Assembly (NCBI GenBank): GCA_944323145.1
Contig: CALURJ010000002.1
Span: forward strand, 1 to 64,000
Length of the DNA stretch: 64,000 nt
Source: Candidatus Gastranaerophilales bacterium
GTDB taxonomy: Bacteria; Cyanobacteriota; Vampirovibrionia; Gastranaerophilales; Gastranaerophilaceae
Direction: 5' to 3'
Within the stretch, counting starts at the first letter, position 1. Each line of letters starts with the position of its first letter. The notes under the pieces are model-generated. The model ran no database searches and was not told the origin of the DNA. It saw only the letters and a program-made list of their open reading frames with translations. Shown one piece after another: positions 1 through 64,000 of this stretch. Position numbers and translations under genes: made by a program.

Positions 1-197
1 CAGCGGTAAACGCCCGGTAGCTGTGTTCCAAGCGGATAAGTGCTGAAAGCATATAAGTACGAAGCCCACCGTAAGATAAGATCTCTCATGACACAAGTCA
101 GTAAGTCCCCGTGCAGATTACACGGTTGATAGGTCAGAGATGTAAGAATGGCAACATTTTCAGTCGACTGATACTAATAGGACGAGGGCTTTTCCTA
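1..197 (+). rRNA. rrl: 23S ribosomal RNA, 3' end (partial)
   Basis: The window opens inside the last domain of 23S rRNA. The closing segment ACTAATAGGACGAGGGCTT is the conserved 3'-terminal signature of bacterial large-subunit rRNA. The mature 3' end is estimated near 197 by comparison with the usual end just after GGGCTT; exact processing cannot be seen. The 5S gene follows after about 95 nt with no tRNA between them. Confidence 0.93.
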
Positions 198-293
198 GTG
201 AAATTTCTAAATTTCAATACTAGTTAATGTGATTGCGTTAGCTTATAATCCTTATGCAGCTTTCAGGGTACAGTAAATCCCATTTAAAAGATT

Positions 294-410
294 TGCTGGT
301 GACCAAGAGTGAGGAAAACACCCGTTCCCATCCCGAACACGGTAGTAAAGACTCATATCGGTGAAGATACTTGGCGGGCCACCGCCTGGGAAAATAGCTC
401 GTTGCCAGCG
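294..410 (+). rRNA. rrf: 5S ribosomal RNA
   Basis: About 117 nt. The terminal stem pairs GCTGG (295-299) with CCAGC (405-409). The internal CCCATCCCGAACACGG segment is the conserved loop B/C region of 5S rRNA. It lies just downstream of the 23S end in the standard rRNA operon order and is followed directly by a terminator. The ends may be off by a few bases. Confidence 0.93.
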
Positions 411-420
411 CCTAATTTAA

Positions 421-456
421 AAAAAGCCTTTAACAAAATGTTGAAGGCTTTTTTAT
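421..456 (+). terminator. Rho-independent terminator of the rRNA operon
   Basis: Hairpin AAGCCTT (424-430) / AAGGCTT (444-450), extended by AACA/TGTT-like pairing, followed by a T-rich run. It sits just after the 5S gene. Confidence 0.9.
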
Positions 457-472
457 TTTGCTTTTTTTGATA

Positions 473-478
473 TATAAT
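473..478 (+). promoter_or_regulatory. -10 box directly before an ATG (leaderless candidate)
   Basis: TATAAT at 473-478 lies exactly 6 nt before the ATG at 485, and there is no Shine-Dalgarno in between. No good -35 is visible at 16-18 bp. Transcription would start at or beside the start codon. Confidence 0.5.
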
Positions 479-484
479 TTTTTT

Positions 485-904
485 ATGAGGAAGTTTGAGA
501 GAAGAATTATAAGTTTTGGAATTACTTTTTTACTTATTGTAACCGGTATTTATTATTACGGATTGAACTATGTGCCAAAAGAGTTTTATGAAACTCAAGT
601 TATGCAGCCCGAGCAGAATGAAGCTTATTATGTTGAAAAATGGTGTTCTGGCGAATTCGGACGCAGGGAAGCTGTTTTGTGGGATTTGACAAGAGTTGAT
701 TGTTTAACAAAGGATTATGCAATAGAGTTTGATTTTGCAAAGAAGTGGGCTGAAAGTGTAGGACAGTCTTTGTATTATGCAAAAATGACTAATAAATTGC
801 CTGCTGTTGTAATAATTCTAACTAAGTGGTCAGATATGATTTACGTAAAAAGGATTGAGCGTTTAAATAACGGTATAAAAATATTTTTGATTAAAGCATT
901 TTAA
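485..904 (+). CDS. Small membrane-anchored protein, possible PD-(D/E)XK nuclease-like fold
   Basis: 139 residues from the ATG at 485. An upstream in-frame TTG at 458 would start inside the rRNA terminator T-run, so it is rejected. Residues 8-30 form one membrane segment. The rest carries a conserved-looking block: R70-V-D72, then E81-F-D-F-A-K86-K-W, then G-Q94-S-L-Y-Y. The D...ExxxxK...Q..Y spacing recalls PD-(D/E)XK nuclease-fold proteins. That is inference from motif spacing only, and the function is not established. There is no Shine-Dalgarno, and a TATAAT box lies 6 nt upstream. It stands alone between the rRNA terminator and a zinc-ribbon gene. Confidence 0.7.
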   Translation: MRKFERRIISFGITFLLIVTGIYYYGLNYVPKEFYETQVMQPEQNEAYYVEKWCSGEFGRREAVLWDLTRVDCLTKDYAIEFDFAKKWAESVGQSLYYAKMTNKLPAVVIILTKWSDMIYVKRIERLNNGIKIFLIKAF

Positions 905-940
905 AATTGACTATTTTGAAAAAATGATTATATCATTAGT

Positions 941-1324
941 ATGACTATATTGGAGTTATTCAAATTTAATAAGGTTTGTGAGCATACTAAGGTGCGTCCT
1001 GATGTTGATTATGCGTATTGTCCGGATTGCGGAGAATTAATAGAAAATCAATGGTATCTTATAAGATGTGCCTGCTGCGGGGTTAAACTGAAAGGCTTTT
1101 TAAAAAACGGCAAAATTATTCCCGAAAAACATTTTTGCCACAATTGCGGAGCAAGGGAGTATATTATTGAAAGAATAAACAAGATTAATTTTATTGATAT
1201 AAGTTATGCTGTTCTTGTAAAAGCGATTGTCAATCATAAATTTACAAGTTCTACGCAAAGCTGGGTAGAAACGGATTTCAGAACATCAAATTACAGACCG
1301 CGATTGCTGCAACAATCCCTATAA
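941..1324 (+). CDS. Small zinc-ribbon protein of unknown function
   Basis: 127 residues. Three Cys pairs are visible: CPDCGE near residue 27, CACCG near 43 and CHNCGA near 66, plus an early Cys-x-His. This implies a rubredoxin-like or double zinc-ribbon metal site. No enzymatic motif is seen. The ATG at 941 has no clear Shine-Dalgarno, and a TATCAT hexamer ends 4 nt before it. The last 47 nt overlap the 3' end of the convergent spmB gene. That is unusual, and the true end could be read through a region where spmB is the constrained frame. A second protein with a similar Cys-rich flavour lies at 22221, but the two are not obviously homologous. No function can be assigned. Confidence 0.65.
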   Translation: MTILELFKFNKVCEHTKVRPDVDYAYCPDCGELIENQWYLIRCACCGVKLKGFLKNGKIIPEKHFCHNCGAREYIIERINKINFIDISYAVLVKAIVNHKFTSSTQSWVETDFRTSNYRPRLLQQSL

Positions 1325-1811
1325 AATCAGCAAGAAGTCCGGCTATAAGTGCGTATCTAAGCTTAGAAATTCCTACGGCTCCAAAATATACCGCAAGAAC
1401 ATAAAAAGTTGTTTCACTTGAGCCGACCATTACAGCAGCTAATTTTGTTGCATAAGCATCCGGTCCGAGATTGTGAGCTATATCGGAAAATACCCCGAGT
1501 GCTGCAGAGCCTGACAGAGATCTTACTATCATAATCGGGATTGTGTCTGCAGGAACATTAAAATGACCAAGTATAGGAGAAAGTGCTTGACCTGTCATTT
1601 CTATAATGCCTGAGGCTCTTAACATCGAGATAGCTACAATTATAGCGACAAGATAGGGTATAATATTTACTGCAACATGAAATCCTTCTTTTGCTCCGTC
1701 AGTAAAAACTTCATAGAGGGGAACTTTTCTGAATAGTCCTATTGTCAGAATTAGAATAATTATAGCAGGAAGTGCCCAGAGGGATATTATATTCATCAAT
1801 GTTTGAAACAT
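1278..1811 (-). CDS. spmB: Spore maturation protein B-like membrane protein (nucleoside-recognition/Gate domain)
   Basis: 177 residues with several membrane segments. It shows the SpmB pattern: an early P-L-Y-E-V-F segment followed by a G-A-K-E-G-F stretch, then a MIVRSLSGSAALG block and GPDAYATKLAAVMVGSSETTFYVL. In Bacillus, SpmA and SpmB act in spore core dehydration. Homologues are common in non-sporulating bacteria, where the role is unknown, perhaps transport. The start overlaps the stop of spmA by one base (1811), so the pair is translationally coupled and spmA comes first. The convergent 941-1324 gene overlaps its 3' end. Family assignment is firm; the physiological role here is not. 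Confidence 0.9.
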   Translation of the reverse strand: MFQTLMNIISLWALPAIIILILTIGLFRKVPLYEVFTDGAKEGFHVAVNIIPYLVAIIVAISMLRASGIIEMTGQALSPILGHFNVPADTIPIMIVRSLSGSAALGVFSDIAHNLGPDAYATKLAAVMVGSSETTFYVLAVYFGAVGISKLRYALIAGLLADFIGIVAAIAVCNLMF

Positions 1812-2404
1812 TATTCATCCCCCTTTTGCGGTTTCCAGAATTTTTCAAAGATTTTTGCAAGAGTTATTGCACTTAAAAACGTAATTGATGTTACAAGAAG
1901 TGTTGGTGCAATAATTTCAGTCGGATTTTTATAGCCTATTCCGATTAACACAGCAATAACTGTTGCGGGGATTAGCTGAAATCCTGCCGTATTCATTGCA
2001 AGAAGCATACACATAGCATTTGAAGCTGATTTTTTGTCAACATTTATTTTTTGCAATTCTTTCATAGCTTTTATGCCTATAGGTGTTGCTGCATTTGCGA
2101 GTCCTAAAGCGTTTGCCGAAAAATTCATTGCAATATCGCCGACAGCAGGTGAATCTTCCGGGACTTCATTAAACAATTTTTTTGTTACAGGTTTAATTAT
2201 TCTGGCGATTATTGCAATAAGTCCTGACTTTTCTGCAATTTTCATCATCCCGAGCCAGAAGGCCATAATACCGATTAGCGAAAAAGCAACTTTAACAGAA
2301 AGTTCGGCTCCTGTCAGAATTGAATTTACGACTTCTTGAAGTCTGCCATTTATTGCACCGGCAATAATTGAAATTACTATTAGAAAATAAAAAATGTAAT
2401 TCAT
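1811..2404 (-). CDS. spmA: Spore maturation protein A-like membrane protein (nucleoside-recognition/Gate domain)
   Basis: 197 residues from the ATG at 2404, beginning MNYIFYFLIVISIIAGAING. Family features are the early WLGMMKIAEKSGL segment, then FPEVPEDSPA-like NEVPEDSPAVGDIAMNFSANALGLANAATPIG, and a MCMLLAMNTAGFQLIPATVIA segment. An upstream ATG at 2455 is rejected: the extra 17 residues are polar and unlike the family, and a TATAAT box (2416-2411 on the minus strand) lies 6 nt before 2404. There is no Shine-Dalgarno, so this is probably a leaderless mRNA. It forms an operon with spmB through a one-base overlap. Confidence 0.9.
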   Translation of the reverse strand: MNYIFYFLIVISIIAGAINGRLQEVVNSILTGAELSVKVAFSLIGIMAFWLGMMKIAEKSGLIAIIARIIKPVTKKLFNEVPEDSPAVGDIAMNFSANALGLANAATPIGIKAMKELQKINVDKKSASNAMCMLLAMNTAGFQLIPATVIAVLIGIGYKNPTEIIAPTLLVTSITFLSAITLAKIFEKFWKPQKGDE

Positions 2405-2410
2405 GTTTAG

Positions 2411-2416
2411 ATTATA
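2411..2416 (-). promoter_or_regulatory. -10 box 6 nt before the spmA start (leaderless candidate)
   Basis: On the minus strand TATAAT (2416-2411) is followed by CTAAAC and then the ATG at 2404. A weak TGTTTG lies 16 bp upstream as a possible -35. No ribosome binding site can fit. Confidence 0.55.
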
Positions 2417-2485
2417 ACATTCAGGAGATTTACAAACATTATATTGTGAATGCATCGTTACAAATTACAGCCGGTATTTTTACAT

Positions 2486-3175
2486 TTATAATCTTACAGG
2501 ATAATCGTCCGGAATTTTCCAACCGTTGCATTCAACTAATGCTGTGCAGGCAATACCAACGCTGAAGCCGGAACTTCCTGATTGACCATTTGAGCACAAG
2601 TCATACAATTTTGTTTTAGAATAACTGCAAAAGCTAAAATCTTGTACGTAGTCCATTGTTCCGGTTACAAGATACTTTTGATTATCATGTACAATCAGAT
2701 TAAGAGGAAAAACATTTTTTCCATATATATATTTATTTTTTCCATTGTCAAGATAAACAATGAATAAACCTCTTCTCTGTCCCTGAGTTAGCGTTGGTGC
2801 TCCGTTATAGCTTAATCCAATCCCATTTTTAAGTATGTACTTATTTGTAAAACTTTTTTTAGCTCCTGTAGAGCCGTACACTGAATTGTTGCAAATATCT
2901 TTTGGATCGTCTATATTTTTTTCTTCACAGACAATTCCTATATCCATATAAGGCTGTATATATTGCGCAAATGTTGTTTTTTGACCGTTTGTTATACCCC
3001 AAATGTCAGGGGTTCCATTATCCACAGCCGATAATATAATAGCCTGATTTATTATGCTGACAGCTTGTTTTAATTTGTTTTCAACAACAGATTTTTTATA
3101 ATTTGCAACAAGCGTCGGTATAGTCATTGCCGCAACAACCCCAATAATTCCGAGTGTAATTAAGACCTCAGCCAA
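2486..3175 (-). CDS. Type IV prepilin-like protein with class III signal (locus 1 of 4), out of frame with its own start
   Basis: The readable part begins in the prepilin motif. Upstream codons continue it as KKCA/FTLAEVLITLGIIGVVAAMT: peptidase site after Ala, Glu at +5 and a 20-residue hydrophobic helix. The roughly 200-residue C-domain has several Cys. TTG at 3175 is only an ORF-track start, because it cuts the motif. The likely gene start is the ATG at 3382, which has AAGGAG 8 nt upstream and a TTGACA/AATAAT promoter. From there translation reads MLQNKKLRIAPPPKE and stops, because the C run at 3345-3354 is ten long. With eleven C it would read on to an LLKRTY segment shared with locus 3, but a run of seven A at 3188-3194 still displaces the frame by one. 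So it is phase-off, frameshifted, or mis-assembled in the runs. The product would be exported and polymerised or anchored by a type IV pilin or type II pseudopilin system. Confidence 0.8.
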   Translation of the reverse strand: MAEVLITLGIIGVVAAMTIPTLVANYKKSVVENKLKQAVSIINQAIILSAVDNGTPDIWGITNGQKTTFAQYIQPYMDIGIVCEEKNIDDPKDICNNSVYGSTGAKKSFTNKYILKNGIGLSYNGAPTLTQGQRRGLFIVYLDNGKNKYIYGKNVFPLNLIVHDNQKYLVTGTMDYVQDFSFCSYSKTKLYDLCSNGQSGSSGFSVGIACTALVECNGWKIPDDYPVRL

Positions 3176-3344
3176 GGTAAAGGCACATTTTTTTAGACGA
3201 TAAGACGTTAGGACGATAAGTGCGCTTCAATAAATTACACTTCCCTAATAAGGGATGGGATTTATTTTTACGCGGGCTCTGCGCACAGATAATGGCTTGC
3301 CTTCCTGCCTTCTTACCCTCTTGCCTTTTGTTTGTCACTCTTTC

Positions 3345-3354
3345 GGGGGGGGGG
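3345..3354 (-). repeat. C10 homopolymer in the leader of prepilin locus 1
   Basis: Ten G on the plus strand, so ten C on the coding strand, starting at nucleotide 29 of the reading frame from the ATG at 3382. The core GC10GA follows GAATT. At loci 2 and 4 the same GAATT is followed by TCG10C, its exact reverse complement. Confidence 0.9.
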
Positions 3355-3415
3355 CAATTCTCAGCTTCTTATTCTGTAACATAATAAGAACTCCTTTTCC
3401 CTATACAACATGATT

Positions 3416-3444
3416 ATTATTTACGATTTTAGAGCATTTGTCAA
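3416..3444 (-). promoter_or_regulatory. Sigma70-type promoter of prepilin locus 1
   Basis: On the minus strand TTGACA (3444-3439), a 17-bp spacer, then AATAAT (3421-3416). The AAGGAG at 3396-3391 and ATG at 3382 follow. This supports a gene start at 3382 rather than inside the prepilin motif. Confidence 0.65.
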
Positions 3445-3460
3445 GGATATTTTGCTAATA

Positions 3461-4054
3461 TTAATGCCTGTGATGGTGATGGTGGTGATGATGCGGCGGC
3501 GGAGGCGGCGGAATTATATAAGGATACAGCGGAACAGCAGGTGCAACAATAACGGGTTCCTCAAATTGAGCATCATAATCATCCATAATACTATTATATT
3601 CTTCAAAATTTATAGTATTAGGATTGGAGTCATCCTGATTGTAAATCTGTGAAACTGTTCTGTATCTGTGTTGCCACTGGTAAACCATTGCTGCGGTTGC
3701 ACGTATAGGTTTAAATGCATTCCAGTTTATTATTTCGGTATTAACAACTTCATTTTCTGAAAGTATACCGTTTTCATTTTTATCAATTTCTGCAAATCTC
3801 TCTTCTCTTGATTTGCTTACCTGAACATTTCTGGCATCACCGTATTTGAAGCAAGAAGGAACTTTTACCCTGTTAGAAACCTGAATATAGGTATTATAAG
3901 GATAAATAGGGTACTGAGCGTCTGCTTCTGCCGACGGAGTCATTGCAGCAAGTGCTATTGCTGCCGCACCGGCTGTATTTTTCAGTTTCTTTTTTACAGA
4001 ATTTTCCCCTGTAAAAACAGGTTTTGTCTGATGATTGATTGGTGAAATTCTCAT
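3461..4054 (-). CDS. Secreted or surface EF-hand protein with a polyproline-polyhistidine tail
   Basis: 197 residues from the ATG at 4054, which has AAGGGG well placed upstream; an upstream ATG at 4096 has no ribosome site. The N-terminus MRISPINHQTKPVFTG carries an F-x-G tag found on several unrelated genes here. A hydrophobic stretch follows (AGAAAIALAAMTPSAEADA), likely a signal peptide or anchor. EF-hand loop 1 is DKNENGILSENE, a canonical calcium-loop pattern. A second loop, DDSNPNTINFEE, is degenerate because Asn replaces the central Gly. The C-terminus is six Pro followed by eight His, Arg and His. It probably binds calcium and transition metal, which is inference. It stands alone with no obvious operon partner. 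Not a cloning artefact, since the gene is in ordinary chromosomal context. Confidence 0.85.
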   Translation of the reverse strand: MRISPINHQTKPVFTGENSVKKKLKNTAGAAAIALAAMTPSAEADAQYPIYPYNTYIQVSNRVKVPSCFKYGDARNVQVSKSREERFAEIDKNENGILSENEVVNTEIINWNAFKPIRATAAMVYQWQHRYRTVSQIYNQDDSNPNTINFEEYNSIMDDYDAQFEEPVIVAPAVPLYPYIIPPPPPPHHHHHHHHRH

Positions 4055-4136
4055 ATAATACCCCTTAAATTTAGACCTTATATTTATAATATTCAATAAA
4101 GATTTTTTGTGTTTATTCTTTACGAAAAATTTACAA

Positions 4137-4168
4137 TAAAAAGTACCGGCATAAGGCCGGTACTTTTA
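4137..4168 (-). terminator. Terminator of the acyl-CoA synthetase gene
   Basis: Strong hairpin AAGTACCGGC / GCCGGTACTT with loop ATAAG. It is flanked by A/T runs on both sides, so it could act for either strand. Confidence 0.85.
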
Positions 4169-4185
4169 TATGTATTTAAATTAAA

Positions 4186-6348
4186 TTAGTGGCAAAGTGA
4201 GCATTGACCTGAACAAGACATGTTCAAAGCTTCTTTAGCTTCTTCCATTCTTACTTTAATACGGCCGTCAACTGCAATACCTTCACCTGTTGATTCAGAA
4301 ATTAACAGCGGGTTGATATCTAATTCATCAATGAATTTGAAATCGCTTACCAGTTGTGATAATCTCAACAAGGTTTCCTGAATTTGGGCGATTTGTGCAG
4401 GTTTTGTACCTCTTGCACCTTCTAACAATTTGTATGCCTTAACTGATTTAATCATATCCATAGCATCAACATCTGTTAAAGGAGCAATTCTGAATGTTAC
4501 GTCTTTCATAACTTCAACGAATACACCGCCAAGACCGAACATCATCATAGGACCGTATTGAGGATCTGTTGCAATACCGCAAACCATTTCACGGCTGCCT
4601 TTTACCATTTCCTGAATGATTACACCTTCAAGACCATCTAACAAGCCTTTTGCTTCAAGTCTTTCAAGCAGTCCTTTGTATTCTTTTCTTAATTGTTCTT
4701 CTGATTTGATGTTAACAACAACACCGCCTACATCAGTTTTATGTGATGTAGTTTTTGAAGTCATTTTCATTACGACAGGGTAGCCGATTGAATTACCGAG
4801 TTCTACAACTTCTTCTTCATTTGTTGCAAGACCGTATTTGCAAGCTCTGATTCCATATGCCTGAAGTACGTCGATTGATTCAAGAGTAGTTAATTGTGCA
4901 CGATCTTCTGATAATGCGTTTTTAATAATTTTTTCTACTTTATCTCTGTCAACATCGTAGCATGGAATTTTACCTTCCGGTCTTTCCATCCATAATCTTT
5001 GCTGGTTCAATCTGTTCAAACCGTCAGCAGCTTGTTCTGCGTACATAAAGAACGGCATATTAACGTTCATATCTGACAATTTAGAGAAGAATTCGTTTGT
5101 TGTCATAAATACGCCAACAACAGGTTTTTCTGGATGTTGAGCCTTGATTTCCATCAATGCTTGAGCAACATCAATATCTTTCAAGCCTAAGAACGGAAGA
5201 TAGATTGTAATAATCATATCAACGTTTTCATCGGCAATCACTGTTTCAAGAGTTTGTTTGTAGTGTTCGATAGGTGCTGATGCAATCATATCTATCGGGT
5301 TTTTAACAGATGCAGCTGCAGGTAAGAAGCTTCTCAATTTTTCTTTTGTAGCATCTGAGATTTTAGCCATCTGCATACCGTATTCACAAACAGCATCTGT
5401 AGCCATGATACCGGGGCCGCCTGAGTTTGTAATAATTGCTACTCTGTCGCCTTTTGGTATCGGGCTGTTAGCAAATACTTTAGCTGTTTCAAAAAGGTTC
5501 TGCAAAGAAAATTCTCTGATAACACCAGATTGATGAAGCAATGCTGCAGCAGCTTTATCAGCACCTGCTAAGGAACCTGTGTGAGAAGATGCAGCGGATG
5601 CACCTGCTGCTGAACGTCCTGCTTTTAATGCTAAAATTGGTTTCTTTTTAGTAATTCTTGATGCTAATTTTCTGAAATTAGCAGGATTTTGAATTGATTC
5701 CATGTAAAGCAATATTTGCTGAACATCGTCATCATTTTCCCAATATTCAATAGCTGTTTCAGCGTTAACATCAGCCTGGTTACCTATTGAAATGAATTGT
5801 GCAAAACCAAGATTTAAGTCTTTTAAGATATTTAAAATACCGCCGCCTAAAGCTCCTGATTGAGAAACAAAACCGATGTTTCCGCGTTCAGGTAAAGATT
5901 CTGCAAAACATCCGTCCATTCTGATTTCGGGGTTAGTGTTTACAACGCCTAAGCAGTTTGGACCAACGCATCTCATACCGTATTCTTTAACTTTTTCAAC
6001 TAATTGTTTTTCAAGTTCTGCGCCTTCTTTGCCGGTTTCTTTGAAGCCAGCAGTAATTATACATAAACCTTTAATGCCTTTTTCGTGGCACTGGTCAATT
6101 GTTGATAATACAAATTTAGCGTTAACAACAATAATTGCAAGGTCAACTTCTCCGGGAACTTCCAAAACAGAAGTGTAAGCTTGAAGTCCTTCAATTATAC
6201 CGCCTTTCGGGTTTACAGGATAAATTTTTCCGTTGAATTTGTATTCCTGTAATCTTTTCATGATATCTGAACCAATGGTGTGTTCTTTTGTTGACGCACC
6301 GATAACCGCTATTGATTTCGGTTTCATGATTTTGTCTAAAATGTTCAT
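4186..6348 (-). CDS. Acetate/acyl-CoA ligase (ADP-forming), alpha-beta fusion
   Basis: 720 residues. The family makes ATP from ADP, Pi and an acyl-CoA, releasing the free acid, which is typical of fermenters. The CoA-binding domain is N-terminal (PKSIAVIGASTKEHTIG) and is followed by the succinyl-CoA-synthetase-like ligase domain (VGPNCLGVVNT, GFVSQSGALGGGIL). The ASSHTGSLAGAD block holds the phosphorylated His. A C-terminal ATP-grasp domain (about residues 480-705) contains the GYPVVMKMTS and GGVFVEVMKD segments. Order and length match fused ACD enzymes. The ATG at 6348 has AAGGA upstream. The last residues, CSGQCSLCH, are Cys-rich, an uncommon tail that could bind metal. Substrate range cannot be read from sequence. 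It is a single-gene unit with its own terminator. Confidence 0.93.
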   Translation of the reverse strand: MNILDKIMKPKSIAVIGASTKEHTIGSDIMKRLQEYKFNGKIYPVNPKGGIIEGLQAYTSVLEVPGEVDLAIIVVNAKFVLSTIDQCHEKGIKGLCIITAGFKETGKEGAELEKQLVEKVKEYGMRCVGPNCLGVVNTNPEIRMDGCFAESLPERGNIGFVSQSGALGGGILNILKDLNLGFAQFISIGNQADVNAETAIEYWENDDDVQQILLYMESIQNPANFRKLASRITKKKPILALKAGRSAAGASAASSHTGSLAGADKAAAALLHQSGVIREFSLQNLFETAKVFANSPIPKGDRVAIITNSGGPGIMATDAVCEYGMQMAKISDATKEKLRSFLPAAASVKNPIDMIASAPIEHYKQTLETVIADENVDMIITIYLPFLGLKDIDVAQALMEIKAQHPEKPVVGVFMTTNEFFSKLSDMNVNMPFFMYAEQAADGLNRLNQQRLWMERPEGKIPCYDVDRDKVEKIIKNALSEDRAQLTTLESIDVLQAYGIRACKYGLATNEEEVVELGNSIGYPVVMKMTSKTTSHKTDVGGVVVNIKSEEQLRKEYKGLLERLEAKGLLDGLEGVIIQEMVKGSREMVCGIATDPQYGPMMMFGLGGVFVEVMKDVTFRIAPLTDVDAMDMIKSVKAYKLLEGARGTKPAQIAQIQETLLRLSQLVSDFKFIDELDINPLLISESTGEGIAVDGRIKVRMEEAKEALNMSCSGQCSLCH

Positions 6349-6400
6349 GTTTCGTCCTTTCTTTCTTATTTAGTTATTAGTTAATTTATTAAAAAGTAGT

Positions 6401-7015
6401 TTAATATCCTGCCGGAATCCACTCTCTCACTCGGAATTTAGCTCCCAAATCTTTTGAGATTTTTTCGCATTTTTCAAGGTCAAGGTGTTTTCCTTTATAG
6501 CCTTCTACAACGCTTGCAACAACAGATATTCCTTCACCAGAACAGGCCTTAATAAATTTTTTCATCTCGTCGTAAGCCTCATCAAATTTTGGTTGTGAAA
6601 GCTCATTATACTCTTCTTTTGTTGAACCGTTTAAGCTTACCGAGAATTCATCAACAAGGCCTTTTAATTCCGGCACAACATTTCTTTTATAAACAAAATT
6701 TGCATGTCCGTTTGTGTTTACACGAATTTTTGTATCGGGGTATTTTTCCTTGATATATTTAGCGACTTCTTTTAAAATATCAAGCTTCATCATAGGTTCC
6801 CCGTAGCCGCAGAAGATAATTTCTTTTGTCGTCTCAAAAGTTTCAAATTGTTTTATTACATCAGCGGCTGTGGAATTTTCATTGTCAAGCCAGAGTTCCT
6901 GCCCCTTTACATCACTTTTATCTTTTCTAAGGCAAAAGATACAGTCATTTGTACATCTGTTAGTAAGGTTAATATATATTTTTCCGTCGAGTAAATATAC
7001 TAAAGTGTTTGACAT
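6401..7015 (-). CDS. TatD family-associated radical SAM protein
   Basis: 204 residues from the ATG at 7015, with AAAGG 8 nt upstream. An upstream ATG at 7072 would add 19 residues outside the family consensus. The radical SAM cluster motif is CTNDCIFC (C-x3-C-x2-C) near residue 18, after YLLDGKIYINLTNR. GYGEPMM is the SAM-binding GGE-like segment, and VNTNGHA follows. The short length and the C-terminus REWIPAGY fit the small radical SAM family usually encoded beside TatD nucleases. No tatD gene is adjacent here. The reaction is unknown. It runs away from prepilin locus 2, whose promoter lies in the intergenic region. Confidence 0.82.
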   Translation of the reverse strand: MSNTLVYLLDGKIYINLTNRCTNDCIFCLRKDKSDVKGQELWLDNENSTAADVIKQFETFETTKEIIFCGYGEPMMKLDILKEVAKYIKEKYPDTKIRVNTNGHANFVYKRNVVPELKGLVDEFSVSLNGSTKEEYNELSQPKFDEAYDEMKKFIKACSGEGISVVASVVEGYKGKHLDLEKCEKISKDLGAKFRVREWIPAGY

Positions 7016-7073
7016 GACAAGCCTTTCGATAACTAAATTATCGCATGGGCAAAATTTTTTTACAAGCATCATA

Positions 7074-7102
7074 TTGAAATGTTACTATTATAATGTTATA
7101 CT
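7074..7102 (+). promoter_or_regulatory. Sigma70-type promoter of prepilin locus 2
   Basis: TTGAAA (7074-7079), a 17-bp spacer and TATACT (7097-7102). ATACTTTTCATAAAAGTAT is a perfect dyad just at and after the -10. AAGGAG and ATG at 7146 follow. Confidence 0.75.
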
Positions 7103-7175
7103 TTTCATAAAAGTATCAAAAAATGGACAGAGAAGGAGTGATAAGATGGTATTTTTGCGAATTCAGAGGAATTTC

Positions 7176-7185
7176 GGGGGGGGGG
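7176..7185 (+). repeat. G10 homopolymer in the leader of prepilin locus 2
   Basis: Ten G beginning at codon 11 of the frame opened by the ATG at 7146. At G10 that frame gives MVFLRIQRNFGGGALKAF and stops. With one more G the frame is open through a 57-residue leader into the prepilin motif. Confidence 0.92.
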
Positions 7186-7309
7186 CACTCAAGGCTTTTT
7201 AAGTTTTTTCGGAGCAAATAATTTTTTTACAAAAGTACTAATATTTACTATTTATGAAAATAAAAAAATTTGTAATAACTGTTATATATCACATCTAAAA
7301 TATAAAGCA

Positions 7310-8044
7310 TTGGCGTTTACCCTTGCAGAGGTTTTAATTACTCTTGGTATAATTGGAGTTGTTGCTGCGATGACACTACCCTCTTTAATTTGTAGTTGGA
7401 ATGATAAGGCAAGTGTTGTTAAAGTAAAAAAAGCCTATTCAATTCTAAATCAAGCATATTTAATGTCTAAAGAAGATAATGGGCCTGTTAGTGAATGGAA
7501 TATTGAAGAATTAACAGATTTAGTACCTTATTTTACTCAGTACATTAAAAATATAAAAATTTGTAATGATACAAACATAAATGGGTGCAAAGCTATGGCT
7601 ACATATGATTTAACAGGTAAAAGTTATACTAATAATTTGGAATACTATCATTTTGTAGATGCAAGCGGAATTGCTTATGTGTTTAGAGACAACTACCCTG
7701 TATCTACAGCTGATGCACAAAAATATGGAGGTAGTTATATCCAATCCAGTTTGCAGATGGCTCGAATGTATGTAGTTATTGTTAATATAAACAGTAAAAA
7801 AGAAGTTTTAAGGTATGGAATTGATACATTTGTATTTGTTATAACGGATAAGGGGATTGTCCCCTATGGAGTTATCGGGTGGCAAAAGGAACAAATGTGT
7901 AATCCTACAACTCCATCATCTAAGCCGGGGTATTGGAACGGTATGGGATGTGCAGGATGGGTTATAAGTGAGGGGAATATGGATTATATGAAGTGTTTAA
8001 GGGGCAATCAAAAATATTGTGAACGTGGGAACTATAACCCTTAA
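7310..8044 (+). CDS. Type IV prepilin-like protein with class III signal (locus 2 of 4), probably phase-variable
   Basis: 244 residues from an in-frame TTG at 7310, but this start has no ribosome site. The frame is open without a stop back to the G run at 7176. The likely start is the ATG at 7146, preceded by AAGGAG and a consensus promoter, and it needs G11 (or G8/G14) instead of the G10 seen. The motif is ALA/FTLAEVLITLGIIGVVAAMTLP: cleavage after Ala, Glu at +5, hydrophobic helix. The C-domain holds paired Cys (CNDTNINGC, CNPTTPS, CAGW, CLRGNQKYC), consistent with disulfides in an exported minor-pilin-like protein. The fused leader would be about 57 residues, far longer than normal class III leaders. 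No pilin assembly genes are in the window. Expression state in the sequenced cells: off, if the G10 is real. Confidence 0.85.
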   Translation: MAFTLAEVLITLGIIGVVAAMTLPSLICSWNDKASVVKVKKAYSILNQAYLMSKEDNGPVSEWNIEELTDLVPYFTQYIKNIKICNDTNINGCKAMATYDLTGKSYTNNLEYYHFVDASGIAYVFRDNYPVSTADAQKYGGSYIQSSLQMARMYVVIVNINSKKEVLRYGIDTFVFVITDKGIVPYGVIGWQKEQMCNPTTPSSKPGYWNGMGCAGWVISEGNMDYMKCLRGNQKYCERGNYNP

Positions 8045-9615
8045 TTATTTTTCTTGTTTTTTTCTCCTGAATAATCTGCCGTACCCGGGAAACTGTTTTG
8101 ACCTGTTGTCATCTTAGTAATCCAGTACTGCATTTTTGGAATTAGGGTAGATAGGAATAATGCAGAGATTGCAAAACCTACAGACCAATTGCAGGTATTT
8201 TTAATAAAGTTTTCGCGTGAGGCTCTTTCAAGAACCTGTGATGTAATTTCTGTTTTATTTTTACGTGCTTTTTCAATAATTTTAGAAACATACTGGAAGA
8301 TATCTTCTTTCAGATCTGCAAGTTCTTGATAATTTACATACCTGTATTTATCTGTTGATGCATTTTGGGTTGCAACACTGAATACATTTTGCAGGAATTC
8401 AGGCATGTTAATAGCACCTTCTCTAAAGATATCTTTTACCTGATTTTTGGTAAGAACTGACACCCCTTCAACTTCCGGTTGAAGTTTTGACATGCGTTCA
8501 GCAAGATTTGTATATTTGGAGATATCTTTATCTGTAAATTGTTTTGTTTGTTTTAAGTAAGTTTTGAATTCGTCTAAGGATATAACTTTGTGTTCATCGA
8601 ATTTACGGATTAAATCTCTGTCAATAAATCCTACATTACTGTTATCACCGATTGCTGCTCTGGCAAATGATTCAACATCCATTTTTCCGCCGTTTTCTTT
8701 TAACACCGCTTCAAGATGGTCAGTTACCTGTTTTGCAGCTACAGGGTCAAGTCGAGTCTTTCTTCCGTCTTCTATCTGATTTAACCATCTGTTAATATTT
8801 GGCATACTAAACATATAGAAATATATTGATGTTAAGTCACGGAATAAGACTTCAGTTCTTTCATGTTTGTTTCTTGAACTGATAGCGCGACCGCCAGCTA
8901 TACCCACATCTGTTGAAAGAAGCTGATAAGTTGCATCATTTTCAAATTTGTTTGCTATAGAAAGCAGGGCATTATAGTTCATTCCAAATGGAATATTTTT
9001 GTTATCTTCTGATTTTAAAAATTTGTCTATTGATAATTGTTGATAAGTATATGTACTTGATGAGTTCTGATTGTTATCATCATTATTGCCGAAATGTTTT
9101 TGGTGGTACACTGCTGTTATATGTTGGTTAATTTTTGGTACTACCAATCCGACAAGAACGTTAGCGAGTATAATACTTGAGCCTATTTTTAAAGCTTTAA
9201 ATACGGCAATTTGATTTTTTGTAAGGTTTTTGATTAATTGTCCGGTTTTACCGGCAAGTTTCGCTTTTGTCTTTAAAAGTTTATCGTCGTGTAAAAAGTT
9301 TTTAAGCGGTTTTCTAACACCGTCTTCCTGTGCATCAAAATCAGCAGTGTGCAGTTTAAGGATTTTTTTGCCTATCATGTCGTTCATTTTATTGAACATT
9401 TTGACGCCTGCAAACCAGAATAATGCACCAATTGATTCTTCGGTAAATCTTTCCCTTGCCTCTTCAAAGCCACCTCTTTTGTATGCCTGAACAGTTCTTC
9501 CGCCTGTTACAAAACATTCTAACAGAATTAAAGGAGCCAAACTGCGACTTGCAAGACCGCGGACAAATCTGCGGGGGTAACTGAATTGTGAAATTGTTTG
9601 AGGTCTTACTTCCAT
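8041..9615 (-). CDS. Large membrane-associated protein of unknown function
   Basis: 524 residues. Hydrophobic segments lie near residues 24-40, 82-95, 165-185 and 480-500. A long helical soluble part between about 230 and 470 lies between the last two. No catalytic motif is recognised. The N-terminus MEVRPQTISQFSYPR loosely resembles the F-x-G tagged N-termini of neighbours. The start at 9615 has a weak GGAAA upstream. The 3' end overlaps the convergent prepilin locus 2 by 4 nt (8041-8044). It is divergent from the 9810 gene, also a membrane protein with F-N-G near its N-terminus, and the two may share a regulatory region. It looks lineage-specific; homology is unknown. Confidence 0.75.
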   Translation of the reverse strand: MEVRPQTISQFSYPRRFVRGLASRSLAPLILLECFVTGGRTVQAYKRGGFEEARERFTEESIGALFWFAGVKMFNKMNDMIGKKILKLHTADFDAQEDGVRKPLKNFLHDDKLLKTKAKLAGKTGQLIKNLTKNQIAVFKALKIGSSIILANVLVGLVVPKINQHITAVYHQKHFGNNDDNNQNSSSTYTYQQLSIDKFLKSEDNKNIPFGMNYNALLSIANKFENDATYQLLSTDVGIAGGRAISSRNKHERTEVLFRDLTSIYFYMFSMPNINRWLNQIEDGRKTRLDPVAAKQVTDHLEAVLKENGGKMDVESFARAAIGDNSNVGFIDRDLIRKFDEHKVISLDEFKTYLKQTKQFTDKDISKYTNLAERMSKLQPEVEGVSVLTKNQVKDIFREGAINMPEFLQNVFSVATQNASTDKYRYVNYQELADLKEDIFQYVSKIIEKARKNKTEITSQVLERASRENFIKNTCNWSVGFAISALFLSTLIPKMQYWITKMTTGQNSFPGTADYSGEKNKKNN

Positions 9616-9809
9616 AATTATTTCCGTTAAAACATGTTATTTAATATTCCTGAATGTTTTTTTTTGCCTTGAGTTTAAAATTTTTTAATATTTTGTTACA
9701 AGATATAATGTTGTTTATACACTAATTAAGAATTGTAAAAAATATATGTGAAAATAACAATGTTTTTTATTTAGTGTTTTTGTTAAAATTGGAATAGAAG
9801 GTAAGTAGT
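9616..9809. promoter_or_regulatory. Divergent promoter region between two membrane-protein genes
   Basis: 194 nt, very AT-rich. TATAAT at about 9704-9709 reads rightward, and TAAAAT lies about 9785. No single convincing -35/-10 pair could be fixed, and no ORF was seen. Confidence 0.35.
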
Positions 9810-10586
9810 ATGGCAATACATCAGGTAACATCATTTAACGGATATTTTTCTAACAATAATAACAAGCGTGAAAAGTATCTAAAACCGGGTGTTATTTTAA
9901 CTTCCGCTCTGGGAGTCGGAACGGCTTTCGCCGTTATTGCAAAAAAACAGGGTTTTTCTCTGAAACTCTCTGCAATTAAAAATACACCTGTAAAAGATTG
10001 GGCTGTTTTTAGATTATTTGATAAAAAGCATCCTGCCAAAAAGATTGTTGAGCTTGAAGAAAAAGAAATTATTTCTATGGCATCAGCCTCAGTTGCGGGA
10101 GGTTTACTTGGCGGTGCAATTTTTGATGATAAAAAACATTTTAAATCTAAATTAAGAGAATCTGTAAATCAAATTTTAGGCAATGTACTTGTTCCTGTTG
10201 CATGTGTTGGCGGAGCTTCCCGTTTATACAAAGCCAATAAGGAAAAATTGCTGTCTATTATGCCTCAGCTAAAAGAAACAGGAAAATTTACAAAAAATAT
10301 GAATAAAATTTTCAAAGTAATTCCGGGCTCTATTGCTACAATTGTTTCTTTAGGTATTGGTATTATTGCAGGAAACAAAGTTTCAAATTTCCTTAATGAA
10401 AAACTTTTCCATAAGAAGGTTGAAAGAAACATAAAAGGCAGTGATTTTGCGCCTCATGTTGATGATTTAGGTATGGCCGTTTCTTTGATGGCTGATAAAT
10501 CCAAGGGGGCTTCATTTATCCAAAGGATTGTACCTTTATTCTTATGTGTCCCCGGTGTTGAAGTGGGAACTCACAGGGATAAATAA
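9810..10586 (+). CDS. Membrane protein of unknown function with N-terminal F-N-G tag
   Basis: 258 residues. The N-terminus MAIHQVTSFNGYF carries the F-x-G tag (residues 9-11) shared with several unrelated proteins in the window. Hydrophobic segments lie near residues 27-45, 88-104, 125-140, 172-192 and 240-250. It is basic between the segments. No family was recognised. The ATG at 9810 has AAGG about 8 nt upstream. It is divergent from the 524-residue membrane protein and convergent with malQ, ending 1 nt before the malQ stop. It is likely lineage-specific. Confidence 0.75.
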   Translation: MAIHQVTSFNGYFSNNNNKREKYLKPGVILTSALGVGTAFAVIAKKQGFSLKLSAIKNTPVKDWAVFRLFDKKHPAKKIVELEEKEIISMASASVAGGLLGGAIFDDKKHFKSKLRESVNQILGNVLVPVACVGGASRLYKANKEKLLSIMPQLKETGKFTKNMNKIFKVIPGSIATIVSLGIGIIAGNKVSNFLNEKLFHKKVERNIKGSDFAPHVDDLGMAVSLMADKSKGASFIQRIVPLFLCVPGVEVGTHRDK

Positions 10587-10587
10587 T

Positions 10588-12600
10588 TTATAATTTTTCC
10601 GGTTCCGGCTCTTTTAAAATATCCGCGTATTTTTGTAACTCATCAAGCAAGGGCTGATATTGTTCATAGAGATTTTTTCTTGCAATTTGTTTATCTCCGG
10701 AATTTGTTACAGCCATATCAATTTCTGCCTGTAATGCCATTTTAAGTATTTCAGGCATGTTTAATGCTGTAGGATTTTCACTTGACAGATTTTCATAATA
10801 TTTGTCAAGAAAATCTGCCGGAATACGTTCCCGCCAATTATCTTTGCTGTTTACCCCTCCGATATTATATATAATATCATTTATTCCAAAAAGATCAGCA
10901 AATGATATTTCAAATCTTCTTGATGTTAATAGTTCCGCAAATTTGGCTTTTACACGTGCTTTATCTGCTTTATCAAGCATTTCACCTTCTTTTAGAGATT
11001 TATCAGGATTTATATCTGAAATTTCTTCGCAAAAAGATTTATTTTCATCAAGTCTTTGAGGATCTTGATTTAAATAACCTGCAAGATACATAGGCTCCCA
11101 GGCAGGACTTTGTCTTATCCACCCCTGTTGTTTTATCATTAGTTGGGCAGGAAGGCTGTCGTGCGAGCCTACAATAGCCCAACGTGTTCTGCCTTGTTTT
11201 TCCGAACGAGCCCATTCAAGTTGGATTAATTCCGGCAGCTTATGTTTTTCATAGAAGATTTCTTTGAACATTTTAGGATTGCTGCAAACAGTTTCCCATA
11301 TCGGATCAGTTGGTTTTAAGTTATGTTCTTTTAAAGTCGGCAGGATTATTTTTTCGATAATTCTCGGGTAATTATAGTAGTCATCAATTTTCTGTCCATT
11401 TTCATAAGTTTCTGACATAAAGGAACCATGTAACTTGCTGTAATCAATATTTCCGTTATTATCAAAAACAATGCTGTCTTTTCTTATAAGATAAGGTTCT
11501 ACAAGTCCTAAAGCATGATCAATTCTTGTATTTTCACAAAATTCCAGATTGAAATCCAGTTTTTCTTTTAAGAATTTGCCGCCGGTATTAAGTTTCATAT
11601 CAGCGCCTTTAAATATTTTTTTCGGATCAAGAGCGGGAATACCCCATAACTGATGTTTTCCAGAATATTCAAAAGCTCCTATGCTATAATTATCCAAAAA
11701 GGCATCTTTAAAACGCCATTCATCCATTTTTGAGCATCCGATAAGAAGGTCATTTATGTATTTAAAATCTTGCTTATCACGCCATTCTTTATTTTCTTTT
11801 ATTTGTTTAGTTGCAATAAATTGTTCAAACTTGTATTGTTCTATTGAATTTTTATTTGTGTTTTTTATCGAATTGTATCTCTCAATTGCGTCGGGATTAT
11901 TTTTATGTATTTCTGCCATGAGATTTTGGTCGAGTTTATTTCCCCAGGTTCCAAATTTATCGGTGCCGTAATAGTTTGCGAGTACTTTAAATATACCCTC
12001 ATCTGTTAAACGTTCATTATGCTTATCTAAAAATGCATTAAATTCTTCATTCAAAGCGATTGCCTGCGGCTGTCCTTTGGCGAGGTTTGTTTTAAAATTT
12101 TTATAACTTTCAGATAATGCGGTGTTATAAGTTTGAACAGCTTCGTTGAAATCTGTCATATCATAATCTTTACCGGTAGATTCAATCGGTATTGTGACAT
12201 TATTAAATGTCTCTTTAGATAATATATTCCCGTATTTGTCAGTTGTAAGCTCTTCAAGATCTATGAATAATCTGTTTTTTGCAAATGCAGAAGAATTATA
12301 AGGAGAGCGATTAACTTTGCCGTTGTGCATTTCAAGTTCACCGCCAGGTCCGAGTTGGTTTCCGTTAAAACCGTATAACTGCAAGAATTTAATATATTCT
12401 TTTGCTGCATTACCGTAAGGAGAGCCTATATAAGTGTTTCTGCCGATAGACGGAAAACATGAACCATGCGTAATTACAATTCGGTCTGTTGAGCCCATTG
12501 CTTCATAGGCCTGTTGGCATGCCTTTCTTAAACCGGGTTCTTCTTCATTAGTCGGACGCCTCTCAAATGTAATTGTGTTATTTATCCCTAATACCTTCAT
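10588..12600 (-). CDS. malQ: 4-alpha-glucanotransferase, GH77 (amylomaltase/DPE type)
   Basis: 670 residues. The enzyme transfers alpha-1,4-glucan segments between maltooligosaccharides in glycogen or starch turnover. Evidence: SIGAFEYSGKHQLWGIPALDP resembles the GH77 Q-x-W-G-x-P block. RIDHALGLVEPYLI near residue 361 has the nucleophile Asp in the R-I-D-H-x-x-G context. WAIVGSHDSLP near residue 480 is the transition-state HD motif. It is longer and more divergent than E. coli MalQ at both ends. The N-terminus MKVLGINNTITFERR is a weak form of the F-x-G tag. It is the last gene of the minus-strand run bamA-skp-udp-FlhA domain, 42 nt after its neighbour. No strong Shine-Dalgarno is seen; TAAAAT lies just before the ATG. 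It pairs metabolically with the GH13-like protein at 46475. Confidence 0.85.
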   Translation of the reverse strand: MKVLGINNTITFERRPTNEEEPGLRKACQQAYEAMGSTDRIVITHGSCFPSIGRNTYIGSPYGNAAKEYIKFLQLYGFNGNQLGPGGELEMHNGKVNRSPYNSSAFAKNRLFIDLEELTTDKYGNILSKETFNNVTIPIESTGKDYDMTDFNEAVQTYNTALSESYKNFKTNLAKGQPQAIALNEEFNAFLDKHNERLTDEGIFKVLANYYGTDKFGTWGNKLDQNLMAEIHKNNPDAIERYNSIKNTNKNSIEQYKFEQFIATKQIKENKEWRDKQDFKYINDLLIGCSKMDEWRFKDAFLDNYSIGAFEYSGKHQLWGIPALDPKKIFKGADMKLNTGGKFLKEKLDFNLEFCENTRIDHALGLVEPYLIRKDSIVFDNNGNIDYSKLHGSFMSETYENGQKIDDYYNYPRIIEKIILPTLKEHNLKPTDPIWETVCSNPKMFKEIFYEKHKLPELIQLEWARSEKQGRTRWAIVGSHDSLPAQLMIKQQGWIRQSPAWEPMYLAGYLNQDPQRLDENKSFCEEISDINPDKSLKEGEMLDKADKARVKAKFAELLTSRRFEISFADLFGINDIIYNIGGVNSKDNWRERIPADFLDKYYENLSSENPTALNMPEILKMALQAEIDMAVTNSGDKQIARKNLYEQYQPLLDELQKYADILKEPEPEKL

Positions 12601-12642
12601 AGTATTTTAAAACTTAAACAAAAATTTTTTTGCTAGTATTTT

Positions 12643-14121
12643 TTAAATTTCTGAAATAATTTCAATTTGTGCGTTGCATCCTATCTCTTCTCTTGACAGT
12701 ACGGTTATATTATTCATGTAATTACTTAGGAGTGTAAAGATAAGATGTCTGAATTCCAATGGTACGAAAAGTTTTGGATTGTCGATATTTAATTTTTTTA
12801 TTTTTTTATTTAATTTATCCGCAAGCTGTTCCGCAAAATCAGCATCAATCCGGATTATTGCATCATCATTTTCATCAAAGTTAGGGCAGAATTTGTCTAA
12901 TGTTTCTTCCGAAATTTCAAATGCACTTATTATTCCTTCTGAATTTTGATTATTTTTGCATATCTGGCGAGATAAAGATAATCTTAATTTTTTTATTAAG
13001 TCTGATTTTGTACTATCAGCCGCGAAGTCATTTATTTTTTCAAAAATTGATGTGATATCTTTTATTGAAATTTTTTCTCTGACAAGACTTGTTAAAACGA
13101 ATCTGAGATCTGAAAGAGAAAGAAAGTCTGGAATTACATTTGATACAAGAAATTCATTTGCGTTATTAACAACATCAATATATTTGTCGAGTTCCTCATA
13201 ATCAAGAAGGTCATCAACGTATTTTACAGCACAAAATTCCAGAGCCTGTGCAATATACTGAGCACTCGATATTCCGTCCTGCCAGAAATCTTTTGTTTTA
13301 TCTTTTTCTATCCAGACTGTTTTTTTGCCTGTTATTTTGTCAACATCACTAATCGAGTCTTTAATTTTCTTTTCAAGATGTAATTCATCAGTATAATACA
13401 TTAAAAATCCGGGATAGACGCAAGATTTAAAAACTTCAAGCCCTCTGATTTTTATAGAGAATTCATACGGGTTGAGGCTTTCATCATCTCGGAAAACAAT
13501 TTTCGGGATAACAAAGCCTAGATTTTCAGTCAGATTAAGACGGGATTTTACGGTTTCCGAGATGAGTTCTTCTTCAAGTATTTCCTGATTAGGATTTACA
13601 TAACCTAAAATTTCTTCGCTTAAAAGTATTGATAATTTTTCTTCTTTTAGCAGGGAATACATTGCATTAGGGGACGTTGCTTTTGCTAACTGCAATTTTA
13701 GCTCATCCAATTCTTTCAATCCTGCCGAAATTTTATCATTAAGTTTTTTTCTGCTGACAGATGCAGGAGCTTCCCCTTCCAGTTCATCTTTAATTTTAGC
13801 TATTTTAGCTTTCTGTTCTCTTATTTTTCCCTGAATTTCGAGACAGATATCATAAGGTGATTGAGATGGAGAAAGCATTTTTTCCATCTGGGTTTTAAAA
13901 TTTGATATATTTATGACATCCGCATTAGTTTCAGATGTCCCGTATTCGGCTTCTTTCATAAAAATGCAGTGGCATAGAACCTGTCCCTCATCATTTTCAA
14001 CTTCCTGCATGCTGTAAAGCTCCCAGTTGTTCATGGACATTTCGTTTAATAAATTTTGAAGTTCCTGAGTGTTTTCGCTTGAACAGGTTTTTATAACGTA
14101 CTGCATTTTTTTATTGAACAT
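12643..14121 (-). CDS. Soluble protein with FlhA/SctV C-terminal (export gate) domain and no membrane domain
   Basis: 492 residues. Residues 195-490 follow the cytosolic domain of FlhA/SctV: LGFVIPKIVFRDDESLNPYEF near 201, KKTVWIEKD near 267, a helical block around VDDLLDYEELDKYID, then FLSLSDLRFVLTSLVREKISIKDI near 333-356 and LRLSLSRQI near 379. The ending PLEFRHLIFTLLSNYMNNITVLSREEI is the family C-terminus. The eight-helix membrane half of FlhA is absent. In its place residues 6-56 resemble DUF4177 (NNWELYSM), followed by a coiled coil at about 95-150. FlhA_C is the docking platform for export substrates and the ATPase complex. The start at 14121 has AAGGAG. It lies 2 nt after udp. With the FliI-like ATPase at 18720 it hints at a reduced export machine. 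Confidence 0.8.
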   Translation of the reverse strand: MFNKKMQYVIKTCSSENTQELQNLLNEMSMNNWELYSMQEVENDEGQVLCHCIFMKEAEYGTSETNADVINISNFKTQMEKMLSPSQSPYDICLEIQGKIREQKAKIAKIKDELEGEAPASVSRKKLNDKISAGLKELDELKLQLAKATSPNAMYSLLKEEKLSILLSEEILGYVNPNQEILEEELISETVKSRLNLTENLGFVIPKIVFRDDESLNPYEFSIKIRGLEVFKSCVYPGFLMYYTDELHLEKKIKDSISDVDKITGKKTVWIEKDKTKDFWQDGISSAQYIAQALEFCAVKYVDDLLDYEELDKYIDVVNNANEFLVSNVIPDFLSLSDLRFVLTSLVREKISIKDITSIFEKINDFAADSTKSDLIKKLRLSLSRQICKNNQNSEGIISAFEISEETLDKFCPNFDENDDAIIRIDADFAEQLADKLNKKIKKLNIDNPKLFVPLEFRHLIFTLLSNYMNNITVLSREEIGCNAQIEIISEI

Positions 14122-14123
14122 AA

Positions 14124-14894
14124 TTACTCCTTGTCTTTTGAAATAAGTATTTTTATGGCTTCTATAGCAGTTTTTATTGCTTTGTCAGTGTCGTGGACAA
14201 CCGGATTTTCAAGTTTTTGTTTTTCTCTTTCTTGATTTGCAACTGTTAAGAATACAGAACCTACTTTTACTTTCAAAAGGCTTCCTACTATAAACAGTGC
14301 TGCAGATTCCATTTCCGACGCAAGACAGCCAAGTCTTTTCCAGGCTTCCCATTTATTCATAAGTTCGTAACTAACAGGCATCCTTTCAGGATTATGCTGG
14401 CCGTAAAAAGAATCTTTACATTGAACGATGCCTGTATGATAATCGAACCCCAGATTTTTCGCGGATTGTACAAGTGCATTTATTATATCGAGGTTGGCAA
14501 CTGCCGGAAATTCTATAGGAGCATATTCCTTTGTGGTTCCTTCCATTCTTATGGCACCTGTTGCAATAACAATATCTCCCCCTTTGACGTTAATATCCAT
14601 CCCGCCGCAGGTTCCGACCCTTATGAATGTTTTGGCTCCGACATTAACGAGTTCTTCTAATGCAATTGCAGCAGATGGACCGCCTATACCGGTTGAAGTT
14701 ACGCTTACCTTAACACCTTCCAGATAACCGGTATAGGTTGTAAATTCGCGTCTGTCTGCAACAAGCTGCGGATTGTCGAAATACTCGGCAATTTTTTTAC
14801 ATCGTTTAGGATCTCCGGGCAATATTACATATTTTCCGACATCTCCCGGGTTTAGACCTATATGATACTGTTCACCATGTTCAGAATAGTGCAT
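14124..14894 (-). CDS. udp: Uridine phosphorylase-type nucleoside phosphorylase
   Basis: 256 residues, the usual length of PNP/UDP family 1 hexameric enzymes. It splits a nucleoside with phosphate into base and ribose 1-phosphate in pyrimidine salvage. Seen: [19 protein letters not shown] (phosphate-binding GDP), [26 protein letters not shown] and the C-terminal [11 protein letters not shown], where Met-Glu binds ribose. These are the hallmark blocks in order. A uridine rather than purine preference is inferred from overall similarity. It sits in the bamA-skp-udp run, 16 nt after skp, with 2 nt to the next gene, so it is cotranscribed. TTGCTCC on the plus strand reads GGAGCAA just before the ATG. 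Confidence 0.92.
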
Positions 14895-14910
14895 TGTTGC
14901 TCCTTAGGAA

Positions 14911-15369
14911 TTAAAATTGACCGCTTTTTAATTTTTGTATTACTAAATCAGATATATCTACACCACCAACAAAAATTACTCTGTAGTCAACTATTGCGTC
15001 AAGCTTCTGCTGTACTAAAACCTGTTTAGTTGCTGCTTGAATTTTATTATAAACTTGTTCTTCTTTTTGAGCTTTTAACTTCATATAATTATCTTGTTTT
15101 AGTTTAAATTCTTTCGCGGTTTGTTCTTCAAAGTTTTGTTTTTTCAAAGGAGTATCTAAAGATTTGTATTGTTTTTCTTTATCAACCATATATTGCTGCA
15201 TTTCAAGAGCTTTAGCATCAATTTCTTTTATGGCCTGTTGTGCAAAAGGAAAGTTGTCCTGAACTTTTTGATAATCAATATATCCGATTCCTGCGGCATT
15301 TGCCTGATTGCCTAATGATAAAAATAATCCTGCTGTCATTAAAAGTGCTGCTAATTTAAATTTTTTCAT
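14911..15369 (-). CDS. skp: Periplasmic chaperone Skp/OmpH family
   Basis: 152 residues. The signal peptide MKKFKLAALLMTAGLFLSLGNQANA is followed by a long helical, Lys/Gln/Glu-rich middle (tentacle helices, about residues 45-115) and a short C-terminal strand region. This is the Skp layout. It holds unfolded outer-membrane proteins for the Bam complex. A strong AGGAGG precedes the ATG. The gene directly follows bamA with a 27-nt gap, the classical bamA-skp pairing. Assignment is by architecture and context, because Skp sequences diverge strongly. Confidence 0.88.
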   Translation of the reverse strand: MKKFKLAALLMTAGLFLSLGNQANAAGIGYIDYQKVQDNFPFAQQAIKEIDAKALEMQQYMVDKEKQYKSLDTPLKKQNFEEQTAKEFKLKQDNYMKLKAQKEEQVYNKIQAATKQVLVQQKLDAIVDYRVIFVGGVDISDLVIQKLKSGQF

Positions 15370-15396
15370 TTAATACCTCCTAAGTATTTTATTATA

Positions 15397-17352
15397 TTAG
15401 TACATTATATCGCCTACACCAAAAGTAAAGTAACCGCTTCTGCTGCCGTTATCACCCGGATTGGTAAGCGGAATACCGTAATCTATTGAAAGTGGTCCCA
15501 TACCCGGAATATACAGTTTTAAACCGACACCGGCTGATACTGCATATAACGGTCTGTCGTATATTTCATCCGTAATGGACGGGTTAAATATTTTACCTGC
15601 ATCAGCCCATACAGTAAATCTCAGGTTATTTAAGAAATTAATACGGGTTCTGTCTAAGAACGGAATTGGAGTTGCAAATTCTACGCTGCCCATAATAAAG
15701 GCATCACCTGTACCGACACCGCTCATTTTAAAACCTCTTACAGTATATGGACCGCCCAGTCTGTATGCCATTACCTCAGGCATATTGTCGCCGTGAAGTT
15801 TGCCTCCGCCTTTTGCGGTGAATGACAATGAAGATTTTTTCCCTACCGGGATGTATTGTTTTACCATACCGGTTAACTTACCGTGGGTTTTGTCAAAATC
15901 AATAATTCCGATTTCTTCATCAAATCTAATGCTTGCCATGGTACCTTTACGTGTGACGGTTGCATTATCTCTTGTGTCATATAATAATGCAGGGCTTAAT
16001 GATAGGAAGAACCCGCCTTCTAGCTGTTTTGCACGCTCTGAAATCGGGATATTATATTTTGAATAAAGGCTGCTGATTTTAGCTCCATCACCTTCTGACA
16101 CATCAATGTTTTCAATACCCAGAGAGAAGGTTGAAGTTACGTGTTTGTTGCTTTTCATGCGGTGTGCAACAGTGGCTTCAGCACCTATTCGTCTTTCAAT
16201 TGCAAGCGGTACCTGATAGCTTCCGAAGTCGCGGTAGAAAATTTTACTCATTAATGAAGTATCTGCATTGTAGAAGTATGGTTTGAAGTAGCTTAATTCA
16301 GCCTGAAGGTTCATTCTGCGTTTAATTGAAGCATCATTTAGAATTACACCTGTACCTACTATACCGTTTAGAGAAAGTCTTTCATTTCTGCCGAGGAAAT
16401 TGTTGTCAGCAATTCCGACTGAACCGAAAACACCTGTAACGGAATCAATACCGCCGCCTATTGAAACGCTTGCGGTTCTCTGTTCTTCAATATTAATTGT
16501 TATATCATACTTATCAGGTTCTTCTGTCGGTTCAATTTCTCTTGTAACATCTTTAAAAGCCTGAGTGGCATACAGTCTTACCAGATCTTCTTTAAGAAGA
16601 TTTTCATTGTAAATCATGCCGGGTTCTGTCAGAATATTTCGTTCAATTACATAATCCTTTGTCTTTTCGTTTCCGGCAATCATAATTTTGTTAATAGTAC
16701 CTTCTTTGATACTGATGTTGACTGTTCCGTCAGGGTCATCTGTTACAGAATCAATTCTTGCAAGAATGTAGCCTTTTGAACTGTAGCAGTCCTGAATTTT
16801 TGCTATAGCATCATTAATCTGTGCGATGTTTTGCGGTTTGCCTTTCATTGGCAGTAAGTAGGTGAGTATTTCATCGGTAGAGATAACAGTATTTCCTTCA
16901 ATTGTAAAGTCCGTTATCGGGGCATTTTCTTCAAGTATAATTTTTAAGGTAACGGTTCCGTCATGGTTATTGACGGGGATAGCTTTCATTTTTTCTGTGA
17001 AATACCCGAGCTGATAAATAGCTTTCAGATCTTGTTGTACAGCTTCTCTTGAGTATGGTTCGCCTTTCTGGAGCTGCATTTGTTGAAGTATCAGAGATTT
17101 TTCAATAACATTATTTCCAAGAATTTCGATATCTTTTATAATTTTGGAGCCTTTAGGATTTTTAGTTTTTTCGGCAGAGGTGTTAAATTCAGGAGTAGTT
17201 TCAGTTTGTACGGCAGAAGGCGGTTGAATGTTATTCACCTGAGAATCAACCGTATCTCCCCAAAAATTTTCTTCGGCTAAGCTCTGCAAAGGACACAGGG
17301 TAACCAATAGCAGGGCTATTAAAGATATACATATTTTGTTCAATGAATTCAA
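15397..17352 (-). CDS. bamA: Outer membrane protein assembly factor BamA (Omp85)
   Basis: 651 residues. A signal peptide covers about residues 1-26. Three POTRA domains are visible, at about residues 70-145 (IKDIEILGNNVIEKSLI), 150-220 (ITDFTIEGNTVISTDEIL) and 222-295 (INKIMIAGNEKTKDYVIERN). A C-terminal 16-strand barrel contains the VRGF signature (YTVRGFKMSG) and ends with an aromatic F-x-x-G-x-G-D. Proteobacterial BamA has five POTRA domains and cyanobacterial Omp85 three, so this fits the cyanobacterial side. The start appears to be TTG at 17352 with GGTAGAG upstream. It heads a run with skp, udp, the FlhA domain gene and malQ. TATAAT about 35 nt upstream is a plausible promoter. Confidence 0.94.
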   Translation of the reverse strand: MNSLNKICISLIALLLVTLCPLQSLAEENFWGDTVDSQVNNIQPPSAVQTETTPEFNTSAEKTKNPKGSKIIKDIEILGNNVIEKSLILQQMQLQKGEPYSREAVQQDLKAIYQLGYFTEKMKAIPVNNHDGTVTLKIILEENAPITDFTIEGNTVISTDEILTYLLPMKGKPQNIAQINDAIAKIQDCYSSKGYILARIDSVTDDPDGTVNISIKEGTINKIMIAGNEKTKDYVIERNILTEPGMIYNENLLKEDLVRLYATQAFKDVTREIEPTEEPDKYDITINIEEQRTASVSIGGGIDSVTGVFGSVGIADNNFLGRNERLSLNGIVGTGVILNDASIKRRMNLQAELSYFKPYFYNADTSLMSKIFYRDFGSYQVPLAIERRIGAEATVAHRMKSNKHVTSTFSLGIENIDVSEGDGAKISSLYSKYNIPISERAKQLEGGFFLSLSPALLYDTRDNATVTRKGTMASIRFDEEIGIIDFDKTHGKLTGMVKQYIPVGKKSSLSFTAKGGGKLHGDNMPEVMAYRLGGPYTVRGFKMSGVGTGDAFIMGSVEFATPIPFLDRTRINFLNNLRFTVWADAGKIFNPSITDEIYDRPLYAVSAGVGLKLYIPGMGPLSIDYGIPLTNPGDNGSRSGYFTFGVGDIMY

Positions 17353-17478
17353 AAAATCTCTACCTTAAAAACTTCAATTATACTATCCTAAAAATATTAT
17401 ATCATAAATTAAAAAAAGTGGAATATGTAAATTATAATTAAATTATTTGTATGAGTAAGCTGAAAAGCATTTATATTA

Positions 17479-18288
17479 TTAGTTTAGACATTTCTGATAA
17501 ATGTCGTTTTTATTCAATTTATATAGTGACGATAAAATTATTGAAATTTCTTTTGCTTTAAAACCTTTAGCTTTCAATACGGAAATTTTTTCATCAACAT
17601 CGGCGTTTGTATTTGAGATATTTTCTCTTAATACTGCTCCGGCAATCTCGCCTTTAAGTGTATTCATTTTAAAATAATTTATAACGTTACTTGTTTTATC
17701 AATTACGACTTCTTCAAAAATTTTGGTAAGTTCTCTGCCGATTGCTGTTATAGATTCCGGCCGGCATTCGTTGATTATTTCAAGAGTGTTTAAAATTCTG
17801 TTTGGCGAGTCATAGAATATAATATCAGTTGCTTTATATCTTTTTAGGATTTCCTCAATTTGTGTTCTGCTTTTGGGAAGAAAGCCAATAAATACAAAAT
17901 CTTCATCTTGTCTTGGAACTTGAGAAAGAAATGTCGCAACAGCATTTGCCCCCGGTAGTGATGTTACAGAAAATTTATGTTTTTTAAGTTCTTCAACAAT
18001 AACAGCTCCGGGGTCGCAGAAAAGCGGAGTTCCGGCATCTGATACAAGTGCGATTTTTTCTCCTTTGTTTAAAATTTCCAAAAATAAACTAACACGTTCT
18101 TTTTCGTTAAATTTGTGATAAGAAATGCATTTGGTTTTTATATTAAAGTGGTTAAGAAGTTTTTGGGTTACTCTCATATCTTCGCAGGCAATAATATCAA
18201 CTGATTTTAGTACTTCTATTGCTCTGAGCGTAATATCTTTGAGATTCCCAATTGGTGTAGAAACTATGTAAAAATCATATTCTTTCAT
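17479..18288 (-). CDS. rsmI: 16S rRNA (cytidine(1402)-2'-O)-methyltransferase
   Basis: 269 residues. SAM-dependent 2'-O-methylation of C1402 in the ribosomal P site. Family blocks in order: STPIGNLKDITLRAIEVL, IACEDMR, YHKFNE, ALVSDAGTPLFCDPGA, SLPGANAVATFLS, FIGFLPKS and IGRELTKIFEE. These match the tetrapyrrole-methylase-fold RsmI family, including its length. The ATG at 18288 has no Shine-Dalgarno. TATAAT (18300-18295) lies exactly 6 nt upstream, so a leaderless mRNA is likely. It is divergent from the FliI-like gene, with the 372-bp inverted-repeat element between them; any -35 would fall on the left terminal repeat. Confidence 0.94.
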   Translation of the reverse strand: MKEYDFYIVSTPIGNLKDITLRAIEVLKSVDIIACEDMRVTQKLLNHFNIKTKCISYHKFNEKERVSLFLEILNKGEKIALVSDAGTPLFCDPGAVIVEELKKHKFSVTSLPGANAVATFLSQVPRQDEDFVFIGFLPKSRTQIEEILKRYKATDIIFYDSPNRILNTLEIINECRPESITAIGRELTKIFEEVVIDKTSNVINYFKMNTLKGEIAGAVLRENISNTNADVDEKISVLKAKGFKAKEISIILSSLYKLNKNDIYQKCLN

Positions 18289-18294
18289 AGGACT

Positions 18295-18300
18295 ATTATA
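18295..18300 (-). promoter_or_regulatory. -10 box 6 nt before the rsmI start (leaderless candidate)
   Basis: Minus-strand TATAAT (18300-18295), then AGTCCT, then ATG at 18288. The -35 region would overlap the left terminal inverted repeat of the adjacent element. Confidence 0.6.
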
Positions 18301-18305
18301 TAGTA

Positions 18306-18677
18306 AACATAATAAATATTATCGGAAGTCGATAAGTCTCTAAGACGATAGGACGTAAAGTCATAACGGTGCGCCAAAGCGCACGAAAAATATAATAATC
18401 TGCACTTAATGAAACAATAACAAAGCGGATGCTGTTTGAGCGTGGAAATTAGATTGCGCAACAGGTGCGCAATGACAAATACATATAGAGAGTTCATCCG
18501 CATGAGTTGAATTTAGTGCAGATTAAACAACAGCGTGTTTCTTTTTCTTATCCAATGTTCTTTTTCTTTGCATCGCAACAAAGAAAAAGAACATTTGGTG
18601 CGGGGTGTGGGGACGCAGAGTCCCCGCAAAAGAAAAGCAGGAGGGCTTTAATTTTTTCCGATAATATTTATTATGTT
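18306..18677. mobile_element. 372-bp non-coding element with 21-bp terminal inverted repeats (MITE-like)
   Basis: Positions 18306-18326 and 18657-18677 are perfect 21-bp inverted repeats. Inside are several stems: GTGCGC/GCGCAC (18369-18384), ATTGCGCA/TGCGCAAT (18453-18473), a 16-bp perfect stem 18555-18570/18579-18594 with an 8-nt loop, and GGGGAC/GTCCCC (18609-18625). Imperfect outer pairs also exist (AATCTGCAC with GTGCAGATT, GCGGATG with CATCCGC). No transposase or credible ORF is seen; the ORF crossing the right half is just an upstream extension of the FliI-like gene. No clear target duplication was found. It could be a MITE or a large structured repeat. Confidence 0.6.
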
Positions 18678-18684
18678 AATAAAT

Positions 18685-18712
18685 TTGAAAAATATCAGAA
18701 AACAAGTATAAT
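18685..18712 (+). promoter_or_regulatory. Promoter ending 7 nt before the FliI-like ATG (leaderless)
   Basis: TTGAAA (18685-18690), a 16-bp spacer, TATAAT (18707-18712), 7 nt, ATG at 18720. It starts 7 bp right of the inverted-repeat element. There is no room for a Shine-Dalgarno. Confidence 0.75.
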
Positions 18713-18719
18713 AAAAAAT

Positions 18720-20066
18720 ATGGAAGGTTTAGATACAAGCAGGCTTGATGATCTTAAAAACAGGGTTAAAAATAAACTTGATGAAACAGAATTGTTTACC
18801 TATAAAGGCAGTGTTTCAAAACTTTTGGGTTTGACTGTTGAAGTTAAACTGCCCGGGTTGAAGGTCGGGGATTTATGTTATATAGAAACTAAAGATGGAC
18901 GTAAAAAACCTGCAGAAGTTCAGGCTTTTAAAGGTGAAGCAGCTCAATTACTTTTGCTTTATGACGGAGAGGGCATAGGTCAGGGAAGCCTTGTTACATC
19001 TACAGGAAAACCTATTATTATTCCGGTGGGGGATTTTCTTTTGGGGCGTCTTATCAATCCTATGGGAGAACCTATAGACGGAAAGCCGCTGGATACGACC
19101 GGCGCAGTGTGGCGTGCTGTAGAAGGCCCTCCTCCGGGGCCTTTTGAGAGACCTATTATTACGGAAGTGTTTTCAACAGGCGTAAGAGCAATTGACAGCT
19201 GTATGACTATGGGCTGCGGTCAGCGTTTAGGTTTGTTTGCAGGTTCAGGAGTCGGTAAAAGTACGCTTCTGGGGATGATTGCGAGAAATTCAGATGCCGA
19301 TGTAAACGTTGTTGCATTAATCGGAGAACGCGGACGTGAGGTTAAAGAATTTGTTGAAGATGCACTTGGCGAGCAAGGTATGGCCAAATCTGTTCTGGTT
19401 TGTTCAACAGGAGATCAGCCGCCTCTTATTCGTCAAAAAGCTCTGCTTACAGCAACTGCTGTGTGTGAATATTTTAGAGATCAGGGCAAAAAAGTTTTTT
19501 TAATGACTGATACGGTAACCCGTTGTGCAATGGCGGGACGTGAAGTCGGCTTGTCACTTGGGGAACCGCCTACAATGAAAGGTTATCCCCCCTCTATTTT
19601 TTCGTGGCTTCAAAAAGTTCTTGAACGTGCCGGAAACAGTCCTAAAGGTTCAATTACCGCTTTATATACTGTATTGATGGAAGGGGATGATATATCTGAT
19701 CCTATTGTCGATATTGTAAGAGGTATTGTAGACGGGCACATTTTCTTGTCAAGAAAGGTTGCTGAGATGAACCATTATCCGGCTATTGATGTTTTGGGAA
19801 GTATCTCAAGGCTTATGTCGTCTATTGTTACTCCGGAACACAGGGAAGCGGCAGGTAAAATGCGTGCAATTATGGCGTTATATAGAGAAAACAAGGATTT
19901 GATTGATGTAGGTATGTATCAGCCCGGAACAAATCCCAGACTTGATACTGCAATTGAGATGATGCCGAAGATTAATGCTTTTCTTCAGCAGAGAACATCG
20001 GATATAGTAAGTATGGAAACTACTATAAGTACACTTGTTGATATGATGAAAGATGTTCAAATTTAA
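18720..20066 (+). CDS. fliI: FliI/SctN-type (flagellar or type III secretion) ATPase
   Basis: 448 residues from the ATG at 18720. An upstream frame from 18507 runs through the inverted-repeat element and is rejected. Hexameric ATPase that energises substrate unloading in flagellar and type III export. Walker A: GLFAGSGVGKSTLLGMIAR. Also GERGREVKEFVEDALGEQG, the Walker B region KVFLMTDTVTR, then GLSLGEPPTMKGYPPSIFSWLQKVLERAG and YTVLMEGDDISDPIVD. The GYPPS-F and EGDD segments separate it from F1 beta and Rho. No other flagellar gene is adjacent. The only other export-like protein here is the FlhA C-domain at 12643. The role is therefore uncertain: an orphan flagellar remnant, or part of an unusual export device. 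The symbol denotes family only. Confidence 0.9.
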   Translation: MEGLDTSRLDDLKNRVKNKLDETELFTYKGSVSKLLGLTVEVKLPGLKVGDLCYIETKDGRKKPAEVQAFKGEAAQLLLLYDGEGIGQGSLVTSTGKPIIIPVGDFLLGRLINPMGEPIDGKPLDTTGAVWRAVEGPPPGPFERPIITEVFSTGVRAIDSCMTMGCGQRLGLFAGSGVGKSTLLGMIARNSDADVNVVALIGERGREVKEFVEDALGEQGMAKSVLVCSTGDQPPLIRQKALLTATAVCEYFRDQGKKVFLMTDTVTRCAMAGREVGLSLGEPPTMKGYPPSIFSWLQKVLERAGNSPKGSITALYTVLMEGDDISDPIVDIVRGIVDGHIFLSRKVAEMNHYPAIDVLGSISRLMSSIVTPEHREAAGKMRAIMALYRENKDLIDVGMYQPGTNPRLDTAIEMMPKINAFLQQRTSDIVSMETTISTLVDMMKDVQI

Positions 20067-20114
20067 TATTAATTTATTTTGTGGTACAATTTCTCTGAAA
20101 GGAAATATTTAATT

Positions 20115-20915
20115 ATGAATTTACCGCAGAATGTCGTCCCCGCTTTATTAATTACCCTGTTTGCAGGTTTGTCTACTGCAATAGGCGGTGCTATTGCTTT
20201 TATCGTCAAAAAAGATAATCTGAAGGCACTTTCTGTAGGGTTAGGATTTTCTGCAGGTGTTATGATTTTTGTTTCCTTTATGGATATGATTCCCGAGGCA
20301 GAGAAACTCTTGTCGGTGAATTTTCCTAATACCTCTCAGTGGCTTGCTTATGCAGGATTTATAATAGGTTTGATTGTCGCAATTCTTATTGACTATTTTC
20401 TTCCTGATCATATTGATACTGATGATGTTTTGCATCCTGACGAACCTTCACACAGAGAGTATAAAATTAAACGGGCAGGAATTTTTACGGCTATTGCAAT
20501 TTGTGTACATAATTTCCCTGAGGGTATGGCGACTTTTTTCACTACTACTCAAAATATTACACTCGGGCTTTCGGTTGGTATAGCTATTGCTATTCATAAT
20601 ATTCCGGAAGGTATTTCGGTTGCTTTGCCTATGTATCATGTTACAGGTAAAAAACGCTATGCAATGCTTTATGCCGCATTGTCGGGTATAACGGAACCCA
20701 TAGGGGCTCTTGTTGGTATGTTCGTTTTTGGTTTATTCCTTCCGCAGGCTTTAATAGGCGTTTTGATGGCAGCGGTTGCAGGTATTATGATCTATATTTC
20801 ATTTGATACGCTATTACCGTTAGCTAAAGAATACGGTGACTGGCACCAGTCAATTGTCGGGATTATTTCGGGAATTCTTGTTATATGGGTAAGTTTAATT
20901 TTAATCGGCGGTTAG
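20115..20915 (+). CDS. zupT: ZIP-family metal (zinc) transporter
   Basis: 266 residues from the ATG at 20115, with AAAGGAAA upstream; a longer frame from 20079 lacks a ribosome site. About eight membrane helices. The ZIP signature is visible twice: helix 4 has CVHNFPEGMATFF and helix 5 has IAIAIHNIPEGISVALP. The H-N-x-P-E-G residues bind Zn or Fe. A His/Asp-rich loop (PDHIDTDDVLHPDEPSH) lies between helices 3 and 4, as in other ZIP transporters. It imports divalent metal across the inner membrane. The next gene starts 1 nt after its stop, so the radical SAM gene is cotranscribed. ZupT rather than another ZIP subtype is likely but not proven. Confidence 0.9.
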   Translation: MNLPQNVVPALLITLFAGLSTAIGGAIAFIVKKDNLKALSVGLGFSAGVMIFVSFMDMIPEAEKLLSVNFPNTSQWLAYAGFIIGLIVAILIDYFLPDHIDTDDVLHPDEPSHREYKIKRAGIFTAIAICVHNFPEGMATFFTTTQNITLGLSVGIAIAIHNIPEGISVALPMYHVTGKKRYAMLYAALSGITEPIGALVGMFVFGLFLPQALIGVLMAAVAGIMIYISFDTLLPLAKEYGDWHQSIVGIISGILVIWVSLILIGG

Positions 20916-20916
20916 T

Positions 20917-21987
20917 ATGGTAAATTTATCGAATTTGTTTGATATCGGGAGAAATCTTTATGCACTGCCCGCTTATAACAGCAGGAGCGGCCTTGCTCCT
21001 ATACCTTTACGTTATTTTTTTGAATTAACTTACAGGTGTAATCTTCAGTGTCCTTATTGTTATGTCGGGGATGACAGAAAAAAAGATGAACTGACAACTG
21101 ACGAGTGGTTTAAAATTATTGATCAAATTCCCTGGTATTCTTTTGTTACGCTAGTAGGCGGAGAACCGTTAATAAGAAAAGATTTTATTGATATTTTAAT
21201 GAAAACTTCCAAAAAAACTTTTGGAAAACTCAATGTTGTTTCAAACGGTATTTTAATTAATGATGAAATTATTGATGCATTTATAAAAAGTAAAATGATG
21301 CTTTTGTCTGTGTCTCTGGACGGTTACGGCAAAAATCATGATATAAATCGTGCAAAAGACGGCATCTGGGATAAAATTATGAACAATTTTGATAATATGA
21401 ATTCCCGCAAAAAACGCCCGATGGTTGATATTAAAACAATTGTTCTTGAAAATAATCTTGACGATTTAGTGAAACTTTATAAAATGTGTGACGAAAAGAA
21501 ATTTAATTTTCTTTCGATTTCTTTTTTGAGAAATAATAATTTGAAACAAAATTCTGTTTTATTCGATAGTTTTGTCCCTGAATTTAATGCGAATTATCCA
21601 ATAGAAAAATATTTTGATATGGAGCATTTTAAAGAAGTATACAGGGAACTTGAAAGTTTAAGCAAAAAATCAAAAGTTAAAATCAGATTTTCTCCGAAAT
21701 TTGAGTATTCAAATAATCCGCTTGCTAAGATTGAGGAATTTTTCAATACTCCTGCGGACAAACCTGTATCAGAGATTTATAAGCCGTGTATGTATCCGTA
21801 TTCCAATATGATGATAAATCCGCAGGGAGATGTTTATCCTTGTCTTTCTCAAAAAATCGGGAACGTTAAGGATATGCCTTTGAAGGATGTGTTTAACCTT
21901 CCGCATTACAGGTGTTTCAGAAAAAATTTAAAGGCTTCAAAGGTATTTGGCGCCTGTCAGATGTGCTGTGAACTGATTGTAAAATAG
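20917..21987 (+). CDS. Radical SAM/SPASM domain protein
   Basis: 356 residues. The cluster motif CNLQCPYC (C-x3-C-x2-C) near residue 40 is followed by VGGEPLIRKDF, then SNGILI and SVSLDG. The C-terminal SPASM-like region has CMYPYSNMMINPQGDVYPCLSQKIGNV and CQMCCE, ligands for an auxiliary iron-sulfur cluster. This layout is used in peptide maturation (PqqE, anaerobic sulfatase-maturase types) and in some heme or quinone enzymes. No small precursor peptide gene is recognised next to it. It is 1 nt after the ZIP gene and probably translated by coupling. The substrate is unknown. Confidence 0.85.
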   Translation: MVNLSNLFDIGRNLYALPAYNSRSGLAPIPLRYFFELTYRCNLQCPYCYVGDDRKKDELTTDEWFKIIDQIPWYSFVTLVGGEPLIRKDFIDILMKTSKKTFGKLNVVSNGILINDEIIDAFIKSKMMLLSVSLDGYGKNHDINRAKDGIWDKIMNNFDNMNSRKKRPMVDIKTIVLENNLDDLVKLYKMCDEKKFNFLSISFLRNNNLKQNSVLFDSFVPEFNANYPIEKYFDMEHFKEVYRELESLSKKSKVKIRFSPKFEYSNNPLAKIEEFFNTPADKPVSEIYKPCMYPYSNMMINPQGDVYPCLSQKIGNVKDMPLKDVFNLPHYRCFRKNLKASKVFGACQMCCELIVK

Positions 21988-22076
21988 CTTCACAAGGTAC
22001 GTCAGGAGATATTTTTATCTGTCATTTTCATAATAAATGCATGGAGTTATTATTTTGTGTTTGGTCAATCATAATA

Positions 22077-22110
22077 TATGCATGAAAACATGGATATGAA
22101 TTCATGCATA
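22077..22110. promoter_or_regulatory. Operator-like 10-bp inverted repeat
   Basis: TATGCATGAA (22077-22086) and TTCATGCATA (22101-22110) form a perfect 10-bp inverted repeat with a 14-bp spacer, upstream of a TATACT -10 at 22146-22151. Centre spacing of about 24 bp suits a dimeric regulator bound on one DNA face. Confidence 0.5.
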
Positions 22111-22220
22111 CATAAGTGTGGACTTTTCAAATTTTTAAAATACGTTATACTGAAAATGTGGTTAAGGTTCACGCCCAAAGACGGCAAAATTGTTTACCAC
22201 GCGGGTTAGGGGATAGTAGT

Positions 22221-22601
22221 ATGGGTTATATACACTGCTGCGGTGCTCTGCATAAGACAAGAACTTTTCGTCTTGTTCCGCAGGATAATTTTGTTGTGTG
22301 TGAACTTGATTATCTGGCAAAATGTCCTGTGTGCGGGCATACCGTTGTTCAGCTTACAAGAATTGATGATAGTGATAATATTTCTATTGTCAGGAAAGTT
22401 AACAAGAAAGCAAAAATATTTTTTGAAAAGTTAAAAAATTTTATTTTATATGAAATTCGTTCAATTAATTATAACAAGATAAATACAGGAAAATTTTACC
22501 TTAATTATAATGAATTCGGTGTAAAAAAAAGATGCTATTCAAATTTGAGAACATTAAAAATTGGATTGGCAGAAAATAAAGACCTGAAAATAAATCCTTA
22601 A
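22221..22601 (+). CDS. Small Cys-rich (zinc-ribbon) protein
   Basis: 126 residues from the ATG at 22221, with AGGGGAT upstream; the longer frame from 22116 has no ribosome site. Residues 1-45 contain a Cys-Cys pair, C-x-x-C-G (CPVCGHT) and one more Cys, consistent with a zinc ribbon. The C-terminal half is basic and rich in Lys, Asn and Tyr. No family recognised. It lies between the operator-like dyad at 22077 and the first phage-like gene, and a strong terminator ends it at 22644. It may be the first gene of the phage-related region or a host orphan. Function is not assigned. Confidence 0.6.
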   Translation: MGYIHCCGALHKTRTFRLVPQDNFVVCELDYLAKCPVCGHTVVQLTRIDDSDNISIVRKVNKKAKIFFEKLKNFILYEIRSINYNKINTGKFYLNYNEFGVKKRCYSNLRTLKIGLAENKDLKINP

Positions 22602-22615
22602 AATTATCTTACTCT

Positions 22616-22644
22616 CTGGGCGGATTACCCGCCCTCTTTTTTTT
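22616..22644 (+). terminator. Rho-independent terminator
   Basis: GGGCGG (22618-22623) pairs with CCGCCC (22629-22634), followed by T8 (22637-22644). It separates the zinc-ribbon gene from the phage-like cluster. Confidence 0.9.
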
Positions 22645-22725
22645 GAACGGAATTATTATGAATGAATTTTTAATATTTTTTAGTACGCTGAATGTAAAAC
22701 TTTAAACATAAAGGGATTAAGAACA

Positions 22726-22980
22726 ATGATACTATCTCCAAGAGAAGAAAAAGTATTGTCTTTGGTCGCACTAGGGTATTCCGATAAACAAATAGCAGTA
22801 AAATTAGGCATATCATACGGAACAGTAAGAAATCATGTAGATAAGGCGGTTTTGAAATTGAATGCCCAGAACCGGACACATGCGGTGATGATTTATAAGT
22901 TTATGAAAAAAGACTGGTTAGAGGAATTTTATGAAGCGAATAATAATACATTGGAGCGCGGGAGTATATTATCCGACTGA
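22726..22980 (+). CDS. LuxR/GerE-type helix-turn-helix protein
   Basis: 84 residues, almost only the DNA-binding domain: LSPREEKVLSLVALGYSDKQIAVKLGISYGTVRNHVDKAVLKLNAQNRTHAV matches the GerE HTH, including T-V-R/K-N-H. No receiver or ligand domain. AAAGGGAT precedes the ATG at 22726. It is the first gene of the phage-like cluster, and its last 50 nt overlap the amidase start, so the two are coupled. It may control the cluster. Alternatively it may replace a small-terminase-like HTH, which also occurs in phages. Confidence 0.85.
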   Translation: MILSPREEKVLSLVALGYSDKQIAVKLGISYGTVRNHVDKAVLKLNAQNRTHAVMIYKFMKKDWLEEFYEANNNTLERGSILSD

Positions 22981-23422
22981 ATTTGAAAAAGAACATTATC
23001 ATTTTTTGGTTGACAAAGACGGCAATGTTCATAATGGCAAATTTAAGCCTGAGGACAATGAATTTTGCAAAGTCGGAAAATATGCTGCACACACAGGCGG
23101 CGGAAATACCGGAAGTATAGGAGTTGCATTGTGTGCAATGGCAGGATTTAAAAATAAAAATTCTGTTGGTAATTATCCGATTTTAAAAAAGCAGTTTGAA
23201 AGTGCAATGGAATTTTGTGCAAAGCTTTGCAGGAAGTACAAAATAGATGTTACACCGCAGACTGTAATGACACATTACGAGTTTGGAGTAAAAAATCCAA
23301 AGACAACATCTGCCGGAAAAATTGATATTATATATCTCCCGTCTTATCCATGGGTTGCGCAGGAGGAAATAGGCAGTTTTATTCGTTCAAAAATTAAATG
23401 GTATATGGTAAAGGGGGTATAA
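22931..23422 (+). CDS. N-acetylmuramoyl-L-alanine amidase (Amidase_2 type, phage endolysin-like)
   Basis: 163 residues. IIIHWSAGVYYPTEFEKEHYHFLVDKDGNVHNGKF is the amidase_2/PGRP opening, with the first zinc-ligand His at position 7 and a Tyr-His downstream. AAHTGGGNTGSIGVALCAMAGF is the next conserved block. TPQTVMTHYEFG holds the second metal His, and GKIDIIYLP is the usual terminal segment. It cleaves the bond between MurNAc and L-Ala. No signal peptide. GAGGAA precedes the ATG, within the coding end of the HTH gene. In the phage-like context it is most likely the lysis enzyme or a virion wall hydrolase. Confidence 0.9.
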   Translation: MKRIIIHWSAGVYYPTEFEKEHYHFLVDKDGNVHNGKFKPEDNEFCKVGKYAAHTGGGNTGSIGVALCAMAGFKNKNSVGNYPILKKQFESAMEFCAKLCRKYKIDVTPQTVMTHYEFGVKNPKTTSAGKIDIIYLPSYPWVAQEEIGSFIRSKIKWYMVKGV

Positions 23423-23426
23423 ACCT

Positions 23427-24935
23427 ATGGAAGTTTCTTACTATAATTTGGCCGGCGGAATAAATCAGTCGTTGACAAAGACAGAACTCGGGCTTGATAC
23501 AAAAAAGATTTATTGGACAGATTCTGAGAATGTCGAAATATTTCAAAACAGGGGTATTATCAGACAGAATGGTAATTCTATATTTACAACGGTTGAAGAA
23601 GAAATTACGGGAATTGCCGAAATGTCTGCTTATGATAAGAGTAAGCTTGTTATAACAACGATTTCAGGGAAAATTTATATTTATAATGAAGTTACAGCTG
23701 AAAAAATTCTTGTTGATAAAACTCTTACCGGAGTAAAGCCTGTATTTTTAAACTTTTTAAACGGCATACTTATAATGAGCGAGAGTGACGGGTTATTTTA
23801 CATTAAGAATAACAGCTCTTATGAAGTTGTAGACTGTAATTTAAAAGATCTGTCAGATAATGTTTTAACCGGCGGGGTCCTTGCAGTTTATAAAGGAAGA
23901 GTCTGGGTCGCAAAGGATGCAACAATTTATTACTCGGCTCTCGGTACATACAATGATTTTACAACTGAAAATGATGCAGGGTATATAAACGAATTTCATA
24001 CAGACACCGGTTCTATTACGGCCTTGAAAATGTATAAAGATTATCTTGCGATTTATAAAAAAGACAGTGTTTATCTATTGACAGGAACCAGCCCTGATGA
24101 TTTTGCAATTACTCTGTTTGCAAATAAAGGAGCTGTGGCCCCTAAAGCTATAGCAAATGTTGAAAATAAACAATACTTTTTGAGCAACGGAATTTTTGCT
24201 CTTGAACAGGTTGGAGAACTAAACCAAATTCAGCTGGGGAACGAAATATCTTTGAAAATCAAAGAAGAATTTTCGTCTTTCGGAAAACTTGAAAATACAA
24301 TTTGTCTTCATTATGAAGCGAAAAGTCAGATGTGGTATTTCTTCCCTTATGCTGATGATGATTATTTTCATACGATATGGATAAATGACTATGTTAATAA
24401 GGCCTGGTACAAGCGTGTTGTACCGCAAAATATTGTAACTGCCTGTATTTATGACGGAAATGTTTATACGGCAGACAGTTCCGGAAATGTTTACAGAGAA
24501 GATTTTGGAACAACTTTTAACGGTCAGGTTATTAAATTTATGTGGAAATCTCCGTTTCTTGCTATAACAAATGCTCATCACAGAAAAATGATAGATGAGT
24601 TTTATTTTCTGCTTGATACAGAAAATGATAATGATTTTAATTTTTCTGTATATAAAGATTATGATAGTGAAATAGCCGATGATCCGGAAAGAATTTATTC
24701 TGTACATCCGGAACATTTGATATGGGCGGATGAAACAACATCAGAAAGTCTTCCATGCCACTGGGCTAAAGATGATGAAAATTATCCGGTTTGGCCGGTA
24801 AACAAAGATACACTTGAAAAGGCTGAAATATCCGAATCAAACTACTCAATACAGCTGTGTGTATCAGGGGAAAATTCCGGTCAGTCATGCGCTATTATAG
24901 GTCTTCAATTCAGAGAAATTTATAATGATGACTAA
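23427..24935 (+). CDS. Phage tail-hub/head-completion protein, P22 gp10-like (beta-propeller)
   Basis: 502 residues. Starts MEVSYYNLAGGINQSLTKTELGLDTKKIYWTDSENVEIFQNRGIIR, the N-terminal pattern of podoviral stabilisation proteins (DNA-injection hub, P22 gp10 family). Repeated beta-blade-like segments follow (VYKGRVWVAKDATIYYSALGTYNDF, MYKDYLAIYKKDSVYLLTGTSPDDF, CIYDGNVYTADSSGNVYREDF). The role would be closing the portal after packaging. It is placed before capsid, whereas in P22 it comes after. Assignment is by overall pattern, without a search. Strong GGGGG-like ribosome site before 23427; 4 nt after the amidase. Confidence 0.65.
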   Translation: MEVSYYNLAGGINQSLTKTELGLDTKKIYWTDSENVEIFQNRGIIRQNGNSIFTTVEEEITGIAEMSAYDKSKLVITTISGKIYIYNEVTAEKILVDKTLTGVKPVFLNFLNGILIMSESDGLFYIKNNSSYEVVDCNLKDLSDNVLTGGVLAVYKGRVWVAKDATIYYSALGTYNDFTTENDAGYINEFHTDTGSITALKMYKDYLAIYKKDSVYLLTGTSPDDFAITLFANKGAVAPKAIANVENKQYFLSNGIFALEQVGELNQIQLGNEISLKIKEEFSSFGKLENTICLHYEAKSQMWYFFPYADDDYFHTIWINDYVNKAWYKRVVPQNIVTACIYDGNVYTADSSGNVYREDFGTTFNGQVIKFMWKSPFLAITNAHHRKMIDEFYFLLDTENDNDFNFSVYKDYDSEIADDPERIYSVHPEHLIWADETTSESLPCHWAKDDENYPVWPVNKDTLEKAEISESNYSIQLCVSGENSGQSCAIIGLQFREIYNDD

Positions 24936-24998
24936 TTATTTTTGAATATTTGCACTACTCATATTTATACTAGTTTAACAAAAGAAAGGAAACAAAAA

Positions 24999-25868
24999 AT
25001 GGCACAAGAATCTTCAACAAATGCTTATTCCGCATTTATTCCGGAAATTTGGAGCCAAAAATTAAACAACATGCTTACAAAAGAGTGTGTTATGCTCCAA
25101 TGTGTTAACAGAAACTGGGAAGGCGAGATTAAAAATCAGGGCGATAAAGTAAAAATTATTCAGCCTGCTGACGTAACTATTTCGACTCTTGGAACTGATA
25201 CGCTTGAATATAAGGAATTAGCACCTACTTCTTTAGATTTGGTAATTGATCAGAAAAAATTCTTTGCATTTAAAATTAATGATGTTGCTCAGGTTCAGGC
25301 AAACACTGATATTATGGAAGCTCATCTTAGAAATGCAAAAAAAGCTATTGAAGAAGTGCAGGATGCTTATCTGCTTTCATTGCATTCAAATGTTACGACC
25401 GCAAATACTGTAGGCTCTGAATCTTCAGCAGTTTCTCTTGACAAGACTACAATTTACTCAAAATTTGTAGAACTCGCCTTGTGTTTGAAAAATTCAGATG
25501 CCGTAACTGCAGGTACAAGACCATGGGTTGTTATTAACCCGACTATTGAATCTTATCTCCTTCAAAGTTCTGAATTTATCGGTGCACACAATGTTGCTGA
25601 TGAAACTTTGAGAGAAGGTGCAATAGGAAGAATTGCCGGCATGGATGTTCTTGTAAGTACAAATTTAACTGATGTTTCAGGGAAATACTACGTTCTTGCA
25701 GGTACAAACGAAGCTATCACTTTTGCATCTCAGCTCGCTAAAATTGAAAGCTTAAGAGATCAAAGCAGCTTCTCTGATCTGGTAAGAGGCTTATATTTAT
25801 ACGGAGCAAAAGTTGTCCAGCCGAATGCATTAGCTAAAATGATAGTTACTGCTCCAACAGGTGATTAA
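24999..25868 (+). CDS. Phage major capsid protein (P22 coat-like)
   Basis: 289 residues from the ATG at 24999, with AAGAAAGGAA upstream. The 24942 frame start lies before this ribosome site and is rejected. The sequence reads SAFIPEIWSQKLNNMLTKE, GDKVKIIQPADVTIS, then a central RPWVVINPTIESYLLQS, GRIAGMDVLVSTNLTD and a terminal FSDLVRGLYLYGAKVVQPNALA. This follows the P22 coat/HK97-fold family 5 pattern often seen in podoviruses and prophages. There is no protease upstream, consistent with P22-type capsids that use scaffold without proteolysis. It is followed by a hairpin at 25898-25931. Confidence 0.82.
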   Translation: MAQESSTNAYSAFIPEIWSQKLNNMLTKECVMLQCVNRNWEGEIKNQGDKVKIIQPADVTISTLGTDTLEYKELAPTSLDLVIDQKKFFAFKINDVAQVQANTDIMEAHLRNAKKAIEEVQDAYLLSLHSNVTTANTVGSESSAVSLDKTTIYSKFVELALCLKNSDAVTAGTRPWVVINPTIESYLLQSSEFIGAHNVADETLREGAIGRIAGMDVLVSTNLTDVSGKYYVLAGTNEAITFASQLAKIESLRDQSSFSDLVRGLYLYGAKVVQPNALAKMIVTAPTGD

Positions 25869-25897
25869 TAACAACTGATTGCTTCTTATACCCCGAA

Positions 25898-25931
25898 TGC
25901 ATCTTCGATAATTTTTTCGGAGATGCATTAT
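25898..25931 (+). terminator. Hairpin after the capsid gene (weak terminator or processing site)
   Basis: AATGCATCT / AGATGCATT 9-bp stem. It is followed by ATTAAAAAAA rather than a T run, so a transcript-stabilising or processing hairpin is as likely as termination. Confidence 0.45.
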
Positions 25932-25950
25932 TAAAAAAATGAGGTAAATT

Positions 25951-26187
25951 ATGTTTAGTAAATTAAAGGAAACTATTAAGGAGCTTGCAAAAACTGCTGT
26001 CGTAAAAGCTGAAGAAACTCTCGGAAGCCAAAAAGGACAGGAGAAAAAAGATATGGCAATAAATTATATAGTTAGTCATATTCCTGTGTTCGCTCCTTTA
26101 AAACCGCTGATTTCAATGCTTTTATCATCTTTTATTGATGATGCGGTTGAATTTGCAGTGGAATATATGAAAAGTGAGGTACTATGA
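25951..26187 (+). CDS. Small phage protein, resembling the C-terminal part of LLH-type holins
   Basis: 78 residues. The segment KAEETLGSQKGQEKKDMAINYI recalls the conserved tail of Holin_LLH family proteins. The usual N-terminal membrane helix is missing; one hydrophobic stretch (HIPVFAPLKPLISMLLSSF) is present. GAGG lies before the ATG. The stop overlaps the next start (ATGA at 26184-26187), so the two genes are coupled. Its function is unproven. Confidence 0.6.
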   Translation: MFSKLKETIKELAKTAVVKAEETLGSQKGQEKKDMAINYIVSHIPVFAPLKPLISMLLSSFIDDAVEFAVEYMKSEVL

Positions 26188-26834
26188 ATCCGACAAATAT
26201 AGAAAATCTTTCATCCTACGCCGGTAATCAAACTGCGGCGGGCAGGAATCAACCGTTGAATAATGATTTACAATCAATAAAACAAACGGTTTTAAAAGAC
26301 ATTCAGGTTATTGAAAATCTTGTACAAACAGGAGCCATGACGCAAGAACAAGGACAAAATTTAATGAATTATGTTACTAAAAAGGCGTTTGAAAAGTATA
26401 CATTAAGTCAACAGAACAGTCAGAACCCTGTTAATATGATGCAACAAGCTCCTTCTGCAGTTCAAAATGTTCCGGCAGCTGATGTCGTTCCGGAATTTTT
26501 TAACAGAGATGGAAGGCTTGACGTTTTTGATTACCTGAAAAATTCAAATGCTGCATTTGATCAGGATGAACTCTCTAAGATATCAGCTCTGGTGGAAAAA
26601 ATTGAAAATACCGCTATTGAAAGATACTTGAGAGAAAAAAATCACGAAAAAACATTAAATAGCGAAAACGAGGCCGCTAAGCAAAAACTTCGTGCTTATG
26701 CACAAAATTCTGCTTATGACGGTAATAAGAATCTGGTTTTTACCCGTGAACAAATCGGCAAAATGAGTGGTGCAGAATTTGCTAAATACGAACGTATGAT
26801 TATGGATCAGTTAAGGAAAGGTCTTATAAAATAG
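26184..26834 (+). CDS. Probable phage scaffolding or head morphogenesis protein
   Basis: 216 residues, Gln/Asn/Ala/Glu-rich with no Cys and no Trp. The predicted structure is helical, with a low-complexity middle (about 70-105) and a basic C-terminal helix (KYERMIMDQLRKGLIK). That profile fits a scaffold, and the neighbouring capsid is of P22 type, which needs one. No direct sequence match is recognised. Start coupled to the previous gene through ATGA. A terminator-like hairpin follows. Confidence 0.55.
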   Translation: MNPTNIENLSSYAGNQTAAGRNQPLNNDLQSIKQTVLKDIQVIENLVQTGAMTQEQGQNLMNYVTKKAFEKYTLSQQNSQNPVNMMQQAPSAVQNVPAADVVPEFFNRDGRLDVFDYLKNSNAAFDQDELSKISALVEKIENTAIERYLREKNHEKTLNSENEAAKQKLRAYAQNSAYDGNKNLVFTREQIGKMSGAEFAKYERMIMDQLRKGLIK

Positions 26835-26856
26835 CAAAATTCAAAAAACTTTTAAG

Positions 26857-26891
26857 GGAAAACAGTCTTTTTTAAGGCTGTTTTTTCTTAA
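26857..26891 (+). terminator. Terminator-like hairpin
   Basis: AAAACAGTC / GGCTGTTTT (with a G-T pair) followed by TTTTTTC. It lies between the scaffold candidate and the gp4-like gene. Confidence 0.6.
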
Positions 26892-26910
26892 AAGCAACGA
26901 AAGGAAATTT

Positions 26911-27549
26911 ATGAATTATTTGGAACTTATTAATAAATGTCTTGTGGAATTAAATTATAAACAGGTTAATGCTTTTTCGGAATTAACAAAAAATGACCAT
27001 AAAAAGTTAAAAAATATTTTAAATATTGTCAACACTGATGTGTGCGGTTTTGACAGATGGAATTTTTTAATGAGAAAGAAAACAATAACTTTACCGGCCC
27101 AAACCGGAGAAATTGATAATACGGTAGAGGGACGAATAGAAGCAGTAATTGCAGACGGAGTGAAATTTGACTATTATCAGGACTTTGAAACATTCTTTGT
27201 TAATGCTCAGCCTCAAAATACGTATAGTTTATTTAATGATAAGATTTTGTTTCCTGTTTTTAATAAGGACAAAACTATAGAAATTTTATATTATACAAAA
27301 AATTGTGCAGTAAATTCACAGGGTTTGGAAAAATTACAGATGGAAGAAGAGGAAGACTCCTCTTTAATTCCGGAGCCTTATGTTGAACCTATACTTGTTT
27401 ACGGAGCTTGTATGAAGCTGAAAGGCAATCCGGAACATGTTCGTTTTAGTTACTGGTACAGCATGTATAAAGAGGCGCTTGCGAATTTGCGTTCAAGAGT
27501 TTCTCCGAGTATTGACGACACGCCGTCTGTAAGATTGTTCAGAAGGTAG
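26911..27549 (+). CDS. Phage head-tail adaptor, P22 gp4-like
   Basis: 212 residues. Starts MNYLELINKCLVELNYKQVNAFSELTKNDHKKLKNILNIVNTDVC, a helical N-terminus typical of gp4-like packaged-DNA stabilisers. A beta-rich middle and a tail segment (PILVYGACMKLKGNPEHVRFSYWYSMYKEALANLRSR) match the pattern in podoviral adaptors. AAAGGAAA precedes the ATG. Family assignment rests on pattern and context. The downstream 336 nt hold a structured non-coding element. Confidence 0.6.
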   Translation: MNYLELINKCLVELNYKQVNAFSELTKNDHKKLKNILNIVNTDVCGFDRWNFLMRKKTITLPAQTGEIDNTVEGRIEAVIADGVKFDYYQDFETFFVNAQPQNTYSLFNDKILFPVFNKDKTIEILYYTKNCAVNSQGLEKLQMEEEEDSSLIPEPYVEPILVYGACMKLKGNPEHVRFSYWYSMYKEALANLRSRVSPSIDDTPSVRLFRR

Positions 27550-27562
27550 CAAAATGTCTATG

Positions 27563-27727
27563 TGCGTAGCATTGCCGTTCGCGATAAACAGTACCGCTCA
27601 CAACAATACCGAAAACTCAACGTTTCCGTTGATTGTTGTTCGTCTTTCGCTGAGCTCATACCTCTGCTCATTTTCAGCCATGTATAACGGGTTTATGCAA
27701 GACTTAATGTGGCTACATGCGTAGCAT
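27563..27727. repeat. Structured non-coding insert flanked by 10-bp direct repeats
   Basis: TGCGTAGCAT occurs at 27563-27572 and 27718-27727, extended to 15 bp with two mismatches, enclosing 145 bp. Inside, ACAACAAT and ATTGTTGT form an outer stem around CAACG/CGTTG. GCTACATGCGTAGC at the right end is a near-perfect palindrome. Base composition is visibly richer in G and C than the flanking phage genes. No ORF is credible. The whole gap 27550-27885 holds this insert plus AT-rich DNA with an AACAGGA/TCCTGTT pair. Confidence 0.45.
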
Positions 27728-27885
27728 AAAAAAAACAGGAAGTTTAAAATTCATTTTCCCCTCCTGTTAAGATTTACACTAGCCGAAATATAAATAGCAT
27801 GTTTATTATACAATTTTTTTTCAAAAAATACAAATTATACTAAGATTTGTAACGAAAGTACATAATTAAACAAATTTATAAACCA

Positions 27886-28320
27886 ATGAAAAAATTAACA
27901 AACCAGCAGAAAAAATTTGTTTTGGAATATATAAAATCCCTTAACGGCGAACTTTCAGCCCAAAAAGCAGGATATAAATCAAAAGACTTAAAAACAATTG
28001 CATCTGAACTTTTATCAAAAGATTCTATTATACACGAAATTAAATCTCAGTTGAAGAAGCAGATAGCTTCTTTGAGAGTGAATAAAGGTTATGTTATTCA
28101 AAAACTTCTCCAGATAGCTGAATTTTCTCTTGAGGAAGAAGATATTCTTGATAAAGAGGGATGCATTACCGGAAAAAAGAAACTTAGAGATACATCCGCA
28201 GGCTTAAAAGCGCTGGAAAGTCTTTGCAAATATCTGGGATTTACGTCAAATCAGGGTGAGGAAGAATATAAGCAGGCAAAAATTATTACAATTTCTAATC
28301 TTGATGAAAGCAAAATTTAG
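27886..28320 (+). CDS. Phage terminase small subunit (Terminase_2)
   Basis: 144 residues. LTNQQKKFVLEYIKSLNGELSAQKAGYKSKDLKTIASELLSKDSIIHEIKSQLKK is the characteristic HTH-like DNA-recognition opening of TerS. It is followed by a helical oligomerisation part and RDTSAGLKALESLCKYLGF. It recognises the packaging site and hands DNA to the large subunit. No clear Shine-Dalgarno before the ATG at 27886; TATAAA is close upstream. TerS lies three genes before the large subunit rather than next to it. Confidence 0.88.
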   Translation: MKKLTNQQKKFVLEYIKSLNGELSAQKAGYKSKDLKTIASELLSKDSIIHEIKSQLKKQIASLRVNKGYVIQKLLQIAEFSLEEEDILDKEGCITGKKKLRDTSAGLKALESLCKYLGFTSNQGEEEYKQAKIITISNLDESKI

Positions 28321-28338
28321 TTAAAAGGAGATTTTTTT

Positions 28339-28689
28339 ATGAAGAATAATAATGCGGAAGAAATGCTTTTAAACAATACATCTTTGGATGAACTCATTAA
28401 AATGCGGATAGAAAAAGAATTTATGGATGATTTGAAAAAATCGAAAGAAAAGCCTGAAAAGAAAGAATACACAAATATAAAAGATTTACCGAAAGATAAG
28501 ATTTTTTCAAAATATTCAGTATTTCGCTGTTTCAACAGGAACACAAAATGTGAAACTTTCATAAACGGAATTCAGGCAGATGCACTTATCGGTATTCAGG
28601 ATACGGTGAGAAAAAATATGCTTGAGGGGAAATTAAGTGCATTTACAACTGATGATTCTTATATAAAGTTTGAGAAGGCTGTATTTTAA
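28339..28689 (+). CDS. Hypothetical phage protein
   Basis: 116 residues. The N-terminal third is charged and helical (EEMLLNNTSLDELIKMRIEKEFMDDLKKSKEKPEKKEY). A compact part follows with FRCFNRNTKCETFINGIQADALIG. AAGGAG precedes the ATG at good spacing. Its stop overlaps the next start (TAATG at 28687-28691). No family recognised. It lies between terS and a GNAT gene in the same transcript. Confidence 0.65.
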   Translation: MKNNNAEEMLLNNTSLDELIKMRIEKEFMDDLKKSKEKPEKKEYTNIKDLPKDKIFSKYSVFRCFNRNTKCETFINGIQADALIGIQDTVRKNMLEGKLSAFTTDDSYIKFEKAVF

Positions 28690-29189
28690 TGACTAAATTT
28701 ATATCACCTTTTGCAAAACCTGCGTATTTTGAGCAGGCCTTATTTTTGTACTCAAAATATTGCGGTTTTATGGATGATGACTATGCTTTGAACGGCAGGT
28801 CGGTTTTTGAATATTTTTATAATCTTATTTTAAGAACTCAGCCGTTTTTCTTTGTCATTGTAGAAGACGATATTGTCAGCGGGTTGGTATATCTGGACAA
28901 TACAACGGGTGACAGCGAGAGGCTACACAGTGCAGAAGTTACAACCTGTTTTGATAAACGCTTTTGGGGTGATTACACAAAATATTGTGCAAAGTTATTT
29001 TTTGAATACTGTTTTAAAAAATACAATTTTGTAAAAATAAAAGCACTTGTTTATCCTGAGAATTTTCGTGTAAAAACTCTTTTAAAGGCTGCAGGTTTTG
29101 AGAGGGAAGCGCTGCTGAAAAATGAAACATTAAGAAAAGGAAAATTACAGGATATAGAGGTATATTCGGTTTTTAATAATTATTGCTGA
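28689..29189 (+). CDS. GNAT-family acetyltransferase (phage-encoded)
   Basis: 166 residues. The C-terminal half has the GNAT acetyl-CoA region and motif B: VKIKALVYPENFRVKTLLKAAGFEREALLKN, the usual N-x-x-a-x-x-l-x-x-x-G-F ending. The N-terminal FFFVIVEDDIVSGLVYLD is a typical beta-strand pair. Such acetyltransferases are often found in podoviral head regions, with unknown substrates. Starts inside the stop of the previous gene, so it is coupled. The stop at 29189 is followed by a duplicated 30-bp sequence. Confidence 0.75.
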   Translation: MTKFISPFAKPAYFEQALFLYSKYCGFMDDDYALNGRSVFEYFYNLILRTQPFFFVIVEDDIVSGLVYLDNTTGDSERLHSAEVTTCFDKRFWGDYTKYCAKLFFEYCFKKYNFVKIKALVYPENFRVKTLLKAAGFEREALLKNETLRKGKLQDIEVYSVFNNYC

Positions 29190-29200
29190 AAATATCATAG

Positions 29201-29293
29201 GTCTGATGAATATCGACGGAAAGGATAAAAGAGGAGGTGTAACCTCTGGCATGAATATTAAAAGTCTGATGAATATTGACGGAAAGGATAAAA
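29201..29293 (+). repeat. 30-bp direct repeat pair before the portal gene
   Basis: Positions 29201-29230 and 29264-29293 match at 29 of 30 bases. The second copy supplies the GGAAAGGA ribosome site of the portal gene. Both copies lie in one frame starting at ATG 29206, which encodes a 45-residue peptide with two M-N-I-D-G-K-D-K units and ends at 29343 inside the portal gene. Confidence 0.7.
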
Positions 29294-29296
29294 AGA

Positions 29297-30961
29297 ATGA
29301 AGATAGAAACAGAAGATTTAACACAGAAACTTTCTCCTGTTGAAGAAAGTTTTTTATTAGGGAATATAACCGAAAAATATGATCGTTTTAACGAACAGAG
29401 AAGTTCACAGCTCAGTGATATTAAACTTGTCAGGGATGCTGTTTATAACACCGGTATTCCGGTTGGAAACAGTTGGGACAGTAATATTGAACTGCCCGAT
29501 ATTTACGAACTTGCACAGACTTTGAAATCGCATATAAGCGAAAATTTGTATTCACATCCTGATGCTATGTTTGATGTCGGGGGAACAACTCCGCAGACAC
29601 AAGGTTTTGCGAACAAGCAGAAAGCTATGCTTGTAAATACTTTTGAGAACATGAAACTTGAGGATGAGATTGAAAAGGTTATAGACAGCATTGTAGAGAC
29701 TGGCGAAAGCACTCTGTTTGTGGGTTGGGAAACAAAGATTAAATCAATAAGACGCGCTCAGACGATTGAAGAACAGCTTTTGAACCCGGAGAAAAACGGT
29801 TTTGTTATTGATGAAAAAGTTATATATGATAATGCAAAAGTAAAACATATAAACGCCGAAGATTTTGTTTTTGACAAATATAATGTCGATAACTGGGATA
29901 AGTGTGCAAAAATTTACAGAACATATTCGACTATAGACGAATTGTTTTCGGACAAGGCTAACAATTTACTTGATGATAGAAAACTGGAAGTATTGAAAGG
30001 AGTGGTGGCAGGTAAAAAATATCCGAATAATGAGGATAATGACGGGGCAGTTGAGGGCAAAAAAGTTGAAATTCTTGAATACTGGGGAGATATTGAACTT
30101 TCGGACGGAAGGCTTTTGAAAAACTGGCTGATTGTTGTTGCGGCAAGACGGGAAATTATAAGATTTGAAAGCAATCCTTTTGTAATAAATCCGTTTATAC
30201 ACGCAAATATTATAGAATCCCCGCAGACAAAAAGAGGAATTTCACCGTTAAGAGTTGCTTTGATATTAAATAATCTCGCATCAACCATTATGAATAAACA
30301 AATTGACGCGCTTGCATTAATGATAAACCCTCCTTATCTTGCTCCGAAAGGCTGTTTTAAAGGACAGCAGGATGTAAAACCCGGAAAAATTATAGAATAC
30401 GATGCGGCATTAATGCCTACAGCACCGACTCCGTTGTCATTTGACAAAGCTATGGTCGGCTGGGATTTCTTAAATTATTTCAAATCAACAATTGAAAGTG
30501 CAACGGGAATTTTTAAGAATATGGCAGGAAATATTCAATCGGCACAGAGAACAGCTACGGAATTAAATTATTCAGTCAGCGGTCAGGAAGCCCGATTGAA
30601 TATGATACTTGACGCTATAAACAGAAAAATTATTGTCCCGATGGTTGAAAAAACCGCTGAAATTATATCTTACTTTAAACTCGGAAGTGAAGTAATCGGA
30701 GTAAACGACAGAGGAAAAACAAGTTTTCTTGAAATAACTGATGAAATCAGAAATGCGACTTACGTGTATAGATACGGGGACAGAAAGGCCACATTTGAAC
30801 GTAAGGCTAGATTGAAAGAGCTTTTTGAGGTTGTAAGTTCATTTGCGCAGGTTCCTGAGGTAGAAGAAAAGATAGATTGGCTTGAGTGTTTTAAATTTGC
30901 ACTTGAACAGTACGGAATAGAAAACGCAAACAATTTTTTACTTGGTGACGACAAAACATAG
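29297..30961 (+). CDS. Phage portal protein
   Basis: 554 residues from the ATG at 29297, with GGAAAGGA 9 nt upstream. A TTG at 29276 lies before this site and is rejected. The order is podoviral: IYELAQTLKSHISENLYSHPDAMFDVGG, the VKHINAEDFVFDKYNVDNWDKC block, SPQTKRGISPLRVALILNNLASTIMNKQIDALA and SAQRTATELNYSVSGQEARLNMILDAINRKIIVPMVEKTAE. This is the dodecameric ring through which DNA is packaged. A GTGCCGC hairpin starts at its stop codon. Confidence 0.85.
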   Translation: MKIETEDLTQKLSPVEESFLLGNITEKYDRFNEQRSSQLSDIKLVRDAVYNTGIPVGNSWDSNIELPDIYELAQTLKSHISENLYSHPDAMFDVGGTTPQTQGFANKQKAMLVNTFENMKLEDEIEKVIDSIVETGESTLFVGWETKIKSIRRAQTIEEQLLNPEKNGFVIDEKVIYDNAKVKHINAEDFVFDKYNVDNWDKCAKIYRTYSTIDELFSDKANNLLDDRKLEVLKGVVAGKKYPNNEDNDGAVEGKKVEILEYWGDIELSDGRLLKNWLIVVAARREIIRFESNPFVINPFIHANIIESPQTKRGISPLRVALILNNLASTIMNKQIDALALMINPPYLAPKGCFKGQQDVKPGKIIEYDAALMPTAPTPLSFDKAMVGWDFLNYFKSTIESATGIFKNMAGNIQSAQRTATELNYSVSGQEARLNMILDAINRKIIVPMVEKTAEIISYFKLGSEVIGVNDRGKTSFLEITDEIRNATYVYRYGDRKATFERKARLKELFEVVSSFAQVPEVEEKIDWLECFKFALEQYGIENANNFLLGDDKT

Positions 30962-30986
30962 TGCCGCAAAAGCGGCACTTTTATTT
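30961..30986 (+). terminator. Hairpin at the portal/large terminase junction
   Basis: GTGCCGC (30961-30967), loop AAAA, GCGGCAC (30972-30978), then TTTTATTT: a textbook intrinsic terminator shape. It starts at the last base of the portal stop and ends just before the large terminase ATG, so it could attenuate that gene. The GTG inside it is also the longest-ORF start of terL. Confidence 0.7.
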
Positions 30987-30996
30987 AGATGGCAAA

Positions 30997-32301
30997 ATGA
31001 CAGAGAATGTTATGGAATACAAATTATTAAAAGCCCAGAGGGAATTTTTGGAAATTCCCCATGATTACACACTGGATGTTGCTGTTTATCAGGGAGGTTA
31101 CGGCTCAGGCAAAACTTTTGCAGGTTCTCTTCTAGGAATTTTGCTTGCATTAAAATTTCCGGGAGTGCGCGGACTTGTCGGTGCACAGACTTATACTCTT
31201 GTAAGAGATACGACATTACAAACATACTTTGAACATCTGGAAAATTTTGGTTTTGTTGACGGAATAGACTATGAATGGTCGTCAACTTTACAAAAACTTA
31301 CTTTTAAAAACGGATCGGAAATCCTTTTCAGGCATTTTGACGAGCCGAATAAATTAAAGTCTTTAAATCTGGGATTTGTAGAGATTGAGGAAATGTCTGA
31401 TATTCCTTACGATACTTTTAAAATGCTTATCGGACGTATGAGACAGAGGGTTAAGAAAGTATGGAAAAATTTTACTTATCGAATTTTCGGACATACTAAT
31501 CCAGAGATGCAAAGAGGCTGGATTTATAAAACTTTTGTTGAAAGTCCGGCTCCGAATTACAGGCTTATTACGGCTCCGACAACCCAGAATATTTATCTGC
31601 CCGAAGGCTTTTGTGATGAATTGAAAAAACTTTATGATGAGCAGTATTACAATATTTTTGTACTTGCACAAAACGGCGAATATAATAACGGGCTTGTTAT
31701 AAAGGATTTTACCTCTGAAAATATAAGGGATATAACTTATCAGCCAGATATGGATTTGCATATTTCGTGCGATTTTAATGTTGACCCTATGTGCTGGGTT
31801 TTTGCACATAAAACTGATGATAAGGTTTTTTATTTTGACGAAATAGCTATGGAAAATACCACAACCGCAAAAGCCTGTGATGAATTTTACAGACGGTACC
31901 CCAATCATAAAGGAAAAGTTATAGTAAACGGCGACGCATCAGGCGATAACAGAAGTTGCACAAGTGAATATACAAATTACGTAATAATTAAGAAAAAGCT
32001 TCTACAATACGGGTATGATGTAGAAATTCAGATAAAAGCATTTAATCCGCCTATAAAAAACAGGATTATGGCATTTAATGCGAAAGTTCGTTCAGCAGAG
32101 GGTGAAGTCTGTCTTTTTGTTGATAAAAAATGTGAAAAACTCCTGTATAACATTTATAACCTTAAATATAAAGAAGGTTCATCACGTATTGATATTCCGA
32201 CCTACCAGCAGATAAAACAGTCTAAAGAGCTTAAATTCTTATCTCACCCGATGGATGCCGCATCATATCTTGTAGATTTTTACTGGCCGATAAGTTTGTA
32301 A
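30997..32301 (+). CDS. terL: Phage terminase large subunit
   Basis: 434 residues from the ATG at 30997 (an ATG at 31012 and a GTG at 30961 are alternatives; the GTG lies in the hairpin). ATPase: Walker A QGGYGSGKTF, Walker B LGFVEIEEMSD, and the coupling segment GHTNPEMQRGW. RNase H-like nuclease: HISCDFNVDPMCW, NGDASGDNRS and SHPMDAASYLVDF hold the acidic residues. This is the DNA-packaging motor. Length is normal. It is the last clear phage gene. A CCTTCCCT/AGGGAAGG hairpin at 32343-32362 probably terminates the transcript. The terS-hypothetical-GNAT-portal-terL order is unusual. Confidence 0.9.
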   Translation: MTENVMEYKLLKAQREFLEIPHDYTLDVAVYQGGYGSGKTFAGSLLGILLALKFPGVRGLVGAQTYTLVRDTTLQTYFEHLENFGFVDGIDYEWSSTLQKLTFKNGSEILFRHFDEPNKLKSLNLGFVEIEEMSDIPYDTFKMLIGRMRQRVKKVWKNFTYRIFGHTNPEMQRGWIYKTFVESPAPNYRLITAPTTQNIYLPEGFCDELKKLYDEQYYNIFVLAQNGEYNNGLVIKDFTSENIRDITYQPDMDLHISCDFNVDPMCWVFAHKTDDKVFYFDEIAMENTTTAKACDEFYRRYPNHKGKVIVNGDASGDNRSCTSEYTNYVIIKKKLLQYGYDVEIQIKAFNPPIKNRIMAFNAKVRSAEGEVCLFVDKKCEKLLYNIYNLKYKEGSSRIDIPTYQQIKQSKELKFLSHPMDAASYLVDFYWPISL

Positions 32302-32620
32302 GAGTTTACTTATTTTAAAAACTCAGGAAAAATAATAAGCCTTCCCTGATTAGGGAAGGTTTGGATGGGTATTAATTTGATGCAAAAATCTATTAAAGAA
32401 GATAGGAAGATAAGAAGGTAACCTATTAAAGTTGACAGAGGGCACGAGGTCAGGATGTCAAGCTAGTATCATTAATAAGTCTTTGAACAATTTTATCAAC
32501 CTGTCTATAAATGAAAGTAGCCTGTCTTCCTGACCTCCGTGGGCTTCTGTTTTCCGACAATCACCCACCCCTGCCCTCCCTAGCCAGGGAGGGATATATT
32601 ACAATAAAAAGGAAATAGAA
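32302..32620. repeat. Non-coding region with dispersed palindromic repeats
   Basis: 319 nt without a gene. It holds CCTTCCCT-GATT-AGGGAAGG (32343-32362), likely the terL terminator. A GAGGTCAGGA / TCCTGACCTC inverted pair lies near 32450 and 32530, and CCCTCCC-TAGC-CAGGGAGGG near 32573-32591. The segment GAGGTCAGG...GCTAGTATC recurs inside the leader of prepilin locus 3 (54320-54345). Confidence 0.6.
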
Positions 32621-32851
32621 ATGGAAAAAATTATAGAATATTCCCCGATAATAATAGTTGTATTGATGTTTTTTGTACAGCAAAGACTGTTTGTAACCCC
32701 CGAACAGCTTGAGAAAAAACATAGAGAAATTATCGAGGAAATTGAGGAAAAATTTGTTACAATACACAGTTTTATAGACTTAAAAGATCAATTTTCAGAA
32801 GTCAAAGACAAAATTGATAAAATATATGATTTGCTGATTGATTTAAAATAA
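32621..32851 (+). CDS. Small membrane-anchored coiled-coil protein (phage-associated?)
   Basis: 76 residues. One membrane helix at about residues 8-24 (PIIIVVLMFFVQQRLFV) is followed by a charged coiled coil (EQLEKKHREIIEEIEEKF and DQFSEVKDKIDKIYDLLIDL). AAAAGGAAA precedes the ATG. The shape resembles small phage spanin or holin-accessory proteins, but no family match is claimed. It may belong to the phage-like region or to the downstream gene. Confidence 0.6.
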   Translation: MEKIIEYSPIIIVVLMFFVQQRLFVTPEQLEKKHREIIEEIEEKFVTIHSFIDLKDQFSEVKDKIDKIYDLLIDLK

Positions 32852-32986
32852 TGTTAATAAATGTAACATTTTTGTTTTTGTTGTTTAAAGTTTTGACTGT
32901 GAAATGCCGTTATAACGAATAACAGACATGTTGTTACTAAGATATCATAAAAATTCAGGCAAAATCATCAGAAAGGATTAAAAAAA

Positions 32987-34672
32987 ATGGGATTGGCAGC
33001 TTCACAAGCAAGATTTTTAGCCATAACTTCACGGAAGATGAACTGTGAATTTCAGTCCATGCAGATTGCTCAGGACAAACTTTCAGTTACCCGTGATTTG
33101 CAATCTGCTGCTACTAAATACCAGAATTCAATGAACGCCACTAAACTTGTCTGGGATACTGATACTGATGAAGTTTATGATTTATCTTATGATTTATTAA
33201 TGACACCTTCTGCATTGAACGATTATAACCCGTATTTGATAACAGATTCCAGAGGTAAAATTGTTCTTACTGATACAATGTTTAATGCGGCTAAAAACGC
33301 CGGTATTATTGATGAAAATGGTGATCCTGTCACAGGTATAGATGTATTTAACAAAGAATACCGTGATAAATTTATAGATGCAATGTCCAGTTGTGGGGAA
33401 ATTGCTCCTTCTACAGCGCAATCTGTCAAAGATCAAGCTTATACAAAAGCCGGTATGGGGGGAGAAATACTTGATAAAACAATTGCAAATGCCCTAACAA
33501 CAACAGGTTTTATTAGTGCATTAAAAGCTGAAGATGATGATGGTAATTTGTCATACAGTGTGGCTGCTGCTTTTGGTATTAACTTAGCAGATGCAAATGT
33601 TGATACTCAAATGGATAATATGTTCTGTTATAGCACATCACCGGATGTTTATACTAATGATGGTAATGATACTTATGATGTTGGTAAATTAATTATCTCT
33701 ACTAATAATGGAAATGCGTTATCAAGGGAAGAAATAAAAAATCTTTCCTTAGGAGATTTGTTAAGCGGCAAGTATTCAATGACAATAGTTGGCGGAACTC
33801 TTACTGATACAACATCTACAACAGGTAAATACAATGAGATACTTAAAGGATTGGCACAAGCTTTGGGATATCAACACAATATTACGAGTGGCTCAAAAGG
33901 ATTGGCTGTTGATGATGAATCCGTGGAGGCTCTTGATACAGCATATGAATTTACTCTTGCAGATACACAAGATGTTGTAGAAACAGTATCAACAGGTAAT
34001 GATAATAGTGTAATTGGGAGCTCTATATCTAAATCGAATGATTATAATGGTATAATTGATGGAACATCTAAAAATGGTATTCAATTCCAAACTATAAGTT
34101 TAACTAACCTGTTAAAGAGTTATTTAACTAACTTTGCAATAGCAATTGACGGTGTTTCAAACACAGAATTTTATGTTGATAAATCTTCAAAAGAAAGTAC
34201 TTATGTAACAGATGACTTGAATTATTACTTCCTTTTAGAAGCAGAAGGTTCTGTAACAGAAACAGATGTGTTAACTGCGGATTTCTACAACCAGTTATAT
34301 AACCAAATTTGTTTAAACGGTGCCACAACAGATTCTATAATGCGCGAAAGAGTCAGTGATCCTGAGCATTTAATGCAGGCATTGAAAAATGGTCAGCTGT
34401 TTATATCCAGTTTAAATACTGACGGATACTTCTATCAGGGAGCTTACACACTAAACGGCTATGTTGCTGAAGTTACTGACGAAGAAGCTATTGCTCAAGC
34501 CGAAATGGAATATGAAATTACAAAAACTAAACTGAATTATAAAGAAGAAACTCTTGATTTGAAGATGAAAAATATTGATACTGAACTATCAGCTTTGACA
34601 ACGGAATATGATACTGTTAAAAACCTAATAAGCAAAAACGTTGAAAAAGTATTCACAATGTTCAGTACATAA
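32987..34672 (+). CDS. Large filament-like protein, candidate export substrate
   Basis: 561 residues, no signal peptide or membrane segment. The N-terminus MGLAASQARFLAITSRKMN, then FQSMQIAQDKLSVTRDL, is helical. A long Asp/Thr/Ser/Asn-rich middle follows (about 150-470). The C-terminal 60 residues are a heptad-like helix (EYEITKTKLNYKEETLDLK and on). Helical ends around a variable core are the layout of flagellin, hook-associated and type III filament proteins. No homology is seen directly, so that role is inference. AAAGGA precedes the ATG. It stands alone between the phage-like cluster and rpsP. A T-rich stretch follows the stop. Confidence 0.7.
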   Translation: MGLAASQARFLAITSRKMNCEFQSMQIAQDKLSVTRDLQSAATKYQNSMNATKLVWDTDTDEVYDLSYDLLMTPSALNDYNPYLITDSRGKIVLTDTMFNAAKNAGIIDENGDPVTGIDVFNKEYRDKFIDAMSSCGEIAPSTAQSVKDQAYTKAGMGGEILDKTIANALTTTGFISALKAEDDDGNLSYSVAAAFGINLADANVDTQMDNMFCYSTSPDVYTNDGNDTYDVGKLIISTNNGNALSREEIKNLSLGDLLSGKYSMTIVGGTLTDTTSTTGKYNEILKGLAQALGYQHNITSGSKGLAVDDESVEALDTAYEFTLADTQDVVETVSTGNDNSVIGSSISKSNDYNGIIDGTSKNGIQFQTISLTNLLKSYLTNFAIAIDGVSNTEFYVDKSSKESTYVTDDLNYYFLLEAEGSVTETDVLTADFYNQLYNQICLNGATTDSIMRERVSDPEHLMQALKNGQLFISSLNTDGYFYQGAYTLNGYVAEVTDEEAIAQAEMEYEITKTKLNYKEETLDLKMKNIDTELSALTTEYDTVKNLISKNVEKVFTMFST

Positions 34673-34843
34673 TATTTATTATTTTTTGTTAACCAATACT
34701 TGATTGGCAAAAGTTTTTGTGGTTATATTGATGTTGGAACGGGGTAATTCCTCTTAACCTTGTTCAAGGGAATGACAGCCAAAGCGGCGGCTGCGTTGGA
34801 TGATATTCCCGACGGTTACATAAAAATAAGGGAAAATTTAGAA

Positions 34844-35236
34844 ATGTTAAAAATCAGATTAAAAAGATTGGGTGCAAAGAAAAACCCTACATACAGAATT
34901 ATTGTAATTAATTCAACTACTAAACGTGAAGGCAGACCTGTTCAGGAATTGGGACATTATAACCCTAAAACAAAAGTTATGAAATTAGACAAAGTTGCTG
35001 CTTTGGAATGGGTGAAAAAAGGAGCACAGCCAACAGAAACTGTTGCTTACCTAATTAAAAACTGCAATGATGACGGTACATTAAATTACGTTAAAAAAGA
35101 AACAGTAAAACTTTCTAAAAAAGCTCAGGCAAAGGCTGCTGCCGAAGCAGAAGCTAAAGCAAAAGCTGAAGAAGAAGCTAAGGCTGCCGCAGAAGCAGCT
35201 GAAACTGCTGCTGAAGAAGCTCCGGCTGAAGCTTAG
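34844..35236 (+). CDS. rpsP: 30S ribosomal protein bS16 with Ala/Glu-rich C-terminal extension
   Basis: 130 residues from the ATG at 34844, beginning MLKIRLKRLGAKKNPTYRI, the universal bS16 N-terminus. A longer frame from 34760 is rejected because its N-terminus is foreign to the family. After the core (about residue 88) comes a tail of KAAAEAEAKAKAEEEAKAAAE type, roughly 40 residues, helical and highly charged. Such tails occur in some bS16 proteins but are not conserved. AAGGGAAA lies about 10 nt upstream. A TTGATT-18-TATATT promoter lies about 34707-34736. A strong terminator follows. Confidence 0.95.
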   Translation: MLKIRLKRLGAKKNPTYRIIVINSTTKREGRPVQELGHYNPKTKVMKLDKVAALEWVKKGAQPTETVAYLIKNCNDDGTLNYVKKETVKLSKKAQAKAAAEAEAKAKAEEEAKAAAEAAETAAEEAPAEA

Positions 35237-35254
35237 ATTTTATTTTTTTAATAG

Positions 35255-35284
35255 AAAAAGGCGGATTAAAAATCCGCCTTTTTC
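35255..35284 (+). terminator. Terminator of rpsP
   Basis: AAAAAGGCGGATT / AATCCGCCTTTTT perfect stem with a 3-nt loop and T run. Convergent genes on both sides, so it is probably bidirectional. Confidence 0.95.
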
Positions 35285-35303
35285 ATTTTAAAAACTTTTC
35301 AAA

Positions 35304-35783
35304 TTAGTCGTTATACTTGCTTATTTCAGCGAAATAGCTCTCCAGAGCTAAATAACCTTTATAAATCTCATTTGAAATATTTGCATAACTGTTTGCAACA
35401 ATAAATTTTAATTCTTTTGTTCTAATTTCCAATATAGCATCCGAATCATTTTTTAAAGTTTCATCGGCTGACATTGACCATTTTTGCAAAAGTGCAAGTT
35501 CTTCATACATCTGTTTAACAGTAGTATATTCAAGAGTGTTAAAATCATATTTTGCCAGAAGTCTTTTTTCCGCATTTGTAATTCTTGGCATAACAGCCTG
35601 AAATTTAAACACTTTTTTGATGATAATATAGTTATCCGCGAGTTTTCTGTGCGAATAAGGTATAATGTTTTTTGCTAAAAGCGCCGCATAAGAGCGTGAT
35701 GTAAATACCTCATCATTTCTTGAAAAAGCACTTCTTGAAGTCAAGTCAAAATTTGATTTTTTTTCTATTAAATCTTCCGGCAT
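35304..35783 (-). CDS. Hypothetical protein
   Basis: 159 residues, largely helical, soluble, no Cys. No family recognised. A strong GGGGG-type ribosome site (TAGGGGGTAGAA) precedes the ATG at 35783. It is convergent with rpsP and close to the rpsP terminator. It may be lineage-specific. Nothing suggests an enzyme. Confidence 0.6.
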   Translation of the reverse strand: MPEDLIEKKSNFDLTSRSAFSRNDEVFTSRSYAALLAKNIIPYSHRKLADNYIIIKKVFKFQAVMPRITNAEKRLLAKYDFNTLEYTTVKQMYEELALLQKWSMSADETLKNDSDAILEIRTKELKFIVANSYANISNEIYKGYLALESYFAEISKYND

Positions 35784-35989
35784 TTCTACCCCCTATTAAA
35801 AATCATACAAAAAGAGAAGGATGCTGTCATGATGTAGAGTCAAATTTTTTACATGATTTAACAAAAAGAAGAAACTGGTTTTACCAGTTTCTTCAAAACC
35901 TATTTAATACCAAAGCGGCTACGCTCTTTCTTAGCGGCCATCCCAAAATTTTATGCAAAACCAAAGCAGCGGGTGGAGCGGCTACGTTC

Positions 35990-36445
35990 CTAATCTGCAA
36001 ATTGCTGCATAATTTCAAAAGGTTTTTCAGCAACTCTGAGGGTTTCTTCATCAATAATCCCTCTTTTTAATTCCGAGAAAGTTGCTTTTTTAGAATTAAA
36101 TTTTTTCTTTAAAAATTCATACGAAATTTTAGGATCGCATTTATCTCCACAGGTGAATAAATCAACTGCAGCATAACCGAGTTCAGGCCATGTATGAATA
36201 GCGAGATGGCTTTCAGAGATAATAACAACTCCTGAGACACCATACGGGTTAAACATATGGAAACATTTTTGAACGATAGTAGCACCACATTCAAGGGCGG
36301 CATCCACCATGTACTTTTCTACTTTATCAATACTGTTTAATGTGTTTGGGTCACATTCAAAAAATTCTGCTAAAACGTGTTGTCCTAAGTGGATTTCTTT
36401 TTTGCCGTTTTCCTGAAACGCTGTGAAAGGTGATACTACTGCCAA
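35990..36445 (-). CDS. speD: S-adenosylmethionine decarboxylase proenzyme
   Basis: 151 residues, SpeH-type small AdoMet decarboxylase. It makes decarboxylated SAM, the aminopropyl donor for spermidine. The self-cleavage site is ISESHLAIHTWPELGYAAVDLFTCGD: cleavage between Glu and Ser forms the pyruvoyl group, and the His and Cys after it are catalytic. The start is TTG at 36445, 8 nt after AGGAGG. An ATG 3 nt after the same site opens only Met-Asn-Trp-Gln-stop and is out of frame. No spermidine synthase gene is adjacent. Confidence 0.93.
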   Translation of the reverse strand: MAVVSPFTAFQENGKKEIHLGQHVLAEFFECDPNTLNSIDKVEKYMVDAALECGATIVQKCFHMFNPYGVSGVVIISESHLAIHTWPELGYAAVDLFTCGDKCDPKISYEFLKKKFNSKKATFSELKRGIIDEETLRVAEKPFEIMQQFAD

Positions 36446-36691
36446 TTCATGTGCCTCCTATCTATAAATGTATACTTATAACTACTACAATTTGCTTTAC
36501 GCAATTAACATATTACAATAAAAATCCAAAAATTTGTAAAATTTACACTTTAAAAAATTTTTTTTACAAATCTTATCATCTTAATATGCCCGAAAGGCAA
36601 AAATATTGTATCATTCGAACGGGTTATTTTTATTAATATTTTTTAACAAATTGAGGTTGTATTTTTTATTTTTTATATATAAAATTTAGTT
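36446..36691. promoter_or_regulatory. Divergent promoter region of speD and the response regulator
   Basis: 246 nt, strongly AT-rich. Just before the ATG at 36692 lie overlapping TATATA/TATAAA/TAAAAT hexamers ending 6-8 nt upstream, with no Shine-Dalgarno, so the response regulator may be leaderless. TTGAGG at 36651-36656 is a possible -35. Confidence 0.4.
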
Positions 36692-37387
36692 ATGAATAAA
36701 ATCCTTGTTATAGATGATGATACAGCCATTAATGAACTTATAAAAGTTAATTTGGAATTAACCGGCTATAAGGTGATACAGGCTTTTGACGGAATAAAAG
36801 GATTTGCGTTATGCAAGCAGGAGTTACCGTCGCTTGTAATTCTGGATGTAATGATGCCTGATACGGATGGTTTTACGGTTGCACAGAGAATAAGAAAAAA
36901 TGACGCTACAAAAGATATTCCGATTTTAATGCTTACTGCCCTTTCTCAGGTTAATGACAAGGTGAAGGGGTTTAATATCGGAGTTGATGACTATCTTGTA
37001 AAACCATTTGAAATGGAAGAATTACAGGTTAGAGTAAGAGCGCTTTTAAAAAGAACCAGACAGATTCCTGAGAGTGCTTCTACAAGAGAACTTTTAACAC
37101 TCGGGGAAATAACTCTTTTACCGGAACTTTACAGTGTAAAAATAGGAGAAAAACAGGCAAAATTAACCCCTATAGAATTTGACATATTTAATCTGCTTTT
37201 TCAAAATCATGGAAATATGGTTTCATCGGCACAGCTGTTAAAAGATATCTGGGGATATTCGCCCGATGATGATATTGAAACAATAAGAGTTCATATAAGG
37301 CATTTGAGAAGCAAAATTGATAAAATTTCAAACGGAAAAAAATATATTGAAACAATTTATGGCGGCGGGTATAAGTTGAACATATAA
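36692..37387 (+). CDS. OmpR/PhoB-family response regulator
   Basis: 231 residues. The receiver domain (1-120) has acidic pocket DDD (residues 8-10), phosphoacceptor Asp in VILDVMMPDTDG, Thr in MLTAL and Lys in DDYLVKPFE. The winged-helix DNA-binding domain (130-230) ends IRVHIRHLRSKI...YIETIYGGGYKL. The sequence resembles cyanobacterial RpaB/RpaA-type regulators, but the orthologue cannot be fixed by eye. No histidine kinase is adjacent. No Shine-Dalgarno is visible. Confidence 0.92.
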   Translation: MNKILVIDDDTAINELIKVNLELTGYKVIQAFDGIKGFALCKQELPSLVILDVMMPDTDGFTVAQRIRKNDATKDIPILMLTALSQVNDKVKGFNIGVDDYLVKPFEMEELQVRVRALLKRTRQIPESASTRELLTLGEITLLPELYSVKIGEKQAKLTPIEFDIFNLLFQNHGNMVSSAQLLKDIWGYSPDDDIETIRVHIRHLRSKIDKISNGKKYIETIYGGGYKLNI

Positions 37388-37463
37388 ATTTTTCCTTAAA
37401 AAAACTTTAACTTGTAGCAAATTTTTATATTTATAAACTTTCCTAATACAAAAGGAACGTTTT

Positions 37464-38132
37464 ATGCATATTTCAAACAGATTACAACAACCCCAATCGC
37501 CGAATTTTAAAGGAATTCATCTGGCAACTTCAAGAACTTGTATTAAAAATCTGGAAACAAGCATTGATTTATATGAAGTTACAAATAAAGACAGAGCATT
37601 TTTGAAAAAACTTAAAGAAACTGTAAAAATGAGTGATTTAATGCCGGATAAAATGATTTCAAAGGAAGGTTACGACCGCTGGCAGGAGATGTTGTCGCTT
37701 GCGGTGGATAAAGCTGCCGGCAGTGACAGAAAAACTATTATTGCAGCTAAAGATAACAAACCTTGCGGAATTATTACATATAAGCCTGATAAGAGAACTT
37801 ATGAACTAGATTGTATATGCACATGGCCTGTTGAAGCTGGTAAAAAAGTTGCTTTAGCCGGTCAGACTTTATTTAAACAGATGTTTTCGGAGTTTTTAAA
37901 ACAGAAAAGCAATTTTATAGAGCTTGTGGCAATTTTGAACGGTCCTTTTCCTGTTGTACATAAATATATGCGTCTCGGTTTTAAACAGACAGGAGGAGAA
38001 AACTTTCTTGTTGCCATGAGAACGAATCAGGAGCAGGTGAAAAATACAATGAAATATCTTGATGATATTATAATTACAACCCCCGTAAATGATTCAAAGG
38101 ATGTTAATTTATTAGAAAAACTGGATTTATAA
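37464..38132 (+). CDS. GNAT-like protein with N-terminal F-K-G tag
   Basis: 222 residues. The N-terminus MHISNRLQQPQSPNFKG carries the F-x-G tag. The body has GNAT-like features: KTIIAAKDNKPCGIITYKPD (strand 4 region) and the late VVHKYMRLGFKQTGGENFLVAMRT, which recalls the x-x-Y-x-r-l-G-F ending. The acetyl-CoA loop (V-x-x-x-x-G-x-G/A) is weak (VEAGKKVALAGQTLFKQM). AAGGAA precedes the ATG. The substrate is unknown. It ends at a bidirectional terminator shared with the convergent 38150 gene. Confidence 0.6.
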   Translation: MHISNRLQQPQSPNFKGIHLATSRTCIKNLETSIDLYEVTNKDRAFLKKLKETVKMSDLMPDKMISKEGYDRWQEMLSLAVDKAAGSDRKTIIAAKDNKPCGIITYKPDKRTYELDCICTWPVEAGKKVALAGQTLFKQMFSEFLKQKSNFIELVAILNGPFPVVHKYMRLGFKQTGGENFLVAMRTNQEQVKNTMKYLDDIIITTPVNDSKDVNLLEKLDL

Positions 38133-38133
38133 A

Positions 38134-38158
38134 AAAGCGTAAGTTTAACTTACGCTTT
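38134..38158. terminator. Bidirectional terminator between convergent genes
   Basis: AAAGCGTAAGT / ACTTACGCTTT perfect stem with short TTA loop. Its right arm overlaps the last codons of the minus-strand gene 38150-38404. Confidence 0.85.
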
Positions 38159-38404
38159 CAAAAAATCTTTTAATACCGTATAAGTACTTTTAAAGAAATT
38201 TTTTGCAGCTTGGACATCTTTTTCTGTAAGCTGTGTTGGTTTATGGTTTAAAGAATCCTGCAGAATAAAATAATCTTTATTTGATTGTCCTAATATGTTT
38301 ACCAGAGCTTCTTTTCTTAATTTGTTGCAATCCAATTTTCGCGGTTTTGCCTTTATTTTTAAGTCAGGTAATGTCCCTATTTCCAGTAATCCATTTACGT
38401 TCAT
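38150..38404 (-). CDS. Small hypothetical protein
   Basis: 84 residues, basic, helical C-terminal half (KDVQAAKNFFKSTYTVLKDFLK). AAAGGAAA lies 6 nt before the ATG at 38404. Its last codons form part of the terminator hairpin. No family recognised. It follows era on the same strand after 61 nt and may be cotranscribed. Confidence 0.55.
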   Translation of the reverse strand: MNVNGLLEIGTLPDLKIKAKPRKLDCNKLRKEALVNILGQSNKDYFILQDSLNHKPTQLTEKDVQAAKNFFKSTYTVLKDFLKA

Positions 38405-38465
38405 AATTTTCCTTTCTTCTAACTTAATTTACAAATATTATAAATTCTGAACAAAAATAATTTTG

Positions 38466-39356
38466 CTACTTTTCTTGTCCATAACCGAAAATTTTTAATA
38501 AATTTTGTTTTTTGCGCCAATCTTTTTCAACTTTGACCTCAAGTCCTAAAAAAACTTTTTTTTCAACAATATTTTCAAGTTCAAGACGTGCTTCGGTTCC
38601 TATTTTTTTTAAAAGACTTCCGCCTTTTCCAATAAGAATTCCTTTCTGGCTTTTGGTTTCGCAGTAAATAGATGCGTTTATTCTGTCAATATCAGGGGTT
38701 TCTTTATAACTTTCTATTTTAACGGCCACTGAATGCGGAATTTCATCAGAAGTATTAAGAAGAATTTTTTCTCTTATAATTTCTTCTGTTACGTCCCGCA
38801 TAGATTCTTCAGTTACAACATCTTCAGGGTATAGAAGATTACCTTCAGGCAGGTTTTTAAAAATATTTTTCAACAGTGTGTCTATATTGCGTCCTGTTTT
38901 AGCAGAAATTCTGACAACCGGATAATTTTTTTTAAATAAGAGCTTATAAGTTAATAAGTTCTCTTCAACTTTATTCATATTTTTTAATTTATCAACTTTA
39001 TTCATTACAATAATAACAGGAGTTTCTGTTTGCAGAATATTTTGTGCAATCCATTTGTCGCCTTTTCCTGCAGGTTCCGAACCGTCCACAAGAAAAAGTA
39101 TTAAATCTGCATCAGGAATAGCCATTTTAGATTCGTCCAGAAGAAATTCCCCAAGTTTATTTAACGGTTTATGCACTCCGGGTGTGTCAATAAATACAAT
39201 TTGACCTTCTTCTGTTGTGTAAATCCCTTTTATTCTCTTTCTTGTAGTCTGTGCTTTGTCAGTTGCAATAACAATTTTTTGTCCTAAAATTTTATTTAAC
39301 AAAGTAGACTTGCCTACGTTTGGGCGTCCTATTATGCTTGTAAAACCGCTTTTCAT
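38466..39356 (-). CDS. era: GTPase Era (ribosome assembly)
   Basis: 296 residues, full length. G1 GRPNVGKSTLLN, G2 region DKAQTTRKRIKGIYT, G3 DTPGVHKP, G4 NKVDK and G5 region SAK are all present. The C-terminal KH domain (about 200-290) has ILIGKGGSLLKKIGTEARLELE. It binds the 3' end of 16S rRNA during 30S maturation. No Shine-Dalgarno. On the minus strand TACAAT (39368-39363) precedes the ATG by 6 T, another leaderless-like start. Confidence 0.96.
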   Translation of the reverse strand: MKSGFTSIIGRPNVGKSTLLNKILGQKIVIATDKAQTTRKRIKGIYTTEEGQIVFIDTPGVHKPLNKLGEFLLDESKMAIPDADLILFLVDGSEPAGKGDKWIAQNILQTETPVIIVMNKVDKLKNMNKVEENLLTYKLLFKKNYPVVRISAKTGRNIDTLLKNIFKNLPEGNLLYPEDVVTEESMRDVTEEIIREKILLNTSDEIPHSVAVKIESYKETPDIDRINASIYCETKSQKGILIGKGGSLLKKIGTEARLELENIVEKKVFLGLEVKVEKDWRKKQNLLKIFGYGQEK

Positions 39357-39362
39357 AAAAAA

Positions 39363-39368
39363 ATTGTA
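39363..39368 (-). promoter_or_regulatory. -10-like box 6 nt before the era start
   Basis: Minus-strand TACAAT followed by TTTTTT and ATG at 39356. A separate TATACT about 20 nt further upstream is an alternative. Confidence 0.4.
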
Positions 39369-39456
39369 ACATAAAAAGTATATTTTTTTAACAAAGTAGC
39401 AATTTTTTTTATCTCAAAGTATTATATATAATATAAGGGAAAATTAACGGTAGAAA

Positions 39457-41412
39457 ATGGTAGTAAAAAAATCAAATCTTATTGGCTTAGCATTATTGCT
39501 TGCTCTTGCGGTTTCTCCTATTTCAACGGGATTTGCACAGGACGGTAATAATCTTGTTCAGCTGGATTTAAAACGTGCATCAAATGATTCCGTTAATGTA
39601 ACTTTGTTTACCTCAAATAGTTACAATGATAATGTTTTGGTCAGAAAAAAATCTGATAACAAGTATGTTATTCTTATTCCTAAGGTGCAAAGCTCTGGTT
39701 ACAGCAGTCCGAGCCTTTACGGAGTTAAGGATCTTGTTTCAAATATTGATGTTAAAACCGTTAATGATACAAGCGGCGGTTATACAAAAGTAACACTTAT
39801 TACTACAAAACCGTTAGACATAAAGACAAATACTCGCCAGAGTGCTCCTGTAACCGATGAACAAAGAGAATACAAAACCCTTATAGCTGAAGCAAATACA
39901 ATTAAAAATAATATAGCAAAAACACAGATGCAGGAGAAAAAAGTACAGCCAAAAACCGAAATTACTGTAAATAAAGCTCCTGCTGATGTAAATAAAAAAA
40001 GTAATAATATAGTCCCTGTAAATAACAAGATTAAAGTACAGGCGTCTAAGCCTGAATCTAATTCTAAGTCAGAGCTGACTGCAAAAAATGTTGCAAAAAC
40101 AAATATTGAACTCAAAGAAATTTCTAATGAAAATATCGACAGACAGGCTCGCAGAGAACATCTTGCACAACTTATAAAGGAAGTAAAACAGGAACAGATT
40201 GAAAAACAGGTTCCTGCAGTTCCTATTACAGTATCTGAAAATGTTAATAATGTACCGCATGAAGTTAAAAATATTACAGAAATGCCGAAAGTTGTAAAAA
40301 CAACTGGCGTTTCTTCCCTTAAGACAAAAATTAAACAAGTCTTTAATCATTTACCTAAAAAAGCAGGTTTAACCGTAATTTTATTATTTGGCTTATTATT
40401 GCTTAACAGATTTATAAAAGCTTTATCGGCAAATAATAAACCAGTAAGCTCTGCTTCGGGAGTAAACGTAGGAACTCATTCCTCTGCTGCGCGTGTAAAT
40501 AATGATAAATTTAGTAATATTACTAACAATAAAGAGCTTTCATGGCAGGAAAAATATCAACAATATCTTGATGCTTCGGCAAAACCTGTTTCAAGAGGTA
40601 AAAATAAAGGGAATTACGCTTTTATCAAAACTCCTGCCGAGCCTGATACAGTAGCACAAAAACGCAGCGAGCTTGAAAAACTTCTGGAAGAAATTCCGTC
40701 TTATCAAAATATTGAACCGGAAATCGTTGAAGATGTTCAAAGCGAAGATAACGTAATCCAAAATACAATTAAGTTTAAAGCATTTGATAATAAACCATCT
40801 TTAGAAACTGCTGACCGTCATAAAATCAAAAGCAGGTTTAAAAAATATGAAGTTGAAATTCCTTTACATGAACAAAAAACAGTTGAACTCGGTGATTCTC
40901 CGCTTCATACAAATCCGAGAAGTCTTAAAGATGCAAATCTGAAAATTAATGATGTTGACAAAAACAGGATTAAGTATAAACCGTCTGAATATATAATGTC
41001 TTCTGTTGACGAGTATTTCTCAATTCTTGATAAAGAGCAAACCGCAGCACCTGTTATTCAGCCGCAGACCGCAATTCCGCAAATGCGTGCAACAGGAACA
41101 GGAAAGCAGACAAATCCGATTTCAAAATTGCGAAATGAAACAAAATCTTCGTACCTTAACAGTTTGATTATTAAGTCAGGCTTTAATATTGATGACAAAA
41201 AAGGTTTTTATATGGTTAACCTTGATGGCAAATCAGCTTTAATCGGAAAAGTTAATGATGAAATTACTGTTCTTAAAAAATATGATAAAATTGTAAATAC
41301 GCCTGTTCAGGTTAGACACGACAATGCTAACGTATATATGGTTAAAGCAGAAAACTTTAAATCACTTGTTGAAGTAAATGATGACAAAATGGGCGTGTTG
41401 ATAGAGCTGTAA
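39457..41412 (+). CDS. Exported envelope protein with one internal membrane helix
   Basis: 651 residues. Signal peptide at residues 1-28 (LIGLALLLALAVSPISTGFAQ). Residues about 30-130 form a beta-rich domain (VQLDLKRASNDSVNVTLFTSNSY, VTLITTKPLDI) reminiscent of AMIN domains. A Lys/Asn-rich linker follows to about 290, then one membrane helix near 303-322 (LTVILLFGLLLLNRFI). The rest is a long, polar, mostly disordered-looking region ending in a compact C-terminus. The function is unknown; an envelope-spanning adaptor is plausible. TATAAT lies about 25 nt before the ATG. The next gene starts 12 nt after the stop. Confidence 0.7.
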   Translation: MVVKKSNLIGLALLLALAVSPISTGFAQDGNNLVQLDLKRASNDSVNVTLFTSNSYNDNVLVRKKSDNKYVILIPKVQSSGYSSPSLYGVKDLVSNIDVKTVNDTSGGYTKVTLITTKPLDIKTNTRQSAPVTDEQREYKTLIAEANTIKNNIAKTQMQEKKVQPKTEITVNKAPADVNKKSNNIVPVNNKIKVQASKPESNSKSELTAKNVAKTNIELKEISNENIDRQARREHLAQLIKEVKQEQIEKQVPAVPITVSENVNNVPHEVKNITEMPKVVKTTGVSSLKTKIKQVFNHLPKKAGLTVILLFGLLLLNRFIKALSANNKPVSSASGVNVGTHSSAARVNNDKFSNITNNKELSWQEKYQQYLDASAKPVSRGKNKGNYAFIKTPAEPDTVAQKRSELEKLLEEIPSYQNIEPEIVEDVQSEDNVIQNTIKFKAFDNKPSLETADRHKIKSRFKKYEVEIPLHEQKTVELGDSPLHTNPRSLKDANLKINDVDKNRIKYKPSEYIMSSVDEYFSILDKEQTAAPVIQPQTAIPQMRATGTGKQTNPISKLRNETKSSYLNSLIIKSGFNIDDKKGFYMVNLDGKSALIGKVNDEITVLKKYDKIVNTPVQVRHDNANVYMVKAENFKSLVEVNDDKMGVLIEL

Positions 41413-41424
41413 AAAGGATAATAT

Positions 41425-42564
41425 GTGAAAATACAAAACGGACTTAAGTTTGTAATTGTTTTAATAATTGGCTTATTCTTTTTGTGCGGTTGTAACGTAA
41501 AAGATAACAGGATAACAATACAGTTTGCAAGTTGGGGGTCTAAATCTGAAATCGATATTTTAGAACCTCTTTTAGCCGGATTTGAGAAAGAAAATCCTGA
41601 TATTAAAGTCGAATTTATGCATATCCCGCAGAATTATTTCCAGAAAATTCATCTTTTGTTCGCATCAAATACAGCTCCTGATGTTATTTTTATAAATAAT
41701 TTATATTTGCCGGTATATGCAAATGCCGGAGTTTTAGAACCTGTAAATATTCAGGGAAATCAGTTTTATAACGAGGCATTGCAGGCTTTGAGCTATAACG
41801 GGCATTTGTATGCTGTTCCCCGAGATGTTTCATGTCTTGTGATTTTTTACAACAAGGATATGTTTGATAAAAAGCATTTACCTTATCCCCAAAAAAATTG
41901 GACATTTGAAGAATTTCTTGATACCGCAAAAAAACTTACCGATAAAAATACTTTTGGTATAAGCTTTGAGGAAGATCCGCTATTTTATCTTCCTTATTTG
42001 ATGAGTAACGGCGGCGGAATTCTTCCCGATGAAATAAATAAGGCGGAAAGTCAAAAATCGTTGGATTTTTATGCAGATTTAAGAAAAAAATACCATGTTG
42101 CACCTAAAAAAAGTGAAAGTGCCAGTGCTACAATGGCTCAGATGTTTTTGCAGGAACGTTTGGGAATGTATTTGTCGGGGCGCTGGATGGTTCCTAAAAT
42201 ACGCGAAGATGCTCAATTTGACTGGGATATTGCTGAGTTTCCGAAAGGTACTAAAGGCAGTATAGTTCAGCTTGATGCCTCGGGATGGTGTATCGCAAAG
42301 TCATCAAAGCATAAGAAAGAAGCATTAAGACTTATTGAATTCCTCTCATCTCAAAAAAGTATTGAAGAATTTACAAAAAGCGGCCTTATTGTTCCTGCCC
42401 GTAAAGATGCCGCAAATTCAAAGGCCTTTCTGGACGGGAAAAGACCGGAGCATAATAAAATATTTCTGGCTATAATCTCAACATCAAAATCGACCCCTGT
42501 GACTGTTAATTACAGAGAGATTATTGATAATTTAAAGACAGAAATGGAGCCGAGATTCAATTAG
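41425..42564 (+). CDS. Extracellular sugar-binding lipoprotein of an ABC transporter
   Basis: 379 residues from GTG at 41425, with AAAGGA upstream. Lipoprotein signal peptide with lipobox LFFLCGC, so the mature protein starts at Cys22 or Cys24. The fold is that of MalE/UgpB-type binding proteins (family 1): ITIQFASWGSKSEIDILEPLLAGFEKENPDIKVE, then SNTAPDVIFINNLYLP, YAVPRDVSCLVIFYNKDMF and ERLGMYLSGRWMVP. No permease or ATPase genes are adjacent. The ligand is probably an oligosaccharide; which one cannot be told. Confidence 0.88.
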   Translation: MKIQNGLKFVIVLIIGLFFLCGCNVKDNRITIQFASWGSKSEIDILEPLLAGFEKENPDIKVEFMHIPQNYFQKIHLLFASNTAPDVIFINNLYLPVYANAGVLEPVNIQGNQFYNEALQALSYNGHLYAVPRDVSCLVIFYNKDMFDKKHLPYPQKNWTFEEFLDTAKKLTDKNTFGISFEEDPLFYLPYLMSNGGGILPDEINKAESQKSLDFYADLRKKYHVAPKKSESASATMAQMFLQERLGMYLSGRWMVPKIREDAQFDWDIAEFPKGTKGSIVQLDASGWCIAKSSKHKKEALRLIEFLSSQKSIEEFTKSGLIVPARKDAANSKAFLDGKRPEHNKIFLAIISTSKSTPVTVNYREIIDNLKTEMEPRFN

Positions 42565-42666
42565 CATTTTATGTGAAATATAAATATTTCCTTAAGGAAT
42601 AACATTTTTTTCTTGTCTATGTTAGTATTATTATAAAGATTACCAGACGGAGAGGAAAATTTTATA

Positions 42667-45303
42667 ATGATAAGTTTCTTATTAAAGTTATTAGGCGACC
42701 CTAACGAAAAAAAAATTAAAAGTATAATGGGGATAATTGATCATATAAACGCTCTTGAACCACAGTTTGAGAAGTTAACTGATGACGAATTGAGGGCTAA
42801 AACTGACGAATTTAAGGCTATTTTAGCAAAACGTCCCACATCAAACGATTTTAAAACGGATAGAAAACTTGAAAAAGAAGCACTTGATAAAATTTTGCCT
42901 GAAGCTTTTGCAACTGTTAGAGAAGCAGGTAAGCGTGTTTTAAATATGCGTCATTTTGATGTTCAGCTTATAGGCGGATATTTTTTACACAATGGTCATA
43001 TCGCGGAGATGAGAACTGGTGAAGGTAAAACCCTTGTTGCGACTTTACCGGCATATTTGAACGCCCTAACCGGTAAAGGCGTACACGTTATTACTGTTAA
43101 TGACTATCTGGCTAAACGTGACAGCGAGTGGATGGGTAAGATATATAAATTTTTGGGGCTTACTGTTGGTGTAATTCTCTCCGGCGGCCGAACCGCAGAT
43201 GATTTTGCAGCTAAAAAAGCCGCTTATGACTGTGATATTACTTACGGAACAAATAATGAATTCGGTTTTGACTATCTTCGTGATAATATGGCCGCAAGTC
43301 TGGATATGCTTGTTCAAAGGCCTTATAACTATGCTATTATCGATGAAGTTGACAGTATTTTAATTGATGAGGCCAGAACTCCGTTAATTATCAGCGGACG
43401 TCTTGAAAAATCCGCCGAAACTTATAAGCTTATGGCAAAAATTGCTCCACAGCTTGAAAAGGTTAAGGATTACGAAGTTGATGAAAAAAATAAGAACATC
43501 ATCTTGACAGAAGACGGTATTGACAGAGCTCAGGAACTTATAGGCGTTAAAGATCTTTTTGATATTAACACACAATATGCACACCATCTTTTACAGGCGT
43601 TGAAAGCAAAAGAATTGTTTGTCAAAGATACTGACTATGTTGTTAAAAACGGCGAAGTAATGATTGTTGATGAATTTACGGGACGTCTTATGGAAGGCAG
43701 ACGCTGGTCAGACGGACTTCATCAGGCAATCGAAGCAAAAGAAGGGGTTAAAATTCAGGACGAAACCCAAACACTTGCAAGTATTACATTCCAGAATTTG
43801 TTCAGATTATATCCGAAGTTATCCGGTATGACAGGTACTGCGATGACTGAAGAAGCTGAATTCGGAAAAATTTATAACCTTGAAGTTACGACAATTCCGA
43901 CTAATAAGCCTGATATCAGAATTAATTACCCTGATGTTATTTATAAAACTGAACGTGCAAAATTCAATGCGGTTATAGAAGATATTATACAAATGCATAA
44001 AGCTGGAAGACCTGTTCTTGTCGGTACAATAAGTATTGAAAAATCTGAATATGTGTCGGCACTGTTAAAGCAGCGAAAAATTCCTCATCATGTTTTGAAT
44101 GCAAAACACCATGAGAAAGAGGCTTATATTATAGCGCAGGCAGGTCGTGTCGGAGCTGTTACAATCGCAACGAATATGGCAGGCCGAGGAACAGATATTC
44201 TGTTAGGCGGTAACGCAGAATTTCTTGCAAAAGATATGCTTGACAACAAGGGTATAACTCCTGACAGTCCTAACTACGAAGAAGAAAAAAATAAAGCGCT
44301 TGCAGAAGCACGTGCAATAACAGAATCTGAACATGCAAAAGTTGTTGGAGCGGGCGGGTTACACGTTATAGGAACAGAGCGCCACGAATCCAGACGTATT
44401 GATAACCAGTTGAGAGGCCGTGCGGCACGTCAGGGGGATCCGGGTTCTACAAGATTTTTCCTTTCAATGGAAGACAATTTGATGCGAATTTTCGGCGGCG
44501 AAAAAATGATGGCGTTGATGGATATGCTCAACGTTGAAGAAAATATGGCTATTGAAAATACGCTTATTACAAAACAAATTCAATCAGCACAGAAAAAAGT
44601 CGAAACTTATCATTTTGATATAAGAAAATCTGTCCTTGAATATGATGATGTTATGAATATTCAGAGGGAAAAATTCTACGCACAGCGCCGTAAAGTTCTC
44701 GCTGGAAAAGATCTGTCAGAAGATATTTACTATATGATAGAAAAAGAAATTGACAGACTTTTAAGAAGCTACATTGCTCCTGACCTTCATCCCGAAGAAT
44801 ATGTTTACGAAGATTTGCAGACAATGATAAAAGAACTTCATTCAATTATTCCGCAATTGTCCGGAATTCAGGTTTCTGATGTTCAGAATTTGAGATTTGA
44901 GCCGATTTACGATAAATTGAAATCTCTTGCAATAAGTGCATACAGACAACATGAAGAAGAAGTAATAAATTTCTATAATCAGGTTATTGCCCAGTATGAT
45001 CCTGATGCGGAATTACAAGAACCATTCAGCGACAACAATGTTGTAAGAAACCTTGAAAAAGATATCCTTCTTCGTGTTGTTGATAACAAATGGATTGATC
45101 ACCTTCATAATATTGATATGCTGAGGGATGGTATCGGGCTTCGTGCTTACGGGCAGAAAGATCCGTTGATTGAGTATAAACGCGAAGCTTATGATTTGTT
45201 TAACAAAATGATGTATGAAATTCAGGGCGATACCGTAAAACACCTGTTTAGAACCAAATTTGGTATACAGGTTATCGGACCTGATAACGAAGATGTATCA
45301 TAA
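42667..45303 (+). CDS. secA: Preprotein translocase ATPase SecA
   Basis: 878 residues. NBD1: [20 protein letters not shown] (Walker A), [19 protein letters not shown] (DEVD). Preprotein-crosslinking domain about 230-370. NBD2: [59 protein letters not shown]. The scaffold and wing domains complete the protein. The C-terminal zinc finger (CxCxSGxxxxxCH) is absent, as in several lineages. It drives Sec export. GAGAGGA precedes the ATG. ychF follows after 25 nt. Confidence 0.97.
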
Positions 45304-45328
45304 ATAGGAAGTAAAAGGAAATATAAAT

Positions 45329-46426
45329 ATGCTTAGAACTGGAATTGTAGGACTGCCTAATGTTGGGAAATCAACTTTATTTAATGCTTTAACAAGTGCA
45401 AAAAATGCGCAGAGTGCTAATTACCCGTTTTGTACTATTGAACCGAATGTCGGGGTTGTTAATGTCCCTGATGAAAGGCTTGCCGTACTTGCAAAACTTT
45501 GCAAAACGGATGTGATTATTCCGACAGCAATCGAATTTGTGGATATCGCGGGTTTGGTGAAAGGCGCAAGCAAAGGTGAAGGTCTTGGCAACCAATTTTT
45601 GCACAATATAAGAGAAGTCGATGCGATTATTCAGGTTGTAAGATGTTTTGATGATCCGAATACTATCCATGTTGCAGGTAAAGTAAATCCGCTTGATGAT
45701 ATTGAAGTAATTAATACAGAACTTGCTCTGGCAGATCTTGCCTCTGTCGAAAAACGTCAGGCAAGAATTTCCAAACAGGCAAAAGGCGGCGACAAAGCTG
45801 CCGTATTAGAAGACGGTGTTTTAACTAAGTTAACTAATTTGCTTTCCGAAGGTACATTTATTAATGTAAAAGACCATTTTAACGAAGATGAAATCCCTGT
45901 TGTAAAACAACTTAACCTGATGTCAACAAAACCTGTAATTTATGCAGCGAATGTTTCAGAATACGATTTAAAAGACGGAAATGCTTATACTCAGCAAGTT
46001 AAAGAATATGCTTCAAAACATAATGCAGAAGTAGTCCTGATTTCTGCCAAGATTGAAGAAGAACTTGCAGAACTTGGCGCTGACGAAGCCAAAGAGTATT
46101 TAAAAGAATTAGGTGTTGAAGACAGCGGTATAGACAGGATGATAAAATCTGTTTATAAACTGTTAAATTTACTTACGTTTATAACCGCAGGAGAAAAAGA
46201 AGTTCATGCTTGGACAGTTCCGGCGGGTGCAAAAGCTCCTCAGGCGGCAGGCGTTATTCATACTGATTTTGAAAAAGGATTTATCAGAGCTGAAATTACA
46301 CCTTATGACGATTTTGTAAAATACGGTTCTTACGCTGCCTGCAAAGAAAAAGGTGTTACCCGTCTTGAAGGAAAAGATTATATTGTTCAGGATGGAGATT
46401 TGGTTCATTTCAGATTTGCAGTATAA
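45329..46426 (+). CDS. ychF: Redox-regulated ATPase/GTPase YchF (OLA1 family)
   Basis: 365 residues. G1 GLPNVGKSTLFNALTS, then NYPFCTIEPNVGVV and DIAGLVKGASKGEGLGNQFLHNIREVDAI, the family hallmark. The ATP-favouring N-x-x-E segment replaces NKxD (AANVSEYD). The C-terminal TGS domain holds GEKEVHAWTVPAGAKAPQAAGVIHTDFEKGFIRAE. It associates with ribosomes. AAAGGAAA precedes the ATG. A hairpin CTCCC/GGGAG with T7 follows the stop (46445-46475). Confidence 0.97.
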   Translation: MLRTGIVGLPNVGKSTLFNALTSAKNAQSANYPFCTIEPNVGVVNVPDERLAVLAKLCKTDVIIPTAIEFVDIAGLVKGASKGEGLGNQFLHNIREVDAIIQVVRCFDDPNTIHVAGKVNPLDDIEVINTELALADLASVEKRQARISKQAKGGDKAAVLEDGVLTKLTNLLSEGTFINVKDHFNEDEIPVVKQLNLMSTKPVIYAANVSEYDLKDGNAYTQQVKEYASKHNAEVVLISAKIEEELAELGADEAKEYLKELGVEDSGIDRMIKSVYKLLNLLTFITAGEKEVHAWTVPAGAKAPQAAGVIHTDFEKGFIRAEITPYDDFVKYGSYAACKEKGVTRLEGKDYIVQDGDLVHFRFAV

Positions 46427-46442
46427 AACAATTTGTAAAAAA

Positions 46443-46475
46443 ACTCTCCCATCATTTTAGACGGGAGTATTTTTT
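46443..46475. terminator. Terminator between ychF and the GH13-like gene
   Basis: ACTCTCCC / GGGAGT stem with a 12-nt loop, followed by TTTTTTT. It serves convergent genes. Confidence 0.7.
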
Positions 46476-49400
46476 TATTTACTAACAATTGCGAGTTTTG
46501 ATCCGGTTATAACTTCTTGTTTTTGTTTGTATGAATTTGTAGAAGTAAAGTTATATTGCGGATTATATAGGATCCTTCTTCCTGTAAAACTCAGGTCTTC
46601 CTTCTTGAAATTTGGATCATGATAAAGAATCAATCTGGAATCTTTAAATTTAACAGGTGTATGATCCGGACCTGTTATCTGATTATTACCGTTTACATAA
46701 TAGATTTTTTTGTCTTCCGGATCTGCATTTCTGAACATCAAACCGGGCTTAAGGCCGCCTGGAACTCCAATGTCATCGCCCTCACTATTAAGGTCAATAT
46801 AATCCATTTCAACTACACCGGAATCATAGTATTGATCGTAATTGTGATTAAGACCTGATGTATTGAATACTGAAACGGTCATTCTGCCATCCGGACTTTG
46901 TCTTAACAATGCAGAAAGTTTTGTAGCTTTATCACCTTCTGTTTTAATTTTTGCGTTTTGCAATTTTAATACAAAAGGCGTACCGTCATTCAGAGGCTGC
47001 AATTCTTTTCTTGTTCGTAAGTTATACTGGAGATCTATGTATTCTTTAAAGCGTTTTACAAATTCTTTTTTGTCTCCCCATTCTTCATGTATTATGTTTC
47101 TGTTTTGAAGGTAAATATTTTTAGTTTTTGTTTCAAAGCCGGTTGAACCGTATTCGTCACCTGCAAATAATGTCGGGTTGCCTAAAAGAGCAACTAAAAA
47201 TTTAGTTTGTCCTAAAAGTTTTGACATTGCTGGGTCAAGAATATTTTCAAGAGTTTTTTCTTTAAGTTTTTTCTTTTCTCCGTTTGTAAGGCATTTTGAT
47301 TTATCCTGTTCCAGATAATCCATTTCTGAAATAACCAGGTCTAATGCAGATTTATAGTCTTTCGTCCCGAATCCGTCTGCTTCAAATACTTTGCCGTTAA
47401 ACTTCCCTTTAGATAAATTTGCCAGAGCTTTGAGCATTCTGTCATAAATATAAGTGCTTCTTTCTTGATTGACTCCTATTTGTGTTGAAGCTTTGCCCAT
47501 ACCGCTTGCAATAGATTCACATTTTGCTACAGCGAGAGTACTTACACGGTTAAAGTCGTAATTTGCAATTTCTTCTTGAGAAGGTTTATAGTCATAAGCT
47601 TTAGCTTCTAATATTCTGTATGCTCTTTCACGGTACTGGTGGTTACTATCTTTTGTTAAATCAGTGTAAACCATATCCATATCCATTGCATATCCGTCTA
47701 AAGCTCTGGCTTTATCATGGTTTCCTGCAAATGTATAGGTATAAATAAGAGATTCAAGCGAGCCGCTGTGTATAAATCTCAAAAGCTGATCATATACTGT
47801 GCTTCCTTGTTCTGTACCTTTTTCCGGAGAGTGTTCTCCATCAAAGTCAAACAATTTTCCGAAAATTTTTGTAATATCTGATGAGAAGTAGCTGTAATTT
47901 GCAGTTGTTGTAAATCCTGATTCATTTAAAAGTTTTTTGACTGCTTCAGTTGAATTTTCATATCTTGAACCTGATTTTGCGCCGTAACCTCTGCCAAAAA
48001 TTTCGTTTTCATCAGTAACTTCAGCTGCAATATATGCGTCAGGATGATATTCTTTTACTGCATCGGTAAATTTAGACCAGAATTGTATAATTTTATTCCA
48101 TGTATATTCAAAGTCAGTTTTTTGATTTTTTAGTGATCCAATGTCGCCTATATCTTTTGTTGCGTCAATTCTCCAGTCTAAACCTGCTTGAGTTCTGTCT
48201 ACAATTATTTCTGCCAGTTTAAAGCTGTTAGCATCAGTTCCTTGGATAGACTTCCACAATGCATTTGTAAAATCATTTTTATCGTTTTCATTAATTTTTT
48301 TAATTCTGTGTCTGATTTTTGAAACTAAAGAAATTGCTTCATCCTCAGGACTTACAGGAATTATACCCATTTCTGTCAATGAAGTGTTTTTCAATTTCTT
48401 ATAATCATAAGTAATTTCACCGGTTGTTCTGTCATAGGTAAATTTAGCATCCGGCAATACAGATTTAATAATTGCAAATCTTGCTATTTCCGCAGTTAAA
48501 AGCGGAACAACATATTTAGCATAATCGGTAGGTTTACCGTCTTTATCGCGAAGCTTATTCCCGCCCTCTTTTTCCAATCTGGTTTCAATAGAACCCAAAA
48601 TTTCTTTTGCAAAGGCTTTCATTTCGTTTGTGTACATTTTATCTGTCAATTCATAAGCATGTTTGAACTGCGGGAGTACATGTTTGTTGCCATGTTTATA
48701 CATATCAAAACGGCTTACGCCTATCTGGTCGTCTTTGATTGCACGTTTTGTCATATAAGGAGAAGCTAATACCGCTGCTATGTCATCGCCGACTTCAACA
48801 GAATCAAGCGGAAGATCCATAAGTCCGCGTGTAACCAAATCTTCGTATGAATCTTTTGAATCTGTTCCGTGAAGGAAGTAGTTACCTTTTAAGACATTTG
48901 TAACTATTTTTTCATTAATGTCAATATCTTTAGGGAATACTCTGCCATCAGATAATGATTTGATTTTATTCATAATCTGAGCGGGAGTTTCGCCTTTAAT
49001 ATTTTTTAAGTTTTGTGCAACATAGAGATTTAATATATCATTTGTTTTTTTAGTCCAGAATTTAGCTGAAGATACAGCATAATCCTGTACCTGCATATTA
49101 TTTTGCAGTAAGATATTTGCAGCTTCTGCACGTTTATTCGGGTCTAATATATTTTTAAGTTTTTGCGTATCAGTGTTAGAATAAACGTAATTTAATTTTG
49201 CAATATCAGGGTTAGCATCCCAGGTTTCAAATCCGCTTTCATGTTTTCCGTCAAGTCCGAAGTATTCAAAGTGGGATAAAATTCTGGTTCCATTGCCGCT
49301 TTTGAATAAAATACGTTCTTCCCTTGGTAATTTTTTATTGTATTCATTTAACTTTTCAACATTTTTCTTGTAAGTTTCGGGATTTATTCTAAAGCTGTAG

Positions 49401-50602
49401 GGGACAACAGTATCATTATGTGTATTTATTTCAATATGGTTCGGATTAATTTTGCTGTATGCACGAATTAAGTCATCATTGGACATTTTTTCCGCATTTT
49501 TTATTCTATTATCATAAATTTGTATATATGTAGGTTTTTTAGAATTATACAAATTATTTTTTCTTATTTTAACAGAACCGTCAGGGTTTTGTTCAAATGT
49601 ATATTTTGAGTTAACCAGTCTGTGTGTCACATGTTTGGTTTGTTTCCCGAAAACCCCAAGACTTAATGGGCCTGATTGAAGATCTGAAATTTTGAACCAG
49701 TTCATATAAGGAGATTCTGTCCCCCAATGCAATATATGCTGGAAGTGAATACCTTCAAGGCCCTCGTTTACATAAGCACCGTCAGCAACAAGGTTCATAC
49801 CTTTAGCAAAAAGTTTTTTTTGTAAGGAGGTATAATTATTAATATTGCCAAGGCTGTGAGCCATCTGCATACAGTTTTTATTCCAGTAAGCATGGGCTGT
49901 AAGGCTGTCATCCGTAAATAAAGGCAGAGTTATTATTCTTGTAAAATTATCAAGTTTACCATCTTCAAGGTCTTTTTCAATACCTGCAAGCGATCCGCCT
50001 ATTTTATTTGCAAAAGTTTTAGAAATTTCTTTTAGACGGTTTACGTCAGGATTTTTAACTATGTTATTTTTATCGTCGTAAATCCACATAACATTGTTAA
50101 TATCAGGGATAATAAGTTTCATTGCTCCGCCTTTTGAAACGGTTGAGGCCCTGTCAGTGACAATATTATATATATCCCATGAATTTCCGTTAGCGGTTTC
50201 GTTAATCATGTTTCCGGCCTCTACCTTCCACATCGCATCTTTACGGGTTCCTTTCGGGTATAATTTGTAATGGTATGCGAATGCTTCATCAGGTGCTATG
50301 CCGAATTCTCCGGCAAGATCAATTCTTGTTGCTTTGCCGCTTTCTAACTTTACACCGTTTTCATTAGGATCCCCATCCTGAGGGTTAATAGTATCGCGTT
50401 TACGGATACCGGTTGTAAAATAGTTGCCGTTTGAATCTTTATCAACACCGAAAATTTCTACGTAACAGTCATATTTACTGTCGTCGTAAACATAGTTAAA
50501 TTCATATTCTTTGTCGCCGTATTCTGATTTTACGGGTTTATATCCTTCAAATTTAATGTTGTTGCTGATTTTCGGCTGATTTAAATTAAGATTAACTTTC
50601 AC
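46475..50602 (-). CDS. Giant GH13-like alpha-glucan-active protein with N-terminal F-E-G tag
   Basis: 1375 residues from GTG at 50602, with AAGGAG about 9 nt upstream. A start at 50659 lies before this site. The N-terminus VKVNLNLNQPKISNNIKFEG carries the tag. An N-terminal beta-domain (about 20-120) precedes a long divergent GH13-type barrel. Candidate residues: DWRIDATKDIG near 811 (nucleophile Asp), IAAEVTDENE near 861 (acid Glu) and FAGNHDKARAL near 961 (Asn-His-Asp). A long insertion separates the early barrel part (LTAHAYWNKNCMQMAHSLG near 255) from these. The C-terminal beta-sandwich ends near 1375. No signal peptide, so it is cytosolic unless the tag directs it. Glycogen-branching or debranching-like activity is possible; specificity is unknown. 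Confidence 0.75.
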   Translation of the reverse strand: MKVNLNLNQPKISNNIKFEGYKPVKSEYGDKEYEFNYVYDDSKYDCYVEIFGVDKDSNGNYFTTGIRKRDTINPQDGDPNENGVKLESGKATRIDLAGEFGIAPDEAFAYHYKLYPKGTRKDAMWKVEAGNMINETANGNSWDIYNIVTDRASTVSKGGAMKLIIPDINNVMWIYDDKNNIVKNPDVNRLKEISKTFANKIGGSLAGIEKDLEDGKLDNFTRIITLPLFTDDSLTAHAYWNKNCMQMAHSLGNINNYTSLQKKLFAKGMNLVADGAYVNEGLEGIHFQHILHWGTESPYMNWFKISDLQSGPLSLGVFGKQTKHVTHRLVNSKYTFEQNPDGSVKIRKNNLYNSKKPTYIQIYDNRIKNAEKMSNDDLIRAYSKINPNHIEINTHNDTVVPYSFRINPETYKKNVEKLNEYNKKLPREERILFKSGNGTRILSHFEYFGLDGKHESGFETWDANPDIAKLNYVYSNTDTQKLKNILDPNKRAEAANILLQNNMQVQDYAVSSAKFWTKKTNDILNLYVAQNLKNIKGETPAQIMNKIKSLSDGRVFPKDIDINEKIVTNVLKGNYFLHGTDSKDSYEDLVTRGLMDLPLDSVEVGDDIAAVLASPYMTKRAIKDDQIGVSRFDMYKHGNKHVLPQFKHAYELTDKMYTNEMKAFAKEILGSIETRLEKEGGNKLRDKDGKPTDYAKYVVPLLTAEIARFAIIKSVLPDAKFTYDRTTGEITYDYKKLKNTSLTEMGIIPVSPEDEAISLVSKIRHRIKKINENDKNDFTNALWKSIQGTDANSFKLAEIIVDRTQAGLDWRIDATKDIGDIGSLKNQKTDFEYTWNKIIQFWSKFTDAVKEYHPDAYIAAEVTDENEIFGRGYGAKSGSRYENSTEAVKKLLNESGFTTTANYSYFSSDITKIFGKLFDFDGEHSPEKGTEQGSTVYDQLLRFIHSGSLESLIYTYTFAGNHDKARALDGYAMDMDMVYTDLTKDSNHQYRERAYRILEAKAYDYKPSQEEIANYDFNRVSTLAVAKCESIASGMGKASTQIGVNQERSTYIYDRMLKALANLSKGKFNGKVFEADGFGTKDYKSALDLVISEMDYLEQDKSKCLTNGEKKKLKEKTLENILDPAMSKLLGQTKFLVALLGNPTLFAGDEYGSTGFETKTKNIYLQNRNIIHEEWGDKKEFVKRFKEYIDLQYNLRTRKELQPLNDGTPFVLKLQNAKIKTEGDKATKLSALLRQSPDGRMTVSVFNTSGLNHNYDQYYDSGVVEMDYIDLNSEGDDIGVPGGLKPGLMFRNADPEDKKIYYVNGNNQITGPDHTPVKFKDSRLILYHDPNFKKEDLSFTGRRILYNPQYNFTSTNSYKQKQEVITGSKLAIVSK

Positions 50603-50730
50603 TATAAAACACTCCTTACTACTTAATTTATAACTCAACTGAAAAATTTTTTTTGACATGTTATAATATTTTATTAAGAAATTTTTACAATAAATATAGT
50701 AATACTATTTCCTTGTTATAATCTTGATAG

Positions 50731-52011
<1,281 letters not shown>

Positions 52012-52108
52012 GATCGTGCCCGATTCACCCTCCATCTTGGTTTTGAATAAATATCTATACAGTCTAAACTAAAGAAGGAGTATAGCTGTCCCAACGTCAG
52101 CAGCTAGT

Positions 52109-53011
52109 TCAGAATAAAATTATTAAGATTAACTTTAGGGTATTTCGATATCCTAAAGTTTTTCTTTCCTGCCATAAAAATTTAATTGTTTCCGGGCGGA
52201 TTTTAATGTTATTTTTAATATTTATTTTTGTTATGTAGTCGCTGTGCAATCTTTTATCACCGGTTACCAGAGAACTGTTGCCTGCATTATTTTTGTGGCG
52301 TCTGTATCCTAAAAGAGTGTTATAAATAATTGCAGAACCGCCGATTAAGTGTGCAAAGTTGAAAAGAAATTTATCGGGACAGATTTTCCATTTATCAGTA
52401 TTTTGGTAGTCCTTAATCATTTCGATTGAAGCTTTTCTAAACATTGCAGAGCTGTTAGGTGACCAGTACCAACCGCCAAAACGTTTATGCTTAAGAATTT
52501 GATAATTAACCTGCAAATCATATAATTGTTCAATACCTTCAGTGTCATTTTGAACTTGTATCAAAATATTATTTTGTTCAATTGTTGGAGAGGAAATTGA
52601 ATTCAGGGTATGTATTTCGTCATCTTCTCCGATTTCTGCAATTCTGCATGAAGTAAATGCAACTGAAGTTTCAAGATGTACTTTTATATGACATTTTGCG
52701 TAATCGCTCATCAAAATATCATCACTGTCAATAAAACTTATAAATTGACCTTTTGCAGCCTTTAAACCTGTTATCATAGACGCAAGCTGCCCTGAATTTT
52801 TTTCATGTTTTATCAGTGTAATTCTTAAATCTTGATTATCTGCAATAAAGCTTTCCACTACTTCGCGAGACTTATCATTTGAGCAATCATCCACAACAAT
52901 AATTTCAAAGTTTTTATAAGTTTGAGCCTTAATACTTTCAAGAGTTCTCAATATATATTTTTCATAGTTGTAAGAAGTTACAACAAAAGTGACAAGCGGC
53001 AGCTTAAGCAT
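52109..53011 (-). CDS. Glycosyltransferase family 2
   Basis: 300 residues from the ATG at 53011, with AAAGGA upstream; a longer frame from 53086 runs into the TerC gene. GT-A fold: LVTFVVTSYNYEKYILRTLESIKAQTYKNFEIIVVDDCSND, then FISFIDSDDILM (the D-x-D metal site). A C-terminal helical part is shared with wall and LPS transferases. It adds a sugar from a nucleotide sugar; acceptor unknown. It overlaps the end of the upstream TerC gene by 8 nt, so they are coupled. Confidence 0.85.
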   Translation of the reverse strand: MLKLPLVTFVVTSYNYEKYILRTLESIKAQTYKNFEIIVVDDCSNDKSREVVESFIADNQDLRITLIKHEKNSGQLASMITGLKAAKGQFISFIDSDDILMSDYAKCHIKVHLETSVAFTSCRIAEIGEDDEIHTLNSISSPTIEQNNILIQVQNDTEGIEQLYDLQVNYQILKHKRFGGWYWSPNSSAMFRKASIEMIKDYQNTDKWKICPDKFLFNFAHLIGGSAIIYNTLLGYRRHKNNAGNSSLVTGDKRLHSDYITKINIKNNIKIRPETIKFLWQERKTLGYRNTLKLILIILF

Positions 53012-54074
53012 TTTCTGAATCCTTTTGAGCGAGCAACCTTTCCATTTTTTTATTATGCATAATTGACGAAATAAATGCTGCAACAATAAAGCCTAGTCCG
53101 ATACCGCCTGTTACAACTTCCGGAATTTCTTTAACTGTTGAAACAAGCATTAAGCAGGCTAACGCTCCTATCGCCCAGTGCGCTCCGTGTTCAAGGTATA
53201 AAAATTGTTTTAAGGTTTTCTTTTCAACAAGCATTATTGTTAAAGAACGTACAAACATAGCACCAATTGCAAGCCCTATTGAAATAATAATTATATCTTT
53301 ACTCAATGCAAAAGCCCCCAGAACACCGTCAAGTGAGAATGACGCATCAATTAATTCAAGATAAATAAAGCTGATGAGTCCTGTGCACCCTGCCCCTTTT
53401 GCTGCACAGCTTGCAAGCCTCATTTCTTCATGTTTTTCGAGATAGTGAGTAAATCCGTCAATTGCAAGATATGTAATTATGCCTGAAATTCCGGCAATCA
53501 TAACATGGATTTTTTGTTCTGCCGGTACAACATTTTGTGTAGCAAGAAGCATTAAAAGAGAAATAATAACTTCAATACCTTTTATGTGGTCAAAATGTGA
53601 GAGCCACTGTTCTATAGGTCTTATCCAGTGAACCTCTTTTTCGTGGTTGAAAAAGTAGTTTAAGAAAAGCATAATTAAAAACATTCCGCCGAAAGTGACA
53701 ATCGGGGCATGTGTCTGATGCAGGTAATATGCGTATTTATCAGCATTTGTAAGAGCAATATTTGCAACATCAAGCATGCTTAACTTAGCAAATATTGATA
53801 CAACTAAAATCGGGAATAAAAATCTCATACCAAAAACCGCTATTAAAATCCCCCAGGTTAAAAATCTCATTCTCCACTTATGGCTCATTTTTTCAAGCTT
53901 CATCGCATTGACAACAGCATTATCAAAGGACAAGCTTACTTCTAAAATCCCAAGAACCATTGCGATGAATACACATGTCCATCCTGTTCCCCCGTGGACA
54001 TGTTCTCCCCAGAAATATGCGCCGATAAGACCGGCTATTGTTACTATGTATGAGCCTAAAAAGTATTCTAACAT
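53004..54074 (-). CDS. TerC/DUF475-family membrane protein
   Basis: 356 residues, nine or so membrane helices. DUF475-type features: AMVLGILEVSLSFDNAVVNAMKL (the S-F-D-N-A motif, a candidate metal site), WGILIAVFGMRFLFPI, and the second half LELIDASFSLDGVLGAFALSKD (S-F-S-L-D-G). The paired acidic motifs are characteristic of TerC-superfamily proteins, linked to tellurite resistance and manganese or calcium export. GGGAG precedes the ATG at 54074. Substrate not known. Confidence 0.85.
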   Translation of the reverse strand: MLEYFLGSYIVTIAGLIGAYFWGEHVHGGTGWTCVFIAMVLGILEVSLSFDNAVVNAMKLEKMSHKWRMRFLTWGILIAVFGMRFLFPILVVSIFAKLSMLDVANIALTNADKYAYYLHQTHAPIVTFGGMFLIMLFLNYFFNHEKEVHWIRPIEQWLSHFDHIKGIEVIISLLMLLATQNVVPAEQKIHVMIAGISGIITYLAIDGFTHYLEKHEEMRLASCAAKGAGCTGLISFIYLELIDASFSLDGVLGAFALSKDIIIISIGLAIGAMFVRSLTIMLVEKKTLKQFLYLEHGAHWAIGALACLMLVSTVKEIPEVVTGGIGLGFIVAAFISSIMHNKKMERLLAQKDSENA

Positions 54075-54150
54075 TGGTAAATCTCCCTTGTTTTATTTAT
54101 AAAATTAATTATATAAAAAATCCTAGATAAATACAACAGCTTTACATGAC

Positions 54151-54179
54151 TTGCATTTTAAGTAAATTAAGACTATACT
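54151..54179 (+). promoter_or_regulatory. Sigma70-type promoter of prepilin locus 3
   Basis: TTGCAT (54151-54156), a 17-bp spacer and TATACT (54174-54179). GAAAGGGAAG and ATG at 54225 follow. Confidence 0.75.
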
Positions 54180-54224
54180 TTTTAAAGTTATTTATTATTA
54201 TATTTATTATGAAAGGGAAGCAAA

Positions 54225-55111
54225 ATGAGAAATGTGTTATGTAACGATACCTTCGGGGGGGGGGCGTTCTAGGCTCAGCCGGAAGACATGAGGTTAAGGA
54301 GGCAAGAGGTCAGGCTAGTATCGGAGAGCAAGGCTCACAAAAAAGTAAATACCTTCCCTTAATAGGGAGGGGAAAAGTGACTTTTTTGAAACGAACTTAT
54401 TCACTTAAGAAAAAAGCTGCTTTCACTTTGGCTGAGGTTTTGATTACTCTCGGCATAATTGGTGTGGTTGCCGCTATGACAATGCCTGTATTGGTTGCAA
54501 AATATCAGCATAAAGCTCTCGAATCCGCTTTTAAAAAGACTTATTCATCTTTAATGCAGGCAATGATATATGCTGAACCGGAAACAATAACTGATATAAC
54601 TGGCGGAGGTGTTGTCGGTGGCGACAGTTAATTTTATTCGAAATTATGGGAAAAATATAATGTTGTTGAGAATATGACAGAAAAAGATAGGTTTGCTATG
54701 GATAAAATTTATAGCTCGGATGGCGTGGGAAATATAAAATCTTACAGTAAAAAACAGGATGCGGATGTAGAATGCCCGCAAAAACCAAATTTGATGGCCG
54801 CAGATGGAACATCTGTTGGCGGTTTATATAATTGTGCAGGTATGTGGATAAGTATTGACGTTAATGGTCCTTATAAAAAACCGAATGCGCTTGGCCACGA
54901 TATTTTTTATTTTAGTGTTGATAGTCAGACAAAACAGCTGTTTCCGCTTGGAATGAATAAAGTTACAGGCTATTGGAATTTTTCAGCTAAGGACAGGTAT
55001 TGTTCGGTAAATTCTACTGATGTTAAAAATGGGTATGGTTGTACATCTTTTGCTCTTGCCAATAAGTGCCCCGATGATGCTTCTAAATCATATTGGGAAT
55101 GTTTACCATAG
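54225..55111 (+). pseudogene. Type IV prepilin-like protein (locus 3 of 4), G-run frame break plus one in-frame TAA
   Basis: The ATG at 54225 has GAAAGGG and a consensus promoter. The G10 run puts it out of frame. With G11 it reads through a leader containing KYLPLIGRGKVTFLKRTYSL and into KKKAA/FTLAEVLITLGIIGVVAAMTMP. A GTG at 54377 with AGGGAGGGG upstream is an alternative start independent of the run. After residue 85 of that frame a TAA at 54629-54631 interrupts the gene. The same frame then continues uninterrupted from 54632 to the stop at 55111, with the Cys-rich C-domain typical of these proteins. One nonsense base is enough to explain it. So it is either a recent pseudogene, or a readthrough or assembly error. 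Confidence 0.8.
54255..54264 (+). repeat. G10 homopolymer in the leader of prepilin locus 3
   Basis: Ten G beginning at codon 11 after the ATG at 54225. At G10 translation gives MRNVLCNDTFGGGAF and stops. With G11 the frame is open for 66 residues into the prepilin motif. Confidence 0.92.
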
Positions 55112-55126
55112 AATGGCGGGTGATGT

Positions 55127-55154
55127 TTGAAAAAAAATATTTTCTTGATATACT
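55127..55154 (+). promoter_or_regulatory. Promoter ending 6 nt before the prfA ATG (leaderless)
   Basis: TTGAAA (55127-55132), a 16-bp spacer, TATACT (55149-55154), TAAGTT, ATG at 55161. There is no Shine-Dalgarno. This is the clearest leaderless case in the window because the -35 is also good. Confidence 0.8.
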
Positions 55155-55160
55155 TAAGTT

Positions 55161-56243
55161 ATGAAAGATATGTTAGACAAAATTCTCCAGATTGAGAAGA
55201 AATATAATGAATTAGGTGTTACCCTTTCAGATCCGGAAGTTATCCACGATTATAAAAAATTCCGAGATCTTTCCAAACAGCGCAAATCAATGGAAGAAAC
55301 AGTAAATCTCTATTATGAATGGAAAAAAGCTGTTGATGCAATTGATGAAGCAAAACAAATGATGCATGAAGAAAAAGATGAGGAAATGAAAAGTTTTCTT
55401 AAAGCTGAAATTGAAAGCAATGAGGCTAAGCTTCCGGTATATGAAGAAAAAATGAAAGTTCTTCTGCTTCCGCGTGATCCGATGGATGACAAAGATATTA
55501 TGCTTGAAATACGAGGCGGCGCAGGTGGTGATGAGGCTAATATTTTTGCGGGAGATCTTGCAAGAATGTATATGAGATATGCAGATAAGAAAGGCTGGCA
55601 GACGCAGGTTTTAAGTAAAACAGAATGTGAAGCCGGCGGTGTTTCCGAAATCATTATTTCAATAAAAGGTGATGCTGTGTATTCACAGTTGAAATATGAG
55701 TCCGGTGTTCACAGAGTTCAAAGAGTTCCGGCAACGGAATCTCAGGGCAGAGTTCATACATCTACCGCGACTGTCGCTGTTATGCCCGAAGTTGACGATG
55801 TTGAAGTTGAACTTAATATGAACGATGTTGAAATTACTACTGCACGTTCGGGCGGCGCAGGCGGACAAAACGTTAACAAAGTTGAAACTGCCGCACGTGT
55901 TTTTCACAAACCTACTGGAATAATGATTTTCTGTACGGAAGAACGTTCCCAACTCCAGAATAAGGAGCGTGCCCTTCAAATATTGAAGGCAAAACTTTAT
56001 GACATGGAAGTTCAGAAACAAATGCAGGAAATTACTGATTTAAGACGTTCTCAGGTCGGGACAGGCGACAGAAGCGAGCGTATCAGAACTTATAATTTCC
56101 CTCAGGGGCGTCTGACCGATCACAGAATTAATCATAACCTAAACGTAAATACTGTTATTGACGGTGATCTTGATGAGTTGATAAATCTGCTTATGGAACA
56201 CGATCAGAAGTTAAAATTAGAAAAATTAGCAGAGGTAAATTAG
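55161..56243 (+). CDS. prfA: Peptide chain release factor 1
   Basis: 360 residues. It terminates translation at UAA/UAG. The GGQ motif is [21 protein letters not shown], and the codon-recognition tripeptide PAT lies in [27 protein letters not shown], which marks RF1 rather than RF2. Start choice rests on the promoter 6 nt upstream and the standard N-terminus. It is first in a run with ylxR (1-nt overlap), infB, rbfA and truB. prfA is not usually attached to that operon, so the junction is a local rearrangement. Confidence 0.97.
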
Positions 56244-56488
56244 TGGTTGATAGAAAATGTGTCGGATGCGGAAAACTTAAAAATAAAGATGAATTAATAA
56301 AAATTACTAAGGAAAATCAAAGCGGCGACATCATTATAAACCATAGCAATAAAATATTTGGCAGATCTGTTTATCTTTGTTATAATAATTCGTGTATAGA
56401 AGCAGCTTTTAAAAAAAATAAAATCGCAAAAGCTCTAAGGGCTCCTGTACCGGAAGATTTGAAAGGAAAATTAATAAATGAGTTTTGA
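56243..56488 (+). CDS. ylxR: YlxR/RnpM family RNA-binding protein
   Basis: 81 residues. RKCVGCGKLKNKDELIKI and the later GRSVYLCYNNSCIEAAFKKNKIAKAL are the family blocks, usually found in nusA-ylxR-infB operons. The Bacillus homologue binds RNase P RNA. The start GTG at 56243 shares its G with the prfA stop, and its end overlaps infB by 11 nt, so translation is coupled. nusA is not present here. Confidence 0.92.
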   Translation: MVDRKCVGCGKLKNKDELIKITKENQSGDIIINHSNKIFGRSVYLCYNNSCIEAAFKKNKIAKALRAPVPEDLKGKLINEF

Positions 56489-58970
56489 AACAATTAGAAT
56501 AAATGAATTAGCAAAAGAACTCGGACTTACGAGTAAGGAAGTTATAGAAAAATTTGCACAGATTTCTGTAACCGGCAAAACTCATTCCAGTACAGTTACC
56601 CTTGATCAGGTAAAAAGATTAAAAGAATTTATTGCATCAGGCGGTGTTAAAGAGGCTAAAAAACCAAAAGCTTTTGTTGTGAAAAAAGCAAAAACTTCAG
56701 ATAACGAGCCTGAAATAAAGGAAGAACCTAAAGAAGAAAAGAAACCTGCTTTGAAAACATCTATTCCAAAAGTTGAGGTTGTAAAACCAAAACCGCAAAG
56801 CCGTTTGGAAATTGTCAGACGTGCACCCAAAAAACCTGTAACTGATAAAAATGAAACTGAAGCAAAACGTCAGCCTATGAGCACTGAACGACCGCCCAGA
56901 GGAGAAAAAGGCAAACCTTTCCCTGCCAGAAAGGACGGCAGTGCTCCGGCTAAAAAACCTTTTGAAAGACCGGCGGGCGAAAGAAAACCTATTCAAAGAA
57001 CAATTATTTCACAGGATATTTATGAAAATAAAGGACAGGGCAGAAGACGTTCGGCCGACGGAAAGAAAAAAGGAAAAGACTTTAATTCTAAAAAAGAAGA
57101 ACAGGAAAGAATTTCTTTAGAAAAGGCTGCTGCTCAAAAACATAAGAAAAAAGTTCATAAAGAAGAAGAAGTTAAAGAAGTTAAACAGATTGTTGTAAAT
57201 CGTGCAATGACAATCAGCGAGCTTGCGGACAAAATTCAGAAAACTCCCGCCGAAATAGTTAAATTTTTGATGTTTCAGGGGATTATGGCAACTGTAAACC
57301 AGCTTATAGATGTTGATGTTATTAAAAAAGTATGCGCTGAATATGACCTTGAGGTGCTAGACGAAGATTTAGACGCTTACATGGAAGAAGAACTTGAAAA
57401 AGAAGAAAAAGTTAAAAAATTAAAAGAAGTTGATTCCAAATTATTAAAAAAACGAGCACCTGTTGTAAGTATTATGGGGCACGTTGATCACGGTAAAACA
57501 ACGCTGTTAGACAGTATCAGAGCTTCTAAACATAAAATCGTTGCAACAGAAGTAGGCGGTATTACCCAATCTATTGGTGCTTATACTGTTTATCTTGATA
57601 ACAATAAAGAAAAGAAAATTGTGTTTGTTGATACTCCGGGGCACGAAGCTTTTACAGAGATGAGAGCCCGCGGGGCAAAAGCTACAGATATCGCAATCCT
57701 TGTTGTTGCGGCTGATGACGGTATAATGCCCCAGACGATTGAGGCTATTAATCATGCGAAAGCTGCAGAAGTTCCTATTATCGTTGCAGTTAACAAGATT
57801 GATAAACCGGGAGCTAACCCTGATAAAATTTTACAGCAGTTAACCGAACACGGTCTTGTCCCTGAAGAATGGGGCGGGGATACTATTACTGTTAAAGTTT
57901 CTGCTTTGCAGGGAACAGGTATTGATGAATTACTTGAATATATTCTTCTGGTTGCCGATCTTCAGGATCTTAAAGCTAATCCGAAAGCGGAAGCTTCGGG
58001 GGTTGTAATTGAAGCTAATTTGGATAAAGGCAAAGGCCCTGTTGCTACATTGCTTGTCCAAAACGGTACTTTGCGTGTAGGCAACTGCATTGTTGTCGGA
58101 ACTGCTTGCGGTCGTGTAAGAGCATTGCTGTCCGACAGCGGAGAAAGAATTCAAAAGGCTGAACCTTCCACTCCTGTAGAAATTTTGGGTCTAACAGAAG
58201 TTCCCCAGGCAGGTGATTACTTTGAAGTTGTTAAAAATGAAAAAGAGATGAAAACAATTGTTGAAGAACGTAAAGAAAAAGAACGCAACAAACGTCTTGA
58301 TGCAATGCTTCCTGCTCACGTCAGACGTGAGGCTGTTGCGGGCGAAGATGATATTCCGCAGTTGAATTTGATTATTAAAGCAAATACTAACGGTGCTGCG
58401 GAAGCGGTTTCTCAGGCTATTGCCCAATTGGATTCAAAAGAAATTAAAACAAAAATTATTCACGTTGGTGTCGGTGATATTTCTGAAGCTGATGTTATGC
58501 TTGCTTCTGCTTCGGGTGCTTTGATTTTAGGCTTCACTGTTAAGGAAGATGCAAACGCTCTTGCGGCTGCTGAAAAAGAAGGAGTTACAATCAAGAAATA
58601 CGATATTATTTATCAAATTCTTGAAGATATTGAAAAAACAATGCTATCGCTTCTTGAACCTGAAATTAAGGAAGTTGAACTCGGTAAGGCAGAAGTCCGC
58701 CAGGTATTTACAATCGGTAAAACAACAAGAATTGCGGGTTGCTATGTAACAGAAGGCAAGATTGTCAGAAGTAAAGATGCGGTTCTTTATCGTGACGGAA
58801 AAGAACTGTTCCGCGGTGCAATTGATCAGTTAAAACGTTTCAAGGATGATGTGAAAGAGGTCGCTCAAGGCTTTGAATGCGGTATATCATTTAGCAAATG
58901 GAATGATATTGAAGTCGGCGATATTATAGAAGTTTCTACCAAGGAAGAAGTAGAACGCCAGAGTCTGTAA
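56478..58970 (+). CDS. infB: Translation initiation factor IF-2
   Basis: 830 residues. IF2-N domain (residues 1-55), a long charged linker (about 60-240), a second IF2-N-like domain ([27 protein letters not shown]) and then the GTPase: G1 [13 protein letters not shown]3 [17 protein letters not shown]4 NKIDK, G5 SAL. Domains II-IV complete it. It brings fMet-tRNA to the 30S subunit. It is cotranscribed with ylxR and followed by rbfA after 45 nt. Confidence 0.97.
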
Positions 58971-59015
58971 TTTTTCTGGTTTTATGTTATACTGATTTTT
59001 ACTAAGGAGAAAATT

Positions 59016-59360
59016 ATGACTCTAAGAAATGAACGTGTTAGAAAAGAATTAATGAGAGATATCTCTGATATTTTGCGAAAGGAAGTCAGAGGACTTGCCG
59101 GTGTTGTATCGGTTGTTGATGTTGAAGTTTCTCATGACAATTCATTTGCAAAAGTTATATATAGTGTTCTGGGCTCTGATGAGCAGGTAGAAAAAACAAA
59201 AGAAATTATTGAAAAAAGTACCCCGAAAATCCGCTATGAAGTCGGTAAACGTATACGGCTCAGATTAACTCCGGAATTAAAATTTGTTTATACCGATTCT
59301 CTGGAAAAAGGTTCGAGAGTGAGCGAAATTATTGATAAAATTTCCCGCGGAGAGCTGTAA
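59016..59360 (+). CDS. rbfA: Ribosome-binding factor A
   Basis: 114 residues. The single KH-like domain shows ERVRKELMRDISDILRKEVRG, VDVEVSHDNSFAKVIYSVLG and the end RLRLTPELKFVYTDSLEKGSRVSEIIDKI, the family signature. It helps mature the 30S subunit. It has its own AAGGAG and a TTATACT promoter-like box in the 45-nt gap after infB, so internal initiation is possible. Confidence 0.95.
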   Translation: MTLRNERVRKELMRDISDILRKEVRGLAGVVSVVDVEVSHDNSFAKVIYSVLGSDEQVEKTKEIIEKSTPKIRYEVGKRIRLRLTPELKFVYTDSLEKGSRVSEIIDKISRGEL

Positions 59361-59365
59361 TCCTT

Positions 59366-60217
59366 ATGTTTGGATTTTTGAATATTTATAAACCCAAAGG
59401 TATGACATCTCATGATGTCGTGGCAAAATTAAGACGGATTACAAAAATAAAACAGATAGGACATACCGGAACTTTAGATCCTTTTGCCGAGGGCGTTTTG
59501 CCTGTTTGTGTAGGGAAAGCAACACGGCTGATTGAATATTTAAGCGATGATAAAGAATATATTGCAACAGTTCAATTCGGAGCTGCAACAACGACTTATG
59601 ATTTGGAAGGCGAAAAAACTTATGTTTCCGATAAAAAGGTAAACCAAGATGATGTTGAGAATTTTTTGAAATATTTTGAAGGCGAAATTTCTCAGCTCCC
59701 TCCGATTTATTCGGCAATAAAAGTTAACGGCAAAAAACTCTATGAATATGCGCGTAAGGGTGAAAAGGTTGAAGTTGCCCCGCGTAAAGTTACTGTATAC
59801 AGTATAAAATTAAAAAGTTTTGACTATGACTTACAGCAGGCTGAAATTCTTGTAAAATGTTCAAAGGGAACATATATTCGCTCTATTGCGCATGATCTAG
59901 GACAAAAGCTAGGATGCGGTGCATATCTTGTAAGGCTTATTCGAACTCAGGCAGGGTGTTTCAGGATTGATGATTCCATTGGATTAAAGGACGATATGAA
60001 TATTTATGATAATCTTATCAACCCTGTTTTTAAACTGAATTATCCTCAATATGCCGTTGAAGATGATGAACTTGATAAAATTAAACATGGAATGCCGATA
60101 AAAAATAAAAATATTGAGTATGGCAGTATTGTTATTTTGATTTATAATAAAAATGAAATCTGCGCTGTTGGTGAAGCAGATAATGATAAGATAAAATTAA
60201 AGAAAGTGTTTTTATAA
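59366..60217 (+). CDS. truB: tRNA pseudouridine(55) synthase
   Basis: 283 residues. IYKPKGMTSHDVVAKLRRI and GHTGTLDPFAEGVLPVCVGKATRL hold the catalytic Asp. Also GAATTTYDLEG, YSAIKVNGKKLYEYARKGE and CSKGTYIRSIAHDLG. It modifies U55 of tRNA. It lies 5 nt after rbfA, and its stop overlaps the next start (TAATG), so translation is coupled. Confidence 0.96.
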   Translation: MFGFLNIYKPKGMTSHDVVAKLRRITKIKQIGHTGTLDPFAEGVLPVCVGKATRLIEYLSDDKEYIATVQFGAATTTYDLEGEKTYVSDKKVNQDDVENFLKYFEGEISQLPPIYSAIKVNGKKLYEYARKGEKVEVAPRKVTVYSIKLKSFDYDLQQAEILVKCSKGTYIRSIAHDLGQKLGCGAYLVRLIRTQAGCFRIDDSIGLKDDMNIYDNLINPVFKLNYPQYAVEDDELDKIKHGMPIKNKNIEYGSIVILIYNKNEICAVGEADNDKIKLKKVFL

Positions 60218-61071
60218 TGAAAAAGATTTTGTTAACAATATTATTGCTGGCTGCCGGACAGATGAGTTTTGCGTCATGTGATACGCAAAATTGCATCCCT
60301 CCTTATGATTTAACATCGGGGTTTTCAAGATTTTTCAGTAAGGTTACGGGACAAAATTTTATCGCTGAAAAAGTTGGTGAAAGTATTGCAAAGAAAGCGA
60401 TAAAAAAGGAAATTACAAGCGGTAAAATTGATGTTAATTTAAAATCTTTCAGCACAAGAGATTTGAAGGCCGGCAGGTTTAAGTCACTTGAAATTATTGG
60501 CAAGGATATTGTTGTAGACGGAATTTATATTTCGTATTTTAGAACTAAAACCATTTGCGATTTTAACTATGTTGTTCAGGATAAAAATGGCGATGTTATA
60601 GTAAAAGAAGATATTCCGGTTTATGCTGAAACAACAATCACAGAAGATGATTTGAATAATACTATGAATTCCGCGGATTACAAACGTCTTGTAAATGATA
60701 TAAATATGCTTGGCGGAAGTTTGAATTTATTCCAGATTGTTTCTACATCGGTAAAACTTAAAAAAGGAAAAATGTTCTATATAATGAAATATTCGCTTCC
60801 TTTTGTAAGAAAACCGCAGGAAATTGTTATAAGTGCAGATTTGTGCGTTCATAACGGCGAGATTATTCTTGCAAATACAAATTTTGTCAGTGAAAATCTT
60901 GCTCTGGATATTAATAAATTTTCTAAATTATTGAATTATATTAACCCACTTGATTTTTCTGCTAAAATACTGGAAAATAAAAATGCGAGATTTAATATTC
61001 GCAATGTCAATGTCTCCGGAGATAAAATTACGTTTGACGGAACGATTACAGTTTTAAAGGATAAGGAATAA
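60217..61071 (+). CDS. Exported DUF2993 (LmeA-like) protein
   Basis: 284 residues. Signal peptide MKKILLTILLLAAGQMSFA with Cys after it. IDVNLKSFSTRDLKAGRFKSLEIIGKDIVVDGIYISYFRTKTICDFNYV is the DUF2993 pattern. The family in actinobacteria and cyanobacteria includes lipid-binding or phospholipase-like proteins of the envelope. The role here is unknown. It overlaps truB and is 4 nt from the next gene, so it belongs to the same transcript. Confidence 0.8.
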   Translation: MKKILLTILLLAAGQMSFASCDTQNCIPPYDLTSGFSRFFSKVTGQNFIAEKVGESIAKKAIKKEITSGKIDVNLKSFSTRDLKAGRFKSLEIIGKDIVVDGIYISYFRTKTICDFNYVVQDKNGDVIVKEDIPVYAETTITEDDLNNTMNSADYKRLVNDINMLGGSLNLFQIVSTSVKLKKGKMFYIMKYSLPFVRKPQEIVISADLCVHNGEIILANTNFVSENLALDINKFSKLLNYINPLDFSAKILENKNARFNIRNVNVSGDKITFDGTITVLKDKE

Positions 61072-61075
61072 AAAC

Positions 61076-61681
61076 ATGCGTAAGAACGAAAGAGTTTTTT
61101 TATTGGTAACGGGTGTAATAATGGTTGCTGTATGCTGTGTTTTGGGCTTAAGAATGCTTTATCATAATGATGAAAATGTTTCAGGCCCTCTGACTCCTGT
61201 TCCTGAAACTCAAATTCCGCCGGAAGAAAAAGAACCTGCTGCAAAGCCGGTTGAAAAAGTTTATGTGAATGTTTTCTTTATCGGTCAAAATGCCAATAAA
61301 GAAGAAGTTTATAAAGCTGTTAACAGGGAATACGATAAAGACGTAGACGGATCCAAAATAAAATTTGCTATTCAATCATTGATTGCAGGCCCAAAACCTG
61401 ATGAAAAAGCAAAGGGCGTATATTCTGAAATTCCTGACAGTACAAAAGTAATTTCGATTAATGAATCTGCCGACAAGGTTATTATTAATCTGAGCGCTGA
61501 TTTTGAAAACGGCGGAGGAACAGACAGTCTTTATAAAAGAATTTATCAAATTATAAAAACATCTAAACAAAATACTACAAAGCCTGTTTACCTTTATATA
61601 GAAGGTAATAAAGCAGATGTTATAGGCGGTGAGGGTATAATGATAACACAGCCTTTGAACGATAATTCTCTGGACGGATAA
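61076..61681 (+). CDS. Membrane-anchored GerMN-domain protein
   Basis: 201 residues. An N-terminal anchor (about 8-28) is followed by a Pro/Glu linker. The GerMN domain (about 60-190) is marked by YVNVFFIGQNANKEEVYKAVNRE, IKFAIQSLIAGPKPDEKAKGVYSEIPDSTKVISI and VIINLSADFENGGGTDSLYKRIYQII. The domain occurs in the Bacillus germination protein GerM and in envelope lipoproteins of many bacteria. It directly follows the DUF2993 gene, and the next start abuts its stop. Confidence 0.85.
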   Translation: MRKNERVFLLVTGVIMVAVCCVLGLRMLYHNDENVSGPLTPVPETQIPPEEKEPAAKPVEKVYVNVFFIGQNANKEEVYKAVNREYDKDVDGSKIKFAIQSLIAGPKPDEKAKGVYSEIPDSTKVISINESADKVIINLSADFENGGGTDSLYKRIYQIIKTSKQNTTKPVYLYIEGNKADVIGGEGIMITQPLNDNSLDG

Positions 61682-61951
61682 ATGAGCATAAAAGATTTAG
61701 ATTATTACCTCAATTTGAACTGGACACTTATAGAAGGTGAAGATTTAGATTTTGACGGGAATCCTTATCATTATATTGAGATAAGGGAAATTCCGAGTTT
61801 TTTATTTTGTGCGAAGACCGCTGAAAAAGCTGCTGCAGGCTATAAAACACAGCTTAAGTGGACTCTTCAGGTTATGCTTGAAAAAGGCGTTCATATCACA
61901 GAACCGGGTGAAGATGATGACGAACCTGATTGGGAAAAATTGTGTCCTTAA
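61682..61951 (+). CDS. Small HicB-like protein without a HicA partner
   Basis: 89 residues. It has the HicB-type order: a beta-strand IREIPSFLFCAKTAEKAAAG, a helix QLKWTLQVMLEKG, then HITEP and an acidic tail. In HicAB toxin-antitoxin pairs such a domain binds the small HicA toxin and carries a DNA-binding tail. Here no HicA is next to it and the DNA-binding domain is missing. It may be a stand-alone housekeeping relative. It abuts the GerMN gene, so translation is coupled. Confidence 0.6.
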   Translation: MSIKDLDYYLNLNWTLIEGEDLDFDGNPYHYIEIREIPSFLFCAKTAEKAAAGYKTQLKWTLQVMLEKGVHITEPGEDDDEPDWEKLCP

Positions 61952-62064
61952 ATAAAAAAGTGTTATAACAAGTTTAATATTGTTGATAAAGAAAGGATAC
62001 AACATAATTAAGTATTAATAACCTAAAATATCCATTGTTTTCTTGTAAATCTGTTATTGAAAAG

Positions 62065-62093
62065 TTGAAAAATGTACCAAAGCATGTTAAAAT
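62065..62093 (+). promoter_or_regulatory. Sigma70-type promoter of prepilin locus 4
   Basis: TTGAAA (62065-62070), a 17-bp spacer, TAAAAT (62088-62093). AAGGAGAG and ATG at 62122 follow. Confidence 0.7.
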
Positions 62094-62121
62094 ATATATA
62101 AATATTGTTTAAGGAGAGAGA

Positions 62122-63906
62122 ATGGAAATGTTAAAAAAATGTTAAGAATTTCGGGGGGGGGGCTGCTTTAAGCCTTGCTATACACTCGCAGAAATAGTTG
62201 TCGTTATACTTATTATAGCTGTAGTTACTGCTGTAACTATTCGTGTAACTAAAGCTAAATTAGATAATATTGTCTTTTATACTTATAATACTGCTTATAA
62301 TACTTTGAAGTCTGTAACATCTTCCATTTTAGCAGATTATAACCCTAAAAATGATGATTATATTTTGACATTTGTGCATAAATCCGGCAATTGTCTAAAT
62401 CATTCTCTAAGTTTTTAGATTCTATGTTCAATAATATTATTTTGCCTGTCTATGCCGTAAATAGTGCAACGCATTATTATTTTTTATAGAGATTATCTTG
62501 AAATTTATGATACTCAATACAGTTTTTCTCAAGTTTTAAAGTCATATAAACTCCCTGATGGTTCTAAAAAATTATTTACCTTCCCTGATGCTGAAGTAAA
62601 TTGGCCTTATATTACAGCATCTGTTTATAATCTTGATGAAGATTTTGTAATGTGCCCCGGACATTATAGATCAGTCATACATTATGGCGGAGGAGATGCA
62701 GTTGATAAGCATACTACGTATGATAAAAAAAGTGACCCTGATTTTTGTAAAAAAGCCTGCTATGTGCATGATGGAAAAAATAATAAAACAGAAGTCAATG
62801 TGTATGACAAGGATAGTTGCGGAAGATATTTCTTTTTGGTCAGTGGCTGCAGTGCTGATGGATTGGGCACCGAAGATACGTATATATACAATATAGCATT
62901 GAAGCAGAATGCGGTTAAGCCAAATCTTGCTACATATATAAGTGATTATCATAGTTATTATACAAATGAACTTGCTGATATGTGTAGTTTTTATATTACT
63001 AATGAACCTGATTCTGATGAACCGATTGAAGACGATAAAACCACCCCTGTAAATCCTGATGATGATAATCCAATTAATCAAGATCCTGATAATTCCGATG
63101 AACATTGTAAAGAAGCAGCTCCTGCTATTATGCCTTGTGGGAAACAATGGGATGATTCAACCTGTGCTTTAGTAGATATAAGTAATTTTCCACCGGAATG
63201 CGGTACAGGTTACGAATTTAACAGTAAGGATGAAGTTTGAGCTTGTGTGTCAACAGTTCGAACTATTCCGCGTAAGGGGGAAAATTTTTGTAAACTTGTT
63301 GCAGAACGCGTAAATACAAAACCAAATACTGTTGATTGTGCTGGTACTGCAATAGTATCGGGTATAACTGATTTTTCATCTAAAAAACCTGATATAGTTT
63401 TACGAAATGGAATGAAAATTTATAATATAAGCCAAAATCCTGTTTCTATACAGGTTTTAGCAAATAATATCGATGAAGGTTCTTACAGAGATTCTTCTGG
63501 AAATGAAATAAAAATAAATGAATATGGTTATACCGTATATGTCGATATTGACGGTGATAATGGGGCTTCTGTTTTATGGGATGATATTTACCCGTTTTAT
63601 ATAACTATGTCGGTGCATGTAATTCCTGCTTATGATAAAAAATTGAATCCGGATGGCTGCGGCGGTGATAGTAAACAGTTTTTGCAGGTAAGTGTATTGC
63701 ATGAAATGATATCTGACAGAGGTACAAGAAAGCTTTCTTGGTTAGCAAAGAGTGTAAGTTTTCAGGAAGGTGCTTGTATTGAAGGCTATGTCGGTGAAAA
63801 TACCCCATATTGCCGCAATGACAATTACCGTATACATGATTTTTGTATGGCGGACACTTCAGTGTGTAGACTAAAAATAGTCCGTCCATTGAGGTCATTT
63901 TTATAA
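62122..63906 (+). pseudogene. Large type IV prepilin-like protein (locus 4 of 4), several frame breaks
   Basis: About 595 codons. The ATG at 62122 with AAGGAG opens MEMLKKC and stops at 62143 because of a 7-A run. After the G10 run the frame gives CFKPC/YTLAEIVVVILIIAVVTAV, a prepilin motif with Glu at +5. Reading frame then shifts near 62390 (good sequence continues in another frame as QLSKSFSKFLDSMFNN) and shifts back near 62470. A single in-frame TGA at 63238-63240 interrupts an otherwise continuous C-domain rich in Cys, Asp and Asn, including an NPDDDNPINQDPDN stretch. The later open segments are 62464-63240 and 63247-63906. This is a decayed member or, less likely, badly assembled. A TTGTCA/TATAAT promoter for the next gene lies at 63934-63961. 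Confidence 0.75.
62153..62162 (+). repeat. G10 homopolymer in the leader of prepilin locus 4
   Basis: Ten G, 31 nt after the ATG at 62122. It follows GAATTTC exactly as at locus 2. With G11, and a 6-A instead of 7-A run at 62133-62139, the frame reads MEMLKNVKNFGGGGCFKPC and enters the prepilin motif. Confidence 0.9.
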
Positions 63907-63933
63907 ATAAACATTGATTTCATTGTATAAAAC

Positions 63934-63961
63934 TTGTCAAAGTGATAAAAAATGTTATAAT
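63934..63961 (+). promoter_or_regulatory. Sigma70-type promoter at the window end
   Basis: TTGTCA (63934-63939), a 16-bp spacer, TATAAT (63956-63961). The gene it serves lies beyond 64000. Confidence 0.6.
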
Positions 63962-64000
63962 GGTAATGTGAAACATTAATATTATAATAAGCAATCAGCA

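What the first reader, a model, noticed from the sequence alone, without database searches (positions are those of the whole stretch)
2486..63906. All four prepilin-like genes carry a ten-base G (or C) run between the start codon and the prepilin motif
Seen directly: the only four G/C runs of about ten bases that I found (3345, 7176, 54255, 62153) all lie 27-31 nt after an ATG with a Shine-Dalgarno and a sigma70-type promoter, upstream of the only four FTLAEV/YTLAEI genes. In an AT-rich genome this is not chance. All four runs are exactly ten long. At ten, every locus yields a short dead-end peptide. At eleven, loci 2 and 3 open cleanly into the prepilin, while loci 1 and 4 also need one A removed from a nearby A7. 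Known precedent: poly-G/C slippage gives phase variation of surface proteins in Neisseria, Campylobacter and others. Inference: a multigene phase-variable pilin family. That all four are off together could mean a shared off state, transcript slippage that restores G11, or systematic undercalling of eleven as ten.
Basis: partly seen in the sequence, partly recalled or inferred. Interest (0 to 1): 0.93.

Follow-up and report, generated by a model that had tools for sequence, protein, structure and literature searches.

The report
Default-off poly-G switches on pilin genes
In a gut bacterium related to cyanobacteria, 35 of 59 pilin-type gene starts have a run of G or C just upstream, usually ten bases long; across this and related genomes most of the runs scored are one base short of the frame that reads into the pilin, and in the genomes of this genus examined the G side lies almost always on one strand, inferred to be the replication leading strand; the runs would likely slip during copying, so that any one cell is predicted to switch on only a few pilins from a large, mostly silent set.

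Summary
The four ten-base runs are real, beyond chance, and one corner of a genome-wide system. The genome (probably Candidatus Gastranaerophilales) has 47 runs of G8 or more; 36 lie just upstream of prepilin motifs. Of 150 scored pilin loci (7 genomes, 3 genera) 123 runs are exactly 10 long, 133 need a length of 8 or 11, 115 are one base short and 25 are in frame. Poly-G and poly-C leaders both show this. In the window's genome 8 of 8 long non-pilin ORFs with a run are in frame, seven at length 10, so ten is not simply eleven miscalled. Of three near-identical locus pairs between genomes, two differ in run length. The G strand follows GC skew, not the gene; it switches twice in one 1.8-Mb genome. 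Best reading: slipped-strand phase variation with OFF as the usual state, giving sparse pilin expression; inferred from assemblies, with no read data. New: the lineage, the scale, the common one-short frame, and a leading-strand lock in two genera, absent or weak in two others.

The parts
3345..3354 (+). Locus 1 run: G10 on the + strand, read as C10 by a minus-strand pilin gene
3335..3382 (-). Locus 1 short ORF (ATG at 3382, 15 aa) with Shine-Dalgarno; promoter-like site 3444-3416
2486..3226 (-). Locus 1 prepilin frame (246 aa open; N_methyl and DUF6613); not open back to the run
7176..7185 (+). Locus 2 run: G10
7146..7202 (+). Locus 2 short ORF at length 10 (18 aa); promoter-like site 7074-7102
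7310..8044 (+). Locus 2 prepilin body (244 aa; frame open from 7145); many relatives carry DUF6613 (PF20318)
54255..54264 (+). Locus 3 run: G10
54225..54272 (+). Locus 3 short ORF at length 10 (15 aa)
54377..54631 (+). Locus 3 prepilin frame, ended by an in-frame TAA at 54629-54631; a further ORF follows at 54674-55111
62153..62162 (+). Locus 4 run: G10
62122..62145 (+). Locus 4 short ORF (7 aa), ending before the run; promoter-like site 62065-62093
62146..62418 (+). Locus 4 prepilin frame, stopped at 62416-62418; further ORFs at 62464-63240 and 63247-63906
3242..3254 (-). Palindrome CCCTTATTAGGGA in the leader of locus 1 (12 copies of CCCTTAWTAGGGA in the genome, 8 between a run and a prepilin motif)
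54356..54368 (+). Palindrome CCCTTAATAGGGA in the leader of locus 3
1..410 (+). 3' end of 23S rRNA and 5S rRNA on the + strand, a marker that + is probably the leading strand here

Best explanation
These runs are likely slipped-strand phase-variation switches: in 123 of 150 scored pilin loci the run is exactly 10 bases long, and in 115 of the 150 it is one base short of the frame that reads into the pilin, so a slip to the next length would turn a gene on and a slip back would turn it off. Shown here: a start codon with a Shine-Dalgarno, 21-33 nt before the run in 140 of the 150; a leader of 7 to 182 residues after it; a prepilin frame open through the leader; an excess of runs one base out of frame, in poly-G and poly-C leaders; long non-pilin ORFs of the window's genome in frame at the same length; run lengths that differ between near-identical loci of different genomes; G on the GC3-positive (inferred leading) strand whatever the gene's direction, in two genera. 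Inferred: that tracts slip in living cells, that 10 is the length to which slippage returns, that off is therefore the usual state, and that each cell shows a few pilins while the population keeps many in reserve. The leading-strand lock would make every tract meet the fork in the same way, giving all loci a similar slippage set point; this link is a proposal.
For: 47 runs of G8+ in the genome, 36 of 47 within 800 nt upstream of an N_methyl match, serving 35 of 59 matches at E 1 or better. 150 pilin loci scored out of 199 runs examined: length 10 in 123; required length 2 mod 3 in 133; in frame 25, need +1 115, need -1 10. The two other frames are open over the same leader in 14 of 300 cases, 1 of 162 for leaders of 30 codons or more (the pilin frame was chosen as the longest, so this is a weak control). 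Non-pilin runs of the window's genome: 8 of 8 long ORFs in frame, 4 further runs too short to judge; they include three GT2 and one GT8 glycosyltransferases. Pairs of loci alike across the run: 16 of 58 differ in length, paralogues included; of 3 pairs between genomes at 94% identity or more, 2 differ. Adhesin-like pilin family in the genus: 14 of 27 readable loci (30 fetched) have a run (G9 1, G10 9, G11 4), 6 of the 14 in frame; 13 have no run and read straight into the motif. Strand: 27 of 27 adjacent same-contig pairs of C-preceded runs concordant here against 25:14 for prepilin matches; G036 has 48 sites and two within-contig switches; 23 of 23 and 17 of 17 runs on the GC3-positive strand. 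In genus g16 (G050) the lock rests on 66:3 pair concordance, not on skew. Pilus-type ATPases and one prepilin peptidase are encoded. A paper passage says C. jejuni poly-G tracts shift from insertion bias at 8-9 to deletion bias at 10-11 (PMC4085013).
Against: No read-level or isolate-level data: length variation within one population was not seen. Tracts under free slippage might spread more widely than 123 of 150 at one length. Paralogues share descent, so the 150 are not independent. In this genome C-sense pilins are mostly in frame (7 of 8) and G-sense mostly not (4 of 23), which I cannot explain; elsewhere the gap is small (5 of 28 against 9 of 91). Outside this genome non-pilin runs are in frame in only 9 of 23, so the default-on contrast is not general. 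The strand lock is weak in G051 (g17, 23:11) and absent in G133 (g29, 2:8), so it is not needed for the switch; two A-preceded runs of the window's genome also break it.
Confidence: 0.8

Rival explanations
1. Programmed slippage: the run is kept at ten so that RNA polymerase or the ribosome slips by one on every transcript and gives a steady low yield of pilin, with no DNA change.
For: Length 10 and the one-base offset prevail in pilin loci of both senses; pilin frames are kept open.
Against: Loci in frame at 8, 9, 10 and 11 exist; near-identical loci differ in length; relatives of one pilin family without any run read straight into the motif; non-pilin genes of this genome read in frame at 10. 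Poly-G and poly-C RNA would both have to slip the same way.
Confidence: 0.12
2. Sequencing or assembly error: the true length is eleven, called as ten, and these pilins are simply on.
For: Length 10 dominates in independent assemblies: 15 of 17 runs on 15 NODE-named contigs and 20 of 27 on 21 k127-named contigs (contigs picked by a G9+ pattern).
Against: Seven non-pilin genes of the window's genome are in frame at called length 10; lengths 8, 9, 11 and 13 are called in the same assembly.
Confidence: 0.05
3. Pilin graveyard: duplicated pilin genes that are drifting after inactivation.
For: Loci 1, 3 and 4 of the window carry further breaks.
Against: 150 of 199 runs keep a frame open from the run through a prepilin motif; offsets cluster on one class (133 of 150).
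Confidence: 0.03

Closest known systems
Campylobacter jejuni poly-G/poly-C contingency genes (29 tracts of 7 or more in NCTC11168; PMC4965091, abstract and passages read)
   Same: G/C homopolymers inside reading frames at lengths of 8-12; surface structures (capsule and LOS, abstract of PMC8437040 seen in the listing).
   Different: Here the tracts of the window's genome sit mostly before pilins at a near-fixed distance after the start codon, most scored ones are off by the same base, and in this genus the G strand follows GC skew. Whether Campylobacter tracts follow the replication strand was not tested here.
Neisseria meningitidis homopolymeric phase variation (PMC4085013, passages read)
   Same: Mostly intragenic tracts; both senses used (18 poly-G and 21 poly-C among 50 homopolymer loci in that paper).
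   Different: There the tracts serve many unrelated genes (recalled); here one pilin family with a shared leader design.
Neisseria pilE/pilS pilin antigenic variation (recalled)
   Same: Many pilin variants held in one genome, few shown at a time (here predicted).
   Different: That works by gene conversion from silent copies into one expressed locus; here most run-bearing loci have their own start codon and Shine-Dalgarno.
Bordetella fim2/fim3 poly-C switches (recalled)
   Same: Homopolymer control of fimbrial subunits.
   Different: There the tract lies in the promoter; here it lies in the coding leader.

Membership tests
Slipped-strand (homopolymer) phase-variable genes | Homopolymer tract whose length sets the reading frame of a surface gene | tested here: met
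Slipped-strand (homopolymer) phase-variable genes | Tract length differs between close relatives at the same locus | tested here: met
   2 of 3 near-identical pairs between genomes differ; G9, G10 and G11 in one pilin family
Slipped-strand (homopolymer) phase-variable genes | Reversible length change within a clonal population at high rate | not testable with these tools
   no reads or isolates available
Slipped-strand (homopolymer) phase-variable genes | In-frame and out-of-frame states both present in nature | tested here: met
   25 of 150 in frame, 125 out of frame as assembled
Type IV pilin / type II pseudopilin | N-terminal methylation motif (PF07963) | tested here: met
   59 matches in the genome at E 1 or better, 48 over the curated cut-off; locus 4 is the weakest, E 0.88. 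Loci 1 and 3 also; locus 2 over cut-off but not found when its 244-aa body alone was scanned
Type IV pilin / type II pseudopilin | Long N-terminal helix followed by a beta-rich domain | tested here: inconclusive
   locus 2 model: helix 5-57 then strands, mean pLDDT 88; no solved structure matched at E 0.001 or better
Type IV pilin / type II pseudopilin | Assembly ATPase and prepilin peptidase in the genome | tested here: met
   PF00437 5 of 6 matches over cut-off; PF01478 1 match
Pilin antigenic variation by gene conversion | Silent donor copies without start sites feeding one expressed locus | tested here: not met
   31 of the 46 runs examined in this genome have a Shine-Dalgarno start and an open prepilin frame; gene conversion itself was not tested

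The most novel reading that the evidence does not exclude
Replication polarity is built into the switch: in this genus long G-tracts are held on the leading strand so that fork passage pulls them back to ten, and pilins are framed to be on only one step above that set point, making a self-resetting, default-off repertoire of dozens of pilins per genome in which lagging-strand genes use a mirror-image poly-C leader (TTC-GGG-GGG-GGG-GGC read as GCC-CCC-CCC-CCC-GAA) to keep the same rule.
Probability: 0.3. Interest if true: 0.87.

Novelty: new variant of a known kind. Interest (0 to 1): 0.74.

Why it matters
Genomes of this genus hold up to 173 C-G10 runs, against 29 G/C tracts in C. jejuni NCTC11168 (PMC4965091), in an uncultured gut lineage for which my searches found no report of phase variation. 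It offers a way for a commensal to show few pilins while holding many, and gives many natural tests of whether the replication strand sets the direction of G-tract slippage, since some genera of the same family are strand-locked and others are not.

Tried and rejected
A conserved DNA motif 3' of the run (AGC 5-14 nt after it) looked promising in the window's genome (non-pilin runs 9 of 12, control stretch 1 of 12) but failed in G015 (2 of 7, control 2) and G050 (0 of 3), so I do not rely on it. I considered an inserted mobile element read in both orientations; the near-fixed spacing to the start codon in both senses and flanks that change between genera speak against it, though C- and G-sense leaders being mirror images in codon phase remains curious. 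The fold search gave no usable match. Papers: 0 hits for phase variation + poly-G + leading strand; one review for a wider query (passages read), which says G tracts on the leading strand cause more substitutions; it gave me nothing on strand and phase-variable tracts. One search (phase variation, homopolymeric tract, pilin, gut, commensal) listed 7 papers, of which I read passages of one (PMC4085013).

Rows dropped before counts: the 4 A-preceded runs (two of them, C4:57657 and C21:19652, lie on the strand opposite to their neighbours) and contigs with one site; the same call gives 52:2 for listed sites of seven genomes. In one search only listed sites were counted (G015 100 of 114, G050 91 of 91, G051 59 of 89, G133 13 of 43). 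In one search, 49 of 199 runs had no readable prepilin frame or no Shine-Dalgarno start within 100 nt, among them window loci 1 and 4; the 199 come from 10 genomes, most of them sampled only in part, and the 150 scored from 7 (all 8 of genus g29 from G133). In one search, 5 of 40 stretches with GC3 skew under 0.08 were dropped, one of which held a run. Scoring by longest ORF instead of Shine-Dalgarno start gives slightly different counts (own 11 of 32, G007 2 of 21 against 0 of 21). In one search, 2 of 18 other genus genomes had no TTC-G8 (G006, G013).
Full report
Where it is. The window is the first 64 kb of contig 2 of a 1.885-Mb, 35-contig, 99.95% complete genome. A scan of named species genomes for the run with its commonest flank returned 39 stretches, all from records titled Candidatus Gastranaerophilales, Candidatus Melainabacteria or uncultured bacterium. 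So it is almost certainly a gut Gastranaerophilales, a non-photosynthetic relative of cyanobacteria.

The four runs, their length of ten, their place after an ATG, and the short dead-end peptides are as described. Only locus 2 has a full-length body.

It is genome-wide. There are 47 runs of G8 or more; 43 follow a C and 4 an A. 36 lie within 800 nt upstream of an N_methyl match, 26 in G-sense and 10 in C-sense; 35 of 59 matches (48 of the 59 over the curated cut-off) have one. In 697 kb of two sister genomes, runs of 9 or more G number 39 and runs of 7 or 8 number 0, so the long runs are a class apart. An order-wide draw found C-G10 in 179 of 286 genomes: 26 of 26 of the window's genus, from 1 to 173 per genome, and at most 3 per genome in 22 genomes of other families of the order.

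How the frames lie. I scored every fetched run with a readable prepilin frame and a Shine-Dalgarno start within 100 nt: 150 of 199 runs, from the window's genome, G015, G007, G036 and G030 (same genus), G050 (genus g16) and G133 (genus g29). 123 are 10 long. 133 need a length of 2 mod 3, in practice 8 or 11. 25 are in frame, 115 need one more, 10 one less. If frames were random a third would be in frame. The window's genome is the most mixed (11 of 31 in frame, 15 one short, 5 one long); G007 has 0 of 21 in frame, G015 1 of 20, G036 with G030 5 of 37, G050 7 of 33, G133 1 of 8. Leaders from run to motif are 7-182 residues, median 31. Paralogy makes these counts non-independent, but both a glycine-type leader (poly-G) and a proline-type leader (poly-C) show the offset, and so do genera with different flanking residues.

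Is ten a miscall? In the window's genome 8 of 8 long non-pilin ORFs with a run are in frame as assembled, seven of them at 10 (4 further runs lie in ORFs too short to judge); they include three family-2 and one family-8 glycosyltransferases and a radical-SAM protein; three have no Pfam match. That argues against a uniform loss of one base. Elsewhere non-pilin runs are in frame in 9 of 23, so default-on is not a general rule for them.

Do lengths vary? Of 58 pairs of loci alike across the run, paralogues included, 16 differ in run length; of three pairs between genomes at 94% identity or more, two differ; at 98.2% identity over 501 nt the window's genome has 9 where G015 has 10, both out of frame. 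In a family of adhesin-like pilins (S74 chaperone domain and YadA-head repeats over cut-off, N_methyl below it), 14 of 27 readable loci in the genus have a run (G9, G10 or G11), 6 of them in frame, while 13 have none and read straight into the motif. A metagenomic protein 99% identical to locus 2 carries four glycines in frame with its leader; its DNA was not seen. This is variation between assemblies, not within a clone.

Strand. In the window's genome 27 of 27 adjacent same-contig pairs of C-preceded runs agree, against 25 of 39 for the prepilin matches (of the 4 A-preceded runs left out, two disagree with their neighbours). G015 71:1, G050 66:3, but G051 (g17) 23:11 and G133 (g29) 2:8 (listed sites only). 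In G036, 48 sites switch strand twice within contigs in 1.8 Mb, and local GC3 skew changes sign inside the same two intervals; 17 of 17 and 23 of 23 runs in sampled stretches are on the GC3-positive strand. Shorter G4-G6 runs are 571:412, long ones 39:0, Fisher P 2e-9. GC3-positive is taken as leading by convention; the window's rRNA genes on the same strand agree. Skew was not measured in G050, and no origin was mapped.

Reading. Tract, frame, surface-type gene and length differences between relatives are those of slipped-strand phase variation. The unusual part is that the commonest length is the off length for most scored pilins. A published passage says C. jejuni poly-G tracts tend to grow at 8-9 and shrink at 10-11 (PMC4085013); if the same holds here, ten is where tracts settle and eleven is a passing on state. 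Then a genome with dozens of such pilins would show few at once. That step, and the idea that the strand lock keeps all tracts under the same slippage regime, are inference. The mostly in-frame C-sense pilins of the window's genome (7 of 8) do not fit it well; elsewhere C-sense loci are in frame in 5 of 28 and G-sense in 9 of 91.

Novelty. Searches for Gastranaerophilales with phase variation gave 0 papers; homopolymer with Gastranaerophil- gave 13, of which 10 were listed and one checked, where the word concerned sequencing error; Melainabacteria with phase vari- gave one flagellin paper, not read. Type IV pilus genes have been reported in the lineage (PMC5877343, passages). I file it as a new variant of a known kind.

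Noticed in passing
G000:C12:59404 (L246), also C30:9041 and C7:47008: Pilin-type proteins with open frames of 641-705 aa; the C12 one joins a weak N-terminal methylation motif to YadA-head repeats and a phage-tailspike-type S74 chaperone domain. Relatives of its N-terminal part in 29 of 33 genomes of the genus.
   Followed up: partly
window 3242-3254, 54356-54368; 12 copies genome-wide: A palindrome CCCTTAWTAGGGA lies between run and motif in 8 pilin loci; other leaders contain translated repeat-like stretches such as VILNLFQDL.
   Followed up: partly
own genome pilin loci: C-sense pilins are mostly in frame (7 of 8) and G-sense mostly not (4 of 23), Fisher P 0.0009; in the other scored genomes the gap is small, 5 of 28 against 9 of 91.
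   Followed up: partly
G051 (genus g17), e.g. L297, L303, L311: No pilin among 34 runs examined; instead a repeated short ORF family (GGGVNRSYQRFWRFFDFLLSPE) and a cluster of other genes carry the runs; 9 of 59 listed runs lie within 200 nt of a contig start.
   Followed up: no
window 27773-27790: A 22-codon frame with an FTLAEI motif, perhaps a relic or chance.
   Followed up: no
own genome C9:24665 (L018), C19:12064 (L023), C1:83574 (L058), C19:17489 (L073): Glycosyltransferase genes with C/G runs that are in frame as assembled, so one slip would be expected to break their frame.
   Followed up: partly
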